Below, in pieces: positions 1 to 64,000 of a stretch of DNA of 64,000 nucleotides. Position numbers and translations under genes: made by a program. Every line of letters begins with the position of its first letter. The first letter of the stretch is position 1. Under the pieces are notes generated by a model. The model had not been told where the DNA came from. It ran no database searches and saw only the letters and a list, made by a program, of their open reading frames with translations. This stretch comes from an uncultured Clostridia bacterium (GTDB lineage: Bacteria; Bacillota; Clostridia; Oscillospirales; Acutalibacteraceae), in assembly GCA_944384985.1 (NCBI GenBank), contig CALWVM010000009.1, positions 1 through 64,000 of the forward strand, in the 5' to 3' direction.

Positions 1-29
1 GCGCCCCGTGGAAGGAGACCACGGGGCGC
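1..29 (-). terminator. Terminator hairpin of the surface protein gene
   Basis: A perfect 11-bp stem (GCGCCCCGTGG / CCACGGGGCGC) with a 7-base loop lies just past the stop codon of the surface protein gene. Any T tract on the minus strand would fall outside the window, so termination is inferred from the stem and its position. Confidence 0.7.
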
Positions 30-45
30 ATGGTTATATATGGAT

Positions 46-3000
46 TTATCTGCTGTATTTTCTCTTGCGGCTGTAAAGGACGGTACCGGTCAGGGTAGCG
101 CCGGCGGCAAGCATCATCGCAACCCAAAGGGCGATATTACTGTTTTCGCCAGTTTCCGGGACGGTCGGCGTCCTGGTTGCCGGGATTTCCACCGCCGCCT
201 TTTCATAGCCGCAGACGGTGCATTCCTCGTGCCTCAGGCCTGCCTGGGTTTCGGTGGCTTCCTTATCCGTCACCCATTCAAAGGCGTGATCCGCTTCGCC
301 CAGCTTTTCGCCGCAGGCACAGAGCTTCCAATGCCCGTTCTCGTCATGTTGCCACCCCCCCTGTACTGTGCAGGTATGCGTCTGAACGGTCACGGTGGCG
401 GTAGCAGAAGCCAGCACCGTTCCGTCGGCCTTCACGCGGACAAGATAATCTCCTGGTTTGAGCCCCGTCACGCTCTCGCCGGTGATAGCGATCCATGCGT
501 CTGCGCTCTCAGCCTTGTATTCCATGGTGCTGTCAACGCCGGTAATCATACCGTCATTTTGCTCAGTTGTTGTGCAGCCATTTGCGCCCACTGAGGTTGG
601 TGCAGCCGCCTTTGTTACGGCAATTGTCTGAACAGGGGAATCATTCGTTTCATGGAAATCACCGGGCTGGTAAACCTGAATGCCTTTTTCAACCGTTACA
701 CCGGTAATCGCAGCAGTGGTATCCGTAATCTCTGCCCAAGTATTGCCGCCGTCCACACTGTACATCATACCTGCAACAACATTTGACAGCGCACCGCCGT
801 TCTCACTGTCTGCGTTAAATACCGCTTCGGGTGCTGCGGGAACATTCAATTCCCAAAGGAGACGGACATCGCCTGTCACTTTGTCGGTAAACCAAGTGTT
901 CGGTGCATAAGCATTAAGCTTTTCAAACAGTTCTGTTTTATCTGCGACCTTTTCGATATTTCCATCTTCATCATCAAGGCAGTAGTTATCATTCAGTTTA
1001 AATTCATTTACAACCGGAGAAAGATGAGAAAGGTTACCAGTAGAAGAAGTAAGACTTCCTGTTGAATAGCATCCGCTTACAGAAGAACCGGTGTCTGTAA
1101 AATAGGCATCCAGATAGCCACTGATTCCACCCGCATATGCTTTGCCATTCACGCAGGCTGCTGAAACACTTCCTGTATTATAGCAGTTTTCTATAACGGT
1201 TGTTACAGAATTACTCCATATATAAAAACGACCTGCAATTCCACCTGTATATGCAGTAGAATAACAATTTACAGTAATGGACCCGCAACTGAAGCATTGA
1301 CGAACAGTCCCGCCCTTTATTTCTCCGACGATTCCTCCAGCATTGACATTGCTGTTATTAGGAGAAGTGGCATCCCAGTAAATAGTCCCCATATAAGCGC
1401 TATATTCCACAGTACCGCCGTCCAATGCACCTGCAATACCGCCGATCGTCGGACGCATCACGATGGAATCCGTATTACAACGGATCTCCACATCGGAACT
1501 GCAATGGGTGATCGTACCTCCGGAATATCCGCAGAGACCACCGATATACACATATTGCTTCATAGCAGAACATTCAAGCAGAATGTCACCGGATACATTC
1601 AAATTAGAAATCGTACCATACATCTCACCGAACAAACCATAACAAGAAAAGTTATCTGTAATCGTGTCTTTCATAGTATAGACAATGGTGTGCCCGTTAC
1701 CGTTAAAGTTTCCTTCAAATACAGGGATAGTTTCCCAGTTAGCGGAGGTCAGTTCTAAGTCTGCTGTCAAATCGTAGTAAGCGTCAACGCCATTGCCTGC
1801 TGTCAGTTGCTGGGCAAAATAAGCAAATTGCTCGGAATTGGCAATCACATAGGGATTGTCCTGCGTGCCGTCTCCGCTTTCATAGCCGGACGCCACCGTC
1901 ACGCCGTCCCACTTATCCTTGGTGCCGCAATAGCCGGGCACGGGCAGAGTAAGATAGAAATCGCTTATCGGAGTACCGGAAATGGTGATTTGGGTATTGC
2001 TGTTTCTTGTAACGGTAATGCCGTTATTGCTCAAGGTATGGCAGTAGTCCTCCGGGAAATAGTAATCCTCTACTGCGGTGTAAACAATATCCTCAATAGG
2101 GGCATTATTTAAAGAAACCTGATTTTCCGCACCGGAATTCTCATCCCGTATCAGTTTTGCGTTGCTGGTGATGCCAACGCTGTACGCATTTACCGTATCA
2201 GCATACGAAGCATAGGTCAGCATAGCGTCTGCGTCTGTCTTTTCCAGCCACACTTTGCAGTTTTCAAAGGAGGTGATTTTGCCGCCGCTGAGATCAGAAG
2301 CGGAAAAGGTCATATCGCCGGAAACGGCTTTCGCCCAGGCGCCCTCGCCGCACTGCACAACCACAAAAGTTCCCTCCGGTGCACCGCTTACCGTCACATA
2401 TTCCAGGGCCGGGGCGGTGATATTGGCCGTGCCCAGATCGACACCGTATTGTTTCGCATCCATGCGCAGGGTAAAGATCTTGTTGTTATATGTATCCTTC
2501 TGTTCCCCCTCCTTCGTTACGCCCTGATAAATGGAGCCGAACAGGACGTTGGAAGTATCCAACTGGAACACGGGAAGATAGTCCCACCTATTATCGCTTG
2601 CGTAACGTAAATCAACGCCATTGTTCGTGTTCAACAGTACATAGTTTATATTGTTAGAACCACTGACCCAAGCGGAACGAGTGAATGAACTGCTCACATT
2701 GGTTTTAAGGCTGACCTTTAATTCGGTTCCCAAATTTTTCGCACTGTTAGAGCCCACGGTTACAAACTGGATCCGACCTTCGGAAGCCGGTTTGTAATCG
2801 GTGGAATATGTGGGATACAAAAGCTCTGTGGAATGATAAACGCGGGGATTTCCGTTATCATCCGTGTTATAAACATCCGCAGTATAAATGGTTGTCGGAA
2901 TGATCATATCAAGCTGAGCGTCTGTAAACCAGCAGGCGCTGTTACCGGATTCTGTATAGCTTTGGAAAGCTGCGCGCATATCGCTGGCACCGTAATGGTT

Positions 3001-3384
3001 GGGAGCGACTTTCTCAGGTACAAATCCATCCTCATAGATAACATCCCAAGCGGAGTCATAGTCTTTGACATCCGTGCTGCTGGAAAAATAACTCGAAGGT
3101 GTAGAATTTTGTGAAAGCAGTACCAGTCCGCCACCCACCGGATCAACGCCTACAATAGACCATGTCTTGCTTTTTCCGAAATAGACCTTTTTAAAAGTCT
3201 TGTCGGCCGTTGAATCATCCATATCAAAATTCGCCCGCAGCTCATCCGCCGTGGCAAAATTCTCCACCGCAGGAGCGGTGTTTTCCACCAAGTCGGCTGC
3301 AAAAACCGTCCCTGGCATCAGCCCGACCAGCAGCACCAGCGACAGCAACGCCGCCAATACTCGGTTTGATAATTTTGGTTTCAT
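46..3384 (-). CDS. LPXTG-like anchored surface protein with GLUG repeats
   Basis: Predicted cell-wall-anchored surface protein of 1112 residues, function otherwise unknown. A signal peptide (residues 1-30, cleavage near VFA-AD) is followed by a DUF6273-like region (about 60-290). Residues about 500-850 contain several GLUG-type repeats (GGLCGYSGG, GGIAGALDGG, GGIVGEIKGG, GGISGY), which form a beta-helix in bacterial adhesins. Near the C terminus is a Cys/Trp-rich segment (HTC..GW, HWKLCACGE), then the sorting-like motif VPETGENS, a membrane segment and a KRK tail. The motif is VPETG rather than LPxTG, so the sortase class is uncertain. The start has a good ribosome site (AAAGGAGG) and overlaps the stop of the upstream TetR gene by 4 bases (ATGA), implying translational coupling. 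The protein may be an adhesin or glycan-binding protein; that is inference. Confidence 0.85.
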   Translation of the reverse strand: MKPKLSNRVLAALLSLVLLVGLMPGTVFAADLVENTAPAVENFATADELRANFDMDDSTADKTFKKVYFGKSKTWSIVGVDPVGGGLVLLSQNSTPSSYFSSSTDVKDYDSAWDVIYEDGFVPEKVAPNHYGASDMRAAFQSYTESGNSACWFTDAQLDMIIPTTIYTADVYNTDDNGNPRVYHSTELLYPTYSTDYKPASEGRIQFVTVGSNSAKNLGTELKVSLKTNVSSSFTRSAWVSGSNNINYVLLNTNNGVDLRYASDNRWDYLPVFQLDTSNVLFGSIYQGVTKEGEQKDTYNNKIFTLRMDAKQYGVDLGTANITAPALEYVTVSGAPEGTFVVVQCGEGAWAKAVSGDMTFSASDLSGGKITSFENCKVWLEKTDADAMLTYASYADTVNAYSVGITSNAKLIRDENSGAENQVSLNNAPIEDIVYTAVEDYYFPEDYCHTLSNNGITVTRNSNTQITISGTPISDFYLTLPVPGYCGTKDKWDGVTVASGYESGDGTQDNPYVIANSEQFAYFAQQLTAGNGVDAYYDLTADLELTSANWETIPVFEGNFNGNGHTIVYTMKDTITDNFSCYGLFGEMYGTISNLNVSGDILLECSAMKQYVYIGGLCGYSGGTITHCSSDVEIRCNTDSIVMRPTIGGIAGALDGGTVEYSAYMGTIYWDATSPNNSNVNAGGIVGEIKGGTVRQCFSCGSITVNCYSTAYTGGIAGRFYIWSNSVTTVIENCYNTGSVSAACVNGKAYAGGISGYLDAYFTDTGSSVSGCYSTGSLTSSTGNLSHLSPVVNEFKLNDNYCLDDEDGNIEKVADKTELFEKLNAYAPNTWFTDKVTGDVRLLWELNVPAAPEAVFNADSENGGALSNVVAGMMYSVDGGNTWAEITDTTAAITGVTVEKGIQVYQPGDFHETNDSPVQTIAVTKAAAPTSVGANGCTTTEQNDGMITGVDSTMEYKAESADAWIAITGESVTGLKPGDYLVRVKADGTVLASATATVTVQTHTCTVQGGWQHDENGHWKLCACGEKLGEADHAFEWVTDKEATETQAGLRHEECTVCGYEKAAVEIPATRTPTVPETGENSNIALWVAMMLAAGATLTGTVLYSRKRKYSR

Positions 3385-3968
3385 AGATTTTCCTCCTTTG
3401 GTTTCCTTTCTTTTACAAACAGCTTCAGCGAAGTGCGGATCACATTAAGCTGCAAATTCAAATAGTCCCCGTCCTCAAACAGCGCGTAATGAACGCAGGC
3501 ACGAACAAAGATATAGATCATACCCTGTATGTAGTCCACCGGCATACCCAGCTTGCCGGAGAGCAGCTCGGCGTATTTGCGGTAGCGGACGTTCACGCCC
3601 TTGAAAAAGGCCTTGCCATGCTTCCGGTACTTGGGGCTGGCGTACACTTGATACATAAAGCGGTATTTCGCACCATGGAGCTTTGCGGTGAGGTAGGGCA
3701 TTTCCCGCAGGAAACGCTCAATATCGGCAAAGCTGGTGGGCGCTTTCGTCATGAAATCGTCCTCCACCTTTGCCATGCAGTGGGCGGTGGATTCGATGAT
3801 AATGTTGTCCTTGCTGCCGAAGTAGTAGAGCAGACTCCCGTTAGTGACACTGCACGCCTCTGCCAGCATTTTCAGGCTGGTGTTTTCCAGCCCGTTTTCA
3901 CACAACACCTCAAAGCAGGTTTCCAGAAAGGCAATGCGCCGCTCTGGAATTCCTTTTTCGTCTGCCAT
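3381..3968 (-). CDS. TetR/AcrR family transcriptional regulator
   Basis: TetR-type repressor, 195 residues, the usual length. The N-terminal helix-turn-helix is clear (residues 10-55: LENTSLKMLAEACSVTNGSL, then LYYFGSKDNI). The C-terminal ligand-binding half is not one I can assign. It starts at 3968 after GGAAGGAGGGATTTC. It is co-transcribed with the following surface protein gene, whose start codon overlaps its stop, so it probably controls its own operon. A GACAGT-N6-ACTGTC palindrome and a good promoter lie upstream. The inducer is unknown. Confidence 0.88.
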   Translation of the reverse strand: MADEKGIPERRIAFLETCFEVLCENGLENTSLKMLAEACSVTNGSLLYYFGSKDNIIIESTAHCMAKVEDDFMTKAPTSFADIERFLREMPYLTAKLHGAKYRFMYQVYASPKYRKHGKAFFKGVNVRYRKYAELLSGKLGMPVDYIQGMIYIFVRACVHYALFEDGDYLNLQLNVIRTSLKLFVKERKPKEENL

Positions 3969-3999
3969 GAAATCCCTCCTTCCGTTTTTTGATTGACTG

Positions 4000-4017
4000 G
4001 ACAGTTAATACACTGTC
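4000..4017. promoter_or_regulatory. Candidate TetR operator palindrome
   Basis: Perfect inverted repeat GACAGT-N6-ACTGTC, 32 bases upstream of the tetR start codon and downstream of the predicted promoter. This is a typical place for autorepression. Binding by the adjacent TetR is inferred from position only. Confidence 0.5.
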
Positions 4018-4117
4018 AAAAAATTTTGCATCGCCCACTGGACAACGCAAAAAGTCGCACCTTACCCGTTTGTAGCTTGACAGAGAAAATGAGCAGAATT
4101 ATAGTTTGATTACTATC

Positions 4118-4146
4118 AGTGTACTTCCTGCCGCCATTTTTGTCAA
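4118..4146 (-). promoter_or_regulatory. Promoter of the tetR-surface protein operon
   Basis: Minus-strand TTGACA (4146-4141) and TACACT (4123-4118) separated by exactly 17 bases. It would give a leader of about 150 bases containing the palindrome at 4000-4017. Confidence 0.6.
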
Positions 4147-4326
4147 GCTCCTTTCTGAATACATTTTCACATATGTAATTTACCACAAACCGGCTGATTT
4201 TCAACCTTTTTTCGAAAAAAGAACGGATATGCTATTGACAATCCAAATCAAATCGTCAATCCTGTTGTGTAGACATTTAGAGGTCAAAAAAGCCTGATTT
4301 TAAGCCATTTCTAGAGCTTAAACTTT
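4147..4326. other. Intergenic sequence, nothing recognised
   Basis: AT-rich stretch between the tetR promoter and the small element genes. I see no credible coding frame and no repeat in it. It probably marks the border between the tetR operon and the mobile-element block. Confidence 0.4.
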
Positions 4327-4356
4327 GAGGGGCAAGGTGTTTGTACCTTGCCCCTC
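4327..4356 (-). terminator. Terminator of the small element genes
   Basis: Perfect 12-bp stem GAGGGGCAAGGT / ACCTTGCCCCTC with a 6-base loop, about 30 bases past the stop of the 48-residue gene. There is only a short T tract on either side (GATTTTG to the right, AAAGTTT on the minus strand), so it may act in both directions. Confidence 0.6.
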
Positions 4357-4383
4357 GATTTTGCGTCTGAAAGCGTTACAGGC

Positions 4384-4530
4384 TCATTTTTGCAGCTTTA
4401 TCATTACCTCGTCTATAAGGTCTGTATATCTGCCCTGCGCCAGCATCTTATTGCGGTAAGCAGGCAGAGCGTTGAAAAGATACCGTCTTTCTTCTGCCGT
4501 CAAATAAAGGTGGTATTTCTTCTTTCTCAT
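4384..4530 (-). CDS. Small conserved integrative-element protein (48 aa)
   Basis: Encodes 48 residues beginning MRKKKYHLYLTAEERR and ending with a DLIDEVMIKLQK helix. I recognise this KKKYHLYL...GRYTD...DEV pattern as a small protein common in Tn1549-like conjugative elements of Clostridia. It has no assigned biochemical function. Its ATG overlaps the stop of the upstream 53-residue gene by 4 bases, so the two are co-translated. Too short for a confident fold assignment. Confidence 0.6.
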   Translation of the reverse strand: MRKKKYHLYLTAEERRYLFNALPAYRNKMLAQGRYTDLIDEVMIKLQK

Positions 4531-4688
4531 ACGAAGATCACCTCAGCGTTGACGGTTTCTATGACCGCCGACCGCAGGGCGTTCATTCTCTGCACCCATT
4601 CCATCTGATTGTCGGCTTTCAGCGTTTCGGTAATGCCCTCACGCTCTGCGATGATCTTTTTTCGTTGCTTATCTGTCAGCTTTGCCAC
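4527..4688 (-). CDS. Small element-borne protein (53 aa)
   Basis: GTG-initiated frame of 53 residues (MAKLTDKQRKKIIAE...) rich in charged helix-forming residues. The opening resembles small transposon-encoded proteins with a LTDKQRKKIIAE helix. A second GTG lies two codons upstream. It overlaps the next gene by ATGA, a strong sign that both are real. Function unknown; a small DNA-binding or accessory protein of the decayed element is a guess. Confidence 0.5.
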   Translation of the reverse strand: MAKLTDKQRKKIIAEREGITETLKADNQMEWVQRMNALRSAVIETVNAEVIFV

Positions 4689-4775
4689 GATCACCACCCC
4701 TAAAAATGGACATAAGAAAAGCGCCCCGTAGATCGGAACGCTTAGAAAAATTCTTCAAAAAAAGTAAAAAAAACA

Positions 4776-4804
4776 TTGACATATAGTGCCCTATATGCTA
4801 TACT
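4776..4804 (+). promoter_or_regulatory. Promoter with palindromic spacer for small membrane peptides
   Basis: Near-consensus TTGACA (4776-4781), 17-base spacer, TATACT (4799-4804). The spacer contains the palindrome ATATAG-TGCC-CTATAT, placed so that a bound repressor would block RNA polymerase. A strong ribosome site (GAAAGGAGGT) follows at 4821-4830. Confidence 0.75.
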
Positions 4805-4836
4805 GTATACATCAGATGAGGAAAGGAGGTTATACA

Positions 4837-4935
4837 ATGCGGGTTTCCGAGTGGATTTCTTCCGTCTGTACGGTGATCACCACGATATTGGCAATTATCA
4901 CGACTGTAATCACCGTACATGACAGAAAGAAATAA
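4837..4935 (+). CDS. Single-span membrane microprotein (32 aa)
   Basis: A 32-residue peptide, MRVSEWISSVCTVITTILAI followed by more hydrophobic residues and HDRKK. One hydrophobic span of about 20 residues ends in a basic tail. It has a very strong promoter and ribosome site for so short a gene. The architecture resembles small holin-like or type I toxin peptides, but no antisense RNA was identified, so a toxin role is only a possibility. It is the first gene of a short plus-strand operon opposite in direction to the flanking genes. Confidence 0.6.
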   Translation: MRVSEWISSVCTVITTILAIITTVITVHDRKK

Positions 4936-4992
4936 CTCCCGAGGGGAAAGGGCGAAAGCCCGAGTACCCTCGTGCCCTCATTGTAAACGAAG

Positions 4993-5160
4993 ATGAATAA
5001 AATGTCAACCGTGTCCATCCTGCTGACCTGCATTGCGCTCTTATCGGCAGCAAACATGCTGGTCGGCAACTCCACGGCAAAGCTTGTGATCTCCGTTTGC
5101 ACGTTGATTATAAGCATCTGCGCGCTGATCGTAAGCTTGCACAGAAGAAAGGATAGATGA
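4993..5160 (+). CDS. Small two-span membrane protein (55 aa)
   Basis: Begins MNKMSTVSILLTCIALLSAA and ends with a second hydrophobic stretch and SLHRRKDR. Two predicted membrane helices (about residues 5-22 and 29-48) and a basic C terminus. The ribosome site is weak; an alternative ATG lies three codons in. It sits between the 32-residue membrane peptide and the ribbon-helix-helix-like gene, with only 3 bases before the latter. I do not recognise a family. Confidence 0.5.
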   Translation: MNKMSTVSILLTCIALLSAANMLVGNSTAKLVISVCTLIISICALIVSLHRRKDR

Positions 5161-5163
5161 CTT

Positions 5164-5340
5164 ATGCCCGAAAACAAGTACGAACCGCAAAAGGAATATT
5201 TGAAAAACAAGCGCAAGCAGCTGCGCGTTTGGGTAGAAAAAGAAAAATACGAACGCCTTGCCGCGAAAGCCGAGCAAAACGGAACCAGCATTTATGCGCT
5301 TGTCAACCAATTCATCGAGGATTATATAGCCGGGGCATGA
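5164..5340 (+). CDS. Ribbon-helix-helix-like protein (58 aa)
   Basis: 58 residues: a basic N terminus (KEYLKNKRKQLRVWVEKEKY), then ERLAAKAEQNGTSIYALVN and QFIEDYIAG. The pattern beta strand (QLRVWVEKEKYERL) plus two helices matches Arc/CopG-like small DNA-binding proteins. It could be the repressor acting on the palindrome in the upstream promoter, which would make this a self-regulated operon of membrane peptides plus regulator. That link is inferred from position and fold only. Followed at once by a strong terminator overlapping its last codons. Confidence 0.6.
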   Translation: MPENKYEPQKEYLKNKRKQLRVWVEKEKYERLAAKAEQNGTSIYALVNQFIEDYIAGA

Positions 5341-5351
5341 GCCTCGGCTAT
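5326..5351 (+). terminator. Terminator of the small membrane peptide operon
   Basis: An 11-bp stem ATAGCCGGGGC / GCCTCGGCTAT with a 4-base loop, followed by TTTCTTT. It starts inside the last codons of the 58-residue gene. Confidence 0.8.
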
Positions 5352-5413
5352 TTCTTTATCCTTTTCTCCACACTATCAGCATACCACATTTTTCTGTGCC
5401 GTAGTTGGACCAC

Positions 5414-5821
5414 TTACGGCACATCCACTTCTCTGTCGAGATTAACATAATATGCGGCGAGCAAAGTATAAAACAATTTCTGTCCGACGGGCACGTCTGC
5501 CGCTTCGTATGTAAGTCCTTGGGTTATAGCGCGCAGCAGCGGGGCATACAACCCCTCGTCTTTGCCTATGGTTCTGCGCACCGCCCTTTCGACGGTCTCA
5601 ACCTTGCCGACATACTGCACCGTGCGCAAGGCGACGGATTCCGTCGGGTTGCCTGGGCTGCCACCCTGTACCGCTTCGCTGTCCGTGCGGACGGCGGAAA
5701 GCCCCCGCAATTCCCGCAGCCTTGCCTGCCATTCCGGGTATTGCAGGGTAAAGGACACAAGCTCATCCCGCCGATTGGCGGAAATGCCGTATTTTTCAAG
5801 GTTGATCCGTCGTTTGGACAT
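5414..5821 (-). CDS. Phage/element-type hypothetical protein (135 aa)
   Basis: 135 residues starting MSKRRINLEKYGISANRRDE, with ELVSFTLQYPEWQARLRELR. I recognise this opening (RINLEKYGIS...LQYPEW) from small proteins in Firmicutes phages and conjugative elements, some related to RinA/ArpU-like late regulators, but I cannot assign it firmly. The C-terminal half (VERAVRRTIGKDEGLYAPLL..) looks helical and resembles the sigma-like part of those proteins. The start at 5821 has a CAGGAGG ribosome site. Its stop lies inside a GTGCCGTA...TACGGCAC hairpin. Confidence 0.55.
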   Translation of the reverse strand: MSKRRINLEKYGISANRRDELVSFTLQYPEWQARLRELRGLSAVRTDSEAVQGGSPGNPTESVALRTVQYVGKVETVERAVRRTIGKDEGLYAPLLRAITQGLTYEAADVPVGQKLFYTLLAAYYVNLDREVDVP

Positions 5822-5889
5822 TTTTATACCTCCTGTAAATACTCTAAAACCGCTTTACTTGCGGCTTGCCAGCCCCAGCACACGGCGGT

Positions 5890-6108
5890 TTACCCGTCTT
5901 TCAGCCCGATGGTTCCGCGATAGATGTAATCCACCCAGACCAACGTCTTTCTTCCTGTCTTTTGCTTTTCCGCGTCTACCTCCTCCAAGATCAGCGTATC
6001 GCCGGCGGCATAGCGCGGCGTTCGGTCGTCCCGGCGGACTTCAAAGCGCTTTGTACCGTTGCAAACCGCTTCGAAATATTCCGGTTGGATTTTCAGATGA
6101 TGGGTCAT
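5890..6108 (-). CDS. DUF3850 (ASCH/PUA-like) protein
   Basis: 72 residues with the DUF3850 signature: HHLKIQPEYFEAVCNGTKRF, EVRRDDR, then AGDTLILEEVD. These are small ASCH/PUA-fold proteins often carried by phages and mobile elements and thought to bind RNA or modified nucleotides; no reaction is established. It is slightly short for the family and ends in a GLKDG tail. Its ATG overlaps the stop of the upstream 112-residue gene (ATGA). Confidence 0.75.
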   Translation of the reverse strand: MTHHLKIQPEYFEAVCNGTKRFEVRRDDRTPRYAAGDTLILEEVDAEKQKTGRKTLVWVDYIYRGTIGLKDG

Positions 6109-6443
6109 TGTTCTGCCTCTGTCCTGTATCCGATACTTTGCAGGATGCCGTTCACATCCACGCCGCTTTTGCGCAGGTCGCGTTCCATGGCATATATGTA
6201 ATCATCGCTGTCCGCGTCCCCGTCCGCCATGTACCGCTTTTTCAGTTCGTCGCGGCTTTCCCGCATGCTTGCATACATCCTCGACAGCCTCGCCTGCCCG
6301 AATCCGAAAACACTATGCAGGATGTACATAAGCAGGATGTCAAAGCTGCGCTCGTACTTTTCATTTTCCAGCGCGACCTGTCGGCGGATTTCCGATTTCA
6401 GACGCTTCGTCTGACTTTGGCTGAATCTTTCAATTGCTTTCAT
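6105..6443 (-). CDS. Helical hypothetical protein of the element (112 aa)
   Basis: I take MKAIERFSQS at 6443 as the start because AAGGGGGAAAGCC precedes it; a longer in-frame extension upstream has no ribosome site. The protein is charged and alpha-helical (SQTKRLKSEIRRQVALENEK, then ELKKRYMADGDADSDDYIYA) with no recognised domain. It is translationally coupled to the DUF3850 gene. Probably an accessory gene of the same decayed integrative element. Confidence 0.55.
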   Translation of the reverse strand: MKAIERFSQSQTKRLKSEIRRQVALENEKYERSFDILLMYILHSVFGFGQARLSRMYASMRESRDELKKRYMADGDADSDDYIYAMERDLRKSGVDVNGILQSIGYRTEAEQ

Positions 6444-6456
6444 GGCTTTCCCCCTT

Positions 6457-6709
6457 TCACGCCCCGAAGATGTCAAACAAGGTCGGGACGTCCTGTTCGT
6501 CATCCGCTTCGCGCAGATATTCCTCCGGCTTTTGCGCCGTTGCCCGCCTTAAATGCGCAAACAAGATCGCCCTGCGCGGTGACGGTGCAGCTTTTCCCAG
6601 ACGGAACAATTCGCGTCCGATTTTGGGGCGAGGTGATCTGCGCCTTGTCAAATACGCATACCGCCGTGTAATCCGTTACCCTATTGATATTTTCCACATG
6701 ATTCGGCAT
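6457..6709 (-). pseudogene. Remnant starting MPNHVEN (DUF1281-like N terminus)
   Basis: Reading from 6709 gives MPNHVENINRVTDYTAVCVF and stays open to 6500. A second frame, ending at 6457, gives a more natural C terminus (EEYLREADDEQDVPTLFDIF). The first eight residues match the start of the fragment at 48596-48823. Either frame alone looks incomplete, so I treat this as a frameshifted or chimeric remnant. It occupies the same place relative to the methyltransferase and DUF4314 genes as its counterpart near 48.8 kb. Confidence 0.4.
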
Positions 6710-7069
6710 TTATTTTTTCTCCTTCAAATTACTGTATTTTTGATTTATTTTTTTAATTCGGGATAATATATCCACTAAAATAGGCACCATAATGCTGTTG
6801 CCTGCCAATTTATACAACTTAGAATCGGCAAGCCCGAGTTCATTTTTCAATTTAAAGAACTGCTCATCGGTAAAACCCATCAGGCGAAAACATTCCTGCG
6901 GAACTAATCTTCTTATTCTGCCTTTATGCATAATCCCATGTCTGTCAACAATGGCTGTAGGATCGTTATCGCAGTATCCCACAAACTCAAAGCCGCCTAT
7001 TTTTTCTGCCGCGCTGCGAAACGCACTCATTCCGCAGAACATATCCAATACACGAATGGACATATGCAT
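6710..7069 (-). pseudogene. C5-cytosine DNA methyltransferase, internally deleted
   Basis: About 119 residues, against about 300-400 in the family. Residues 5-35 carry motif I (RVLDMFCGMSAFRSAAEKIG) and the following FVGYCDNDPTA. The frame then jumps directly to late motifs: RRLVPQECFRLMGF and LYKLAGNSIMVP (motifs VIII-X). Motif IV with the catalytic Pro-Cys, motif VI and the target-recognition region are missing, so it cannot methylate DNA. The deletion is in frame. The start is placed at 7069 or 7063; upstream codons belong to the neighbouring gene region. Confidence 0.8.
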
Positions 7070-7094
7070 CAAACCAATATTTTTATTTTGCACC

Positions 7095-7391
7095 TCACAT
7101 TCCGAGGACGGGAACGTTATCCTCGTCCATATTTTCATTTTGTTCTTCCGCAAGTTCCTCATCAGTCAATTTTCTGAATGAATCTTCACCGGGAACAAGG
7201 GCAAGAGTTCTGCCGTTATCCCATTTCATATGGATTTGTCCGGCATCGTCTACATGGGCAACCGTGCCTCTTGTTCCACAATCTATTGGTGCATAAGGAT
7301 CATCCATGCTTAAGAGCAATAATCTCGTGCCCGGTGGATAACACCTTTTCATGCGCTCGGCAAATTTTCTTTCTGATTCAAATTTGTTCAT
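7095..7391 (-). CDS. DUF4314 protein, copy 1
   Basis: 98 residues: MNKFESERKFAERMKRCYPP, then TRLLLLSMDDPYAP, GTRGTVAHVDDAGQIHMKWD and NGRTLALVPGEDSFRKL. The middle is an SH3-like barrel seen in DUF4314 proteins of Clostridia conjugative elements; function unknown. Nearly identical to the copy at 49029-49325. In both cases it sits just beyond the 3' flank of a tRNA-Ala (here a 3' half), so it marks one end of the integrative element. Ribosome site AAAGGAGATG. Confidence 0.85.
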   Translation of the reverse strand: MNKFESERKFAERMKRCYPPGTRLLLLSMDDPYAPIDCGTRGTVAHVDDAGQIHMKWDNGRTLALVPGEDSFRKLTDEELAEEQNENMDEDNVPVLGM

Positions 7392-7426
7392 GATTTTACA
7401 TCTCCTTTGACTTTAAAATGAAAAAA

Positions 7427-7592
7427 GCCAACCGTCTGTATTTCAAACGATTGGCTATGTATATATGAAAAAAGGCAGATAGGTTTTTTCTATTCTATCT
7501 GCCTGATTTTAGCAATATTCAATTGTACGAGAGTTCAAAGATCCAATAAAAATCAGCAAAGAAAAAAGACTGCGTTTTTATTCACAGTCTTT
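7427..7592 (-). terminator. tRNA-Ala 3' flank, copy 1: three hairpins
   Basis: Three stems lie between the tRNA fragment and the DUF4314 gene: GCCAACCGT/ACGATTGGC (7427-7455), GGCAGATAG/CTATCTGCC (7474-7503) and AAGACTGCG/CACAGTCTT (about 7567-7591). The last corresponds to the tRNA terminator, with one mismatch here. From about 7456 the block is almost identical to 37600-37743, and it is related to 49365-49535. Confidence 0.7.
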
Positions 7593-7601
7593 CCGTTCGT
7601 A

Positions 7602-7661
7602 TGGTGGAGACGGTCGGGATCGAACCGATGACCTCCACACTGCCAGTGTGGCGCTCTCCCA
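7602..7661 (-). repeat. Stranded 3' half of tRNA-Ala (att copy 1)
   Basis: Identical to the last 60 bases of tRNA-Ala(GGC) at 49538-49597, including the anticodon arm with GGC, the T arm and encoded CCA. It stops at the D-arm sequence TGGGAGAGC, where the match ends abruptly and the arm GTTTACCCGCCGACTT (minus strand) begins. It lacks the acceptor 5' strand and most of the D arm, so it cannot be a working tRNA. It is one of two such 3' halves; the other is at 37744-37804. Confidence 0.9.
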
Positions 7662-7677
7662 AGTCGGCGGGTAAACA
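7662..7677 (-). repeat. Element-end arm (inverted repeat), outer insertion, left end
   Basis: Minus strand GTTTACCCGCCGACTT directly abuts the tRNA D-arm core GGGAGAGC. The same arm, inverted, follows the stranded tRNA 5' halves at 49690-49705 (GTTTACCTGTCGGCTT on the plus strand) and 49807-49822. I take it as the terminus of the integrated element or a recombinase-binding arm. Confidence 0.65.
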
Positions 7678-8049
7678 CTGCCGAACAATTATGTCTGATA
7701 GGATAATTTAGAAAGTAAATATCGATACAGCTTTCGGCTAACAAAAATCTTTTGGCGTCATAGGAGAACACGGCATGTCGCGGCGGGAGCAGATTCTCTG
7801 AATCCCGAACCCTTTTGTCGCTTCGTGACATTTCCCCTGTTAGGGGAATCACCCCCGCCCTACGGATTTGCCTTTGTGCCTGTTTATGATTTTTTAGCAC
7901 TTTCTTGTTTTATTGTCTCTCCCTCTGTCAAAGCGGCTTTACCGCTTTGACACCTCCCTCATCAGAGGGAGGAACGGTAGCTGTGCGTTTCGAGAAATGC
8001 AAACATCCGAGGGAAAAATGAAGAGTGCCGATTTGCCATATAAAGACAA
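7678..8049. other. Intergenic sequence at the left end of the outer insertion
   Basis: No credible gene. It holds a CTCCCTC palindrome (7919-7971) and otherwise sequence I do not recognise, running up to the leader repeat of the first orphan cassette. Confidence 0.4.
7919..7971. repeat. CTCCCTC...GAGGGAG palindromic repeat, copy 1
   Basis: Outer arms CTCCCTCTG / ATCAGAGGGAG enclose an inner stem TCAAAGCGG / CCGCTTTGA. Related palindromes occur at 19401-19438, 63257-63307 and 63401-63447, with half-copies near 17858 and 19330. This is a dispersed REP/MITE-like family common in gut Clostridia intergenic DNA. Confidence 0.7.
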
Positions 8050-8189
8050 GGCGCTGTATCCGTCCACCATTTTAATCGGATACAGCGCCGCCGTGTGTTT
8101 GCTATGGAATTTTCCCCGCTCTACCCTCTTGTTGGAAAAATGGATATCTTCTCTAAAGACAGGCTATCATTTTTATCGAAAATTGTCAA
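8050..8189 (-). ncRNA. RHS leader repeat, copy a: promoter, conserved leader, hairpin
   Basis: Minus strand: TTGACA (8189-8184), 17-base spacer, TAGCCT (8166-8161), then a leader with the conserved core AAGAGGGTAGAGCGGGG (about 8130-8114), TTCCATAGCAAA, and a perfect 13-bp hairpin GGCGCTGTATCCG/CGGATACAGCGCC (8050-8089). The block recurs at 10227-10367, 17996-18135 and 22252-22390. It follows the immunity gene of the first orphan cassette. Either a short RNA or a regulated leader is possible. Confidence 0.6.
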
Positions 8190-8250
8190 TGGCTTTTGAC
8201 GTTTTGGGGATCTCGGAGATTAAGGCATAGATCTGACCTCCGCCTTATTA

Positions 8251-8889
8251 TTAGCACACCAGTGAGGCAAGTGATATCTCACTTTTGGGCGGCACACATG
8301 TATAACTATAAAATGAAGTTTTTGTCTTATCTGTCTCTACCCAATATAAGATATTAAGCGCTGTGTCCCCTTTACGCATCCAAAGTGTCCCAAAATAACT
8401 GCCGTTAAACACTTGCACACCAGCTATTTCTTCTTTATTTGCAGATAGTGCCGACATGTAAATCTGTATATCGTTTTCTGAAAATGATTGCCCATATAAG
8501 CGGTTTAAAAAGCCTATCTGGTCAGAATCAAATTCTATCTCCGTTTCCTTTCCAAAAGCTACTATAGCACTTATATTCTCGGTTTCACGTTCTATACAGT
8601 AATAGCCTTCGGCGGTTTGTTTTCCCGAACGAGCTAAATCTGCAAAGCTATCATACAAATCTGCACATTCTACGGGATTCAAGGGCGCTTTAACATGCTT
8701 TCCGTGAAGAAACATAAAATAAGTATTCCCGACCGCAAGCAAGCAGATCAAAAGGCATAGCATTTTTTTTTGACACGCCATCTTTTTGTTATGGCCCCAA
8801 ACGGTAGCTACGATAATCGCTGCCACCCACAGAATCAAACAGAGAGGAATCCAAAGGAATATTCTAAGCAACAACATGAATCCCATCAT
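8251..8889 (-). CDS. Membrane protein, putative immunity protein of the PLC-like cassette
   Basis: 212 residues with two N-terminal membrane helices (about 5-28 and 40-60) and an extracytoplasmic domain (62-212) that I do not recognise. It overlaps the end of the phospholipase-like RHS tip by 26 bases, the tight coupling typical of toxin-immunity pairs. A GGGGGTGAC ribosome site precedes ATGATG at 8889. A membrane-tethered outer domain suits protection from a toxin acting on lipids or outside the membrane. Immunity function is inferred from position. Confidence 0.6.
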   Translation of the reverse strand: MMGFMLLLRIFLWIPLCLILWVAAIIVATVWGHNKKMACQKKMLCLLICLLAVGNTYFMFLHGKHVKAPLNPVECADLYDSFADLARSGKQTAEGYYCIERETENISAIVAFGKETEIEFDSDQIGFLNRLYGQSFSENDIQIYMSALSANKEEIAGVQVFNGSYFGTLWMRKGDTALNILYWVETDKTKTSFYSYTCVPPKSEISLASLVC

Positions 8890-10144
8890 ATGTCACCCCC
8901 CCAACATTCTGCAGAACCTCGCGATATGTATTCATAAAATAGTTTAGTGTTGCCATTGTAGCCTCTTTTACAGGACCGAGTACAACAGCGTAATGTGTTT
9001 GTGCGTCATCAACATTTTTTGTTCCTAAATGGCTCCAAAAGCTTATACCTAATTTAGTTACCTTCTTGGAAACTTCATTTGTATGTGCATAATAATCTTG
9101 CATTGGGTGAAGGGCATAACCAAGGTATGTCAAGCCTCCGCCAACATAAAATGCCGCCAAAAACTTATACCCTTTATTGTAAAGCGTCGTCGCCTCGCGA
9201 ATATATGCGTCAGCTATAATGAAGAAAAATGTAAACAAAACAATTCTTGAATCCTCTCTCGAAGTTCCATGATTTGTGTTAAAATGCCATGATTGGTTAT
9301 ATGTCGTTATTATCCATGCCGGATATAAGTCATCGATTGCCAAGCATGCATCTGCAACAATCTTGGCATTATTTTTTGAAAACCCACTTTGCAATGCCCA
9401 ATAATAAGTTCCGTATTGTTCTAACTTCCCATTTGGATGTTTTAGCTTTGGTGCAAATCTATCAAATATATAATATCCACTATGTACATCTTCTGACCAA
9501 TATCCGGTATAATCCGCCTTATTCACAGGGTTATTATTGCAATATGAAAATAAATTTGCACCGAGAGTTTCTCCATGAGAAGCAAGCAAGATATTGGTAT
9601 CGTCAACATTGAGGAACCTGCCCCATTCGGGGTTGTAGTAGCGCGACTGCAAATAGTACAGCCCTGTGGTATAATCGTAGTTATACCCGCGATAGGCGAA
9701 CGGGCAGAGGACTGCTATGATTTGCCTTTCCTGCTCGGTCAGGTTTTCACCGTTCTGTGTGATCGTCACCTTGCCCCACGGGTCGTAGCTGTATTCGAGC
9801 AGGGCTGTGCCCTCCTGATTGACGACAGCGATAACGTCGCCTTGCAGGTTGCGCACAAACGCCAGCGCCATTTCTTCATTCACAAGGCAGCCCACGGGGG
9901 TGTTGCTTTCATCATAGACGAATTTTGCTGTAAACGGCAGCTCGACGACCTTTTCCGTACCATTGAGCGTCACATGGAAATAGTACGTCATGCTCTGGTG
10001 GGTCAAAAGCCCATCCTGCCACACATAGTTGACATAGTATTCCGGTTCGCCGTCCGCTTTGTACTGCCGCTTTTGCGTGCGGATGCCGTTTGCATCGTAA
10101 GAGAACTCGGTATAGCTGCCGTCCGCGGCGGCATCCTCGTCTCG
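8864..10144 (-). pseudogene. Orphan RHS C-terminal cassette with zinc phospholipase C-like tip
   Basis: Begins without a start codon or signal peptide inside the RHS core. From about 10130 to 9515 it closely matches the tail of RHS1, including the hyperconserved PFAYRGYNYDYTTGLYYLQS region. After NNPVNKADYTG the sequence changes to a different toxin tip of about 215 residues. The tip contains WHFNTNHG and LGYALHPMQDYYAHTNE, the His-Asp-His pattern of zinc-dependent phospholipase C (alpha-toxin/PLC, PF00882-like; P1 nuclease-related fold). The predicted activity is phospholipid hydrolysis. As it lacks a secretion signal it is probably a silent cassette that could recombine into RHS1. A TAG codon closes the frame upstream at 10147. 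Confidence 0.7.
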
Positions 10145-10226
10145 CTACATCTGCCACGGGCGGCGCTACGGCGACAATGTCCATCAGAGAGAAAACAATA
10201 AGTGATGTTTTATCACGTAAAAGCGC

Positions 10227-10367
10227 GGCGCTGTATCCGTCCCCCATTCTAATCGGATACAGCGCCGCCGTGTGTTTGCTATGGAATTGTCCCCGCTCTA
10301 CCCTCTTAGCAGAAAAAGTACATACTTTTTCTAAGAATAGATTATCATTTTTGTTTAAATTTGTCAA
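10227..10367 (-). ncRNA. RHS leader repeat, copy b
   Basis: TTGACA (10367-10362), 17-base spacer, TAATCT (10344-10339), conserved AAGAGGGTAGAGCGGGG core, TTCCATAGCAAA, then a hairpin GGCGCTGTATCCG/CGGATACAGCGCC at 10227-10266 followed by GCGCTTTT. It sits between the RHS1 immunity gene and the orphan phospholipase-like cassette, in the place where a promoter for that cassette would be. Confidence 0.65.
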
Positions 10368-10397
10368 GGGGTTTTGATATTTTGAGGAATTTGAAGC

Positions 10398-11135
10398 TTA
10401 AGACACAGAAGCGTCCCCTGTCTTACTGTAAATTGTTTCTCCATTTTTTAACACATACCAAACGTCTGTTTTATTTCCTGTTGCAACTTTCTGGGCAAAG
10501 GGAAAGTTGGCAAAAACAGCATACAGCGTCCAACTCTTCTGTGTCATTTCAAGTAACTCTGACATGATCACATTTTCTTTTTGAATGCAGCAGTCTACAA
10601 GATGTTGAATTTGTACTGTGTCACGAATTCGTTTTATTTCTTGGTTAGCGTCATCCAAAACTAAAAATTCTTTTACAGTATCTTCTTCAACTGTCGGCAT
10701 ATCAAAGCTAAAATCCTTCGAAAAATAATACCATCCATCTGATGGGCCGCCGATTGATCTATTCTTTTCAAAAATCAAGGTTGGCTGTTTTTGAGAATCC
10801 GAACTGAAAACATAATAAGTATCTTTTGGGGCAATAAAGTAATATTGATACTCCTCAAGTGTAGGAAGGACGTCTACATGCTCCTGTAAGTTTTCCATTT
10901 GAATTTCAAGCAACACATACGGATAAAAATCATAATAAGAGAGTGGAACATTTTTTCCCTGTGCAGCCCAATAATCAAGACGATAATATTTTATTCCGTT
11001 AAATGTTAGAATTACGTCAGCATTCTCTGTATACGTCTTCTGAATTGCTGATATGCCATATTCAACTTTGCACGAAGAACAAAGAAAACACAAAGTAAAT
11101 AAAGTTAAAACAATGCAAAATATTTTTCTCACCAA
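10398..11135 (-). CDS. Lipoprotein, putative immunity protein of RHS1
   Basis: 245 residues. The signal peptide with lipobox FLCSSC (Cys at about residue 22) predicts a lipid-anchored protein on the outer face of the membrane. The rest is soluble, with no domain I recognise. It begins 7 bases after the RHS1 stop codon, so it is almost certainly co-expressed with RHS1 and is the natural immunity candidate. Its last codons (KTGDASVS, stop) lie within a sequence (ACGCTTCTGTGTCTTAA) that recurs as noncoding DNA after two other immunity genes, so the C terminus may have been remodelled by cassette recombination. Confidence 0.65.
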   Translation of the reverse strand: MVRKIFCIVLTLFTLCFLCSSCKVEYGISAIQKTYTENADVILTFNGIKYYRLDYWAAQGKNVPLSYYDFYPYVLLEIQMENLQEHVDVLPTLEEYQYYFIAPKDTYYVFSSDSQKQPTLIFEKNRSIGGPSDGWYYFSKDFSFDMPTVEEDTVKEFLVLDDANQEIKRIRDTVQIQHLVDCCIQKENVIMSELLEMTQKSWTLYAVFANFPFAQKVATGNKTDVWYVLKNGETIYSKTGDASVS

Positions 11136-11142
11136 GCTCCTC

Positions 11143-14100
11143 CTATTTACTGATTTTATTATGCTTCCAATCTTCTCGCACTGTAGGTAATCGAATTCCT
11201 AAGTCTGGTCGATAATATGGATCCGCGTTAGTATAACGATAAGTTGCGCGTATTCCATTGAAATATCCAAACGCTAACTCATCTCGTCCAACTCCAAGAA
11301 TAAAATCATCCGTTACATCTTGCTCAAAAATATCAATTTGTAAACATCTGTCCTTTATGGATTGCTGCCATTCATCTCTCAGCCCGCTCATATTCCAGTC
11401 AAAAATATGGTATTTATATTCGTCCCAATTAGCCTTCAGTCTGTCTGCCACCGTTATTGCAGCTGCTCCTCCCTCTACCCGAACAGACATGTGCCAAGTT
11501 TCTCCTTCCACATTCCATTTTGCCAAGCAATGATGCTTTATTTCCTTAGACACACAATCATCAGAAAATAAAAACTCTCTATTACCAGTTTTATCGTTGG
11601 GATACTTTCGATTATACTCAGCGGCAAAGTTATTCGAAAACTTCACTACACCAAAAGCAGCCATCATATCAAATATGTAATCTCCATACTCCTTATAAGC
11701 GTAAAGCAATATATCTGAAAATGTACTTCTTCCTTTGTACGTATTAGCCTCCCATTTTAAATTGAACTGAATCGCCCCTTTTTTATTGTTATCAGCTGTA
11801 ATTATAATTGCATCATCAAAACATGCTCCGATAGTTAGACATACAACCATTCTCTCCCAACGCCATTTTTCAATCGAATCCGTTAATGATTTTCCTATGT
11901 AATCAAATTTATTCACCGGATTGTTATTACAATACGCAAACAGGTTCGCACCGAGGTTTTCGCCTTGGGTGGAAAGGAGGATATTGGTATCGTCGACGTT
12001 GAGGAAGCGGCCCCACTCGGGGTTGTAGTAGCGTGACTGCAAATAGTACAGCCCTGTGGTGAAGTCGTAGTTATACCCGCGATAGGCGAAGGGACAATAG
12101 AGCGCCATAACAGCAGCGTTCAAGCCCTCCAGCGTTTCGCCGTCGTGCGAGATAGTGACCTTGCCCCACGGGTCGTAGCTGTATTCCGCCAGCACATCGC
12201 CCTCATGCGTCACGACAGCGATAACATCGCCTTGCAGGTTGCGCACAAACGCCCGTGCCGCTTCACCGTTCACAAGGCAGCCGACCGGCGTATTGCTTTC
12301 GTCATAGACGAATTTCGCTGTGAACGGAAGCTCAACGACCTTTTCCGTACCATTGAGCGTCATATGGAAATAGTACGTCATGCTCTGGTGGGTTAAAAGC
12401 CCATCCTGCCAGACATAGTTGACATAATATTCCGGTTCGCCGTCCGCTTTGTACTGCCGCTTTTGCGTGCGGATGCCGTTTGCGTCATAGGAAAACTCGG
12501 TATAACTGCCGTCCGCGGCGGTGACTTCCGTCAACAGCTTGCCGTTCCAAGTGAAGGTTTTGCCGTCGTAGGAAACGGGATTGCCCGAACGGTCATATTG
12601 AATCCCCTTGCCGTCGTAGGTGCGCAGCACATCGTACCACCCGCGGAACAGGCCCTCGACGCTGTCCACGCGCGGTCCGTAATAGCTGCTGATGCTCTGC
12701 TGCGGGTCGCCGCTGATCGTGCCGAGCGTATAGGCATAAATCTTTTCCGAAACACGGTTGCCGCCGCGGTCGTATTGATACACATGCGTTTTGCCTTGCA
12801 CATTATCGTCCACACGCGTAAGCTGGTTCGCTTCATCATATGTGTAGCGATAGCGCAGGGTGCGTGTGCCGTCGGCGGCGACAGCATATTCATTGGTGAT
12901 ATTGCCGTTTGCGTCGTAATCATAGGCAAAGCCGTAGCGCGCCACATTGTTGGCATCCACCATAGACGTGCCGTAGGTCACGCGGCTCACCATAGAATCC
13001 ACCTGCCCTGTGGCGGCAGCAGTTTCGCCCTGTGCGGCGGTCTTATAGCCGTAGTCCGCCGTGACCGCCGCGAAATTCGGTGTTTCGGCGGTATCGGTCA
13101 AATCGCGCAGCAGCGTGGTTTGCTGCTGCTTTCTGCCGAACGCGTCGCTTGACGTGAGCAGCTCAAGGGCTGCATCCTCGGCGCTTACGGTCGTCTTTTG
13201 CGCGGTCGTGCCGGTGGTCTCATCCCGCGTGGGGTCACTTTCGACGGTCGTATAGACGAACCGGCCGTCTACCACTTCGACCAGATTGCCGTCCGCGTCG
13301 GCACAAACATAATACACCAAATCGCCGTCGCGATAAATCTCCACGGAGGTCTCGTTATACAGCGCGATATAATTCTCGACGCTGTCCACCACGAGGGTCA
13401 GATTTCCGAGCGTGTCGTAGCCATAGGTGAAGCGGTACGTTTCGCCGCCGTCGTAGCTGATGCCGGTGACGCGGTCGTACTCGTCGTAGCGATAGTGCAC
13501 CGTGCCGCCGTTGCCGTAGGTGATCCCCGCAAGACGGCTGTGGTCGGCGCCCGTGCCATAGGTATACTCGGCAACATAGGTTTTGAGAAGTCCGCCGGTG
13601 ATTGCATCCGCTGCGCCCGCATACACACAGTCTACATTGCTCCAGCGGTCATAGTCAATGAAGTAGGAATAGCCGTTGTGCGTGATGCTTGTGACACGGT
13701 CGTTGAGATACCCATAGCTTGTGACCATTGCCGTAGGCTGCAAAAGCCCAAGCGCTTCTTTGGCAAGCCCCGAAACCGGCGTGTTGACCTGCGTGAGCGC
13801 GCCTATGGCGTTGTAGGTATATTCCGTTACATTGCCGCGCGCGTCGGTCTCGGAATTCAGCACGCCGTTGTTTTCATTATACGCATACGTGACCGTGCCG
13901 CCGCTTTCGTTGGTGGAGGTCGTCAGGTAATTGCCGCTTGCCGAGAAGGTACGCGACAAAGACATGCGCAAAAGCTGCCCGACGTCGTAACCTGCAATCG
14001 AAATAGAAAGCAGATTGCCGTATTCATCATAGGTGATGTCAAAGAGCTTTTGGCACTGCGGGCAGTCGCACACATCCGCGCTCTCGCAAGTGCAGGTGCA

Positions 14101-17100
14101 GCCAAGCATGGTGCAGTCCTCGCACGCGCAGCCCGGCTCGGCTGTATCTTCCTGTGTTTGTGTGTCTTCGGAGCCCTGCGCCGACGCGGTTTGCGCACTT
14201 GCCGCCGGCGCGGCTTCCTCTGCGGATTCCTCCGGCGACGTGGTTTCCTCCGGGATTTCCGTTTCGTCAATTTCTTCCGCCGCAAAGCCCGTTTCCAGCG
14301 TCAGCGCGGGTGCGGCGACTATGACAGAAGCGGGATGATTTTCATATTCAAATGAGAACGTGACCTCGGTACAGTCGCCTAAAAGCTGCACGCTTTCGGA
14401 AACGTACTGCCAATCCGTAATGAAATCCTGCGCCGCTTTACGGACGGTCTCGGTTTTGGTGACCGTCTCTCCGTCTTCGATTGTAGCATATTCATAGCTG
14501 ATTGTAAAGCCCGCGAACCTGTCACTGCGGAAATCGGTCAAATCCGGGACAAGCGTGCCGAGACGACAAGTCGGATCGTTGGAAACAATGTCGGCGTAAA
14601 TCCAGCCGCCAAAGGTTAAAATATCGCCTTGTTTGCCGTCAAGTTCAACCGTTTGCGACAAATTATAATTTGCATTTTTTGACGGGGTGAAAATTACTGG
14701 GTCTCCCCAAGGAACACGTTGAGTTGAGTTATTGATCAGATATGTATCGTCGCTCTGCCAATCCGCCAAAGCACCGTCTGTTTGAGCATAAAAGCTGCTG
14801 TTCGACAAGAGATTATATGCGCCAAAGCCGCTCCCCTTTTCAAGCTGCACGGCATCCACATAAAACACGCCGCCGTGGCCGATACTGCCGACACCGACCT
14901 GCACGCTTGCCGTGTTTTCGGGGACTTCGAGCGTCAAACCATAGCGCGCATATTCCTCAGAGGTCGCGGCAACGGTACGCAGGTTGCTCTTCAATTCGTT
15001 GCCCTCGGAATCGAGGGCGACGGCGAACATGGCAACGGCCTGCGCTGTCGTAAAGCCGCTTTGTGCTTTGATATATGCCGAAAACGTATATGTGCCCGCC
15101 TCGGGATTGGCAACAGACTGCATGACACTTCCGCTGCCCGTTTGGTTCGCGTCGATTTTCGTGGCTTTATCCCCGTGGTAAGCTTCGCCGGACACAATCG
15201 AAACACCGCTGGCATCGTTAATCGTCCAATTCGCCGTACCATTCTCAAAGCTCTGGTTCAGCAACATATTTTGCGTGCGGGTATGCACCATGCCCGTAGA
15301 AATATCTGCAAAATTCCCACGCTCGTCGGAGACGGTAACGGTGCGGCCGCTGCTATCAAACTGTCGAATCTCCTTTGCACCATTCGCATCACTGAACGTT
15401 ACCTGGCGCGGACCATTGGCAGCAATGGTAATACAGTTACCCGTTTCAAATCCGGAAAGGAGCTTGAAATCCTGTGCCTGTTCTGTAACGGAAGTCACTC
15501 TGCCATCCGCACTATACGCATATACCAGTTTATACATATGATTGCTGTCCGCGGAAGTTAAGTTTTCCGACGCATCATAAGTATAATATGCACGCATTGC
15601 ATCGGGGAATAACACTTCGGTCAGATTTCCCGTTTCGTCGTAGCTGTACTCCATATCCAATTCAGCAGTAGTGCTTCCGCCTTGGATCACTGTACCATCT
15701 GTGGCTAGACATTGGATTTCCGTAAGGTACCCATTGTTGCCGTAGATAAAATCATATACCCTGCCCGCGCCGTCGGTAATTGAATCAATGGCGTACAGGT
15801 TCGTGTCTGTTTCCAGGCTGCTAACATAGGCAATGTCAATGGACTGATCCGGATACTTTTCTTTGTAGATTTTGATGAGCCGCCCCAAATCATCAAAACG
15901 TTCTACAAAGCCCGACGGCGTGGAAAGATACAGATATTCCATTGTATCTTCGCCCGTATAGCCCTCCGGTGGGTTGTATATCAGCGTATAGCTGCCGTCG
16001 GCAAGGGTGTCCTCCTCTTGGGTGAAAGTATAGGCGCCGTTTTCGCCTTCCGCCATTATAAATCGGATGATATTCCCGTTTTCCGCCGCATAGCAGACAT
16101 GAGACGTTTCCCCTTTCATCTGCATTTCGAGCATGTCCGCATATAAGAAGCGGTTATAATTGGTAAGCCACCCTTTACCGTAAACTTCGGGAAGTTCTAC
16201 CGAACCAATGGAAGCAGTGCTGCGCAGATTGAGCAACAGCGCTGGATTATACAGAAAAGAAATTTGGACTGGCATTAAATTACCACTGATTGCAATATCG
16301 TCACGTTTGATAAACAGATTTTGTGAGAAATCCTGGATATAGGATGTTCCTGCTCGCCCGACATCCTGCGTATGGTAATCAAAGGCTTCGGAATAGCCCG
16401 TGCTCTCGACATAATCCATCAGCAACAAAATGCCACCGGAAAACGCCTCGCCAAGGAATAAGCCCATGGCGGGCAGGGCATCATCATAGCTATAGATCGC
16501 CATCCCATAGTTCGGCGCCTCTCCTGAAAGCCACTCGTAAAAGGGCTTTGTGATATTGAAATGCACAATCTCCGTGCTGCTAGCACTATCGTCGCCCGTG
16601 TAGTAATCCACAGGCATCGACGCATATTGCGGTTTCGTAGCATAGGTCATATCGGCATACGTGCAGCTTTCGGTAACCTGATATGCTGCAAGATTCATAC
16701 CCGCACCAGGCAGCACCAGCTGCACTTCGGTCGGCGTTATGCCCTTCGTCAACATTTGAAGTTTCTCCGTCTGCAGACGGATATACATGGTACAGGAAAG
16801 GTCGACAGAAGATATCTCACCTGTCTTGTCATCATACGAGCGCCCATTGGCGACCGCCCAAAGTGATTCGTTATAAAACCCTTCGTCAGGCGTACCCGAT
16901 GTGACGCAGGCAGTTTCATACCAAATGTCCGAATCCGACGAAACTGCAGGGTCTATGACTACGGGATATTGCCGCTCCTCGGCGGTAAGCCAGGTTGCCG
17001 ACGGTGTGTATGTCAACTGATATTCGCCGTTTTCGCCCGACAGCGCGACCGAAATCTCCATACTGCTCATACCCGCCGTATCCCGCATAAACGGTGCTGG

Positions 17101-17853
17101 AACAACAAACGTCGTCTGACCGTCCGCAGAACTGAACGTAACCGCGCCGTCTTGTGCGCAATTTGCCGTAAGCCCCGGAGCGGATACTCGGAATGTATAG
17201 CTTTCGCGTACCGCCTGTGGAGTCTCAAGTATAATGTTTTCCTTTACTGAATTGGAAGATATGCTGTATTCCAGATTTGTATCCGGCAGCACATCCACAT
17301 ATGCGGCGGTTTCACTCTGTGTCTTTAACTCAACCACTGGGTTTTCCGATGCAGGTAGTGCCTGCGCACTCAATTCAGCTTCGCTTGCTTGCGCGTCCAC
17401 AAGCGCAAAGGTGATGGTTTTGCCGTTTTCCCGAAGTGTTACACCGCTTTCTTCAGACAGTGTCTCCGGCAGTACAACTTCTAACGGGTTGTCCGCGTTG
17501 GTTAGAACAGCTTCGCCGTCCTGCGTGGCAGCGGTTAGTGTGTTGTCAATGTCTACCCATTCGCCGTCCTGCTGAAAATGGAGTGGCATTGAGGACACCA
17601 TGGCCGTGTAGCTGCCATCGCTTTTTTTATATACTTTTGTGTAAGCATCGCGCTTTTCCATAACTTCATACAGGATTTCCGTTTCCGACTCTTCTGCCTG
17701 TGCATTCGGCAAAAGCGCGCTATCCGTACTTTCATCTAAAGCAGACTGCGTCGCTGCGGCAGCAAACGGCCGCAACGGTACGACGCCAAGCAAAAGTAAT
17801 GCACAAAGACACGTTGCTAAAAATTGTTGCCCTTTTTTCTTCCACTTTTTCAT
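11143..17853 (-). CDS. RHS1: secreted YD-repeat polymorphic toxin protein
   Basis: Secreted RHS/YD-repeat protein. I place the start at 17853 (MKKWKKKGQQFLA) because AGAGGGAGAGA precedes it and a signal peptide follows; this gives 2236 residues. Approximate domains: signal peptide 1-32; DNRLRE-like domain 308-484; two carbohydrate-binding-like modules 860-1000 and 1020-1175; a Cys-rich insert 1244-1271 (CACEDC, CTCTC, CDCPQC); YD repeats to about 1960; the core-closing motif FAYRGYNYD...YYNPEWGRF near 1940. The variable C-terminal toxin domain of about 250 residues begins after NKFDYIG. I do not recognise that tip (contains KYPNDKTGNREFLFSDDC). Transcribed from the leader-repeat promoter at 17996-18135 and followed by a lipoprotein gene. 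By analogy with known RHS proteins the shell encloses and delivers the tip to neighbouring cells. Confidence 0.88.
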   Translation of the reverse strand: MKKWKKKGQQFLATCLCALLLLGVVPLRPFAAAATQSALDESTDSALLPNAQAEESETEILYEVMEKRDAYTKVYKKSDGSYTAMVSSMPLHFQQDGEWVDIDNTLTAATQDGEAVLTNADNPLEVVLPETLSEESGVTLRENGKTITFALVDAQASEAELSAQALPASENPVVELKTQSETAAYVDVLPDTNLEYSISSNSVKENIILETPQAVRESYTFRVSAPGLTANCAQDGAVTFSSADGQTTFVVPAPFMRDTAGMSSMEISVALSGENGEYQLTYTPSATWLTAEERQYPVVIDPAVSSDSDIWYETACVTSGTPDEGFYNESLWAVANGRSYDDKTGEISSVDLSCTMYIRLQTEKLQMLTKGITPTEVQLVLPGAGMNLAAYQVTESCTYADMTYATKPQYASMPVDYYTGDDSASSTEIVHFNITKPFYEWLSGEAPNYGMAIYSYDDALPAMGLFLGEAFSGGILLLMDYVESTGYSEAFDYHTQDVGRAGTSYIQDFSQNLFIKRDDIAISGNLMPVQISFLYNPALLLNLRSTASIGSVELPEVYGKGWLTNYNRFLYADMLEMQMKGETSHVCYAAENGNIIRFIMAEGENGAYTFTQEEDTLADGSYTLIYNPPEGYTGEDTMEYLYLSTPSGFVERFDDLGRLIKIYKEKYPDQSIDIAYVSSLETDTNLYAIDSITDGAGRVYDFIYGNNGYLTEIQCLATDGTVIQGGSTTAELDMEYSYDETGNLTEVLFPDAMRAYYTYDASENLTSADSNHMYKLVYAYSADGRVTSVTEQAQDFKLLSGFETGNCITIAANGPRQVTFSDANGAKEIRQFDSSGRTVTVSDERGNFADISTGMVHTRTQNMLLNQSFENGTANWTINDASGVSIVSGEAYHGDKATKIDANQTGSGSVMQSVANPEAGTYTFSAYIKAQSGFTTAQAVAMFAVALDSEGNELKSNLRTVAATSEEYARYGLTLEVPENTASVQVGVGSIGHGGVFYVDAVQLEKGSGFGAYNLLSNSSFYAQTDGALADWQSDDTYLINNSTQRVPWGDPVIFTPSKNANYNLSQTVELDGKQGDILTFGGWIYADIVSNDPTCRLGTLVPDLTDFRSDRFAGFTISYEYATIEDGETVTKTETVRKAAQDFITDWQYVSESVQLLGDCTEVTFSFEYENHPASVIVAAPALTLETGFAAEEIDETEIPEETTSPEESAEEAAPAASAQTASAQGSEDTQTQEDTAEPGCACEDCTMLGCTCTCESADVCDCPQCQKLFDITYDEYGNLLSISIAGYDVGQLLRMSLSRTFSASGNYLTTSTNESGGTVTYAYNENNGVLNSETDARGNVTEYTYNAIGALTQVNTPVSGLAKEALGLLQPTAMVTSYGYLNDRVTSITHNGYSYFIDYDRWSNVDCVYAGAADAITGGLLKTYVAEYTYGTGADHSRLAGITYGNGGTVHYRYDEYDRVTGISYDGGETYRFTYGYDTLGNLTLVVDSVENYIALYNETSVEIYRDGDLVYYVCADADGNLVEVVDGRFVYTTVESDPTRDETTGTTAQKTTVSAEDAALELLTSSDAFGRKQQQTTLLRDLTDTAETPNFAAVTADYGYKTAAQGETAAATGQVDSMVSRVTYGTSMVDANNVARYGFAYDYDANGNITNEYAVAADGTRTLRYRYTYDEANQLTRVDDNVQGKTHVYQYDRGGNRVSEKIYAYTLGTISGDPQQSISSYYGPRVDSVEGLFRGWYDVLRTYDGKGIQYDRSGNPVSYDGKTFTWNGKLLTEVTAADGSYTEFSYDANGIRTQKRQYKADGEPEYYVNYVWQDGLLTHQSMTYYFHMTLNGTEKVVELPFTAKFVYDESNTPVGCLVNGEAARAFVRNLQGDVIAVVTHEGDVLAEYSYDPWGKVTISHDGETLEGLNAAVMALYCPFAYRGYNYDFTTGLYYLQSRYYNPEWGRFLNVDDTNILLSTQGENLGANLFAYCNNNPVNKFDYIGKSLTDSIEKWRWERMVVCLTIGACFDDAIIITADNNKKGAIQFNLKWEANTYKGRSTFSDILLYAYKEYGDYIFDMMAAFGVVKFSNNFAAEYNRKYPNDKTGNREFLFSDDCVSKEIKHHCLAKWNVEGETWHMSVRVEGGAAAITVADRLKANWDEYKYHIFDWNMSGLRDEWQQSIKDRCLQIDIFEQDVTDDFILGVGRDELAFGYFNGIRATYRYTNADPYYRPDLGIRLPTVREDWKHNKISK

Positions 17854-17995
17854 AAAATCTCTCCCTCTGTCAACACGGTCCTCAACCTGTGCGGAAGGGA
17901 AAGCGGGAGATCCCCCGTGATTCATACCTGCAGTAATTAAACAGATTCCGGCTGCGGTATGAGCCTTAATGGAAATTCATTTTTGCAAATAAAAA

Positions 17996-18135
17996 CCGGC
18001 ACACCTCTGTTTTGTAAAGCGAACAGATACAGCGCCGGAATATATTTGCTATGAAGTTCTCCCCGCTCTACCCTCTTTAGGAAAATTATACATATTTCAC
18101 AATACAAAATTATCATTTTTATTTATTTTTGTCAA
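17996..18135 (-). promoter_or_regulatory. RHS leader repeat, copy c: RHS1 promoter and leader terminator
   Basis: TTGACA (18135-18130), 17-base spacer, TAATTT (18112-18107), conserved AAGAGGGTAGAGCGGGG and TTCATAGCAAA core, then a CCGGC...GCCGG hairpin with inner TCTGTT/AACAGA (17996-18038) and a T5 tract on the minus strand. The hairpin looks like a true intrinsic terminator between promoter and gene, so RHS1 expression is likely set by read-through. The signal that decides this is unknown. The core differs from the other three copies mainly in the hairpin arms. Confidence 0.7.
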
Positions 18136-18636
18136 TATAAATGTAGAGATTTTTTGCCACCTTGTGCTATTTTGTAACAATGTACAAAGTGTAAGATGTC
18201 GCCACGAATATATGAAGCAGATATGAAGCAACTTTAACAATAAATACATGTTTGCGCGTTACTAACGAAATTCATTTTCTCCGAACAACTACACGTTTAC
18301 TTTTCCAATTTTGTATATTCATAATTATAAGGACTATCTTTTTTTGTTTAAGGCTAAAATCATAACTTATCCAAAATGGTATAAAATACCACCATCCTCA
18401 GCAACAAGTGTCATGTCTAACTTCAGATCAGAAAAAGTCGCCTATGCAGCAATTCGTTTTTAACCATTGTTTTGTTGCTTTCATGACAGACGGCGCTGTT
18501 ATTTGTTCACCATATATAAAATATGAGCATAGATATCATCATGAAGTGTTGCTAACTTTTTTCATATACTATATGACACAAAATATGCCACTAGTCTTAT
18601 TATTTCAAGTATAATCAACAATTTATAGCTTGTTTT
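18136..18636. other. AT-rich intergenic sequence
   Basis: About 500 bases between the RHS1 promoter and a truncated RHS fragment. I find no credible gene; the open frames are short and have no ribosome sites. The composition is clearly more AT-rich than the RHS genes. Confidence 0.4.
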
Positions 18637-18665
18637 GACAGGTTTAAGTCCCGTCTCTCGCACCA
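18637..18665 (+). repeat. tRNA 3'-end remnant (not Ala)
   Basis: Reads like a T arm plus acceptor 3' strand: TTTAAGT loop, CCCGT stem, CTCTCGC, then ACCA. The 5' side of the T stem has one mismatch and TTTAA replaces TTCAA. A terminator hairpin follows 6 bases later, as behind a real tRNA gene. No D or anticodon arm precedes it. It is probably a second kind of attachment-site scar, of a Leu-type or similar tRNA. Confidence 0.5.
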
Positions 18666-18670
18666 AGCAA

Positions 18671-18703
18671 AAAGCCTTGCATTTTCAATGAATGCAAGGC
18701 TTT
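18671..18703. terminator. Hairpin after the tRNA remnant
   Basis: Stem AAAGCCTTGCATT / AATGCAAGGCTTT with a 7-base loop and T-rich sides in both directions. It could end transcripts from both the tRNA-like side and the RHS fragment. Confidence 0.75.
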
Positions 18704-19329
18704 TCCTTTTGCGGCAAGGTAGCTTTTGGCAGCTCCCTTTTGATTTGTTTGAGCGGCATAGATCCGCAGAGCACGACCGCTTGCCCGTCAGCATTGGTGA
18801 CCGCCCACACGTCGTTCTGTGCGTTTTTGAGGTAATAATATGCGTCGCCATTGTAGATGAAGCCGAAAATGTCGCCGGATTCATCATACATGAATTGGAG
18901 CACATCATCCCCAGTTTTTTGCCCCATGAGCATGCCGCTGTTGTAGAAATACTCGGTTGTAATGGGCGTATCCATACCCGGATATTGGAGGATCTTTTTC
19001 GTCCGCTGGCCGTCGATATTGTATTCGTAGCGGATATACGGCGTGCCGTTTTCCCCGAGGCCTTGCAGCTGCCTGCCATTCCAGAACAACTCTATACCAT
19101 CAACTTCTGTGATATTGCCGATCTCGTCGCTTTGGATCGTGGACAACACAATAGACGCAGAAGATGTAGTACCATCGGCTTGTGCACTTGCCGCCTGTGC
19201 GCCGAATGCAGAAGCACCGACAGCCCCCACGCCGCCGAACAGGTCGTTTGCCGTCAGCTCGACCGCGTGGAAATCCTCACCCAGCAGGCTTGCGGCAAGC
19301 GTTGCCCCTGTGTCGGCAAGCGCTGCCCG
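18685..19329 (-). pseudogene. Orphan RHS core fragment without toxin tip
   Basis: Open frame from 19329 with no start codon of its own. It matches the RHS2-type core: LLGEDFHAVEL, NDLFGGVGAVGASAFGAQ, EYNIDGQRTKK, TTEYFYNSGMLMGQKTG and YYLKNAQNDVWAVTNADGQ. After GQAVVL the match ends and about 20 unrelated residues (KQIKRELPKATLPQ..) lead to a stop inside a terminator. The hyperconserved closing motif and any toxin domain are gone, apparently removed where the tRNA-like remnant now lies. It is diverged from RHS2, so it is not a recent duplication. Confidence 0.75.
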
Positions 19330-19400
19330 TCAGAGGGAGAGAAAACGGAAAGTGCTAATTTATCACAAAATGGAGGTTTGTTGTTTACTGTCGTCTATCT

Positions 19401-19438
19401 CTCCCTCCCTCCGGCACGCGCGAAGCGCATCAGAGGGG
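19401..19438. repeat. CTCCCTC palindromic repeat, copy 2
   Basis: CTCCCTCC...CAGAGGGG with an internal GCGC stem, between the orphan core fragment and the SleB-cassette immunity gene. A half-copy (GTCAGAGGGAGAG) sits at 19329-19341. The stretch 19330-19505 holds no gene. Confidence 0.55.
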
Positions 19439-19505
19439 ATGGCACATATCGAAAATTCTGATATGCAGGTAAAGCTGCGTTTAAGACACAGAACCGTCAC
19501 CTATC

Positions 19506-20108
19506 TTATTCTAAGAGCATAAATTGCTGTGTTTCTTCCTGAAAATTCGCACCGGAAAAATATAGAACATCTATTGCTGTGCCACCTTGTATGAATTCAG
19601 CAGCTAAAATCGGCTCTGTTATATCGGCAAGCGGCGGGGAAAAATCGGAAAACGTTTGTCGGTATATAGCCGGATCAAAAATATCCTGCACGATCACGCA
19701 CCGATCACTGCCATAGGCAACAAGATCACCGTAAGTATCATACAAACCGGTGTAAGTTTCCGACCTTATGCCATTTTCGTAATCATAGAAAAATCCCCAG
19801 CGTGTGCCGGCCCCTGTTCCCGTTTGCAGAGAAAAGTACAAAATCTGCCCGTCCATTGTAATTTCCGGTGGACGTGTGCTCTCGCCTTGCTCAATCGCTT
19901 CGCCATTTCTGCCGTAAACCTTGTATATGTATTGTCCATTCTGCTGTATGATTTCGGCATGATCTGTTTGCAAAAAAATCTGCGAGTGAAGCTCTGTAGT
20001 CGAAGCAGACAGACGGGTGGACGAATCACAGGCGCAAGTTACACAAAGGAGCAGTGCTGCCAGGCTCAAAAGTATATATTTTTTTATATTTATATATGTA
20101 ATTCTCAT
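19506..20108 (-). CDS. Lipoprotein, putative immunity protein of the SleB cassette
   Basis: 200 residues with a signal peptide and lipobox VTCAC (Cys near residue 27), so it is anchored outside the membrane. The rest (FLQTDHAEIIQQNGQYIYKV, then WGFFYDYENGIRSETYTGLY) is beta-rich with no family I recognise. Its ATG overlaps the last codons of the SleB-type RHS tip (20105-20108). Coupling to a cell-wall hydrolase plus surface anchoring suggests it shields the cell from that hydrolase. Immunity is inferred. Confidence 0.6.
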   Translation of the reverse strand: MRITYINIKKYILLSLAALLLCVTCACDSSTRLSASTTELHSQIFLQTDHAEIIQQNGQYIYKVYGRNGEAIEQGESTRPPEITMDGQILYFSLQTGTGAGTRWGFFYDYENGIRSETYTGLYDTYGDLVAYGSDRCVIVQDIFDPAIYRQTFSDFSPPLADITEPILAAEFIQGGTAIDVLYFSGANFQEETQQFMLLE

Positions 20109-22228
20109 TTATAAAACCAAAAGCCCTCCGTGCCTTCAACATATACTTGAGTGTAATCATCGTGATATTTCCAATCACTCGCGTTTGGAAAGCTATGAAA
20201 ATACAAAGCGCCATCTGTAATATCGGGGTCTTCCCCGTAATAAATAGGTATCACCACCTCTAAACATTCATCCATAGCCGCTTGTTCTAAGGAATTGTCG
20301 CAAATACCTGTGTTATAGTATTCCATAGCTTCCGCAAACCTAACGCTGTTATATCCGTCAAATTGATTTGGAGCGCTTATAACGACTTCAATAGAAGTCC
20401 AACTTTTTCGTGAACCAATCCGATTGTTCATAACATGCGCAACTGCACGTTTTGTCTGTCTGTTTTGCCCCCCTGCTTCTGCATAAACAGTTGCAGCATA
20501 TGATTTTTGGGCATTATTTGGAGCGGAAGGACGTGATGCAGTTGTAGATGTTGTCGTTGAAGGCGTACTCGGCGTAGTGGTGGAAGGAGCAGATACCGGA
20601 GCGCTTGTGTTGTCACACCCCGATAGAATCAACATACCAACGGCTAATGCTCCCACCAATAATATGGCGCCAAACAAATTGCCGTTAGAATCCGCAAAGT
20701 TGACTGGATTGTTGCCGCAATATTGGAACAAGTTTTGCGTAATCAACCCTCTGTTATCTACAAGGCTATCTGAATTCAAGAACCGATGCAGGGTAGGAAC
20801 ATAATACCTCGTATTGAGGTAATAGAAGCCAAACTCCAAGTCACAGTAATAGCTGCGGTAAAGGATGGGGTTGATTTGGGCTATGGCGTCATACCCATCT
20901 GCAACATAGCGCTTTGCCACATCACCCCATGCGTCGTAGAGGTAAATGACAACGGCCTGTCCGTCGGCATCGGTGACCACGAACACATCGTTTTGCGCAT
21001 TTTTGACGTAGTAATACGGTGTGCCGTTGTAGGTAAAGCCGAAGATATCACCATTCTCGTCGTACATAAAGACCAGCACGTCATTGCCCGTCTTTTGCCC
21101 CATGAGCATGCCGCCGTTGTAGAAATACTCCGTGGTCGTCGTTTCGCCCGTATCAAAGTCGGTGACGGTCTTTTTGGTGCGCTGCCCGTCGATGTTGTAC
21201 TCGTAGCTGAAAAACGGCGTGCCGTTCGCACCGATGCTTTGCAGCTGCCTGCCCTCCCACACAAATTCCATGCCGTCGACATCGATAATGTTACCGATCT
21301 CGTCGCTTTGGACGGAGGACGTGCTTTCTACCACAGCAGAACTGTTCGTCTGCGCACTTGCCGTTTGTGCGCCGAACGCAGAAGCACCGACAGCCCCCAC
21401 GCCGCCGAACAGGTCGTTTTCCGTCAGCTCGACCGCGTGGAAATTCTCACCCAGCAGGCTTTCGGCAAGCGCCGCAGCGGCGTCGTCCTCGGCGGCTGCG
21501 TCCGCAGAATAGGCGGAGGTAGCGTATGCCGTGCCGCCGGAGGTATAGCGCAGATAGCTGCTTCCTGTGAGCACGTCACGCCATACCGGGTCGTCATAGT
21601 GGTACTGCGTGGATTGTTCCGGTGTTTCCGGCAAATCCCCGGTCGTGTAGTCGTAAGTGTGCTCAAAGGTGATGTTGCCGTTTTCGTATTCGTAGGTGAT
21701 GGTGCGGTTGAGATATGGGTCATTGACCCGCACAAGCTGGTTGAGCGAATCGTACTCGTAAGAGGTGACGTCCGAGCCGAGCTGAATGCTTTGGATGTTC
21801 CCGACCGCATCGTAGGTGTAGTTGTGCGTCACCCCGTTGGTCGTGACCGACTGCACCATGGTGGTGGTACGGTCTTCGCCGACATTCACATAGCTGTATT
21901 GCGTGGTAAGCTGCGGGATGCTCTCGACATTGCCCGTGACATGCAGGGTGCGGGTCGAAAGCCGCCCGAGGGGGTCGTAGGTATAGCTGAGCTTTTCCTC
22001 GCCGTTCCATTTGACGGAATAGACCTGATCGGGCATTTGCCCCGCCGTGACATCGCCGTAGGTGTAATCCACGGTCTGCGTGCCTAAGGGCGAGAAGTGG
22101 CGCATGCCGGTGAGGTAATTGGTCTTGTCGGCGTAGATATAATCCGTGGAGGCGCGCAGGGCATTGCTCGTTACGGAGGTGCCGTCATATTCGCGCACGC
22201 CGACGAGCCGGTCGGCAAGGCGAAACAT
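20105..22228 (-). CDS. Orphan RHS cassette with SleB-like cell-wall hydrolase tip
   Basis: 707 residues that enter the RHS2 core in mid-protein (MFRLADRLVGVREYDGT; RHS2 has DLADRLVSVREYDGT) and match it almost throughout to the NNPVNFADSNG closing motif. The tip then differs: a hydrophobic segment with lipobox-like ILSGC (about 515-535), a Ser/Thr/Pro-rich linker, and a Hydrolase_2/SleB-like domain (about 575-707) with YAEAGGQNRQTKRAVAHVMN and VVISAPNQFDGY. SleB-type enzymes cut peptidoglycan glycan strands, probably as lytic transglycosylases. There is no N-terminal signal peptide and no clear ribosome site, although leader repeat d lies just upstream. It is likely a silent or weakly expressed cassette for exchange with RHS2. 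Confidence 0.75.
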   Translation of the reverse strand: MFRLADRLVGVREYDGTSVTSNALRASTDYIYADKTNYLTGMRHFSPLGTQTVDYTYGDVTAGQMPDQVYSVKWNGEEKLSYTYDPLGRLSTRTLHVTGNVESIPQLTTQYSYVNVGEDRTTTMVQSVTTNGVTHNYTYDAVGNIQSIQLGSDVTSYEYDSLNQLVRVNDPYLNRTITYEYENGNITFEHTYDYTTGDLPETPEQSTQYHYDDPVWRDVLTGSSYLRYTSGGTAYATSAYSADAAAEDDAAAALAESLLGENFHAVELTENDLFGGVGAVGASAFGAQTASAQTNSSAVVESTSSVQSDEIGNIIDVDGMEFVWEGRQLQSIGANGTPFFSYEYNIDGQRTKKTVTDFDTGETTTTEYFYNGGMLMGQKTGNDVLVFMYDENGDIFGFTYNGTPYYYVKNAQNDVFVVTDADGQAVVIYLYDAWGDVAKRYVADGYDAIAQINPILYRSYYCDLEFGFYYLNTRYYVPTLHRFLNSDSLVDNRGLITQNLFQYCGNNPVNFADSNGNLFGAILLVGALAVGMLILSGCDNTSAPVSAPSTTTPSTPSTTTSTTASRPSAPNNAQKSYAATVYAEAGGQNRQTKRAVAHVMNNRIGSRKSWTSIEVVISAPNQFDGYNSVRFAEAMEYYNTGICDNSLEQAAMDECLEVVIPIYYGEDPDITDGALYFHSFPNASDWKYHDDYTQVYVEGTEGFWFYK

Positions 22229-22251
22229 GCCAATTCATCACAAATAGGTGT

Positions 22252-22390
22252 GGCGCTGTATCCGTCCCCCTTTTTTCGGATACAGCACCTCCGGGTGTTT
22301 GCTATAGAATTATCCCCGTTCTACCCTCTTGCCAGGAAAACGAATATTTTGCCCTAGGAATAGATTACCGTTTTTGTGGAAATTTGTCAA
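22252..22390 (-). ncRNA. RHS leader repeat, copy d
   Basis: TTGACA (22390-22385), 17-base spacer, TAATCT (22367-22362), conserved core AAGAGGGTAGAACGGGG and TTCTATAGCAAA, then hairpin GGTGCTGTATCCG/CGGATACAGCGCC (22252-22289). It lies between the RHS2 immunity gene and the orphan SleB cassette, the same place as copy b in the RHS1 locus. Confidence 0.65.
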
Positions 22391-22444
22391 TGGGGGGTTG
22401 GCTTTTGGATTCCTCGGAGTTTAGACACAGAACCGTTCACTATC

Positions 22445-23164
22445 TTATAATGCAATTTCCACCTCAACATGGTCGCCGCCAACATGGCGGATTGGTATAC
22501 TGACACCGACTGTTTGCGGGGTAATATAGCTTTGACATGCCGTCGTATCAGTGTCGCACGATTGCAACGCAAGTAGAAGCACATCCGCATTCGGATAGTC
22601 TACCTGGAAAACACTCCATACTTCGGAAGACATACTATTCTGTGCCGAGGTGTAAAGATTTTTTGAAAAATCATTATCCATTGCACAAAAGTCAGAAAGT
22701 GTAACAATCTGCTTGCTGTTCAAATCATAAGTCCTTGTTTGGAACAGGTTCGTGGGGTATGCCGCTGTACGAACGTTACCCGTCCCGGTAAAAGCAATAC
22801 TGAAATATTTGGAATCATAGCGTTTAATCTCATACTCTAGCGTTAATTGTAAGTCTGTGTAAGTCTGACCATAGTATGTTTCTGCAAAGCTGGTCACATA
22901 ATTCAAAATATCCGTATTGATTTTCTGCATATCTTCTACCGCTAAAACAGGGTATGCTATGGAAATATTGCTGTTCGGGTGTGAAGTATCTGTATATACT
23001 TCACGGTATACAGTAGTGAATACAGATACGGCGCTCTCACTTTGTGTGACTGTTGTTTCAACGATAGCACTTGCTGTTTCCAGCGGCAGAGTTTTCACAG
23101 AAGCAGTACAGGCGCTTAAGCAAAATAGTACCGCTACAGCCCAAAAGCAAATCATTTTTTTCAC
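22445..23164 (-). CDS. RsiV/PdaC-like (DUF4163/DUF3298) lipoprotein, immunity of RHS2
   Basis: 239 residues with lipobox LSACT (Cys near residue 19). Residues about 65-150 (VEDMQKINTDILNYVTSFAE, then LQLTLEYEIKRYDSKYFSIA) resemble DUF4163, and YDLNSKQIVTLSDFC onward resembles DUF3298. In the anti-sigma factor RsiV this pair of domains binds lysozyme directly; in PdaC it is an accessory to peptidoglycan deacetylase. Here it starts 11 bases after an RHS protein ending in a GH19-like muralytic domain. I infer that it binds and blocks that enzyme at the cell surface. It has no cytoplasmic anti-sigma part and no catalytic domain. Confidence 0.72.
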   Translation of the reverse strand: MKKMICFWAVAVLFCLSACTASVKTLPLETASAIVETTVTQSESAVSVFTTVYREVYTDTSHPNSNISIAYPVLAVEDMQKINTDILNYVTSFAETYYGQTYTDLQLTLEYEIKRYDSKYFSIAFTGTGNVRTAAYPTNLFQTRTYDLNSKQIVTLSDFCAMDNDFSKNLYTSAQNSMSSEVWSVFQVDYPNADVLLLALQSCDTDTTACQSYITPQTVGVSIPIRHVGGDHVEVEIAL

Positions 23165-23175
23165 CGCTTTCCCTC

Positions 23176-26100
23176 CTAAAAAATACCTATAAAGGTATTA
23201 TAATACTCTTGTCTTCTTTCCCATGTGCCATAACTTCCTCTGACATATCTAGTTACATCTTTAACTGTAGCACCAGCAGCGATTCTAGCATTTATATTGT
23301 TTGAAGTCCAAAACCATCCTGCCGCTTCCCATGCATAATTCGCAGCAACATAATCTGCGCCTTGATTATATATTTCGGGGTCACCCATATAATCTGCGAA
23401 CGCTTGATAATTGTAATCCCAAGTTAGCTGAATATAGCCTGCACCGCGATATTTTTTACCATAACCGTTTGCAGCAAAATAACTATCAGAGCCGAGTTCA
23501 GTTAACCATTGCCCAAAATTTGTTTCAGCAGCACATTGCGCCAAAAAGTGGCTTATTTCTACTGAAGTGAGGATATTATTTTCTCTTAAGACCTTGTTTA
23601 ATGAATCAAGACTTTCTTGGCTAAGATGAAAACCCGCTCTACTCATCTGACTTGCCGTAACAATAGAAACATTTTCTGTATAAGAGATAGAATAAGTGTT
23701 TCCAGTTCTCCCGACGGTAACCGTTGCATTAGTTGCGGATGTAATTATAGCTGGACCATCACCTTCTGCCGGAATGCAAACATAATAACAACCGGACGGG
23801 TCGTAATAGCGAATAGGATTATTTGCACAGTACGCAAACATATTCTTATCCAGCATTCCTTGTCCTGTTTGAACAATTCCGTCCGCATTAAGATACCTAT
23901 GAATTGCCGGGACATAATACCTCGTATTGAGGTAATAGAAGCCAAGCTCCAAGTCACAGTAGTAGCTGCGATAGAGGATGGGGTTGACCTCGGCGATGGC
24001 TTCGTAGCCGTCGGCTTCGTAGCTTCTGGTCACATTGCCCCACGCGTCGTAGAAGTAGAGCACAACGGCCTGACCGTCGGCGTTGGTGACCGCCCACACA
24101 TCGTTTTGTGCATTTTTGAGGTAGTAATACTGCACGCCGTTGTAGGTGAAGCCGAAGATGTCACCACTCTCGTCGCACATAAAGACCAGCACGTCGTTGC
24201 CCGTCTTTTGCCCCATGAGCATGCCGCTGTTATAGAAATACTCGGTGGTCGTCGTTTCGCCCGTATCAAAGTCGGTGACAGTCTTTTTGGTGCGCTGCCC
24301 GTCGATATTGTACTCATAGCTGAAATACGGTGTGCCGTTCGCACCGATGCTTTGCAGCTGTCTGCCTTCCCACACGAATTCCATACCGTCGACATCGATA
24401 ATATTACCAATCTCGTCGCTTTGGATCGTGGAGGTGCTTTGTACCACAGCAGAATTGCTCGCCTGCGCACTTGCCGTCTGCGCACCGAATGCAGAAGCAC
24501 CGGCAACCCCCACGCCGCCGAACAGGTCGTTTTTCGTCAGCTCGACCGCGTGGAAATTCTCACCCAGCACACTTTCGGCAAGCGCCGCAGCAGTGTCGTC
24601 CTCGGCGGCTGCGTCCGCAGAATAGGCGGAGGCGGTGTTTGCCGTGTTTTGGTTATAGCGCAGATAGCTGCTTCCTGTGAGCACGTCACGCCAAACGGGG
24701 TCGTCATAGTGGTACTGCGTGGAGTACATCGGCGTATCCGGCAATTCCCCGGTCGTGTAGTCGTAAGTGTGCTCAAAGGTGATGTTGCCGTTTTCGTATT
24801 CGTAGGTGACAGTTCGGTTGAGATACGGGTCATTGACACGCACAAGCTGGTTGAGCGAATCGTACTCGTAAGAGGTGACGTCCGAGCCGAGCTGAATGCT
24901 TTGGATGTTCCCGACCGCATCGTAGGTGTAGTTGTGCGTCACCCCGTTGGTCGTGACCGACTGCACCATGGTGGTGGTACGGTCTTCGCCGACATTCACA
25001 TAGCTGTATTGCGTGGTAAGCTGCGGGATGCTCTCGACATTGCCCGTGACATGCAGGGTGCGGGTCGAAAGCCGCCCGAGGGGGTCGTAGGTATAGCTGA
25101 GCTTTTCCTCGCCGTTCCATTTGACGGAATAGACCTGATCGGGCATTTGCCCTTCTGTAATGTCGCCGTAGGTGTAATCCACGGTCTGCGTGCCTAAGGG
25201 TGAGAAATGGCGTATGCCGGTGAGGTAATTGGTCTTGTCGGCGTAGATATAATCCGTGGAGGCGCGCAGGGCATTGCTCGTTACGGATGTACCGTCATAT
25301 TCGCGCACGGAAACGAGCCGGTCGGCAAGGTCATAAACATAACGAGTCGTGGTACCCGTGGAAAAGTCCGTGGAGCGTGCCAAACTGCCGTCCGCGCCGT
25401 AGGCGTAGGTCGCGCGCCTTGTGCTGCTTCCATTGTACTTCTTTTCGGTGATGCGGTCAAGGGAATCGTAGGTAAAATCGATATAATCCCCGTTGCCGTA
25501 GGTTTGTTTTGACATCAGCCCCGCCGAATTGTAGGAAAGCGAAGAGAGCGTGCGCCACGATGTGCCGTTGCCGACCTTGGTGGAGGTGGTGCGCCCGAAT
25601 ACGTCATAGGCAAACGCATATTGCAGGGAGCTGTTGACGGTGATGGTTTGCAGGCGGTCGTCGCTGTAAGCGTAGCTGTTCGTCATGCCGCCCGCCGAGA
25701 CCGAAAGCAGGGCGTTGTTGTTTGCATTGTAGGTATAGCTCGTTGTGCGGCCGAGCGCGTCCGTCGTCGAATTCAGCGTACCCTTTTGCTCGTTGTAGCT
25801 GTAGGTCGTTTCGTTGCCGAGCTGGTCCGTGACGGAAGCGGGGAAGTTCCCGCTTTCGGTGTATTCGGCTTCGGTCACGATGGTTTTGTCGATGCTCTTT
25901 TCCACGGGGTAGAAATACCATTTTTGCCCCGCGGAAGGCTTGTTTGCGTCATAGTTTGCCTGCTTTACAGACTGGGAAAGTTCAATCTCCGTCCCTGTGT
26001 TGACTTGCCCGTCCACACATTTGGTATAATTCGACGCGGCCGTGAGCAGGACAAAGGTACCATCCTCCTGCTTAACGATTTTGAAGGTCTGCTCCGTTCG

Positions 26101-29100
26101 CCCGTGGAAGGTGTACAGTTGCAGCGGTGTACCGTGTATGTTTTGCCCGTGCTGCACATCCAAATACAGGTTCGCATCCGGATTGCCCATTGCCTGAAGA
26201 TGATAGAGGTCGCTTTCTCCCGTTTTCTGTACCAGCCGCCAATGGTGGTTGTCTGCATTTGGGCTGTAAACATAGGTGGTTGGCAATTCGCGCAGCGTAT
26301 TCTTTCCATTGCTCATGGAAAGTCCGGAATAGGCGTTGACTAAAATGTATTCCTGCCCGGATTGCAATTCGGTCGCGGGCTTGCGGCCGACAATTTCCGC
26401 TTTGGTTACATTGCTGTTGTCGTCATAGGTGAATCCGTATTCCTGCCCATCGGTGGAAACAGCGGAAACGAGCTGCTTTTTCTCATTATAGCTATAAAGA
26501 TACTTACTTCCCGAAGGATTGAGCATCTGCGCCATCTGGTTGCCGTAATAGGCAAACGAGGAATTCGTTTCGGCAAGGTCTACGGCGGAGGCAACGTTGC
26601 CGTTGTCATCGTAGGTATAAGTTTGGCCGTACTGTTCTTTGTAACAGAACGCGCCTGTGAGATACGCGTTATTGACGTTGTGGTTGTAGATCAGTGAAAT
26701 GCCGATTTTGCCATAATCTTTCGGAATTATGGCTTCGCAGGAAACAAATTGCCATGCATCCTTCAAATCCGGGTTGCAGTCCAGATGTTCATATCCAGCC
26801 CACAAACCGTTTTTATCATAATAGTGCAGGACGATCTCAAACCGCGGCTCGTAGCTGTCGTCATCTTTGGTCCCGTTTTCGAGCGGTGCGGAGCTGCCCC
26901 ATGCCCACATGCCGAAGCTGAACACGTCGCCCGCATTCCCGGAGACGGGTATGATCTGAAGCAGGTTTTTGTAACGGTCTTCTACTGTACCGGGCAATTT
27001 GCCGCAGTAATCGAAGCCGGAAAGCCCCGCCCAGGTGCGGGTACCGTCTGCGCCGCCCTCAGATTTCCAGGACGTCATGCCGTTTGTAAAGCCGGAGTTC
27101 TCGACAATATTATAAGTGCTTGCATTTTCGCCTTTTTCGAACTGCAGGTCGTCGTACCAAACCGTGCCGCTCGCGTTGTTGTGCAAACCCACAAGCAGGC
27201 GCACACGCCCGCCCTCAGGGACGGTGAAGGTCACGCTTTGCCGCTGCCAGCCGTCCGTTTTGGAAACAGCTTCCGCCCAGTTGGAGGATATCAACCCTGT
27301 GTTGGCTGCGTTCCAGACCTCCGCAAATAACGAGGCGCCTTCGCCGGGGATCTCCGCGCCGTTTGTGTGGACAAAGCCCGAGAAGGTGTAGGTTCCCGCA
27401 GCAAGTCCGTCTATGTACTGCACGGCATTTGCGCGTCCTGCATTTCCGGCAGGCTTGGTGATCTTAACGGCATTGTTTGTAATGTTTTTCATGCCGCTGT
27501 CCAAAGTCACCGTACCGCCTGATGCGCTTTCAATATACGTGCCGTAGCCATCCGAAAGCGCGCGGGTGAAGCCGGGGTTCACGGCAAAGTTTGTGACGCT
27601 CTTGATCACACGCGACTCGGATAGCAGCTTGTTGGCTTTTGCGTTGCCCGGGTCGTTGCCCTGTTCCAGTTCAAAGAACTGCGCCGTGCCGTCGGTATTG
27701 GACACCACGCCTGTGGTCTGGCCGTAGTCGTTAAACTGGTAGGTATAACTTCGGTTTTGAATATCCGTGATTTTGGTCTCGTTTTGCTTGTAGCTAAACG
27801 AATAGCTTTCTAAGAGCTGATCGTCCGAAGCGCCCCAGTTCACAGAGGTCACGCGCTTTTGCCCGGAATTGTCATAGTTGATCTTCAGGCGCGTGTTGTC
27901 GATCCCGCGGATTTCTTTAATGACATAGCTGTTATAGTCATAAATCATGCGCACGAACTCGCCGTCCGCAAATGTAATATAGACAAGACCACCCTGGTAA
28001 TAGGAAAACTGTGTGCTGCGCCCGGCGGGATCCGTGATCGCAGTGACAAGCACGGCGTTGTCGGGCTGATACGCAAACGTGTAGACCCGGCCAGCACCGT
28101 CCGTTACGGATTTGATGCGTGTATACCCGCTGACGGTTTCGTACTGCACCGTAGACGAAAGCCCCGACGCCGAACGGATGCGCACGAGCCGTCCGTTCGT
28201 ATTGAAATACATGGTGTTTTCGTCTTTATCCTTTAGGCGGAAATTTGCCGCAGGTTCGTTGGAATCTGAGCCTACCGTGATGACCTCCAGCGTATAGCCA
28301 AGCCCGTCCTCGTCCTCGCCTTTGGTCGTGTTGCTCTCTTCAAAATAGAACCAGTGCTTGGTGCCGTCGGCGTCGTTGAGATAATAGCGATAGCCGTTTG
28401 CCGCGTTCGTCGCGTCATATCGGACATAGATATGGTAGTTTGTTTGCATCCGGCTGCCGATATAGGAGATCGGGGCATCCTCTTTGTTTGCGTTGAAGAC
28501 CACGGACAGATTGACGGGCATCAAATTGCCGCCGTCATCCTGTGTGATCGGCTGCGCAAAAATAAAGTTCCCGTTAAAGTTATTGACGCTTGCCGTGCCG
28601 CCGCGCCCTGCAGCAATGCTGGTGTATGACCAGTAATCCTCGTAGCCCGACATATTGCGATAGGTGACCGTTAAAACGGGGCGCGTAACGGGATAGGTGG
28701 TGTATTCGATCGAGAAAAACCAAACCTTGTGCGTATTGGTGGCCTCTGTGTCGAGCATTACGCCGTAATTTGTACTTGTATTCTCATACCAGCCACGGAC
28801 AAGGTCTGTGATCTCTACCGTTTTGAATTCGGAATATCCGTAGTTGTCATGATAATCCGACTGCACTTTGTTATCCGCTGCAAACAGCATATAGTCCACA
28901 GCATTTCCATTGTGGGAAGGCTGATTGTTATAGGTTAGCGTGCTTGCCGACCAGCTACTCGTTACGGGGTAAACGTTGACGCGCACTTCGTCTGATGTAG
29001 AGTTGACATTGCGCTTGCAGACGGACAGCCGCGCGTCGATGACTTTGGAACCAATACCGCCGATGTCCGGCAGCTCGTTGACCTTGATGTATGTCCGTGC

Positions 29101-30165
29101 CGATCCAAACGAATAGATGTTGTGCCCGACATACATACTGCCCAGGTCGTCCTGCGCCGCGCCGTGCGCCGTGTTCGGATGGCCGGAGTCCACAAATGTG
29201 CTGGTCATTTTGTCGGTTTCCTGTTTTGTTTGGATGGCGGGGTCAACCGTAACCGGGTATGCGCGGTTTTTTTCGTGCAACCACTGTTTATCCAGCGTAA
29301 GCTGGAGCGTGAAGGTATCATTTTTCTGTGAAGTCAGTGAAAGTGTTATGTCCTCTGAAACTGCACCTGCCGCGTCCGTCATATAGGGGGCGGTCAACAC
29401 ATAGATGACCGTACCGTCGGTTGCCTGCAGTTCTATGGTCTGCGCATCTTTCTGAATAGGCGTCAGCCCGTTCACCTTATATTCTGCCGTGAAGGTGGTG
29501 GGCGCTTTTTCACTTTGCAGCAAAAGGTTTTCCTTGATGCCGCCCGCATGCAGAATATATTCCAAATCCGTTGCTTTAAATACATCTGCGTAGACGACGC
29601 GGGAAATTACGTTTTCAAGCGTTGTCAGATTACCATCGTCTGCTTGTTCAATTACCTCAGCAGAGCGTTTATCAGCGTCCAAATAATACCATGAAAGCTT
29701 GTACCCGTCTTTTTCTAAGCGCACAAACTTTTTACCATTCGTTTTTTTGGAAAGACGTACACTATAATCTGCGCTGCGGTTTACTAGATCCTTACTTTTC
29801 AGAAGCTTTCCCGCGTTCTCTTCCTCATCTGCATCCACTTCGTCAAGCGAGTTGTCGTAATCCAGCCAAACGCCGTCTTGCTCATAGTGCACGGGTTCCG
29901 CATATTGTACCGCCTGCACGGTACCGTCGCTCATACGGAAATGCTTGACGTTTTCTTCGCGCAGAGAAACTTCCTCTGCAAGGATTTCCGGTGTTTGCGC
30001 TTCAGACTCCTCTATGGGCTCTGAAGTTGCGGAACCCGTTGATTCCGTTTCTGTTTCCGAACGGCTTTGGGCAAAAACCGTTATAGGCACAATTTGCATA
30101 CATAATGTCACTGTTAATAGAACGGATAAGAATTTTTTGATCCCCGAGTTTTTTGACAATGTCAT
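23176..30165 (-). CDS. RHS2: secreted YD-repeat protein with GH19-like toxin tip
   Basis: 2329 residues. Signal peptide 1-32 (FLSVLLTVTLCMQIVPITVF); DNRLRE-like domain about 320-495; two carbohydrate-binding-like modules 855-1172; a ricin-B-like lectin insert about 1262-1425; YD repeats to about 2100; core-closing motif ending NNPIRYYDPSG near 2123. The tip (2180-2329) looks like GH19 chitinase/lysozyme: FLAQCAAETNFG with the likely catalytic Glu, then YRGAGYIQLTWDYNYQAFAD and AWEAAGWFWTSNNIN. The probable target is peptidoglycan of neighbouring cells. Start supported by a GGGGGAA ribosome site. A strong hairpin with a T tract lies in its leader (30254-30299). The next gene is an RsiV-like lipoprotein. 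Confidence 0.9.
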   Translation of the reverse strand: MTLSKNSGIKKFLSVLLTVTLCMQIVPITVFAQSRSETETESTGSATSEPIEESEAQTPEILAEEVSLREENVKHFRMSDGTVQAVQYAEPVHYEQDGVWLDYDNSLDEVDADEEENAGKLLKSKDLVNRSADYSVRLSKKTNGKKFVRLEKDGYKLSWYYLDADKRSAEVIEQADDGNLTTLENVISRVVYADVFKATDLEYILHAGGIKENLLLQSEKAPTTFTAEYKVNGLTPIQKDAQTIELQATDGTVIYVLTAPYMTDAAGAVSEDITLSLTSQKNDTFTLQLTLDKQWLHEKNRAYPVTVDPAIQTKQETDKMTSTFVDSGHPNTAHGAAQDDLGSMYVGHNIYSFGSARTYIKVNELPDIGGIGSKVIDARLSVCKRNVNSTSDEVRVNVYPVTSSWSASTLTYNNQPSHNGNAVDYMLFAADNKVQSDYHDNYGYSEFKTVEITDLVRGWYENTSTNYGVMLDTEATNTHKVWFFSIEYTTYPVTRPVLTVTYRNMSGYEDYWSYTSIAAGRGGTASVNNFNGNFIFAQPITQDDGGNLMPVNLSVVFNANKEDAPISYIGSRMQTNYHIYVRYDATNAANGYRYYLNDADGTKHWFYFEESNTTKGEDEDGLGYTLEVITVGSDSNEPAANFRLKDKDENTMYFNTNGRLVRIRSASGLSSTVQYETVSGYTRIKSVTDGAGRVYTFAYQPDNAVLVTAITDPAGRSTQFSYYQGGLVYITFADGEFVRMIYDYNSYVIKEIRGIDNTRLKINYDNSGQKRVTSVNWGASDDQLLESYSFSYKQNETKITDIQNRSYTYQFNDYGQTTGVVSNTDGTAQFFELEQGNDPGNAKANKLLSESRVIKSVTNFAVNPGFTRALSDGYGTYIESASGGTVTLDSGMKNITNNAVKITKPAGNAGRANAVQYIDGLAAGTYTFSGFVHTNGAEIPGEGASLFAEVWNAANTGLISSNWAEAVSKTDGWQRQSVTFTVPEGGRVRLLVGLHNNASGTVWYDDLQFEKGENASTYNIVENSGFTNGMTSWKSEGGADGTRTWAGLSGFDYCGKLPGTVEDRYKNLLQIIPVSGNAGDVFSFGMWAWGSSAPLENGTKDDDSYEPRFEIVLHYYDKNGLWAGYEHLDCNPDLKDAWQFVSCEAIIPKDYGKIGISLIYNHNVNNAYLTGAFCYKEQYGQTYTYDDNGNVASAVDLAETNSSFAYYGNQMAQMLNPSGSKYLYSYNEKKQLVSAVSTDGQEYGFTYDDNSNVTKAEIVGRKPATELQSGQEYILVNAYSGLSMSNGKNTLRELPTTYVYSPNADNHHWRLVQKTGESDLYHLQAMGNPDANLYLDVQHGQNIHGTPLQLYTFHGRTEQTFKIVKQEDGTFVLLTAASNYTKCVDGQVNTGTEIELSQSVKQANYDANKPSAGQKWYFYPVEKSIDKTIVTEAEYTESGNFPASVTDQLGNETTYSYNEQKGTLNSTTDALGRTTSYTYNANNNALLSVSAGGMTNSYAYSDDRLQTITVNSSLQYAFAYDVFGRTTSTKVGNGTSWRTLSSLSYNSAGLMSKQTYGNGDYIDFTYDSLDRITEKKYNGSSTRRATYAYGADGSLARSTDFSTGTTTRYVYDLADRLVSVREYDGTSVTSNALRASTDYIYADKTNYLTGIRHFSPLGTQTVDYTYGDITEGQMPDQVYSVKWNGEEKLSYTYDPLGRLSTRTLHVTGNVESIPQLTTQYSYVNVGEDRTTTMVQSVTTNGVTHNYTYDAVGNIQSIQLGSDVTSYEYDSLNQLVRVNDPYLNRTVTYEYENGNITFEHTYDYTTGELPDTPMYSTQYHYDDPVWRDVLTGSSYLRYNQNTANTASAYSADAAAEDDTAAALAESVLGENFHAVELTKNDLFGGVGVAGASAFGAQTASAQASNSAVVQSTSTIQSDEIGNIIDVDGMEFVWEGRQLQSIGANGTPYFSYEYNIDGQRTKKTVTDFDTGETTTTEYFYNSGMLMGQKTGNDVLVFMCDESGDIFGFTYNGVQYYYLKNAQNDVWAVTNADGQAVVLYFYDAWGNVTRSYEADGYEAIAEVNPILYRSYYCDLELGFYYLNTRYYVPAIHRYLNADGIVQTGQGMLDKNMFAYCANNPIRYYDPSGCYYVCIPAEGDGPAIITSATNATVTVGRTGNTYSISYTENVSIVTASQMSRAGFHLSQESLDSLNKVLRENNILTSVEISHFLAQCAAETNFGQWLTELGSDSYFAANGYGKKYRGAGYIQLTWDYNYQAFADYMGDPEIYNQGADYVAANYAWEAAGWFWTSNNINARIAAGATVKDVTRYVRGSYGTWERRQEYYNTFIGIF

Positions 30166-30253
30166 TACATGTTCCCCCTTTGATTTACTTTATTTTGATC
30201 AGCTGGCCCTTTTGCCCAAAAGTTCAAGCTGAGTAAAAAACAAGAAACCAAAA

Positions 30254-30299
30254 AGGGCTACGCATATCTTTGCTTGTGTCGCATGATATGCATAGCCCT
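30254..30299 (-). terminator. Leader terminator of RHS2
   Basis: A 15-bp stem AGGGCTATGCATATC / GATATGCGTAGCCCT with TTTTTGG on its minus-strand side, 89 bases upstream of the RHS2 start codon. This position suggests attenuation. It is not related in sequence to the RHS1 leader hairpin. No convincing promoter motif was found upstream. Confidence 0.7.
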
Positions 30300-30855
30300 A
30301 AGCCGATCACAAAACAGAAGAAAGTGTACTGCACTTTTGATATGCAGGAGATTCGTTTTTCTGCAACTGTTTGTACATTCGAGTCGATAGTAATTGAAAA
30401 GTTGTCAAAGTTCTACATCTTATATCGCTTTTCTTTTGCCATTCAAATATACATTTCTAACCCAATTCATGCTCATGTGCAAATAAGCGAATAGTGAATA
30501 ATGAGTATTTAAAGTTTTTCACGCAAATATGTAAAAACTTGTCACATAATTCAACGCCCGATTTTTATACAATAAAAATCAATATATTTATAATTTTTAG
30601 GACTATAATGCATTGCAAAAGATATTAAAGGCAAAATGCATTAAAACGGCAAAGAAAGATCGCCGAATAAAATACATAAAAGCATATATTTTCCCTTCCT
30701 TATATAGATAACAGTTTAAAAACAAAAAATGTGACAAAAAATATGAATTTTTTAATTTAAGGATGATGCTGGATTGCTTTGCAAAATCCGCAATATTTGC
30801 AAAATCCGCAATAAATAAATGAAAATGAAAAGCACACACGGCTCTTTTTTATGAT
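30300..30855. other. AT-rich intergenic sequence
   Basis: No gene that I can support. The open frames are AT-rich and lack ribosome sites. It must hold the RHS2 promoter, but I could not single out a good -35/-10 pair. It contains the short direct repeat GCAAAATCCGCAATA, twice near 30780-30812. Confidence 0.4.
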
Positions 30856-32332
30856 TTGTGTAAACACGGAAAATGGCATAAAATACAGAATGGTAATCGG
30901 GCTGGTAAGTCGCAAGGCGGCTTACTGCCCATAATTGCATATTAGCAGAAATAGCGGGGCATGTCAAGAGCGGCTGCTTTACGGCAGCCGTTCATTTTAC
31001 CCTTGACAAGAGCCGGGATTTCTGCTACTGCGGCAGTCTGTCCGCAAAGAAAATTTCCAGCTGCGAATGAATTTCTCCCCAGTCACGGCGTCTGCCGGTC
31101 CATTTTCGGGTAATATCCATTTGGGCGAGATAAAGCATTTTTAAAAGGCTGTCATCGTTCGGAAACACCGCTTTGCTTTTTGTTACCTTACGCAGCTGTC
31201 GATTGAAATTCTCAATTGCATTAGTCGTGTAGATGAGCGTTCTGACCGACTGCGGATACTTGAAATAGGTGGAAAGCTCCGCCCAGTGTGCCCGCCATGA
31301 GACTGAAATTTTGGGGTATTTAGCGTCCCATTTTGCGCCAAAATTCTCAAGCTCATAAAGTGCCGTTTCCTCATCCACGGCTCCGTAAACCTTTTTCAGA
31401 TCCGACATAAGCGTTTTAATATCCTTGTACGAAACATACTTAGTGCTGTTTCGTATTTGATGAATAATACACTGCTGAACCTCGGTTTTCGGATATACCG
31501 CAGATATGGCTTCGGGAAATCCGGAGAGACCGTCAATGCAGGTGATTAGTATATCTTCCACCCCGCGATTTTTTAGTCCGTTAAGTATTGAAAGCCAGTA
31601 TTTTGCGCTTTCGTTTTCGCCGACATACATTCCGAGCACTTCTTTGATTCCGTCCATATTGATTCCTATCGCTATGTATACGGCTTTTTTTGACGATTCT
31701 GCCTTCACAGCGGACATTATAGTGTATGGCGTCCATAAAGACTACGGCATAAACGCTCTCAAGCGGTCGCTGTTGCCATTCTTTTACCACCGGCAGAATT
31801 TTATCCGTAATTCGGCTCACAAGGCTGTCCGACACTTCCAATCCGTATATATCCTCAATGTGTGCAGATATATCGTTCGTTGTCATGCCCTTAGCGTACA
31901 TAGATATTATTTTTTCTTCTATATCCCCGCTGAGTGTTGTTTCATTCTTTTTTACAAGCCGCGGTTCAAACTCACCGTTTCGGTCGCGCGGTACTACAAT
32001 TTCGACCTCTCCGGCGCTGGTTTTCATTGTTTTTCGGCTGTGTCCGTTTCTGCTGTTTTCGGTATCCTTGTTGCGGTAGTCGTACCTGCTGTACCCAAGC
32101 TCGTCGTCGAGCTCCGCTTCAAGTCCGTTTTCCAGCACTTCTCCCACCATTTCCTTGAATACCGACCGCAAGTCGCTCATGTCCTCCACTTCAAGCAGTG
32201 ACAGAAATTCTCGAAGTTTTTCTTTTCTCTCTTTTTTCGCTGCCCGTACCTCCGGGCTGTCTTTGTACCTTGGCATATTTTTAACCTCCAAAATGATATT
32301 TCTATTCTATACCATTTCGGAGGTTTACACAA
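30856..32332 (-). mobile_element. IS256-family insertion sequence
   Basis: Imperfect terminal inverted repeats bracket the transposase: TTGTGTAAACACGGAAAATG at 30856 and, on the other strand, TTGTGTAAACCTCCGAAATG ending at 32332. I see no 8-bp target duplication, so the copy may be old or rearranged. It lies between RHS2 and the serine recombinase module. Confidence 0.8.
31025..32291 (-). pseudogene. IS256-family transposase with one frameshift
   Basis: The N-terminal half (from 32291, MPRYKDSPEVRAAKKERKEK) and C-terminal half (to 31025) are in different frames. The switch is at a run of seven A on the minus strand (31685-31691), where six would restore VKKAVYIAIGINMDG. The DDE residues are visible: VVFMDAIHYNV (D), ITCIDGLSGFPEAI (D) and TTNAIENFNRQLRK (E). 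Mutation, sequencing error in the homopolymer, or slippage are all possible. Confidence 0.88.
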
Positions 32333-32458
32333 GATAGGAAGAAGTCTCGCACACACCGTCAAGGGAACAGTATACCACCTAATTACAAATAGTTCTCCGT
32401 AGTTAAGTGGTTAATATCACACGTAGCACTATATTACTTTTTCTATGGAATATTTATA

Positions 32459-34057
32459 TCAAATATCACTATCCAACCCCAACTCAAACTGTTCGAAGTC
32501 TATGTTAAACTCGAATTCAAGGCGGTAGTTTTCGTATACATACACACGGTTTATAATCATGCTGGCAATCATTTTTTTGACTTCCATTGGGCTTCCATCG
32601 AAGACCTCTGACCATTTGAGAATTCGTGTGTAGTTTTCCTCTATCGCTTTTAAGCGATTTTGTCCGTTGGCATATTCTTGATTTAGCGCAGTGAGCCGTT
32701 CGGATGCGGCGCTCATTTTTTCTTTTGCTGTGTTTACAAGCTCTGACAGTATGGCGGCGTCAAACTTGCTTTTACCCTGTACAGCCTTAACGATCTCGGC
32801 TTTTAAGGATGTATATTCATTGGTAGCCCTTGTAAATTCAGCTTTTGCACCGTTTAATTCATCCTCTAACGAGAACATGGATTTGCTGTATAAATGGTCG
32901 ATAATTGTTTGCTGCGGAACAGATTTCATTTTGTCGAATATCATATGGAGTACTTGGATGACCTTTTCATCGAGAATGTGCATTGTGTATCCTGTCTGAC
33001 CATCACATTCACATCTTTTGCGCGTTTTGTTGTAGCAAACATACCGTGTTCTTTTGCAGGCGACTATACTGCCGTCACTGTGCTTACGCTTACTGCCGTT
33101 CGTTGTAAGCGTAAGCCGTCCTTTACAGTGGCCGCAAAATACATTTCCTGATAAAAGCGATTGTCCCGATACATTCAATGGAACGGTACGGGTTTCTTTA
33201 TTGATATTCTGCCTTTCGTTCATCTGATTCTGTACTTTTTCAAAGGTCGCATCATCAACAATTCTGAGTTCCTCGAACGGTTCGGAGACGGCCTTGCCGT
33301 TTCTCAGTATTCCGATATATATCCTATTATGCAAAATCCCACCAACGGAAGATTCATGCCAGTTCTTTCCGTCGCGGGTTTTTATTTCTTGTTTATTTAA
33401 TATAGTTGATATCTTCCACCTGCCGTAACCAAAGGCCGCAGCTAAATTAAAGATTTGCCGGACTACTTTTGCTTCTTCCTCATTTATAATTAACTTCGAT
33501 ACCTCATGCTTGCGTTTGTTTAACTGTCCGCTTTTTACGGCAATGTATCCGTAAGGAACAGTGCCGCCTCTCCAGCGACCTTCCATAACCATTTGTTCCA
33601 TTGCGGTTCTTGTTCGGATGGATGTCTTTTGGCTTTCTCCGTCTGCTTGCCAAAACCGAATATAGTTCGTTAATCTGTCTGTGTGCGATTCAAATCGTTG
33701 TTCGCCTTCATTGACACTCCAGACTTTAATGCCCTTTTTCGTCAGCCATTCAACGATGAACGGTGTTTCATCGGATTTTCTGCCGAGTCTGTCGAACATA
33801 AATACCAGCAGTATATCGAAAAGACCTTTTTCAGCGTGTTCTTTGATAAGCTGTATTTTATCTCGTTTTTCGGCACTAACCTTAAAGCCAGATATACCGT
33901 TTTCCTGTTCTTCACGAATAATCTGCCATCCCATTTTGTCAGCAAATTCCCGGCAGGCTTTTCTTTGCATCGGTATATCTGCTGTGTTCTTCTCATCATA
34001 ATCGACTTGTTTATTTGTAGACACTCGATATAAGCAGTATACTCGATTTTTATTCAT
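32459..34057 (-). CDS. Large serine recombinase, TnpX-like
   Basis: 532 residues. Resolvase domain 5-150 with nucleophile Ser13 (YRVSTNKQ) and FMFDRLGRKSDET; recombinase domain about 165-290; zinc ribbon 308-350 (CGHCKGRL ... CYNKTRKRCEC); coiled coil 385-470 (FTRATNEYTSLKAEIV..). This is the layout of TnpX/Tn4451-type enzymes that excise and insert elements at a GA dinucleotide. It probably moves, or once moved, the small module with the 54-residue protein and the MazF-like gene. It is not the obvious author of the tRNA insertions, since those share an 8-9 bp core, but that cannot be excluded. Confidence 0.9.
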   Translation of the reverse strand: MNKNRVYCLYRVSTNKQVDYDEKNTADIPMQRKACREFADKMGWQIIREEQENGISGFKVSAEKRDKIQLIKEHAEKGLFDILLVFMFDRLGRKSDETPFIVEWLTKKGIKVWSVNEGEQRFESHTDRLTNYIRFWQADGESQKTSIRTRTAMEQMVMEGRWRGGTVPYGYIAVKSGQLNKRKHEVSKLIINEEEAKVVRQIFNLAAAFGYGRWKISTILNKQEIKTRDGKNWHESSVGGILHNRIYIGILRNGKAVSEPFEELRIVDDATFEKVQNQMNERQNINKETRTVPLNVSGQSLLSGNVFCGHCKGRLTLTTNGSKRKHSDGSIVACKRTRYVCYNKTRKRCECDGQTGYTMHILDEKVIQVLHMIFDKMKSVPQQTIIDHLYSKSMFSLEDELNGAKAEFTRATNEYTSLKAEIVKAVQGKSKFDAAILSELVNTAKEKMSAASERLTALNQEYANGQNRLKAIEENYTRILKWSEVFDGSPMEVKKMIASMIINRVYVYENYRLEFEFNIDFEQFELGLDSDI

Positions 34058-34177
34058 GGGCTCTGATTCTCCTTACCGTTTTTGTGACACAAACATATCA
34101 CAACAGATTTTTAAAAGCCAGCACAATACCGGACAAAATTAAAGCTTTTATCCTCACATTATATCAGCAATTTGCAC

Positions 34178-34342
34178 TTAAGAAATTTTTTCAGAATATG
34201 CGTTTAGCAATGTGGATTTTATCATATCGGCTATTTTTTCGTTTTTCTCCGCAGAGAAAGTTATTTTCACGGGAGAATCCTGAACATGGATTACAATACT
34301 TTTTCCTTTTTTGAATGCATTATTGTTGTCTTGCACTTTCAT
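34178..34342 (-). CDS. Small element-borne protein (54 aa) between recombinase and MazF genes
   Basis: 54 residues starting MKVQDNNNAFKKGKSIVIHV and continuing QDSPVKITFSAEKNEKIADM. Ribosome site AAAAGGGGAT. Similar small proteins accompany TnpX-type recombinases (TnpW-like). It is downstream of the MazF-like gene and might alternatively be an antitoxin, although its order and composition are unlike MazE. Function unknown. Confidence 0.5.
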   Translation of the reverse strand: MKVQDNNNAFKKGKSIVIHVQDSPVKITFSAEKNEKIADMIKSTLLNAYSEKIS

Positions 34343-34392
34343 AGATATCCCCTTTTAAATATTTAATAATGTACACAGATTGAAAATTATTT

Positions 34393-34743
34393 TCAAGTAA
34401 TTCCGAAGCTGATTAAAATCGCTTTATCAACTCGTTTCATTATTTTGTTATCCATAGTACCAATTAATCTGCCGAGACGGGATTTGTCGATCGTTCTTAT
34501 CTGTTCAAGCAGAACCATGGATTCTTTTTTCATGCAGTCTGATTTAAATATGACATGTGTCGGTAAATTCGATTTATTAAGCGCACCGGTGATAGCAGCC
34601 ACTATTGTCGTGCGGCTGTGTAAATTCCCTTTATTGTTTTGCAGGATAACAACAGGACGTATACCGCCTTGCTCCGATCCTACAATCGGGCATAAATTGG
34701 CGTAATAGATTTCGCCTCGTTTAACTTGTATAATTTTATTCAT
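34393..34743 (-). CDS. MazF/PemK-type endoribonuclease
   Basis: 116 residues with the PemK/MazF fold: VKRGEIYYANLCPIVGSEQG, then GIRPVVILQNNKGN with the conserved Arg, TTIVAAITGALNK, LPTHVIF and the ending VDKAILISFG. MazF enzymes cut mRNA at short sequence motifs and are neutralised by MazE antitoxins. No MazE-like gene lies directly upstream, which is usual for MazF copies carried by Tn4451/Tn1549-like elements. It probably stabilises the element or is orphaned. Confidence 0.85.
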   Translation of the reverse strand: MNKIIQVKRGEIYYANLCPIVGSEQGGIRPVVILQNNKGNLHSRTTIVAAITGALNKSNLPTHVIFKSDCMKKESMVLLEQIRTIDKSRLGRLIGTMDNKIMKRVDKAILISFGIT

Positions 34744-34761
34744 ATTCTTTTCTCCGTAAAT

Positions 34762-34800
34762 AAAGGCAACCGCTTATTTAAAAAGTAAACGGTTGCCTTT
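34762..34800. terminator. Hairpin between divergent MazF and ATPase genes
   Basis: Perfect 11-bp stem AAAGGCAACCG / CGGTTGCCTTT with a long loop. Another stem CGAAACACT/AGTGTTTCG lies at about 34909-34943. Both are in the divergent region and may be terminators or protein-binding structures. Nothing else is evident between 34744 and 34986. Confidence 0.55.
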
Positions 34801-34986
34801 ATTGGTTTTTAGTTATACATCAATCGTTTTCCTGATTTCAGGAAAATTGTATTATATCATCTCTGCGAAGCGCGCAAGTGCGCAGCAGGAATGATACAAT
34901 GTTCTCCGAAACACTTGGGAATTTATTCCCTTAGTGTTTCGTGAGGTTATTATAAAATAATTTAGTAAAGATGTTCCTTAATTTTG

Positions 34987-35014
34987 TTGACTTTCGCAAT
35001 ATTTTGGCTATAAT
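34987..35014 (+). promoter_or_regulatory. Promoter of the DUF4143 ATPase gene
   Basis: TTGACT (34987-34992), 16-base spacer, TATAAT (35009-35014), 38 bases upstream of the start codon at 35053, which has GGAGG in its ribosome site. Confidence 0.7.
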
Positions 35015-35052
35015 GATATTGGATATTAAATTAGCCAAACCGGAGGTTTGTT

Positions 35053-36282
35053 ATGAACACATATATTAAACGCCATGCCGAAGCAACGGTTGAAAAACTT
35101 TCCAAGATGTTTGGCGCCGTTTTAGTTGCAGGTCCGCGTCAGGTTGGAAAAACCACAATGCTTCAAAAGGTAACGCAGAATATTAACTATGTTACATTGG
35201 ATGATATCCTTATAAGAACTGCTGCTCAGGAGCAAAGCGGAACTTTTTTCAAAGATAACCCACCGCCTGTCTTTATCGACGAAATTCAGAAAGCACCTGA
35301 ACTGTTCCCGCAAATCAAAATGTACATTGACCGTGAACACAAAAAAGGTCAGTTTTTCATGTGCGGTTCACAGCAGTTTCAAATGATGAAAGGCGTCAGT
35401 GAATCCTTATCCGGCAGAATAGGTCTTTTAACCCTTTTGGGATTTTCTATTCGTGAAAGGTACGGCATTGCGGATGACACCCCGTTCATTCCGACGGATG
35501 AATATTTTTCCGAAAGGAAAAACCACATAAAAGATATTCCTTATGACAATGTGTGGAAAATGATTCATCGTGGCAGTATGCCTGAACTTTGCAATCAACC
35601 CGATTACGATTGGCAGATGTTTTATGCCGCTTATGTGCGAACCTATATCGAACGTGATGTCCGTGATTTAACAGAAATCGGAGACACCGTTAAATTTGCA
35701 AAATTTATGACTGCAACTGCAGCGTCTACAGGGCAACTGGTCAATCTCGCTTCTTTGGCACGGGATGTGGGTATCAGCCAGCCCACTGCGGAGCGTTGGT
35801 TATCTATTCTTGTAGCGTCCAATATTGTATACCTTCTGAAACCCTACGCAAATAACATCACGAAAAGAGCCATTAAAACACCGAAGCTGTATTTCTTGGA
35901 TACAGGTCTTGCGGCATACCTTACAAGATGGAACACTGCCGATGTTTTAAAGAACGGTGCGATGGCAGGTGCATTCTTTGAAAGCTTTGTTATCTCAGAA
36001 ATTATCAAAAGTTATTACAACAAAGGCATTGTAGAACCGCCGCTCTATTTTTACCGTGACAAGGAAATGAATGAAATCGATCTTCTGATTGAAGACGGAG
36101 GCGTCCTCTATCCTCTTGAAATGAAAAAGCACGCCGATCCGAAAAAAAGCGATATGGATGCTTTTGATTTGATTGATAAAATTCCAAGTGTTAAACGAGG
36201 CCCGGGAGGTGTTGTTTGCCTTTATGACAAGCTCATAACACTAAAAGGAAATGACAAAGTTATTCCGATTCAATATTTATAA
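35053..36282 (+). CDS. AAA ATPase with C-terminal DUF4143
   Basis: 409 residues. Walker A GPRQVGKTT (27-35) and Walker B PVFIDEIQKAPELF (about 73-86), followed by the arginine-rich AAA segment and a C-terminal DUF4143 region (VNLASLARDVGISQPTAERW, then LYFLDTGLAAYLTRWNT) ending in a nuclease-like fold (FYRDKEMNEIDLLIEDGGVL). These ATPases are very common, often single-gene cargo, and their role is not established; defence or regulation have been suggested. It is the only full-length plus-strand gene in the island's main block and has its own promoter and terminator. Confidence 0.88.
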   Translation: MNTYIKRHAEATVEKLSKMFGAVLVAGPRQVGKTTMLQKVTQNINYVTLDDILIRTAAQEQSGTFFKDNPPPVFIDEIQKAPELFPQIKMYIDREHKKGQFFMCGSQQFQMMKGVSESLSGRIGLLTLLGFSIRERYGIADDTPFIPTDEYFSERKNHIKDIPYDNVWKMIHRGSMPELCNQPDYDWQMFYAAYVRTYIERDVRDLTEIGDTVKFAKFMTATAASTGQLVNLASLARDVGISQPTAERWLSILVASNIVYLLKPYANNITKRAIKTPKLYFLDTGLAAYLTRWNTADVLKNGAMAGAFFESFVISEIIKSYYNKGIVEPPLYFYRDKEMNEIDLLIEDGGVLYPLEMKKHADPKKSDMDAFDLIDKIPSVKRGPGGVVCLYDKLITLKGNDKVIPIQYL

Positions 36283-36357
36283 CCGAATGTCGGTTTCAAC
36301 TCAAACGGACTTATATGCGTTTAATTTTATTCATATTATCTCTCCGTTATTAAGTAA

Positions 36358-36392
36358 AGGTGGTTGTTTATCTAAATAGGTAAACGACCGCC
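36358..36392 (+). terminator. Terminator of the DUF4143 ATPase gene
   Basis: 13-bp stem AGGTGGTTGTTTA / TAAACGACCGCCT followed by GTATTTTTG, 75 bases past the stop codon. Confidence 0.7.
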
Positions 36393-36803
36393 TGTATTTT
36401 TGTATCAATCGTTTTCAGCCGATATTTGAACCACGCCAACCCCTCGACGAACGGGAACGCACTTTCCGGCCATGCCTTTGGCCTCATTGGAATCTCACCA
36501 CCCCGAGGATCTCTCCGAGCCGCTCTCCTTTGTTGCGACGGTCTTATCACGCTCGACTTTAGGACTGAACGGAAGTATCATTATTGCCTCTGCCTGTCAT
36601 CGCTTTCGTGCAGATTGCCTGTATCGTCTGAGTCCTGAAGGCATATAGATGCGTTCGCTCATGTAGCTTGCCGGGTTCAGCCGGCAGCAGAGGGAATGTA
36701 AAAAATGCGCTGTACTATTCTGTTTTCAAGGGACAGCGGAGGCAATGAGAAAGCCTCCTCACTTTCCATGCCGAAAAGTAAAGAGGCTGATAACCAGGAT
36801 TTT
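36393..36803. other. GC-richer noncoding stretch, origin unknown
   Basis: About 400 bases with a higher GC content than the flanking genes. The open frames are Arg/Pro-rich and look like noncoding translation. A short GCCGG...CCGGC stem is near 36668. Near the right end, GCCTC...GAGGC with AGTGAG/ACTTTCC nearby may be the terminator of the minus-strand remnant. It could be a fossil gene of the conjugative element. Confidence 0.35.
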
Positions 36804-37592
36804 TTATTTTTCTATAATTTTTTTAAGTTTATCAAGGATTTTGATTTTACGCTTATGTATTGCAACCTGTGATACGCCGCTTTTTTCAGCAAGATTTTTT
36901 TCCGATAAACCATTGAAATAAATCTCATGTATCAGTTTCTGCTCCTCGTCCGACAGCAGAACAAAGGAATCACGCAGCTTGTCCAACATTATTTTATGTA
37001 TCACTGCATCGTCGATTTCCTGTGACGTGTCCACAAGAATGTCTTCGCCGTTAAAATCATCAGTTGTGAGCATCTGTAAGGATTGTGACGGATCGTTTTT
37101 GCTTCTTGATACAGTACCGGACATCACCGTTCTGCTGCCGAGTGCTTTGGACAGTGTTTCGGCAGAAGCGCTATTCGGAGCAAATCCGCCGAACAAGGTT
37201 AACTGCGTATTGTCAACAATAATCTCTGCACCTTCTTTCCCGTAGTTCTTATCAAGTTGTGAAAAGGACTGGATAATCAGAACAATCTGCAATCTTCTTG
37301 AACGGGACGCACTGAACATCATTTCAGCAGATTCTATTTTCGGCAAGGTGCCGAACTCATCGGCAAAGAATACACAACGATTTTTCAATTTCCCACCTTG
37401 TTCGTCTGCTACAGAAAGTATCTCTCGGTAAAGTTGCTGTATGATCAGTGAAATCATAAAATAACTGTGCAATCGGTAACAATGTTCATTGCTTCCTGTA
37501 TAACAGCATTTGCACCATTCAGAACACCTCTCTTTCATCACAACTGTCATAACAGGGACAGCCTTCACAATCGCTGTTACAGTCCATTTCAC
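36804..37592 (-). pseudogene. VirD4/TraG coupling-protein fragment fused to a sigma-70-like tail
   Basis: The middle (about residues 45-180) is the Walker B part of a VirD4-type coupling protein: FFADEFGTLPKIESAEMMFS, ASRSRRLQIVLIIQSFSQLD, TLFGGFAPNS and TVSRSKNDPSQSLQML. At about residue 183 it runs without a stop into GEDILVDTSQEIDDAVIHKI and LSEKNLAEKSGVSQVAIHKR, the C-terminal half of the small sigma-70-like regulator found elsewhere in Tn1549-like elements. Walker A and the membrane part are missing. Upstream, another frame encodes a Cys-rich peptide (NSDCEGCPCYDSCDERE). Several kilobases of conjugation genes must have been lost here. Nonfunctional in transfer; whether a fusion protein is made is unknown. 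Confidence 0.75.
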
Positions 37593-37599
37593 TCATATG

Positions 37600-37743
37600 T
37601 ATATATACGAAAAAAGGCAGATAGATTTTTCCTATTCTATCTGCCTGATTTTAGCAATATTCAATTGTACGAGAGTTCAAAGATCCAATAAAAATCAGCA
37701 AAGAAAAAAGACTGCGTTTTTATTCACAGTCTTTCCGTTCGTA
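37600..37743 (-). repeat. tRNA-Ala 3' flank, copy 2
   Basis: Nearly identical to 7456-7601: the GGCAGATAG/CTATCTGCC hairpin, TTCAATTGTACGAGAGTTC, and the AAGACTGCG terminator-like stem. Here the adjoining DUF4314 gene has been lost, and the block abuts the VirD4/sigma remnant instead. Confidence 0.8.
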
Positions 37744-37804
37744 TGGTGGAGACGGTCGGGATCGAACCGATGACCTCCACACTGCCAGTGTGGCGCTCTC
37801 CCAG
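37744..37804 (-). repeat. Stranded 3' half of tRNA-Ala (att copy 2)
   Basis: Identical to the 3' portion of tRNA-Ala(GGC), ending in encoded CCA and broken at the D-arm core TGGGAGAGC. Directly beyond it on the right is the arm GTTTTCCCGTCTGCC (minus strand). It pairs best with the 5' half at 49706-49730 as the two pieces of one split tRNA. Confidence 0.9.
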
Positions 37805-37826
37805 GCAGACGGGAAAACGCCCCCGA

Positions 37827-38153
37827 TTAAAACTTAAACTGTTCCATATCCGAATCCGTCGTGTCGATAAAACTGACATTCAATTTTTCTCCGTGTTCGG
37901 TTCTCTTTTCTTGTTCATATTGAAGAATATTCTTCATCTTTGTTACATGGCCTTCCAGTTCTTTGGGTAATGTATTTAATCCGATAATTATGATTTCATC
38001 CGCATCACACTCACCTCTTAACAAATCGTGAAAAGCACTCCAATTTTGGCCGTACCAATCCACAAGGTCAAAAGCCTTTCCGATAATTTGATGCATTTCC
38101 CCTAAATATTTGCAGTCTGTAAAATTTAAGACCACCGTTTTCATACTTTTCAT
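37827..38153 (-). CDS. Barstar-family ribonuclease inhibitor (orphan immunity gene)
   Basis: 108 residues from the start at 38153, chosen for the GAGGAGG ribosome site; a longer frame upstream has none. KTVVLNFTDCKYLGEMHQII, then FDLVDWYGQNWSAFHDLLRG is the barstar signature (cognate-binding helix and the YG.NW..F.D.L motif). Barstar proteins inhibit barnase-like RNases. A short RHS core fragment lies just upstream, but no nuclease domain remains between them, so the toxin has been lost and the immunity gene kept. Its stop codon is only 22 bases from the insertion boundary. Confidence 0.85.
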   Translation of the reverse strand: MKSMKTVVLNFTDCKYLGEMHQIIGKAFDLVDWYGQNWSAFHDLLRGECDADEIIIIGLNTLPKELEGHVTKMKNILQYEQEKRTEHGEKLNVSFIDTTDSDMEQFKF

Positions 38154-38210
38154 AACAACCTCCTCAAACCACTTCGTAAAATGTTTCATAATGGTCATAT
38201 GTAACAAATA

Positions 38211-38510
38211 TCAATAGTTTGTCGTTACGCCGTTCACGGTTTTTTGCGTGCGAATGCCGCCGGAGTTGTAGACATAAGAAGCCGACAAGCCCTCTTTGCT
38301 GACAGAAGCGAGCCGTCTGCCGCCCGCCCAAGACAGCGTCATGTCGCGGTAGGAAAGCGGATTGCCGATAGCGTCATAAGTAATGCTCTGCCCGTTGAAT
38401 GCGGTCAGCAGGTCTTTCCAGCTTGCATCACCGTAGGTGTAAGATTTGATGACTTCGCCGTTTTTCTGCACGCTGACAAGGTTGCCGGATGCGTTATAGA
38501 TGTATGTCAC
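38211..38510 (-). pseudogene. RHS/YD-repeat fragment upstream of barstar
   Basis: About 99 residues with YD repeats: TYIYNASGNLVSVQKNGEVI, ITYDAIGNPLSYRDMTLSWA and LSASYVYNSGGIRTQKTVNG. It lacks the core-closing motif and any tip. Its sequence is unlike RHS1 or RHS2, so it derives from a third RHS gene. Probably the leftover of a locus whose toxin was matched by the adjacent barstar gene. Confidence 0.75.
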
Positions 38511-38666
38511 TGATTTCCAATAAGCACAAGTATATATATCGCCTGTTACTCGAACTTTTACTTAAGTAATAAAACCGCGTTTAGGCCTCCTACTGGCGAA
38601 TCAAATTATTTGTCACAGATGCCTTGTTCTCCGAGTTTTCACACCTTTACCGCAACCCAGTTGCAT

Positions 38667-39143
38667 TTAACTTGTTTTTATCTTTCTAATAATTTTCCCT
38701 TCAAACAATGCCTCAAACTCCTCCAAAGTGCCTTTGGTCAGCAAATCTTTTTGGCAGACAAATTTTTCGCTGTATTTTCCGAACGGAAACAAGATAACAT
38801 AAAATTCTCCGTAATCAAAAACCGATTTGACCTCGTCAATGGATTTGCTTTCGGTTGCTTGGTCCGCAACACTCAAAAGAATACCGTCCTGTATGCAAAT
38901 TCTCTTCGGCACATACTTATTTTTGTCGGCTTTAATTTGCAAATAAGGCGAAAAGATAATAGCGAGGATAATAAAGGAATACCCAATAAGGATTCCCCAC
39001 ATTTGCACCCTTAAGGCGAACAGGAGAACAAAGGGAAAAACCAAACCGGCGGCCACCAGAAAAGTATTGCGGAGGTATTTCACAACCCGTCTGTAATACG
39101 CTCGTTTTGCCGCACCTGTTAAGTATCCAGTAAACTCAATCAT
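38667..39143 (-). CDS. YcxB-like two-span membrane protein, immunity-like
   Basis: 158 residues: a soluble N terminus, two adjacent membrane helices (about 28-48 and 52-68), then a YcxB-like C-terminal domain (SKSIDEVKSVFDYGEFYVILFPFGKYSEKF). Such proteins are often found downstream of polymorphic toxins as immunity proteins. Neighbours here are an RHS fragment and a toxin tail, which supports that reading. No catalytic motif. The toxin partner is not identifiable. Confidence 0.6.
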   Translation of the reverse strand: MIEFTGYLTGAAKRAYYRRVVKYLRNTFLVAAGLVFPFVLLFALRVQMWGILIGYSFIILAIIFSPYLQIKADKNKYVPKRICIQDGILLSVADQATESKSIDEVKSVFDYGEFYVILFPFGKYSEKFVCQKDLLTKGTLEEFEALFEGKIIRKIKTS

Positions 39144-39190
39144 TCAAAACACTCCTTTGTATATAATTATCGAATTAGTCAGAAGACCAT

Positions 39191-39478
39191 TCAATAGGAT
39201 CTATTTCCACTTCCTTTTTCGAATTTCTTCATTTCCTGAAAAGAAATATCAAGTAAGCACTTAGGACAATAGAAATACCTTGTTCTGAATTCAACATCCC
39301 CCACGAAAAAAGTATCTCCTACAGAAAAATCATAATTTTTCGCTTCGTGGGATTTTGAATTGACAATTTTACTAACATATCGTAGTTCCACTTTACTGCC
39401 GCACTTAGGGCAAACATGCTTTTTCCAATGTACATAAAACGGGTTTGCATCATAGATATATTTAATAGCTTTTTTCAT
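39191..39478 (-). CDS. Zinc-ribbon hypothetical protein, immunity-like
   Basis: 95 residues with two Cys pairs, HVCPKCGSKVEL and RYFYCPKCLLDISF, which should bind one zinc. It starts 15 bases after the end of a toxin-tail fragment. Small zinc-ribbon proteins of this type recur next to toxin modules in Clostridia; I infer an immunity or accessory role but cannot name a family. Confidence 0.5.
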   Translation of the reverse strand: MKKAIKYIYDANPFYVHWKKHVCPKCGSKVELRYVSKIVNSKSHEAKNYDFSVGDTFFVGDVEFRTRYFYCPKCLLDISFQEMKKFEKGSGNRSY

Positions 39479-39493
39479 GGTTTTCTCCTCCAG

Positions 39494-39772
39494 TTATTGT
39501 TTTGGTTTTACGCGGAATACAAATCCACCGCCAAATACGCCAGCACCTACACTTGCTTTTGCGGTAAATCCTTCATCAGGGAAAACACCAATCATAGTTT
39601 CTGCACCAACCGAAAGAAGATCACCAGAAACCCCAAATTCAATTTGCCATCCAAACAACTCTAATTCGGCGGTTGCTCTACCTGATAATACAGCAGCCTT
39701 TGCTTTTGCCGCCAATCCCGCACCATTCTTATATTGGATACCTGCTTGTGCTGTAGCAATGTCGATAGCCAT
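39494..39772 (-). pseudogene. C-terminal tail of a polymorphic toxin
   Basis: About 92 residues: IATAQAGIQYKNGAGLAAKA, LELFGWQIEFGVSGDLLSVG and GFTAKASVGAGVFGGGFVFR. I recognise this Ala/Gly-rich ending from long RHS- or LXG-type toxin proteins in Firmicutes. There is no ribosome site, and a hairpin stands directly before the first ATG, so the rest of the gene was lost. Confidence 0.55.
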
Positions 39773-39777
39773 TAAAC

Positions 39778-39803
39778 AAGCCCTAAACAGCGATGTTTAG
39801 GGC
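39778..39803. terminator. Hairpin at the break of the toxin tail
   Basis: Perfect stem AAGCCCTAAACA / TGTTTAGGGCTT (with short extensions) around a 4-base loop, directly upstream of the toxin-tail fragment. It probably belonged to a gene now deleted. Confidence 0.6.
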
Positions 39804-40012
39804 TTTCCTTGTCCGATTTTTCTGCCGAATTTTCAATTGGCTCACTGTTTCTGTACCCTCGTTCTCCCGTGTAGCCGTCAGTTTAGGAGTCAAAACGTAT
39901 ACCTTTTTCATAATATTGAGGAAAACAATACAAAAAATCAGTTTGTTCGCTTGAATTGTTTTTGACGGATTTTAGCGCATTATTTTCAATATGTTACTTT
40001 TATTAAATGTTA
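39804..40012. other. Intergenic sequence, nothing recognised
   Basis: AT-rich region between the toxin-tail hairpin and the oleate hydratase terminator, with no credible frame. Confidence 0.4.
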
Positions 40013-40048
40013 AAAAGCTGATTCCCATTAAATTGAGAATCAGCTTTT
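40013..40048 (-). terminator. Terminator downstream of oleate hydratase
   Basis: 12-bp stem AAAAGCTGATTC / GAATCAGCTTTT, T-rich on both sides, 79 bases past the oleate hydratase stop. Confidence 0.75.
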
Positions 40049-40126
40049 AGGAAAAATACTATAAAATTATTATTTATAATTCGGGAGTAAATGAAAGATT
40101 ACTCCTCTGCTGTTTGTATTTTTTTG

Positions 40127-41920
40127 TTACTCGATAAGACCGCTTTCTTTTAGAAGAATTTCAATATCCGTACCTTCAACCTTTTTAAGCAGAATCTTTA
40201 CGAACTCCTTTTCCATAAGCGAAAGCTTAACATCGGTAATCGGTTTCTTATCAATAGCGTAGTAGCAGGCACGGAGAAGCTCACGAACATCATATTTACT
40301 GCCCCAAACCTCAGGAACGCCGCGGTCAACATCAAGGAGAGTATAAACAGATTCCATACCGGTACGCATTGAATATTCTATCGTGAATATTGTGTCACGG
40401 GGAGTTTCTGCAAACTGACCAAGGAAAGCAAAGTTTACAGCGCCGTCAGGTACAACCTTTGGACGGTCCTCGTTCTTTCTCGGCTGGAAAAAGGCGTTAA
40501 TGAATGGCATAAAGCAGGTTGTGGTGTTGCAGGCATTTTTTGCAAGGTCATCAATTTCCGCATCAGGAATACCGATATGATACAGCCACTCACGGCATAC
40601 CTCCTCGCCTGTGCAGTCACGCATTGCCTTTTTAACATAATTACCTTCCTTGTTTGTGGTCAAAGCATAAAGCCAAATTAAAACAGTGTCTTTATCCTGT
40701 GACTTAAACTGAGGCTGACGGTTGATTGTCCACGACAGATACCAGTTATCCATACTGTCTTTAACAGTAACAATACCACCTGTGGTAACCTTTCCCTCGC
40801 GAGGATCCCTCTTGCAAATGTTGATTATGTGTTGAATAATTTCTTCGTTAGATGTTGCAACAGTAGCACTCATCCAGTTTGTTTCTTCAATATTGGTGCA
40901 GAAATTATCGGGATTACCGAACTCACTGTGCTCAGCCTGCTTTGCAATGTTTTTCCATAAATCCCATGACTCGCCTGTACCGTTTTTAGCTTTTGTAAGG
41001 TCGGGAGCGTGTGTTTGGTCGCCGTAGCAGGAAGTGTCGGTGCAACAACCGTTTGTAATAAACACAAGGTCATCCTCAACTAAATCTATTGTTTGCTCCT
41101 TGCCGTCTTTAATAAACACAATCTGCCTTGCAATCTTTTTGTCGCCTACGGTGTCGATAATAACATTTTTTACATTCATACCGTACTCGATTGTAACGCC
41201 GTGGTTTTCAAGGTATTTTACCAGTGGCAAAATCAGGCTTTCATACTGATTATACTTTGTGAAGCGAAGAGCGCTGAAATCAGGAAGTCCATCAATATGA
41301 TGAACATAACGGCATAGATAACGTTTCATCTCAAGCGCACTTGACCAACGTTGAAATGCAAACATAGTCTGCCAGTAAAGCCAGAAATTTGTTGACCAGA
41401 ATGAATCCGGCAGAACCTCCGAAATTTTCTTACCTTCAAGAGTCTTTTCAGGTGTAATAAACAACTGTGAAAGAGCCATTGCAGATTCTTTATCAAGTCC
41501 GAATTTTTTATCTGTATGAGCGTCTTCTCCGCGGTTTACAGAGGCTCTGCACAGAGAATAGTTTGGATCGTGCTTGTTGAGCCAATAGTACTCGTCAAGA
41601 ACGGAAACCTCGGGATTTTCCAAAGAAGGAACATCTCTGAACATATCCCACATAACTTCAAAATGGTTATCCATTTCTCTGCCGCCGCGCATATAAAAGC
41701 CTTTTGTAACATCCTTTCGTCCGTCACAGCTTCCGCCGGCAAGCTCTAACTTTTCAAGAAGGTGGATATGCTCGCCCTTCATCTGACCGTCACGCACCAG
41801 ATAAAATGCTGCTGTAAGACCAGCAAGACCGGTGCCGATAATATAGGCGGATTTTTTGTCAACATCTTTTGGCTTTTCGGGATGTGCAAAGGATTCATAA
41901 GTTCCTGCTGAATAATACAT
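40127..41920 (-). CDS. ohyA: Oleate hydratase (MCRA family)
   Basis: FAD-dependent hydratase that adds water to the cis-9 double bond of unsaturated fatty acids (oleate to 10-hydroxystearate). Start placed at 41920 (MYYSAGTYESFAHP), as in other members, behind a GGAG site; this gives 597 residues. FAD-binding GTGLAG at 29-34, FAD-contacting LLEKLELAGGSCDG, and the catalytic-loop motif MRGGREMDNHFE are intact, as are NGCCTDTSCYGD and the C-terminal TEDTIFTIEYS-type region (PRDTIFTIEYSMRTG). In gut bacteria the enzyme detoxifies unsaturated fatty acids. It has its own promoter (TTGTTA, 16 bases, TATAAT just upstream) and lies after a TetR gene that probably regulates it. Confidence 0.93.
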   Translation of the reverse strand: MYYSAGTYESFAHPEKPKDVDKKSAYIIGTGLAGLTAAFYLVRDGQMKGEHIHLLEKLELAGGSCDGRKDVTKGFYMRGGREMDNHFEVMWDMFRDVPSLENPEVSVLDEYYWLNKHDPNYSLCRASVNRGEDAHTDKKFGLDKESAMALSQLFITPEKTLEGKKISEVLPDSFWSTNFWLYWQTMFAFQRWSSALEMKRYLCRYVHHIDGLPDFSALRFTKYNQYESLILPLVKYLENHGVTIEYGMNVKNVIIDTVGDKKIARQIVFIKDGKEQTIDLVEDDLVFITNGCCTDTSCYGDQTHAPDLTKAKNGTGESWDLWKNIAKQAEHSEFGNPDNFCTNIEETNWMSATVATSNEEIIQHIINICKRDPREGKVTTGGIVTVKDSMDNWYLSWTINRQPQFKSQDKDTVLIWLYALTTNKEGNYVKKAMRDCTGEEVCREWLYHIGIPDAEIDDLAKNACNTTTCFMPFINAFFQPRKNEDRPKVVPDGAVNFAFLGQFAETPRDTIFTIEYSMRTGMESVYTLLDVDRGVPEVWGSKYDVRELLRACYYAIDKKPITDVKLSLMEKEFVKILLKKVEGTDIEILLKESGLIE

Positions 41921-41995
41921 AAAATTCATCTCCAAATTTTTATTTTGTAATTTCATTATATTATTTTTTCGCAGGTTAACAATAAACAGAAAAAT

Positions 41996-42022
41996 GCCCG
42001 TGATAAATTTTTTATCACGGGC
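41996..42022 (-). terminator. Terminator of the tetR gene upstream of ohyA
   Basis: Stem GCCCGTGATAAA / TTTATCACGGGC with ATTTTTC on the minus-strand side, 21 bases past the TetR stop. ohyA is therefore probably transcribed from its own promoter. Confidence 0.8.
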
Positions 42023-42043
42023 AAAAAGATGTTAACATTTTTA

Positions 42044-42625
42044 TCAAATATCATTTTTTGATAAAGGTTTATCTATTCTGAATCTTTCAAGTGCATCTGT
42101 AAAGGTATTCTGTATAACCAAAGCAAGCTTGCTGATAAGCTGTTCGGGGTTTTCTTTCATATCATTTTTAATCCAGTCAAGCATCAAGCCGACAAAAGCA
42201 TAGGAATATACCGATGCAATAAATTCCTTGTCTTCCTGACGAACGGTCATATCAGCGGATTGTTCTTCCACAACTTTCAGCAAAAGATTATCAATAAGAG
42301 GTTTGAGATACCTTTCAACCTGTTCACGATCAACACAGCGGTAAACATTCATAATGAGCGGCTTATTTTCACGCACTGTATAGAAAATCTGAAGCATACC
42401 CTCCTGCCAGGTATCGTGCGTTTTGTTTTCTTTTATTACTTTAGCGGCTTCCTGAAGGCAAGCCCACTCAGCAAGGTCATATATATCTTTAAAATGATAA
42501 TAAAAGGTCATTCGGTTAATACCGCAATCATCTGCAATATCATTGATAGTTATTTTGTTTAACGGTTTCTTTAATAGTAGATTTTTTAAAGATTGAGCTA
42601 AAGCCTTTTTTGTTATTTGTGACAT
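42044..42625 (-). CDS. TetR family regulator (DhaS-like), probable ohyA regulator
   Basis: 193 residues from the start at 42625, where CGGGGG lies at the right distance. The N terminus SQITKKALAQSLKNLLLKKP and INDIADDCGINRMTFYYHFK is the DhaS/TetR_C_8-like type; the C-terminal half (ENPEQLISKLALVIQNTFTD) fits that subfamily. Regulators of this kind often sit beside oleate hydratase or membrane-stress genes. It is flanked by a promoter and its own terminator. Sensing of fatty acids is inferred from context. Confidence 0.85.
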   Translation of the reverse strand: MSQITKKALAQSLKNLLLKKPLNKITINDIADDCGINRMTFYYHFKDIYDLAEWACLQEAAKVIKENKTHDTWQEGMLQIFYTVRENKPLIMNVYRCVDREQVERYLKPLIDNLLLKVVEEQSADMTVRQEDKEFIASVYSYAFVGLMLDWIKNDMKENPEQLISKLALVIQNTFTDALERFRIDKPLSKNDI

Positions 42626-42668
42626 AAAAAACCCCCGTTTCATTCACAAAATAATATTTACCAATTAC

Positions 42669-42697
42669 AATATAGCATATTTTTAAAATTTTATCAA
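42669..42697 (-). promoter_or_regulatory. Promoter of the tetR gene
   Basis: TTGATA (42697-42692), 17-base spacer, TATATT (42674-42669), 44 bases upstream of the start codon. Confidence 0.65.
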
Positions 42698-42730
42698 TGG
42701 AATTCATTTTCTGACAGACATAAAAAGACA

Positions 42731-42762
42731 GCTGACAAGAACCATCAGCTGCCTTTTATGTT
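42731..42762 (-). terminator. Terminator after the DUF5692 remnant
   Basis: Stem GGCAGCTGATG...CAGCTGTC with TTTTTATG on the minus strand, just past the DUF5692 stop at 42778. Confidence 0.6.
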
Positions 42763-42777
42763 ATATAAATTTATGAA

Positions 42778-43842
42778 TTAAGCAATTTCTCTGTTTGCCT
42801 CTGCTGCTCTGAGAAGGGCGTCCTTATAATTCTTTTGGTCTGTGAAGATTTCATTCTTATAAGGATTCTTCTTTTGTTCAACAGAACGCTTGATAATAGC
42901 AGCGAGTATGCAAACATTAGCAACAAGTGCAATTATTGAAATAACTGCCTGTGCCTTTGGATTAGCGGCACCTACTGTTTCAGGATTGATGCCCTGAACC
43001 ATCATTGAGGTTGTGTAGCCCTCAGGATATACAGAGGAAAGCACTGAGAATTTGCTGTCGTCCAGAAATAGTGGGAATACCTGTGCATACATACACCAAA
43101 GAGCAAGGGTGTTGGCACGGTTTTGAATCCAGCCGCCTCTGTTCCAAAATGCGTTTGCAAAGGTTGGAGCAAGAAGAAGGGCAAGACCGCAGTACCAAGT
43201 GTGCGACGGAAGATTATTATAGGTATATTCAAAGTTCCACAAATCGTATGCAAGAATATAGCACCAAGTCATATCCGGCCAAAGCATATCATGCTTGTTC
43301 TTTGAGGTATATTATTCCAAATTTATGGCGATAACTCATTCTAGCAGCTTCTTGGCTGGATTTTGGTTTTCGCAGGTCTTGTTATTTTTAAAGAGATTGC
43401 ACGCCGTTCAAAGGCAGGCGGAATTTTCTGTTTCTTTGTTCTTCCGGCGGCGTTGACGGTTTACTTTATTGCTATTGCCATAGGTGCAAAAGCAGGAGCA
43501 GAATGGGCACTGAATAACCAGACTCATATTTATATGAACGGTTGGTTCCATTATGCCAAGCTTTATGCGGCAACAGCAGGCTGTATCGGCTTTATGATGC
43601 TTAAGTACAAATGGGGCATAGGCAAGAAGGAATGGTTTAAGGTATTTCCCTTTGCCATTGTTGCAATCAATATCCTTATTGCCGTAGCATCTGACTTTGA
43701 GTCGGCCATTAAAGGCGGATTTACAGGCGGCTGGTGGCTGTCCAGTGAAAATGTTTGGATTTACGGCGGCTGGTGGAACTGGCTTAACGGTATTGCCGGT
43801 ATCATCAACATTTTCTGTATGACAGGCTGGTGGGGATAACAT
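42778..43842 (-). pseudogene. DUF5692 membrane protein broken by an internal inversion
   Basis: The C-terminal half is on the minus strand (42778-43287: MLWPDMTWCYILAYDLWNFE ... NPYKNEIF). The N-terminal half is on the plus strand (about 43337-43838: VFAGLVIFKEIARRSKAGG ... NIFCMTGWWG). The original start, with GAGGAGGGAATAAA before ATG, is still on the minus strand at 43842. Flipping about 43312-43838 back rejoins start, N half and C half in one frame (M-L-F-Q-I-Y-G-D-N-S-F ... then GWWG-Y-T-S-K-N-K-H-D), with one in-frame TAG where Trp is expected. The intact family is a multi-span membrane protein of unknown role. Confidence 0.8.
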
Positions 43843-43879
43843 TTTATTCCCTCCTCTAAAATAATTTATCATCAAAGCA

Positions 43880-44668
43880 CTACTGCACTTCAATTTCCTT
43901 AATCATAATTTCATTACCGTTAAGCAGATAGGTGTTGTCCCCCGAACATTTGGGACAGGTTTTTCCGTATTCAACAGTAGAATATTTCTCACCGCAGTCC
44001 TCACAGTACCGTCATATTTGTCGAGCCAGTGAGAAATATGTTCAACGCTGGCACTTTCATTTTCCATCTCAATAGCCTTTTCGACAGGGATAACATGCAT
44101 ACCTATACCTGCACCTCCCGGAGGTACCATAGGTGTAATCTTTTCTAAAGGTAGCTGAGTCATTCTTTCAAAGAAATTTGCCACCTGTGGATGTTCAACG
44201 ATATTATCCCATTTCATATTAAAGAATTCTGCACTGCCCGGTACAAACATAGGAAGAACATACTGCTTTGATTCTCCCAGTTATATTCAATAAGACCTAC
44301 ATTTGCCATTCCTGCAGTATATTTTCAAGATAATCGGCGTCCTTGCCTGTTGCCTTCTGAATTTCGGGAAGGGTCATACCCTTATGCACCTTCATTTTAA
44401 GTGCAATCTCTGCCATTTCATCAGTAACCATTGCGGCAAGGCCCCAATATTCAGGGTCGTTGACGGTCATTGTTTCACCGATTTTCGGCACCCACGGAAT
44501 TTTATAAAGAATACGATCCGTAATTTTTTTACCAAGCTTTAAAATAAGCTCACGGGGAGGCTCGTCAGAGTGATTTTCTTAATAGTGCATTACTCTATCC
44601 TCATAAACTCTGTCCTTCGGTGGTTTAACCGTATCAAATTTGTACTCGTAAGTGTTCTCTTTTTCCAT
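43880..44668 (-). pseudogene. Oxidoreductase N terminus joined to a HypA-like tail
   Basis: Begins at 44668 (ribosome site AGGAG) with MEKENTYEYKFDTVKPPKDR, then an in-frame TAA after EDRVMHY. It continues WVPKIGETMTVNDPEYWGLA and, after a frameshift, FVPGSAEFFNMKWDNIVEHP and GGAGIGMHVIPVEKAIEMEN, which I recognise as the N-terminal region of a large FAD/iron-sulfur pyridine-nucleotide oxidoreductase. After SHWLDKYDG another frame gives EDCGEKYSTVEYGKTCPKCS and LLNGNEIMIKEIEVQ, resembling the zinc-binding end of HypA. One nonsense codon, at least two frame changes and a large deletion make it a dead gene. Confidence 0.72.
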
Positions 44669-44797
44669 CAGAATTCTCCTAAGCAATATGATTATATATC
44701 ACATCTTAAAACATTGTTAACTTTTTATCAATATACAAGAATGACGGGATATATAATTTTTAGCTTTAATTTTAAAGTTCAATTATTTTGAAGTTTT

Positions 44798-45439
44798 CTA
44801 CTTGTTTTTTTCAACACTTTTTGAGTTTGCATAGATTTTGTGCATTGTTTCGTCATCATAATGAGTATCAAGATATTGCTCAAAGTGATTTTTCGCATCT
44901 TCGCCGTTATCTCGCTTATCCATTCGTATTGCAGCTGAAGCAGACAGCGTAGCATCAAATACAAAGAATGCTATAAATGCCCAAATTATTACTTTATCAA
45001 AAGGTATATTGATTTTATCAAAGCATTTACTCATAAACGGTATAACAAGCTTTACCCAAAATAACCCAAGCACTCCCCAAAAAAGTGAGTACAAAAGGCA
45101 CACTCTGCCGTTTATATTTAGCGGAAGATGGCTGTAATCCCAAGCTACCGAGCCGAAGCAAATTTCCTGTCCTAATGAACAGATATATTCAACAACAGTT
45201 CCACTGACAAAAGCAACTAAAAATATCTTCCAAGCAGATGAATTTTGAAAATGCACAAGTAAAAGCGTGAGAAGTACGGCTCCCATTCCGTAGGCTACGC
45301 TGAGATGACCGAGCACAAGGGATTTTCTGCTTTCTATGTAGCCAAGTTTAATCAAACACCAAAGTGTTTCTACACCGTAGCCTAAGTAACAGCCTGAAAT
45401 GAATATCCATACATATTGATAAAAATTAAATTTAGCCAT
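44798..45439 (-). CDS. Putative ABC-transporter type IV family membrane protein (PF06541)
   Basis: 213 residues with about five membrane helices. ISGCYLGYGVETLWCLIKLG, the VEYICSLGQEICFGSVAWDYS region, LPLNINGRVCLLYSLFWGVLG and a charged C terminus are the hallmarks of the family named ABC_trans_CmpB. No ATPase accompanies it, and function is unknown. It is co-directional with the YhgE/Pip gene 32 bases upstream, so the two probably form an operon. These proteins and YhgE are often neighbours. Confidence 0.8.
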   Translation of the reverse strand: MAKFNFYQYVWIFISGCYLGYGVETLWCLIKLGYIESRKSLVLGHLSVAYGMGAVLLTLLLVHFQNSSAWKIFLVAFVSGTVVEYICSLGQEICFGSVAWDYSHLPLNINGRVCLLYSLFWGVLGLFWVKLVIPFMSKCFDKINIPFDKVIIWAFIAFFVFDATLSASAAIRMDKRDNGEDAKNHFEQYLDTHYDDETMHKIYANSKSVEKNK

Positions 45440-45471
45440 ATGTATTCTCCTCTTTTAAACAATAGGATGGT

Positions 45472-48258
45472 TTATTTAGACACTGCCATTTTTTCCTTTG
45501 TGTTAGCATCAATTCTCTGTAAATCCTTTTTTAGTGAGCTGTGGCTAAAGATAAGTGTTAAAGCAAGGAACACCACGAAGAAAGCAGCAAGTATTATTGC
45601 ACTTTTTCCTGCGTTTGAACCTGCCGTTCCGCTTATAGCCTCTTTAAAGAGTTGTGTAGAATATGTCATTGGCAGAATTTTATTGATAACTCTGAAGAAG
45701 CCTGACTGTGTTTCTATCGGGAAAGTACCGGCGCAGGATGTAAGCTGAAGAATAAGCAGTAAAAGTGAAACAAATTTGCCTGCGTCACCGAGATTAATAA
45801 TACAGAACTGTATTATTGTCATAAAGGTTAATGAAACAAGTATGCAGGACATAAACAGCATTAACGGATTATTTACAACAATGTGAAGAATGTCCTTGAT
45901 TACTATTGCAAGAAGTACACCCTGAGCCATACTGATAAGACCAAAGGATAGTGTTCTCAAAATTATTCTGTTAGAGTCCTTGGTAAGTGATTTTATTTTT
46001 CTGTTATAATCAAGATAAATACCAAAGTAAATCATCAAGCCACCTACCCAAAGTGACAGACACATAAAGTATGGTGCGAAGGCAGAACCGTAATTTTCCA
46101 CCGGCTGAACATATTCTGTTACTGTTGATATAGGCTCTTCGGCATAATCTGCAAGTCCGTCCAAAGCATTTAGCTGAATGATAGTATCGGTGATTGATTC
46201 ATCAACACCATCCTTTGCATTGCTAATACCGTTGTCAAGCTGAGTTGCACCATCATTAAGTGAATATGCACCTGTTCTTAATGTTGATATACCATTATCA
46301 AGCTGAACTGTACCGACAGACAAATCATTAGCACCTGTTGATAACTTGTCAGCACCTGCAAGTAATTTACCTGAGCCGTCTGCAAGAGCCGAAACACCGT
46401 TTGAAAGTGCAGGTACCTTTGAATTGAGTTGTATAAGACCTGTGCTAAGTTCACCTGCTCCCTCGTCAAGTGCATTTACTCCCTGAGTAAGGGCAGGGAT
46501 TTTTGATGTTAATGAAGAAGTACCCTCTTTAAGCTGAGCAGCACCGTTAGCAGCTGACGCAACACCATCTATATAGCTGTTAACGCCTGTGCTTAGTGTG
46601 CTTGCACCGATTGAAAGCTCATTTGCACCTTGATTAAGAGCATTGCTGTTACTGTTAAGAGTATTAAGTCCTGTTTTTAATGCCTGTGCTCCTGAGTTTA
46701 GTGTATTGTTATTAGATTTTAATGTACTAAGTCCCTGATTAAGAGCATACGCACCTCCTAACAATGTACTGCTGTCCGTATTGTTACCAAAGCCTGATTG
46801 CAATGCCTGCAAGCCTGTAAGAAGCTGCGAAGTGTTGTTTTTAACATCTTTCATACCGTCAGTCAATTCCGTAACGCCGCTACTTACCTGGTGAGCACCT
46901 GACTTAAGAGCAGGGAGGCTGTTGTCAAGCTGTTCAAATCCACTGACTGCCACATTAAGATACTGAGTATCACCTGTTGTCTGATAGTATTTAAGAGCGT
47001 TTAAAGCATTCGTATAATTTGTACTGAATGTGCAGATGCCCTCATACACCTGTGATGTACCGGAGGAAAGGGCATCAAGACTGCTGTCGGGAGCTGTGTG
47101 CTCAAGCTGTTGTGATGAAGCCTGAACCTGTGTAACAATTTGATTTAATCCTTCGTTTGCCTGATTAATACCATTATAAAGATTATTTGCTCCTGCACTT
47201 GCACTTTCAACACCTGTTGTGTATGCGTCGATACCGTTGGCAAGAGTAACAGCACCCGAATTGGCAGATGATACACCATCTGTATATGTTTGAATTCCGC
47301 TTTTAAGAGATGTGGCACCTGCGTTTAATTGCTGTGCACCCGCAGTAAGAGAGGGACTGTTTGATTTTAAGGTATCAAGACCTGTGCTGAGCTGAAGTGC
47401 GCCATTATTAAGCAGTGCCGCACCGCCGGATAATTCCGGAATTTTTGAATTTAATGCAGCTGTTCCGTTTCTTAGGACAACTGAACCGTCTGTAAGCTGC
47501 TGAACACCATCGGCTAATTGAGGAACTGAGGCATTTAAGGTATTTGCCCCTTTATCAAGCGCTTTAATTCCGTCAAGAAGTGTTACTGCACCGTCTGACA
47601 CCTGTTTACTGCCGTCAGCAAGAGCACTTGATCCTTCGGATAATTTATCTGCTCCGTCAGCAAGCTCGTTAGTACCGCTACTCAGTTTTCCGGATCCGTC
47701 CGATAATTGCTTGAATCCGTTTTGCAGCTCACCCATTGAATCGGGTACGCTTTCCAGCTTGTCGCAAAGAGTAGTAATTATTTCTTTATCAATGCTTGAA
47801 TTAACTGTTTGCTTAATTGTAGGCATTGCGTTTTCAAGTATCTGTGCAGCAAGATAATTCTTTTTTTGGTTTGCCGTGTAAACAATCGAACTATGTAGTT
47901 TTTCAGTGTCCTTTGAAGCAGTTGAGGCATTGCTTGAAAAATCTTTAGGAATTGTTATTGAAGCGTAATAATCATTTTCAAGTACACCTTGTTCTGCGTC
48001 TGCATTATCGGTAAATACAAATTTAAGTGTTCCGTCCTTTTCAAGATTATCGCAGATTTCCTGACCGAGATTTCTCTCCTCGCCGTTAATAACAGCACCG
48101 CTGTCAAGATTAACTACTGCCACGGGAACATCATCAAGTCTTGCATACGGGTCCCAGAATGCTCCTAAATAGAAATAGGAATAAAGCAAAGGGATAACCA
48201 GTACGCCTATGATGATTGCCGTCTTCATAATCCACGGCGTTTTCTTCTTTTCTTTCAT
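45472..48258 (-). CDS. YhgE/Pip (phage infection protein-like) membrane protein
   Basis: 928 residues. One N-terminal membrane helix (about 10-30, TAIIIGVLVIPLLYSYFYLG), a YhgE/Pip N-terminal domain (VPVAVVNLDSGAVINGEERN), then about 500 residues of repeated 7- to 11-residue units (LSDGSGKLSSGTNELADGAD type) predicted to form long helical stalks. The C-terminal region (about 755-920) has six membrane helices. Relatives serve as the phage c2 receptor in lactococci (Pip) or in type VII secretion-like membrane complexes; ABC-2-type fold at the C terminus. Ribosome site AAGGAGACGATC. An 11-bp inverted repeat brackets its promoter region. Confidence 0.88.
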   Translation of the reverse strand: MKEKKKTPWIMKTAIIIGVLVIPLLYSYFYLGAFWDPYARLDDVPVAVVNLDSGAVINGEERNLGQEICDNLEKDGTLKFVFTDNADAEQGVLENDYYASITIPKDFSSNASTASKDTEKLHSSIVYTANQKKNYLAAQILENAMPTIKQTVNSSIDKEIITTLCDKLESVPDSMGELQNGFKQLSDGSGKLSSGTNELADGADKLSEGSSALADGSKQVSDGAVTLLDGIKALDKGANTLNASVPQLADGVQQLTDGSVVLRNGTAALNSKIPELSGGAALLNNGALQLSTGLDTLKSNSPSLTAGAQQLNAGATSLKSGIQTYTDGVSSANSGAVTLANGIDAYTTGVESASAGANNLYNGINQANEGLNQIVTQVQASSQQLEHTAPDSSLDALSSGTSQVYEGICTFSTNYTNALNALKYYQTTGDTQYLNVAVSGFEQLDNSLPALKSGAHQVSSGVTELTDGMKDVKNNTSQLLTGLQALQSGFGNNTDSSTLLGGAYALNQGLSTLKSNNNTLNSGAQALKTGLNTLNSNSNALNQGANELSIGASTLSTGVNSYIDGVASAANGAAQLKEGTSSLTSKIPALTQGVNALDEGAGELSTGLIQLNSKVPALSNGVSALADGSGKLLAGADKLSTGANDLSVGTVQLDNGISTLRTGAYSLNDGATQLDNGISNAKDGVDESITDTIIQLNALDGLADYAEEPISTVTEYVQPVENYGSAFAPYFMCLSLWVGGLMIYFGIYLDYNRKIKSLTKDSNRIILRTLSFGLISMAQGVLLAIVIKDILHIVVNNPLMLFMSCILVSLTFMTIIQFCIINLGDAGKFVSLLLLILQLTSCAGTFPIETQSGFFRVINKILPMTYSTQLFKEAISGTAGSNAGKSAIILAAFFVVFLALTLIFSHSSLKKDLQRIDANTKEKMAVSK

Positions 48259-48271
48259 ACGATCGTCTCCT

Positions 48272-48343
48272 TATAACTTGTTGTATTTTGCTCTATTATA
48301 AATAGTAATGCATTTGCTGCTAAAAGTCATTAAACAAGTTATA
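48272..48343. promoter_or_regulatory. Inverted repeat in the YhgE promoter region
   Basis: TATAACTTGTT at 48272-48282 and its exact complement AACAAGTTATA at 48333-48343 flank a TATAAT-like box (minus strand, near 48299). A pair of identical operator sites for a repressor, such as a TetR-type protein, is plausible. No regulator is adjacent. Confidence 0.5.
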
Positions 48344-48484
48344 TAGAGCGCTTAAAATTTTATCAAAAACTACAATTTGATAAAACTTTTTGGTATGATA
48401 TTTTTATTGTTCGAATTAGTAAAAATATCTGGATATTCAAACTCCTTTGTGGTATTTGTTGTACTGCAAGGGAGTTGATTATTT

Positions 48485-48604
48485 ATGTCAATACTACAAG
48501 AACTATGGTATGGGAATATCAGACCAAACGAAGATAAAGTTATTACAGATGAGGAAAAAGAATTAGTTTCGCTGATTGCTAAGCATCACGAAACACTATA
48601 CTAA
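48485..48604 (+). pseudogene. Truncated small element protein (39 aa, DUF6809-like start)
   Basis: MSILQELWYGNIRPNEDKVI, then ITDEEKELVSLIAKHHETLY and stop. The LYYGNIRPNE-type opening belongs to small proteins of about 85 residues common in Clostridia elements. This copy ends after 39 residues at the point where it meets, tail to tail, the truncated MPNHVEN gene. A deletion endpoint probably lies here. Confidence 0.5.
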
Positions 48605-48823
48605 TGTTCGATTAATATCAACATCAATAAAATCGCTGTATGCTTTCAGTCTTCTGTCCGTTCTGCTGCCTGCTTCAATATTCAAGCTTTCAGGCATAGG
48701 GATGATCTTGTTAAAATCTACCGTACCTAAGCCGTAATCATCATTCTTGATTGCTTCAAGCATTTCACGGATTTTCCTTTCATCACCCTTTAAGGCAATA
48801 ATATTTTCTACATGATTCGGCAT
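48596..48823 (-). pseudogene. Truncated DUF1281-like protein (MPNHVEN N terminus)
   Basis: 75 residues: MPNHVENIIALKGDERKIRE, MLEAIKNDDYGLGTVDFNKI and IPMPESLNIEAG match the start of DUF1281/Api92-like proteins, which are usually about 150-200 residues. The frame closes at the junction with the 39-residue fragment. It is positioned after the methyltransferase remnant and DUF4314 gene, like its counterpart near 6.7 kb. Confidence 0.65.
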
Positions 48824-48855
48824 TTATTTTTCCTCCTGTTCATAATATATTTCTT

Positions 48856-48987
48856 TTATTTTCTGTCAGATAGTCGATATGACTGGAGCGATTCCTGCGC
48901 CCCCACTATCTTATACAGTCGACGGTCTTTAAGTCCGGAACGAGATGCGCCTATCCCTACGAACACATCAAAAAATCGGATTGCCAT
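48856..48987 (-). pseudogene. C5-cytosine DNA methyltransferase remnant (43 codons)
   Basis: MAIRFFDVFVGIGASRSGLK carries motif I (family form FxDLFAGIGGFRxGL). It runs directly into DRRLYKIVGAQE, resembling the motif X region (LYKIVGNSV), then a short unrelated tail. All of motifs II-IX are deleted. The start codon sits in the loop of a CGGATTGC/GCAATCCG hairpin. This is the second methyltransferase remnant of the window, at the same position in the other element. Confidence 0.6.
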
Positions 48988-49028
48988 AGCAATCCGACTG
49001 CCTTTATCTATATATTTTTCGTGCCACC

Positions 49029-49325
49029 TCACATTCCGAGGACAGGGGTGTTACCTTCGTCCATATTTTCATTTTGTTCTTCCGCAAGTTCCTCATCGGT
49101 GAGTTTGCGGAAGCTGTCCTCGCCGTGGACAAGGGCAAGGGTTCTGCCGTTATCCCATTTCATATGGATTTGCGCGGCATCATCTACATGGACAACTGTG
49201 CCTTTTGTTCCGCTCGGTACCGGGGCATAGGGATCATCCATACTTAAAAGCACTAATCTCGTACCGGGCGGATAACACCTTTTCATATGCTCGGTAAATT
49301 TTCTTTCTGATTCAAATTTGTTCAT
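49029..49325 (-). CDS. DUF4314 protein, copy 2
   Basis: 98 residues, nearly identical to the protein at 7095-7391 (MNKFESERKFTEHMKRCYPP, then TRLVLLSMDDPYAPVPSGTK, VHVDDAAQIHMKWDNGRTLA). SH3-like barrel of unknown role. It is intact and lies just beyond the 3' flank of the intact tRNA-Ala, marking the tRNA-proximal end of the inner insertion. Ribosome site AAAGGAGATG. Confidence 0.85.
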   Translation of the reverse strand: MNKFESERKFTEHMKRCYPPGTRLVLLSMDDPYAPVPSGTKGTVVHVDDAAQIHMKWDNGRTLALVHGEDSFRKLTDEELAEEQNENMDEGNTPVLGM

Positions 49326-49369
49326 CGTCTTGCATCTCCTTTGGTTTTAAAATATATAAAATGAAAAAA

Positions 49370-49457
49370 GCCAACCGTTGAATGATTTCCATTCTTAAAC
49401 GATTGGCTATGTATATATACGAAAAAAGGCAGATAGATTTTTTAATTTCTATCTGCC
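49370..49457. terminator. tRNA-Ala 3' flank, copy 3: two hairpins
   Basis: GCCAACCGTT...AAACGATTGGC (49370-49407) and GGCAGATAGA/TCTATCTGCC (49428-49457), the same arrangement as at 7427-7503 with diverged loops. They may insulate the DUF4314 gene from tRNA transcription. Confidence 0.65.
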
Positions 49458-49498
49458 TGATTCTATAGATATTTAATTTTACGAGAATGAAAGTCAGC

Positions 49499-49532
49499 AA
49501 AAAAAGACTGCGTTTTTATTCGCAGTCTTTTT
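49499..49532 (-). terminator. tRNA-Ala terminator
   Basis: Perfect stem AAAGACTGCG / CGCAGTCTTT with an 8-base loop and T tracts on both sides, directly after the tRNA 3' end on the minus strand. Confidence 0.9.
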
Positions 49533-49537
49533 TTATA

Positions 49538-49613
49538 TGGTGGAGACGGTCGGGATCGAACCGATGACCTCCACACTGCCAGTGTGGCGCTCTCCCAGCT
49601 GAGCTACGCCCCC
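49538..49613 (-). tRNA. tRNA-Ala, anticodon GGC
   Basis: 76 bases with encoded CCA. Acceptor GGGGGCG/CGTCTCC (two G-U pairs), D arm GCTCAGCTGGGAGAGC, anticodon stem CCACA/TGTGG with loop CTGGCAG giving GGC (reads GCC Ala codons), T arm with TTCGATC. It is the only complete copy in the window. Two partial 5' halves lie between it and the promoter at 49891-49919, so its precursor transcript begins with tRNA-like debris. I infer that it was supplied by the inner insertion. Confidence 0.95.
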
Positions 49614-49689
49614 ATATCTTTGCATACCGTTGATTTTATTGCGCTTCGGCATGCTTTTTATATTCAATTGTTCAATGCGTTTCGGGGTA

Positions 49690-49705
49690 GTTTACCTGTC
49701 GGCTT
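49690..49705 (+). repeat. Element-end arm, inner insertion, right end
   Basis: GTTTACCTGTCGGCTT on the plus strand, abutting the tRNA 5' half. Inverted relative to the arm at 37805 (minus strand GTTTTCCCGTCTGCC) and at 7662. Confidence 0.65.
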
Positions 49706-49730
49706 GCGCTCCCAGCTGAGCTACGCCCCC
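49706..49730 (-). repeat. Stranded 5' half of tRNA-Ala, copy 1
   Basis: GGGGGCGTAGCTCAGCTGGG followed by AGCGC, then the arm AAGCCGACAGGTAAAC (49705-49690) instead of the anticodon arm. One base differs from the intact tRNA in the core (AGCGC for AGAGC). About 75 bases of spacer then lead to the intact tRNA; that spacer is related to the one between this copy and the next. Confidence 0.85.
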
Positions 49731-49806
49731 ATATGTTCGCAAACCGTTGATACAACTCCGTTTCGGTATGCTTTTTATATTTAATTGTCAAATGCGTTCC
49801 GTGGTA

Positions 49807-49822
49807 GTTTACCTGTTGGCTT
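49807..49822 (+). repeat. Element-end arm, outer insertion, right end
   Basis: GTTTACCTGTTGGCTT on the plus strand, abutting the second tRNA 5' half. Differs by one base from the arm at 49690-49705. Confidence 0.65.
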
Positions 49823-49847
49823 GCTCTCCCAGCTGAGCTATACCCCC
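49823..49847 (-). repeat. Stranded 5' half of tRNA-Ala, copy 2
   Basis: GGGGGTATAGCTCAGCTGGG followed by AGAGC, then the arm. Two changes in the acceptor strand (TA for CG) suggest longer decay. It is the copy closest to the tRNA promoter, so it marks the original tRNA position. Confidence 0.85.
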
Positions 49848-49890
49848 ACGTGGGTCATATTTGCGGCGTAAAGCCGCTTTTGCGAGAGCT

Positions 49891-49919
49891 ATTATAGCAT
49901 ACCCTTTTCGTTTGTGCAA
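49891..49919 (-). promoter_or_regulatory. tRNA-Ala promoter
   Basis: TTGCAC (49919-49914), 17-base spacer, TATAAT (49896-49891) on the minus strand, about 40 bases before the first tRNA 5' half. It marks the chromosomal side of the insertion site. Confidence 0.75.
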
Positions 49920-50394
49920 GGTCTTTTTTCAAAAATTTTTCACCTGTTAAAATCGGTGCGTGCGTGACCGGTTGGCGGCGGCGCGAGCAAGCCCACGCTC
50001 TACAATGCGGGAGTTCGGCTTTTTCGGTTTGATAGTGTTGTCCATGTGGTTTTCGGCGGTATATATTGGGCCGATGTGAAAGCCAGCCGCTGCGCGGTTG
50101 CGCGGACTTTTGATTTTAATACTTTTCTCCTGCCGCACGTCTAACGTCTAATCTCTAACATCTAAAATCTAAAATGGGCAGGCGTGGAAGCCTGCCACTA
50201 CGCGGCGGAAAAATTTTCCGGCGGTATATGAATTTTTTGCGGGTCTGCATTCATATTGCACAAAATTTTTTGTCCGATTTTGGCATATTGTCTAAACATG
50301 TGCTGTAAGCATAGGCATTTTGCCTTTTTTGTGCTATACTGTTGTTCGAATATGGCTGCCCGTATGGGCGCCGCCCTCAAAAGGACGTGACCGC
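49920..50394. other. Chromosomal intergenic region
   Basis: No gene that I can support. It holds short near-repeats of TCTAA(C/A) around 50138-50174 and a GGCAGGC/GCCTGCC hairpin (about 50175-50194). A TATACT box at about 50335-50340 may serve the hydrolase gene, but its -35 is unclear. Confidence 0.45.
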
Positions 50395-51363
50395 ATGGAA
50401 TTTCTGACGAACGAATTCACTTTTCCCTCCGCTTCCGGGCTTTGCGATATTTTCGCCCAAAGCGCCGCCCCTGCGGATTTTGGCGCGGTGAAAGGCGTTG
50501 TGCAGATCGCGCACGGCATGGCGGAATATTCCAACCGCTATGCGCAGTTTGCGCTGGAGCTTTGCAAGCGCGGCTATGCCGTTTATATCAACGACCACCT
50601 CGGGCACGGGCAATCCACTGCCAGCGAAGAGGAACTCGGTTTCTTCGGCGACAACGGCGGGGAAAGCCTTGTGGAAGACATGAAACAGCTTTCCGATATT
50701 GCGCGGCAGGAATACCCGAATGTGCCGTTTTTCCTGTTTGGTCACAGCATGGGCTCTTTTTTGGCACGCAAGTACTCCGCAAAATACGGGCATATGCTCG
50801 ACGGCGTGATCTACTGCGGAACAAGCGGCCCAAACCCCGCGGTCGGTATGGGCATTCTGCTTTCTGACGCCGTCATCAAAAGCGAGGGGCAGATGTACCG
50901 CTCCAAGTTTCTTGATTCCATGGCGTTTGGCTCTTACAACCGCAAGACCGCCAAAAATACGGATTTTGACTGGCTTTCGCGCGACGAAAGGGAAGTCGAA
51001 AAATATGTGCATGACAAGCACTGCGGATTCCTGTTCACCGCAAACGGCTTCAAAACGCTGTTTTCGCTGCTTAAGGAAGTCTCGGCAAAAGTGTGGTACA
51101 ACACCGTGCCTGCTGAGCTTCCGATCCTGCTGATCTCCGGTGACAAAGACCCCGTCGGGGAATACGGCAAAGGCGTGACGGAGGTCTACAAGTCCTTACG
51201 CAAAACCGGACATACGGGCGTGATGATGAAGCTCTACCCGGAAGCGCGCCACGAGCTTTTGAACGAGCTTAACCGCCGCGAAGTGACCGAGGACATCCTC
51301 GGCTGGCTCGACGCGCATCTGCCCGCCCCCGAACCCGCCGTTGCCGCCGCCGGCGAAGCTTAA
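50395..51363 (+). CDS. Alpha/beta hydrolase, monoacylglycerol lipase-like
   Basis: 322 residues from the start at 50395, chosen for the AAAAGGACG site; an upstream in-frame extension lacks one. Serine-hydrolase fold with nucleophile elbow FLFGHSMGSFLAR (Ser118), acid near LLISGDKDPVGEYG and His in PEARHELLNE. VVQIAHGMAEYSNRYAQFAL and INDHLGHGQS are typical of the Hydrolase_4/lysophospholipase group. The natural substrate is unknown; esters of acylglycerols or lysophospholipids are likely. No signal peptide, so cytoplasmic. It is the first chromosomal gene right of the island and precedes the purine operon in the same direction. Confidence 0.88.
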   Translation: MEFLTNEFTFPSASGLCDIFAQSAAPADFGAVKGVVQIAHGMAEYSNRYAQFALELCKRGYAVYINDHLGHGQSTASEEELGFFGDNGGESLVEDMKQLSDIARQEYPNVPFFLFGHSMGSFLARKYSAKYGHMLDGVIYCGTSGPNPAVGMGILLSDAVIKSEGQMYRSKFLDSMAFGSYNRKTAKNTDFDWLSRDEREVEKYVHDKHCGFLFTANGFKTLFSLLKEVSAKVWYNTVPAELPILLISGDKDPVGEYGKGVTEVYKSLRKTGHTGVMMKLYPEARHELLNELNRREVTEDILGWLDAHLPAPEPAVAAAGEA

Positions 51364-51453
51364 ATCGGCTGTTGTGATATTCCACAAAGCGGCTTTTGAA
51401 TTCGGGGGATAGTTGTTTATCCCGCCGATATTCAAAAACCAAAGGCGCGGCAC

Positions 51454-51482
51454 TTGATTTTCAGCGTCAAAAAAAGTAGAAT
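51454..51482 (+). promoter_or_regulatory. Candidate promoter of the purine operon
   Basis: TTGATT (51454-51459), 17-base spacer, TAGAAT (51477-51482), about 150 bases upstream of purE. A second TATAAA box follows at 51488. No guanine-riboswitch signature was seen in the leader. Confidence 0.5.
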
Positions 51483-51511
51483 ATCAGTATAAAGCTACAA
51501 AAGGCAGCCGA

Positions 51512-51542
51512 GCCCGGCATCCTTTTTCGGGACGGGCTTTTT
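51512..51542 (+). terminator. Leader terminator/attenuator upstream of purE
   Basis: GCCCG...CGGGC stem (with inner TCC/GGA pairs) followed by a T5 tract, inside the purE leader. It would end transcripts before purE unless read-through occurs, consistent with regulated expression. Confidence 0.55.
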
Positions 51543-51633
51543 CCGTTTTCGGGCACCGCGTTTGCAGTGCACTGCGGTACGGCGGTTTGCACTGTGGTTT
51601 TAGGAGAACGTTTTTTATTGTGAGGTATTGCAT

Positions 51634-52125
51634 ATGAAAAAAGTAGCCGTCATCATGGGGTCTGACAGTGACCTGCCGATTGCCGAAAAAGCTGCGGCGC
51701 AGCTGAAAGAATTCGGGATTCCCTTTACGGTGCGGGTCATGTCCGCGCACCGCACACCTGACGAAGCGTGTGCGTTCGCCAAAAATGCCGAGAAAGAGGG
51801 CTTCGGCGTGCTTATTTCGATTGCCGGTATGGCGGCGCACTTAGGCGGCGTGCTTGCGGCGAACACGACGCTGCCCGTTATCGGTGTGCCCGGCAAATCC
51901 TCGTTTGAGGGGCTTGACGCGCTGCTTGCCACCGTGCAGATGCCCTCCGGCATCCCTGTGGCGGCCGTCGCGGTGAACGGCGCGAAAAACGCCGCGATCC
52001 TCGCAGCCGAGATACTGGCGCTCTCAGATGAAGCGCTTGCCGGGAAGCTGCACGATATGCGCAAAAAAATGGCGGAAGAAGTCCGCGAAAAGGACGCACG
52101 CATCTGCGCACAGTTTGCCGACTGA
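51634..52125 (+). CDS. purE: N5-carboxyaminoimidazole ribonucleotide mutase (PurE)
   Basis: 163 residues. Makes CAIR in purine synthesis, by mutase (class I, needs PurK) or direct carboxylase (class II) chemistry. Motifs [13 protein letters not shown] (10-22), [10 protein letters not shown] (about 40) and [20 protein letters not shown] are visible. Start at 51634, preceded by GAGGT; an ATG two codons upstream is less well spaced. First gene of the operon. No purK lies in the operon, so the class deserves a check. Confidence 0.95.
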
Positions 52126-52174
52126 CACAAACGCCCGTAAACGATTGAAATTCAAAAATAAAAGGAGCTTCAAC

Positions 52175-52885
52175 ATGGAAAAACTGGAACAGCTGTATGA
52201 AGGCAAGGCAAAAAAGGTCTTTAGAACCGACGATCCCGAGCTTTTGATTGTAGACTACAAGGACGATGCCACCGCTTTCAACGGTGAGAAAAAAGGTACC
52301 ATCATGGGCAAAGGCGTGGTCAACAACCGCATGACCAACCATGTGTTCGCACAGCTTGAAAAGGTCGGCGTACCCACGCACCTTGTAAAAGAACTCTCCG
52401 ACCGGGAAACGCTTGTGAAAAAGGTTTCGATCATCCCGCTGGAAGTCATCGTACGCAACGTTGCGGCGGGCAGTTTTTCCAAGCGCATGGGTGTGCCGGA
52501 AGGCACGCAGCTGCTCTGCCCCATTTTGGAATTCAGCTATAAGAACGACGACCTCGGCGACCCGTTCATCAATGACGATTACGCACTGGCGCTCGGCCTT
52601 GCGACACAGGAGGACATTGACACCATTAAAGCTTACACCCGCAAGGTCAATGAATTCCTGAAAGGCTACTTCCTCAACGCCGGTATGAAGCTTATCGACT
52701 TCAAGATCGAATTCGGCAAAACTTCGGACGGCACCATCATCCTCGCCGACGAAATTTCCCCCGATACCTGCCGCCTGTGGGACGTCAACACCAACGAAAA
52801 GCTGGACAAGGACCGCTTCCGCCGCGACATGGGCAACGTAGAAGAAGCCTATAACGAAGTGTTTAAGCGCTTAGGCCTTGCATAA
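52175..52885 (+). CDS. purC: SAICAR synthetase (PurC)
   Basis: 236 residues, typical length. Joins aspartate to CAIR with [23 protein letters not shown] at the N terminus, [20 protein letters not shown] and [11 protein letters not shown] are signature stretches. Start at 52175 follows AAAGGAGC; upstream in-frame codons overlap purE and are not needed. 49 bases separate it from purE. Confidence 0.96.
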
Positions 52886-52905
52886 AAACGGATAACAAGC
52901 GACAA

Positions 52906-52940
52906 AGCTCCGCATCCTCTGGATCTCCGGGGCTTTTCCG
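52906..52940 (+). terminator. Hairpin between purC and purF
   Basis: GCTCCG/CGGGGC stem followed by TTTTCCGC and TTTTTT. It resembles an intrinsic terminator inside the operon, which could lower expression of the distal genes. Confidence 0.5.
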
Positions 52941-53003
52941 CTTTTTTCCGGAACCAAAGTCACGGGCGGCGTATCGGGTTGCCGTCCAAGAAGAAGGGAA
53001 AGC

Positions 53004-54443
53004 ATGTTCAACAGCATACACGAAGAATGCGGTGTGTTCGGCATTTACAGCGAACAGCCTGCCGATGTTGCCGCAAGCGCGTATTATGCGCTGTTCGCCT
53101 TGCAGCACCGCGGTCAGGAAAGCTGCGGCATCGCGGTCAATGACGACGGCGTGATCACCTGCCGCAAAGGCGAAGGGCTTGTCAACGACGTGTTTAAAAA
53201 GGAAACACTCGAGTCTCTCGGGCGTGGGAAAATGGCGGTCGGGCATGTGCGCTACGGCACGACCGGCAGCAACGGCATTGTGAACGCACAGCCGCTGGTG
53301 GTCAACCACATCAAGGGTACCATGGCGCTTGCGCACAACGGGAACCTGACGAACGCTGCCGAGCTGCGCACCGAATTGGAACTGAACGGTTCGATCTTTC
53401 ACACCACAAGCGACACAGAAGTCATCTCTTATATCATCACGAAAGAACGCATCTCCGCACCGTCCATTGAAGCGGCGGTGTTTTCCGCCATGTACCGCTT
53501 AAAAGGCGCCTATTCGCTCATTATCATGTCGCCTTCCAAGCTCATTGCCGTGCGCGATCCGATGGGCTTCCGCCCGCTTTGCATCGGCAAAAAGAACGGG
53601 CAGATCATTTTCGCCTCCGAGACGTGCGCGCTCAACACCTTAGGCGCGGAATATGTACGCGACGTGCGGCCCGGCGAAATCGTCGTGGTGGACAAGTACG
53701 GGATGCGCTCTATCACGGGGCACTGCACCGACGGAAAGAAATCGCTTTGCGTGTTCGAATTCATTTACTTTGCCCGTCCCGATTCCGAGATCGAGGGCTG
53801 CTCGGTGCATTTGGCGCGCCGGAAAGCGGGCGCTTTTCTGGCGAAGCAGTATCCGGTGGAAGCGGACGTGGTAGTCGGCGTGCCGGATTCCGGTTTGGAT
53901 GCAGCTTTGGGGTATGCCGAGGAATCCGGCACCCCTTACGGTATCGGCTTTATCAAAAACAAATACATCGGCCGCTCATTTATTCAGCCTACGCAAGAAC
54001 AGCGCGAAAGCGACGTGCGCATCAAATTGAATGTTGTGCCCTCCACCATCAAGGGCAAGCGCGTGGTGATGATCGACGACTCCATCGTGCGCGGCACGAC
54101 CTCGGCGCGAATCGTCAAGCAGCTGCGCGATGCAGGCGCGAAAGAAGTGCATGTGCGCATTTCTGCGCCGCCGTTCCGTCATGCGTGCTATTTTGGGACG
54201 GACATCGACTCGCCCGACACGCTCATTGCGAACCACCATTCCGTGGAGGAGATCTGCAAGATCATCGGGGCGGATTCGCTCGGCTATTTGAGCGTGGAAA
54301 ACGTGGTGCGGTTAGCAAGCGGCTGTCCCTTAGACTTCTGCACAGCGTGCTTCACCGGGGACTACCCCGTCGCACCGCCGAAAGAAAATGCAAAATCCAA
54401 ATTTGAAACTAAAATCAGTGAGAAAAAAGCAGGAGGCGAATGA
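53004..54443 (+). CDS. purF: Amidophosphoribosyltransferase (PurF)
   Basis: 479 residues. First committed enzyme of purine synthesis: PRPP plus glutamine to phosphoribosylamine. Class II glutaminase domain with the catalytic Cys after a short propeptide ([16 protein letters not shown]), PRPP motif [14 protein letters not shown], and C-terminal cysteines ([18 protein letters not shown]) that hold the Fe-S cluster of the Bacillus-type enzyme. Ribosome site AGAAGGGA. It ends 1 base before purM. Confidence 0.97.
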
Positions 54444-54444
54444 C

Positions 54445-55482
54445 ATGAGCAACAGTTTTTCCGAAAGCTATAAAGCGGCGGGGGTAGACATCACCGCCGG
54501 TTACAAGGCCGTGGAACTGATGAAGCAGCACATCGCGCGCACTGTGACACCGGGCGCCGCGTCGGACATCGGCGGGTTCGGCGGCCTGTTTGTGCCGGAT
54601 CTTGCGGGGATGCAAAACCCCGTGCTCGTCAGCGGTACGGACGGCGTGGGTACGAAGCTCAAGATCGCGATGCTTTTAGATAAGCATGACACCATCGGCA
54701 TCGACTGCGTCGCCATGTGCGTCAACGACGTCATCTGCTGCGGGGCAAAGCCGCTGTTTTTCCTGGACTACATCGCCTGCGGCAAAAATGATCCCGAAAA
54801 AATCGCGGACATCGTCGCAGGCGTAGCCGAAGGCTGCGTGCAGGCCGGCGCGGCGCTCATCGGCGGCGAAACTGCGGAGCATCCGGGTATGATGCCCGAA
54901 GACGACTATGACCTTGCCGGTTTCACCGTAGGTATTGTGGATCGCGACCGTATTTTTGATAACAAGACCGTCCGCGCAGGTGACGCGATCTTGGCTCTCC
55001 CCTCCTCCGGCGTGCATTCCAACGGGTTTTCGCTGGTGCGCAAAGTATTTGATGTGGAGAACGCGGACTTGAACGTGTATTCCGACGAACTCGGCCAGAC
55101 CATCGGCGAATGCCTTTTGACCCCGACAAAGATTTATGTCAAGCCTCTGCTCGCGCTTGCCGATAAAGTAGCGGTCAAGGCGGTTTCGCACATCACGGGC
55201 GGCGGTTTTTATGAAAACATCCCGCGTTCGCTGCCCGACGGGATGAGCGCAAAGATCGACCGTGCGCAGCTTCGCATCCCGCCGATCTTCTCACTTTTGC
55301 AAAAGACGGGCAACATCCCCGAGCGCGACATGTTCAACACCTACAACATGGGCGTTGGCATGAGTATTGTCGTATCCGCTGCGGACGCGGACGAGGCGCT
55401 GCGCATCTTGCACGACAACGGCGAGGACGCTTACGCCATTGGGGAAATCGTAGAAAGCGAAGAGGGCGTTATCATCCGATGA
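54445..55482 (+). CDS. purM: AIR synthetase (PurM)
   Basis: 345 residues. Cyclises FGAM to AIR with ATP. Start at 54445, preceded by AGGAGGCGAA; upstream in-frame codons lie in pur[53 protein letters not shown] and [14 protein letters not shown] are family signatures. It overlaps purN by 4 bases. Confidence 0.97.
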
Positions 55483-56123
55483 GTGCGAAGAAGAATATTG
55501 TGGTGCTCGTCTCAGGCGGCGGCACAAATTTGCAGGCGCTCATTGACGCTGAGCATCGCGGAGAAATCCCGAACGGGCAGATCACCTGCGTTATTTCCTC
55601 CAAGGCGGACGCCTACGCGCTGGAGCGCGCCAAGCAAAACAACATCAAAACGCGCGTGCTTGCGCGCGGCGACTATACGGACATCGCCGCGTATTCCGCA
55701 GCCATGGTTCAGGCGCTAAAAGAGGAGCAGGCGGACCTTGTGATCTACGCGGGCTTTATGACGATCCTCGACGAGCAGGTTGTGCGGGCGTTCCCGAACA
55801 GAATGATGAACGTCCACCCTGCGCTTATTCCCTCGTTCTGCGGCAAGGGCTATTACGGGCTGCATGTGCACGAGGAAGTGCTCAAACGCGGCGTGAAGCT
55901 GACGGGCGCGACGGTGCATTTTGTGACGGAGGTCTGCGACGGCGGGCCGATCATTTTGCAAAGCGCCGTCCCCGTTTTGCAGGATGACACACCCGAAGTT
56001 TTGCAGCGCCGTGTGATGGAGCAGTGCGAATGGAAGCTGCTGCCCAAAGCCGCCGCGCTGTTTTGTGACGGAAAAATCACCGTAAAAGACGGTAAAACTT
56101 GGATTCAGGAGGAAACCGTATGA
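55479..56123 (+). CDS. purN: GAR transformylase (PurN)
   Basis: 214 residues. Transfers a formyl group from 10-formyl-THF to [18 protein letters not shown] for phosphoribosyl binding, the [20 protein letters not shown] region with the catalytic Asn-His, and [17 protein letters not shown] with the Asp. Start and stop overlap both neighbours (ATGA at each end), so translation is coupled along purM-purN-PurO. Confidence 0.96.
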
Positions 56124-56833
56124 AAACCTTGGATTTACAAACCCTTCTGCGTGAAAACCCCTATCCGGGGCGCGGCATTGTTTTGGGCAAAAGCCCGGAC
56201 GGCAAAAACGCCGTGATCGCCTATTTCATCATGGGCAGAAGCGTCAATTCCCGCAACCGTGTGTTTGAAGCGACGGCGAACGGCATTCGTACAAAAGCGT
56301 TTGACGAGTCGAAGCTTTCCGACCCGCATTTGATCATCTACTCCCCCGTGCGCGTTTTGGGCACCAAGACGATCGTCACGAACGGGGACCAGACCGACAC
56401 CATTTATGACCTCATGGACAAGCAGCAGACCTTTGAACAGGCGCTGCGCACCCGCGAATATGAGGACGACGCGCCGAACTACACCCCGCGCATTTCGGGT
56501 ATTGTCCACTTAGAGGACGGCGGCTGCAATTATGCGATGTCGATCCTCAAATCCGCCGACGGCAACCCTGACAGCGTCCACCGCTTCACGTTCAGCTACA
56601 CGAAGCCTGTAAACGGCGAAGGCCATTTCCTGCACACCTACATGGGCGACGGCGACCCGCTGCCCTCGTTCGAAGGCGAGCCGGAAAAGATCGCCACGAT
56701 GGACGACATTGACGCGTTCACGGCGATGATGTGGAACGCCTTGAATGAGGACAACAAAGTTTCGCTGTTTGTGCGCTACATCGACCTTGCTACCGGCAAA
56801 GCGACGGACCGCATTGTAAATAAGAACCAGTAA
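56120..56833 (+). CDS. IMP cyclohydrolase, PurO-type
   Basis: 237 residues. Last step of the pathway, ring closure of FAICAR to IMP. NPYPGRGIVLGKSPDGKNAV, AYFIMGRSVNSRNRVF and the GEGHFLHTYMGDG region match the IMP_cyclohyd (PurO) family, which is unrelated to the PurH cyclohydrolase domain. Start at 56120 overlaps the purN stop; ribosome site AGGAGG. It pairs with the next gene to replace bifunctional PurH. Confidence 0.92.
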   Translation: MKTLDLQTLLRENPYPGRGIVLGKSPDGKNAVIAYFIMGRSVNSRNRVFEATANGIRTKAFDESKLSDPHLIIYSPVRVLGTKTIVTNGDQTDTIYDLMDKQQTFEQALRTREYEDDAPNYTPRISGIVHLEDGGCNYAMSILKSADGNPDSVHRFTFSYTKPVNGEGHFLHTYMGDGDPLPSFEGEPEKIATMDDIDAFTAMMWNALNEDNKVSLFVRYIDLATGKATDRIVNKNQ

Positions 56834-56845
56834 GGAGCGTGCGAC

Positions 56846-58024
56846 ATGAAAGAATTGGAACTGAAATACGGCTGCAACCCGAACCAGAAGCCCTCGAAGA
56901 TTTTTATGCAGGATGGCAGTGACCTGCCCATTACGGTACGCAACGGCAAGCCCGGCTACATCAACTTTTTGGATGCGTTCAACAGCTGGCAGCTGGTGCG
57001 CGAGCTGAAAGCCGCGCTGGGTCTTCCCGCAGCAGCCTCTTTTAAGCACGTCAGCCCCGCGGGTGCGGCGGTCGGTCTGCCGCTTTCCGACACGCTTCGG
57101 AAAATTTACTGGGTAGACGATGATTTGGAGCTCTCTCCCCTCGCCTGCGCTTATGCACGTGCGCGCGGTACGGACCGCATGTCCTCCTTCGGCGACTGGA
57201 TCGCGCTTTCCGACGTCTGTGACGTGCCGACGGCGAAGCTCATCAAACATGAGGTTTCCGATGGCATTATCGCGCCTGGCTACGAGCCTGAGGCACTCGA
57301 AATTCTTAAATCCAAGAAAAAGGGCAACTACAACGTTGTCGAGATCGACGCAAATTACGAGCCAAACCCGATTGAGCACAAGGACGTATTCGGCGTCACC
57401 TTTGAGCAGGGCCGCAACGCGCTGAAGATCGATGAAAGCTCGCTCCAGAATATCGTGACGGAAAACAAGGACCTGCCCGACAGCGCAAAGCGTGACCTTG
57501 TCATTTCGCTGATTACGCTGAAATATACGCAGTCGAACTCCGTCTGCTATGCGAAAGACGGCCAGACCATCGGCGTGGGTGCGGGGCAGCAGTCGCGTAT
57601 CCACTGCACGCGCCTTGCAGGCAACAAAGCGGACATCTGGCACCTGCGCCAGCATCCGAAGGTGCTCGGTCTTGATTTTATCGACACCGTCACCCGCCCC
57701 AACCGCGACAACGCCATTGACGTATACATCTCGGACGAATACGAAGATGTAATCGGCGACGACGTTTGGCAGAACACCTTTAAGACCCGCCCCGAGCCGT
57801 TGACTGCTGAGGAGAAAAAGGCGTGGCTTGCCGGGTTCCACGACGTTTCGCTCGGTTCGGATGCGTTCTTCCCGTTTGACGACAACATCGAGCGCGCGCG
57901 CCGCAGCGGTGTTTCCTACATCGTCCAGCCCGGCGGCTCGATTCGCGACAATATCGTCATCGATTGCTGCAACAAGCATGGGCTTGTGATGGCGTTCACG
58001 GGTATTCGCCTGTTCCACCACTAA
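56846..58024 (+). CDS. AICAR transformylase, stand-alone domain
   Basis: 392 residues. Formylates AICAR to FAICAR. KYGCNPNQKPSKIF, ASFKHVSPAGAAVGLPLSD (the Lys-His pair), SFGDWIALSDVCDVPTAKLI and TQSNSVCYAKDGQTIGVGAG are AICARFT signatures. The N-terminal cyclohydrolase domain of PurH is absent; the protein is about 120 residues shorter than bifunctional PurH. It follows the PurO-type gene by 12 bases, with ribosome site AAGGAGCG. Confidence 0.93.
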   Translation: MKELELKYGCNPNQKPSKIFMQDGSDLPITVRNGKPGYINFLDAFNSWQLVRELKAALGLPAAASFKHVSPAGAAVGLPLSDTLRKIYWVDDDLELSPLACAYARARGTDRMSSFGDWIALSDVCDVPTAKLIKHEVSDGIIAPGYEPEALEILKSKKKGNYNVVEIDANYEPNPIEHKDVFGVTFEQGRNALKIDESSLQNIVTENKDLPDSAKRDLVISLITLKYTQSNSVCYAKDGQTIGVGAGQQSRIHCTRLAGNKADIWHLRQHPKVLGLDFIDTVTRPNRDNAIDVYISDEYEDVIGDDVWQNTFKTRPEPLTAEEKKAWLAGFHDVSLGSDAFFPFDDNIERARRSGVSYIVQPGGSIRDNIVIDCCNKHGLVMAFTGIRLFHH

Positions 58025-58060
58025 GCAATTTCAGAAATTTGGGAGATTCGAGGTACGTTT

Positions 58061-59341
58061 ATGAAACTTCTGGTTGTCGGCGGCGGCGGCCGCGAGCACG
58101 CCATCATCAAAAAACTGCGGGAAAACCCGCAGGTCACGGAGATATTTGCCTGCCCCGGCAACGGCGGCATCGCTAAGGACGCAACGTGCACGGGCATCGG
58201 CGCAACGGATATCCCCGCGCTTGTAGATTTTGCTGTGAAAAACGCGATTGATTTTTGTGTCGTCGCACCCGACGACCCGCTGGCGCTCGGCTGCGTGGAC
58301 GCGATGGAAAGTAAGGGCATCCCCTGCTTCGGTCCGAACAAAAACGCTGCTGTCATTGAGGGCAGCAAGGTCTTTGCGAAAGATTTAATGAAAAAATACG
58401 GCATTCCCACGGCAAAATACGAGGTCTTTTCAGACCCGAAGGCCGCGCTGGATTACATCCGCGAACAAAATGAGTTCCCGACTGTCATCAAGGCAGACGG
58501 GCTCGCGCTCGGCAAGGGCGTCATCATTGCGGAATCCATGGATCAGGCAGCCGATGCCGTAAAATCCATTATGGAGGATAAGATGTTCGGCGACAGCGGC
58601 AATCGCGTGGTCGTGGAGGAATTTCTGACCGGGCCTGAGGTGTCGGTTCTTTCTTTCACCGACGGCAAAACCATTGTGCCGATGGTCTCTTCCATGGACC
58701 ACAAACGCGCGCTGGACGGCGACAAGGGTTTGAATACCGGCGGCATGGGCACAGTCGCACCGAACCCCTATTACACACCGGAGGTTGCGGCACAGTGTAT
58801 GGAGACCATTTTCCTGCCCACCGTGCGTGCGATGAACGCGGAAGGGCGGACCTTCAAGGGCTGCCTGTATTTCGGGCTGATGCTCACCGAAAAAGGCCCG
58901 CGCGTCATCGAATACAACTGCCGTTTCGGCGATCCCGAAACGCAGGTTGTCCTGCCGCTTTTGAAAACGGATCTGCTCACGATTATGCGCGCCGTGCATG
59001 ACGGGAAGCTTAGCGAAGTCCCCGTAGAATTTTCAAACGGCGCGGCGGCGTGCGTGGTAATCGCGTCGGGCGGGTATCCGAAATCGTACCCGAAAGGCTT
59101 AAAAATCGATCTTGGCAAATCGGAGGAGATGCCGGATGTAACCGTTTACCACGCGGGCACGGCACTCAAAGACGGCGAACTTGTCACCTCCGGCGGCCGG
59201 GTGCTCGGCGTGACGGCGGTCGGCGACGACCTCGTGCAGGCGCTCGACAAAGCCTACGCGGCGGTACGGGAGATCTCGTTCGACGGCGCGTTTTACCGCA
59301 AGGACATCGGCGCACGCGCGCTAAAGGCGCTCGGGAAATAA
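58061..59341 (+). CDS. purD: GAR synthetase (PurD)
   Basis: 426 residues. Couples glycine to phosphoribosylamine using ATP (ATP-grasp fold). LLVVGGGGREHAIIKKLREN at the N terminus, PTVIKADGLALGKGVIIAES, GTVAPNPYYTPEV and EYNCRFGDPETQVVLPLL are signature stretches. A GGGAGATTCGAGG sequence lies before the ATG. 36 bases separate it from the AICARFT gene; purL follows after 10 bases. Confidence 0.97.
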   Translation: MKLLVVGGGGREHAIIKKLRENPQVTEIFACPGNGGIAKDATCTGIGATDIPALVDFAVKNAIDFCVVAPDDPLALGCVDAMESKGIPCFGPNKNAAVIEGSKVFAKDLMKKYGIPTAKYEVFSDPKAALDYIREQNEFPTVIKADGLALGKGVIIAESMDQAADAVKSIMEDKMFGDSGNRVVVEEFLTGPEVSVLSFTDGKTIVPMVSSMDHKRALDGDKGLNTGGMGTVAPNPYYTPEVAAQCMETIFLPTVRAMNAEGRTFKGCLYFGLMLTEKGPRVIEYNCRFGDPETQVVLPLLKTDLLTIMRAVHDGKLSEVPVEFSNGAAACVVIASGGYPKSYPKGLKIDLGKSEEMPDVTVYHAGTALKDGELVTSGGRVLGVTAVGDDLVQALDKAYAAVREISFDGAFYRKDIGARALKALGK

Positions 59342-59351
59342 GGAGGAGCAA

Positions 59352-62300
59352 ATGGTTTATCGCATTTATGTGGAAAAGAAAAAGCAGTTCGCGGACGAAG
59401 CCGCTGCGCTGCTTTCCGACATCCGCACGCTTTTGATGATCGACACCGTAACAGACCTTCGCCTGTTCAACCGCTACGATGTAGAAAACATCGACGAGGA
59501 TCTTTTTAAGGCGTGTGAAAAGACGGTGTTCTCGGAGCCGCAGCTTGACAACACCTATGCCCACCTGCCGCAGTGCGACGGCACGGTGTTCGCGGTGGAA
59601 TATCTGCCCGGGCAGTTCGACCAGCGCGCCGACTCCTGCGCGCAGTGCATCCAGATCGTTTCCCAGGGTGAAAAGCCGACGGTGCGCACCGCAAAGGTCT
59701 ATATGCTGTTCGGCAAGATCACGCCGGCGCAGCTTGCCACCATCAAGAAGTATGTAATCAACCCTGTGGAGAGCCGCGAAGCGTCGCTCGACCGCGTAGA
59801 CACCCTGCAAATTCCATACAACGTCCCCACCGAAGTGGAGACGCTTACCGGCTTTACTTCGCTTTCCGAAAAAGAACTTGCCGATTTCGTGCAGAAATAC
59901 GCGCTGGCGATGGACAACGCCGACATCGCGTTCTGCCAGGATTATTTCAAGTCTGAGCACCGCGACCCGACCATTACGGAGATCCGCATGATCGACACCT
60001 ATTGGTCGGATCACTGCCGTCACACGACCTTTCTCACGACCATCGACGGTGTGAAAATCGACGATCCGGCTGTGCAGGCTGCGTATGACCGCTATGTGGG
60101 CATGCGTCGGGAGCTCGGCCGCACGAAGCCGCAGAACCTCATGGATCTTGCGACCATCGGTGCGCGCTACTTAAAGCATACGGGGCAGCTTAAAAACTTA
60201 GACGAATCCGACGAGATCAACGCCTGCACCGTGAAGATCAAGGTGGATGTGGACGGTGAAGAAGAGGATTGGCTGTTCTTATTTAAAAACGAAACACACA
60301 ACCACCCGACGGAAATCGAACCGTTCGGCGGCGCGGCGACCTGCATCGGCGGGGCAATCCGCGACCCGCTTTCCGGGCGCGGGTATGTGTACCAGGCGAT
60401 GCGCGTCACGGGTGCGGCAGACCCCTTAAAGCCTGTAAAAGACACCATGCCGGGCAAGCTGCCGCAGCGCAAGCTTGTGACGACGGCCGCCGCCGGGTAC
60501 AGTTCCTACGGTAACCAGATCGGTCTTGCCACCGGGCAGGTCGATGAAATCTATCACGAGGGCTACGTAGCCAAGCGCATGGAGATCGGCGCGGTGGTCG
60601 GTGCGGTCCCGGCGAAGAACGTCCGCCGCGAAGTCCCACAGCCCGGCGATGTGATCGTCCTTTTGGGCGGCAGGACCGGGCGCGACGGCTGCGGTGGCGC
60701 AACGGGTTCTTCCAAATCGCACAACCTTTCCTCCCTGGAGCACTGCGGTGCGGAGGTGCAGAAGGGCAACGCGCCCGAAGAGCGCAAGCTGCAAAGACTG
60801 TTCCGCAACCCGGAGGCGACAAAACTCATCAAACGCTGCAACGACTTCGGCGCGGGCGGCGTTTCGGTCGCGATCGGCGAGCTTGCCGACGGGCTGCACA
60901 TTGATCTCAATAAAGTCCCGAAGAAATATGAGGGCCTCGACGGCACGGAGCTTGCCATTTCCGAATCGCAGGAGCGCATGGCGGTGGTGCTTGACCCGAA
61001 AGATGCCGACCGCTTTCTGTCGCTTGCCGCGGAGGAAAACCTGGAAGCGACAATCGTTGCTGAAGTGGTCGCCGAGCCGCGGTTGACGATGGAGTGGAAC
61101 GGCAAAAAGATTGTGGACATCTCCCGCGCGTTCTTAAATTCCAACGGTGCGGAGAAGCACACGAACGTACACATTTGCGCCGCGCAGCCTATTGTACGCG
61201 AGGTTGCGGGCAAAACGAACGAAGAGAAATTATTTGCACTCGCCGAGGATTTGAATGTCTGCTCGAAGCGCGGCCTTGCAGAGCGTTTCGACTCGACCAT
61301 CGGCGCGAACACGGTGCTGATGCCCTTCGGCGGCAAGTACCAGCTCACGCCGGCGCAAAGCATGGCGGCAAAGCTGCCTGTATTAAAAGGCGACACCAAG
61401 ACCTGCTCGGTCATGGCGTGGGGCTTTAACCCCTTCATCACGGAGAAAAATCCATATCTCGGCGCGTATTATGCGGTCGTGGAATCGGTCGCAAAGCTCG
61501 TGGCGACGGGCGCGGATCTTGCGACCTGCTACTTAACGTTCCAAGAATACTTTGAACGTATGACCGAAGACGCCACCCGCTGGGGCAAACCCGCGGCGGC
61601 GCTGTTGGGCGCGCTTACCGCGCAGCTCGAACTGGGGATCGGCTCCATCGGCGGCAAAGACTCCATGAGCGGCACATTTGAGGACATCGACGTGCCCCCC
61701 ACCCTTGTTTCGTTCGCCGTATCTGTTTGCAATTCCGACAATATCATCTCCCCCGAATTCAAGCTGCCCGGCTCGAAGGTCTATTACATCGAACCCGAGC
61801 GAAACGCGGACGGCACGTTGAATACGGAAAGTCTCTTGCAGGTGTTTGCGACCGTTTCCAAGCTGATTGCAGAGAAAAAGGTGCTTTCCGCATACACGCC
61901 CACCTACGGCGGCATTGCAGAGGGCCTGATGAAAATGGCGTTCGGCAACCACATCGGCTTTAAAGTAGACCGCATGTTCCCGCAGGATAAGCTGTATGCC
62001 TACAACTACGGTGCATTCCTGCTGGAAGCCGCCGTGGATTTAGATGGGCTGACGCTTCTCGGCGAAACAACCTACGACTACGCACTGAAAATCGGCATTG
62101 AGACGGTGGATCTGCAGGCGCTTTGCGACGCCTATGAAAATAAGCTGGAATCCGTGTTTGCCTGCAACATTCAAACGGATGACAAGCCCGTAAGGGAGAT
62201 CTCCTTTACGGCTGAAAGCCGTGTTGCGCCGAAGATCGGCGTGGCAAAGCCGAAGGTGCTTATCCCCGTGTTTCCCGGCACGAACTGTGAATACGACACG

Positions 62301-63047
62301 GCGCGCGCGCTTGAACGCGCCGGCGCTGAACCGCAGATCATGGTGATCCGCAACCTGTCTGCAAAAGACATTGCCGACAGCGTAAAAGCCTTTGCCAAGG
62401 CCATGGAAAGCGCGCAGATCGTCTTTATCCCGGGCGGCTTCTCCGGCGGCGATGAGCCGGACGGCAGCGGCAAGTTCATCACCGCTTTCTTCCGCAACCC
62501 GATGGTCACGGAGGAGGTGCGACGTCTATTGCAGCAGCGCGACGGCCTGATGGCAGGCATCTGCAACGGCTTCCAGGCACTTATCAAGTTGGGGCTTGTT
62601 CCTTACGGCGACATCATTGCGCCGCGCGCGGGCACCCCGACGCTGACCTTCAACACGATTGGCCGCCACCAGTCGCGGCTTGTGACCACGCGCGTGGCAT
62701 CGAACAAATCCCCGTGGCTGTCCGCCTGTAAAGTCGGCGACCTGCATACCGTTCCGATTTCACACGGCGAGGGCCGCTTCGTCTGCCCGCCGGAGCTCCT
62801 TGAACAGCTCATCGAAAACGGTCAGATCGCCACGCAGTATGTGGACGAGCTCGGGAAGCCGACCATGAATATCCGCTACAATCCCAACGGCTCGACCCTT
62901 GCGGTGGAAGGCATCACCTCCCCCGACGGCAGGGTGTTTGGTAAGATGGGACACTCCGAACGGTATTCTGACAACGTCTACAAGAACGTGGACGGCATCA
63001 AGGACAACGGTATGTTCCGCAACGCGGTGAATTACTTCAAGATCTGA
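59352..63047 (+). CDS. purL: FGAM synthase, fused PurL-PurQ form
   Basis: 1231 residues. Converts FGAR to FGAM with glutamine and ATP. Both the large synthase (SDHCRHTTFLTTI, ETHNHPTEIEPFGGAATCIG, GGKDSMSGTFEDIDVPPTLV) and a C-terminal glutaminase domain (IPVFPGTNCEYDTARALERA, the GFSGGDEPDGSG loop, AGICNGFQALIKLG with the catalytic Cys, SHGEGRFVCP) are on one chain. The separate purS and purQ genes of Bacillus are therefore not needed. Ribosome site AGGAGGAGC. Last gene of the operon. Confidence 0.97.
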   Translation: MVYRIYVEKKKQFADEAAALLSDIRTLLMIDTVTDLRLFNRYDVENIDEDLFKACEKTVFSEPQLDNTYAHLPQCDGTVFAVEYLPGQFDQRADSCAQCIQIVSQGEKPTVRTAKVYMLFGKITPAQLATIKKYVINPVESREASLDRVDTLQIPYNVPTEVETLTGFTSLSEKELADFVQKYALAMDNADIAFCQDYFKSEHRDPTITEIRMIDTYWSDHCRHTTFLTTIDGVKIDDPAVQAAYDRYVGMRRELGRTKPQNLMDLATIGARYLKHTGQLKNLDESDEINACTVKIKVDVDGEEEDWLFLFKNETHNHPTEIEPFGGAATCIGGAIRDPLSGRGYVYQAMRVTGAADPLKPVKDTMPGKLPQRKLVTTAAAGYSSYGNQIGLATGQVDEIYHEGYVAKRMEIGAVVGAVPAKNVRREVPQPGDVIVLLGGRTGRDGCGGATGSSKSHNLSSLEHCGAEVQKGNAPEERKLQRLFRNPEATKLIKRCNDFGAGGVSVAIGELADGLHIDLNKVPKKYEGLDGTELAISESQERMAVVLDPKDADRFLSLAAEENLEATIVAEVVAEPRLTMEWNGKKIVDISRAFLNSNGAEKHTNVHICAAQPIVREVAGKTNEEKLFALAEDLNVCSKRGLAERFDSTIGANTVLMPFGGKYQLTPAQSMAAKLPVLKGDTKTCSVMAWGFNPFITEKNPYLGAYYAVVESVAKLVATGADLATCYLTFQEYFERMTEDATRWGKPAAALLGALTAQLELGIGSIGGKDSMSGTFEDIDVPPTLVSFAVSVCNSDNIISPEFKLPGSKVYYIEPERNADGTLNTESLLQVFATVSKLIAEKKVLSAYTPTYGGIAEGLMKMAFGNHIGFKVDRMFPQDKLYAYNYGAFLLEAAVDLDGLTLLGETTYDYALKIGIETVDLQALCDAYENKLESVFACNIQTDDKPVREISFTAESRVAPKIGVAKPKVLIPVFPGTNCEYDTARALERAGAEPQIMVIRNLSAKDIADSVKAFAKAMESAQIVFIPGGFSGGDEPDGSGKFITAFFRNPMVTEEVRRLLQQRDGLMAGICNGFQALIKLGLVPYGDIIAPRAGTPTLTFNTIGRHQSRLVTTRVASNKSPWLSACKVGDLHTVPISHGEGRFVCPPELLEQLIENGQIATQYVDELGKPTMNIRYNPNGSTLAVEGITSPDGRVFGKMGHSERYSDNVYKNVDGIKDNGMFRNAVNYFKI

Positions 63048-63070
63048 TTTACACAATTCCATACAAAATA

Positions 63071-63100
63071 ACCCCGACGAAGCGCGTGACTCGTCGGGGT
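63071..63100 (+). terminator. Terminator of the purine operon
   Basis: Perfect 10-bp stem ACCCCGACGA / TCGTCGGGGT followed by TTACTTTACTT, 24 bases past the purL stop. Confidence 0.88.
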
Positions 63101-63256
63101 TTACTTTACTTGTTTATCAAGTCCGCTTTTCCCTCTGATGTGTATTTCCGACATTGAAATCTGTGGCGTGCTCTTCGAAGCAGGCGCGATACCGAGTCAA
63201 AATTGCCCGCAGCCTGCGGAACAAACTTGACATCTCAAAAAGGTAAAGACGTGTTC

Positions 63257-63307
63257 CTCCCTCTGACGAGGAAGGCGGCTTTTGTCTACGGTAAAAGCCG
63301 GAGGGAG
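63257..63307. repeat. CTCCCTC palindromic repeat, copy 3
   Basis: CTCCCTCTGAC...GGAGGGAG with inner stem CGGCTTTT/AAAAGCCG. It lies in the purL-fucosidase intergenic region, which otherwise holds no gene (63101-63534). Confidence 0.65.
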
Positions 63308-63400
63308 AGAAAAGAAACAAAGAAATAAGCAATGTGCAAAGTGCCAAAACAAGGATTTTTCCGCTTATGCTTTTCCCATTTACACACTGTAAATTTTTCT

Positions 63401-63447
63401 CTCCCCCAGTCTCGCTAACGCTCGCCAGCCCCCCCATCAGAGGGGGG
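63401..63447. repeat. CTCCCCC palindromic repeat, copy 4
   Basis: CTCCCCCAGTCTCGCTAACG, then CTCGCCAGCCCC, CATCAGAGGGGG. Same family as copies 1-3, different internal sequence. Confidence 0.6.
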
Positions 63448-63534
63448 CAACGCGCAACCGAGTTTCATTTTTTCACGCTGACAAGGAATAGTGTTTTACA
63501 AAGTTAAGTTTTTGTATCTGTTCTGCGCGGCGTT

Positions 63535-64000
63535 TCAGTCCACACTGACCTTGACGCACAGGGGCAGGGTTCTGTCCACCGCACCGTCAAACGAAAAACG
63601 GAACGCCTTTTCATCCTGCCTCCAGCGGACGGGCACATTCTGCCCGAGCAGTTCCACATTTTGAATGTTATATCGGATGCCGCCCTCACTCGCAGCACGC
63701 AGGGTTTTTACAACATGCTCGCCTACGGGCTTGTCGCTCATCACGAACACATAAATTGCGCCGGTTTTGTAGGTAAAGCGGTAATCCTTCTTGCTGTATT
63801 TCAGGTTTTCCTTAAACGAGCCTACCTTTTGCACTTTGCCCTCGCCATATACGTCATAGGGCATCGCGCCATAGATCGCCTCGCCGTTTTTCTGCATCCA
63901 TTTGCCGATAGCCAGCAGCACGCGCTTTTCCTCCTCGCAGATCGTACCGTCCGCTTTCGGCCCGACATTGAGCATATAGCAGCCGTTTTTAGAGACCACG
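63535..64000 (-). CDS. Alpha-L-fucosidase-like (GH29) C-terminal part, cut by window edge
   Basis: Only the last 154 residues are in the window; the gene continues beyond 64000. VSKNGCYMLNVGPKADGTIC, then LAIGKWMQKNGEAIYGAMPY is the conserved end of the GH29 catalytic barrel, followed by a beta-sandwich domain (VQKVGSFKENLKYSKKDYRF ... LLGQNVPVRWRQDEKAFRFS). GH29 enzymes release alpha-linked fucose from glycans such as mucin or milk oligosaccharides, which fits a gut habitat. The catalytic Asp and any signal peptide are outside the window. Confidence 0.85.
   Translation of the reverse strand, partial: VVSKNGCYMLNVGPKADGTICEEEKRVLLAIGKWMQKNGEAIYGAMPYDVYGEGKVQKVGSFKENLKYSKKDYRFTYKTGAIYVFVMSDKPVGEHVVKTLRAASEGGIRYNIQNVELLGQNVPVRWRQDEKAFRFSFDGAVDRTLPLCVKVSVD

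What the first reader, a model, noticed from the sequence alone, without database searches (positions are those of the whole stretch)
7602..49847. Nested insertions that split a tRNA-Ala in its D arm and each bring a replacement tRNA
There is one intact tRNA-Ala(GGC) at 49538-49613, exactly two 5' halves beside the tRNA promoter (49706-49730, 49823-49847) and exactly two 3' halves far away (7602-7661, 37744-37804). All four break at the same D-arm core, (T)GGGAGAGC. The simplest history is: an element split the original tRNA and supplied a new full copy; a second related element then split that copy and supplied the present one. Known tRNA-targeting elements usually restore only the 3' end, so carrying a whole replacement gene downstream of a stranded 5' half is unusual. 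The DUF4314 gene, hairpins and methyltransferase remnant travel with the tRNA as one end of the element.
Basis: partly seen in the sequence, partly recalled or inferred. Interest (0 to 1): 0.82.

Follow-up and report, generated by a model that had tools for sequence, protein, structure and literature searches.

The report
Elements that split and replace tRNA-Ala
Mobile elements in gut bacteria insert into the middle of a tRNA-alanine gene and bring a whole spare copy with them, so the next element can insert into the spare, leaving a stack of stranded gene halves that records past invasions.

Summary
Confirmed: one intact tRNA-Ala(GGC), two stranded 5' halves and two distant 3' halves, all broken at one D-arm point. 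Chance and tandem duplication do not explain it: the two spacer units differ at 17 of 95 positions, yet each is within 2-5 of a unit in another species, and the adjoining element DNA matches other species at 99%. Both 3' halves are element-type and the host's own was not found, so at least three elements are nested and one 117-bp unit is missing.

The element ends form an attP-like site symmetric about AG inside GGGAG, as for a large serine recombinase (LSR). The window holds an open LSR gene; its contig has no tyrosine-integrase match. Of 29 loci of this LSR's relatives examined across the order, 24 have tRNA-Ala (GGC or CGC) beside the gene, 23 of them split; of 29 other LSR loci from the genus, 0. 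One 2.28-Mb contig shows three stacked 5' halves and three 3' halves, one degenerate.

Closest known: tRNA-dependent lysogeny (tyrosine integrases, actinophages). Here enzyme, tRNA position and element type differ, and the replacement tRNA is the next target. Catalysis, expression and dependence are inferred.

The parts
49538..49613 (-). Intact replacement tRNA-Ala(GGC), carried by element Y; also the target available to a next element
   Evidence: ARAGORN; 7/7 acceptor pairs and G3:U70
49823..49847 (-). Stranded host-type 5' half (GGGGGTATAGC...GGGAG)
   Evidence: same 5' sequence as intact genes in G019 and G006
49706..49730 (-). Stranded element-type 5' half (GGGGGCGTAGC...GGGAG)
49731..49825 (-). 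Spacer unit 1: right end of an earlier element, with attP-like right arm
   Evidence: 5 of 95 differences from G003, 17 of 95 from unit 2
49614..49708 (-). Spacer unit 2: right end of element Y
   Evidence: 2 to 3 of 95 differences from G018, G024, G059
49891..49918 (-). Promoter-like site upstream of the stack, reading towards the half genes and the intact tRNA
   Evidence: 10 of 12 consensus matches; 2 such sites found in 49350-50050 against 1.7 in shuffles, so the site alone is not above chance
49029..49325 (-). DUF4314 gene of element Y
   Evidence: Pfam PF14192
37803..49708 (.). Innermost element Y (about 11.9 kb): ABC-transporter parts, MCRA family protein, TetR regulator, barstar
   Evidence: ends; Pfam
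37744..37802 (-). 3' half of element X's tRNA, beside Y's left end
7661..37743 (.). Rest of element X: TraG fragment, AAA-DUF4143, PemK, LSR, Mutator-type transposase, Rhs-repeat proteins
   Evidence: Pfam
32459..34057 (-). Large serine recombinase, 532 aa (Resolvase, Recombinase, zinc ribbon); proposed integrase
   Evidence: Pfam; relatives beside split tRNA-Ala
7602..7660 (-). 3' half of element Z's tRNA, beside X's left end
6713..7391 (-). [not shown]
   Evidence: Pfam; tblastn

Best explanation
A large serine recombinase (LSR) integrates conjugative or mobilizable elements into the D arm of tRNA-Ala at a central AG inside GGGAG. attP and attB share little beyond that, so recombination cannot rebuild the tRNA; the element instead carries a complete tRNA-Ala gene just inside one end, placed so that the host promoter can read through the stranded 5' half into the new gene. 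The new gene contains the same D-arm target, so later elements insert into it. Each round adds a promoter-proximal 5' half and pushes a 3' half outward. Shown by sequence: the junctions, the independent origins of the window's units, the symmetry of the ends, and the LSR next to split tRNA-Ala across the order. Inferred: that this LSR catalyses it, that the replacement tRNA is needed, and that it is expressed from the host promoter.
For: Spacer and body lineages. Intact genes at the same locus in G019 and G006, with the same flanking genes. A 2.9-kb element in G021 between host-type halves, holding a TnpV/LSR-C-terminal remnant that is the best match to the window LSR in the 38 other genus genomes searched (34%). 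Axis of symmetry at AG in 8 of 8 usable pairings in the genus and in 5 of 9 in G498. LSR relatives at 62% (two viral contigs) and 64% (G595) lie 154-171 bp from a left end joined to a tRNA-Ala(GGC) 3' half. tRNA-Ala beside 24 of 29 clade LSR loci, 0 of 29 control LSR loci. G498: three 5' halves, an LSR after the intact tRNA, three 3' halves. No PF00589 match on the window's contig. 7/7 acceptor pairs and G3:U70 in 40 of 42 tRNA-Ala calls (the other two are a false call and an offset call).
Against: The window LSR is 24.8 kb from X's left end, not beside it. No integrase was recognised in Y or in what the window shows of Z, and the conjugative relatives G003 and G018 end at contig ends before an LSR appears; G018's contig ends in a partial tyrosine integrase. 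5' and 3' half counts do not match in the window or in G061. The host 3' half was not found. 5 of 29 clade loci have no tRNA-Ala nearby. Symmetry is weak for G024 (14 of 27; 338 of 2000 shuffles as good) and for one window pairing (108 of 2000), and absent for one G498 left end. The control LSRs come from the genus only. No experiment.
Confidence: 0.88

Rival explanations
1. A tyrosine integrase did it, as in classical tRNA islands and tRNA-dependent lysogeny.
For: The Islander authors knew only tyrosine integrases at tRNA genes (passages of PMC4383910). All 11 genomes searched carry PF00589 genes; a partial one lies at the end of G018's contig, 17 kb from its tRNA.
Against: No PF00589 match on the window's contig, nor on the element contigs of G021 and G003. 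Only 5 bp are common to the junctions. The end arms are symmetric about AG. LSR clade association 24 of 29 against 0 of 29.
Confidence: 0.06
2. Tandem tRNA duplication followed by deletion left the halves, with no inserted element.
For: In G031 the four spacer units differ by only 2-5 of 95, so slippage may have added some. G015 has an element-type tRNA at the host locus without a 5' half, so units can be lost.
Against: The window's units differ by 17 of 95 and each is closest to another species. 3' halves abut recognisable element ends. G021's element is bounded by both host-type halves.
Confidence: 0.03
3. A DDE transposon with terminal repeats and a short target duplication.
For: Imperfect inverted ends of about 26 bp and a short shared GGGAG.
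Against: The inverted arms are in register about AG, which would mean a 2-bp duplication at one fixed tRNA site. LSR genes track the sites.
Confidence: 0.02
4. Misassembly of repeats in a metagenome-assembled genome created the order.
For: 26 contigs, 117-bp near-repeats, unequal half counts.
Against: Split tRNA-Ala genes with a nearby spare recur in many separately assembled genomes, including a 2.28-Mb contig (G498) and, with a degenerate 5' half, a one-contig genome (G043).
Confidence: 0.03

Closest known systems
tRNA-dependent lysogeny (Guerrero-Bustamante and Hatfull 2024, PMC10865867; abstract, passages and Discussion read)
   Same: [quoted passage not shown]
   Different: There: tyrosine integrases and phages of Actinobacteria, cores commonly at the anticodon loop. 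Here: LSR, D arm, mobilizable or conjugative elements, replacement gene about 95 bp from the crossover in the host transcription unit, target renewed and nested.
Islander-type tRNA islands (PMC4383910; abstract and passages read)
   Same: Site-specific insertion into a tRNA gene; a displaced fragment marks the end.
   Different: There the attP holds a tRNA fragment that restores the gene, crossover sites are anticodon loop, T loop or junction, and in 2014 only tyrosine integrases were said to target tRNA or tmRNA genes.
Dehalococcoides ssrA islands (PMC3146451; passages read)
   Same: A serine recombinase, an RNA gene target, repeated insertions at one locus.
   Different: CcrB-like enzyme, tmRNA T loop, 20-bp direct repeat of the 3' end, tandem islands; no whole replacement target gene is described in the passages read.
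Serine-integrase ICEs of streptococci (PMC4701971; abstract and passages read)
   Same: Single serine integrases on ICEs, very short direct repeats.
   Different: The serine-integrase targets named in the passages are protein genes (rumA, hsdM, mutT, traG).

Membership tests
Large serine recombinase | Resolvase + Recombinase + zinc-ribbon domains | tested here: met
   window 32459-34057 and the four intact relatives scanned, all three domains over Pfam cut-offs
Large serine recombinase | attP symmetric about a central dinucleotide, little homology to attB | tested here: met
   Best axis at AG in 8 of 8 usable genus pairings: 14-19 of 27 pairs; shuffles as good 0, 8, 0, 108, 0 and 20, 50, 338 of 2000. 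The four window pairings share arms. 5 of 9 pairings in G498
Large serine recombinase | Recombination activity on these sites | not testable with these tools
   needs an assay
tRNA-dependent lysogeny | Short core; tRNA not reconstructed at either junction | tested here: met
   only GGGAG common; sequence beyond it is not tRNA at either junction
[quoted passage not shown]
tRNA-dependent lysogeny | Tyrosine integrase of a temperate phage | tested here: not met
   no PF00589 on the window contig; relatives carry relaxase, TraG P-loop and TrbL genes. Two LSR relatives do lie in IMG/VR records
tRNA-dependent lysogeny | Element tRNA required for survival | not testable with these tools
   it is the only Ala(GGC) among 28 of 37 tRNA matches typed; an Ala(CGC) exists and Ala(TGC) was not seen
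Islander-type tRNA island | attP fragment restores the split tRNA | tested here: not met
   a whole gene lies 95 bp inside the element
Integrative and conjugative element | Relaxase and mating-pair genes in the element | tested here: inconclusive
   MobL (G003), TraG P-loop (G018), TrbL (G003) in relatives' elements and relaxases in the G498 nest; in the window only a TraG fragment was recognised

The most novel reading that the evidence does not exclude
An order-wide class of serine-integrase elements has a self-renewing target: each brings the tRNA gene that the next will split, so the locus is an open-ended landing pad and its stack of 5' halves is an ordered record of invasions. Some elements bring a tRNA-Ala with a T inserted in the core (GGGATGAG or GGGATGCG: G010, G012, G054, G616), which would close the pad to followers.
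Probability: 0.7. Interest if true: 0.85.

Novelty: new variant of a known kind. Interest (0 to 1): 0.78.

Why it matters
In 2014 the Islander authors wrote that serine integrases were not known to target tRNA genes; a Dehalococcoides tmRNA case had been proposed in 2011. Here a whole LSR clade is found at tRNA-Ala, in genomes of seven families of the order. It gives 'break the tRNA, bring a spare' a second enzyme family, a new tRNA position and a new kind of element. It explains how nested islands can grow without loss of the tRNA. It offers many LSR att sites in a near-universal gene, and a readable insertion history.

Tried and rejected
Tandem duplication was tested with spacer distances and rejected for the window. 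A tyrosine integrase was sought with PF00589 and not found on the contig. A pRUMAL02 LSR at 41% had no tRNA listed near it, but that table lists no RNA genes and I did not scan the stretch. Rows dropped: the G009 pairing (N run) and the G010 pairing (a variant tRNA wrongly taken as a left end); ARAGORN's 72-nt 'tRNA-Ala' in L201, L209 and L210, which are left ends joined to 3' halves; L223, counted but not tRNA-Ala. The terminator scan found none, but it also missed the hairpin with a U run just after the tRNA, so it is weak; folding shows no hairpin followed by a U run in either spacer. One search printed nothing (bad pattern) and was replaced. One search failed to pick clade LSR frames (bad motif); redone. 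One search shows no halves for G498 because its two intact copies are identical and the first was found twice; one search is the count to use.
Full report
Setting. The window is the first 64 kb of contig C9 (101,537 bp) of a 2.1-Mb, 26-contig genome.

Observation. One intact tRNA-Ala(GGC) lies at 49538-49613 (-). Two 5' halves lie upstream at a 117-bp period, and two 3' halves lie far off. Chance is excluded. The only bases common to both kinds of junction are GGGAG.

Independent insertions. The two 95-bp spacers differ at 17 positions. Unit 1 is 5 from G003; unit 2 is 2 from G018 and 3 from G024 and G059. DNA beyond the intact tRNA (Y) is 99.35% identical to G024 over 924 bp. DNA beyond the 7602 half (Z) is 99.07% identical to G003 over 642 bp. 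DNA beyond the 37744 half (X) matches G018 and Z at 97.3% for 148 bp and then differs. Z, X and Y are therefore three elements, X inside Z and Y inside X. That predicts three 5' halves; two are seen, so one unit was lost in the cell or in assembly. The host-type 3' half was not found in the genome.

Relatives. G019 and G006 have an intact gene of host type (GGGGGTA...TATCTCC) with the same upstream genes; G018 shares G019's upstream sequence but is occupied. G021 holds a 2.9-kb element between host-type 5' and 3' halves. G031 has four stacked 5' halves, but their spacers are so alike that slippage cannot be excluded. G015 has an element-type tRNA and no 5' half, a likely loss. G061 has two left ends but one degenerate 5' half. 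In G024 a host-type 3' half with a left end lies at the tip of another contig, and host genes follow inside, so that locus is rearranged.

Enzyme. Left and right ends form a site symmetric about AG. In the genus the best axis is AG in 8 of 8 usable pairings: 15-19 of 27 pairs in the first five, with 0, 8, 0, 108 and 0 of 2000 shuffles as good, and 16, 15 and 14 of 27 in G061 (two left ends) and G024, with 20, 50 and 338 of 2000. Four of these pairings share window arms, so they are not independent. G021, whose ends belong to another sequence family, has the same axis. The one LSR gene recognised in the window, 32459-34057, has all three Pfam domains, and its contig has no PF00589 match. In the 38 other genus genomes searched its best match is the LSR remnant inside the G021 element (34%).

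Order-wide test. Two IMG/VR records carry LSRs 62% identical to the window's, each 171 bp from a left end joined to a tRNA-Ala(GGC) 3' half. In 394 genomes of the order, 29 (own included) hold an LSR at E <= 1e-60. I examined the 29 non-own loci returned, of 38 non-own places listed. Of these, 24 have tRNA-Ala near the LSR: 15 an intact copy preceded by one or more 5' halves (one of them degenerate, L226), 1 an intact copy alone (L220), 8 a split 3' half; 5 have none. The automated count of 25 includes L223, which is not tRNA-Ala. Among 29 other LSR loci from genus genomes the count is 0, and ARAGORN found only a Ser, a Met and a Leu tRNA there. This control is from the genus only, and its flanks beyond the stop are mostly about 0.6-0.8 kb, in one case 59 bp; in the clade the tRNA is within about 0.4 kb of the stop in 23 of the 24. 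In a 55-row tree the window LSR groups with G595 and the two viral LSRs at 100/100, inside the clade at 99/98.

Two layouts. In most clade loci the LSR faces the tRNA from inside the tRNA end; in L199, L209, L210, L211 and the two viral records it lies at the other end and reads towards the 3' half. The window LSR, on the tRNA's strand, has the second orientation, but it is 24.8 kb from X's left end.

A nest on a long contig. On the 2.28-Mb contig of G498 there are three 5' halves (1304674, 1304785, 1304884), then an intact tRNA-Ala and an LSR, and three 3' halves at 1345229, 1367889 and 1375069, the last degenerate at the core. An additional intact copy at 1304577 precedes the stack. The first two left ends pair with right ends symmetrically about AG; the third does not. 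Relaxases occur in this nest.

Function of the spare. Of 42 tRNA-Ala calls in the loci examined, 40 have 7 of 7 acceptor pairs and the alanine identity pair G3:U70 (the pair is recalled knowledge), although acceptor sequences differ between elements; the other two are a false call in G487 and an offset call in G033, an unsplit gene. The 42 include unsplit host genes and three repeats of one place. A promoter-like site precedes the stack, but such sites are as frequent in shuffles. Neither spacer folds into a hairpin with a U run, while the DNA after the tRNA does. Requirement and expression remain untested.

Literature. Ten searches of the held open-access library showed me no report of an LSR that targets a tRNA D arm and brings a whole replacement gene. 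Most subscription papers are not held, and two key papers could not be read.

Noticed in passing
G000:C19:2880-2987 and L061, L064, L066, L075: Downstream of several tRNA genes in this genus, repeated units spaced about 175-290 bp join the tRNA's last 25 or so bases to a GC-rich repeat.
   Followed up: no
L243 (G467:C3:86498-86873 and 90322-90722): Two stacks of stranded 5' halves on opposite strands within about 4 kb, one ending in tRNA-Ala(CGC) and one in tRNA-Ala(GGC).
   Followed up: partly
L050:6715-6791 (G010), L096:10551-10627 (G012), L207, L217: Replacement tRNA-Ala genes with a T inserted in the D-arm core (GGGATG), which would alter the attB centre.
   Followed up: partly
window 11143-30165: Two very large Rhs-repeat proteins (2260 and 2329 aa) and a third with a cell-wall hydrolase domain sit inside element X.
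   Followed up: no
G031:C5:4-2651, G061:C5:194358-197153, G003:C28, G018:C3: Groups of three neighbouring serine recombinases recur in the genus; those sampled fall outside the tRNA-Ala clade.
   Followed up: no
L223: A member of an early branch of the LSR clade lies beside an intact tRNA-Met and a tRNA-Asn-like gene instead of tRNA-Ala; it may use another target.
   Followed up: no
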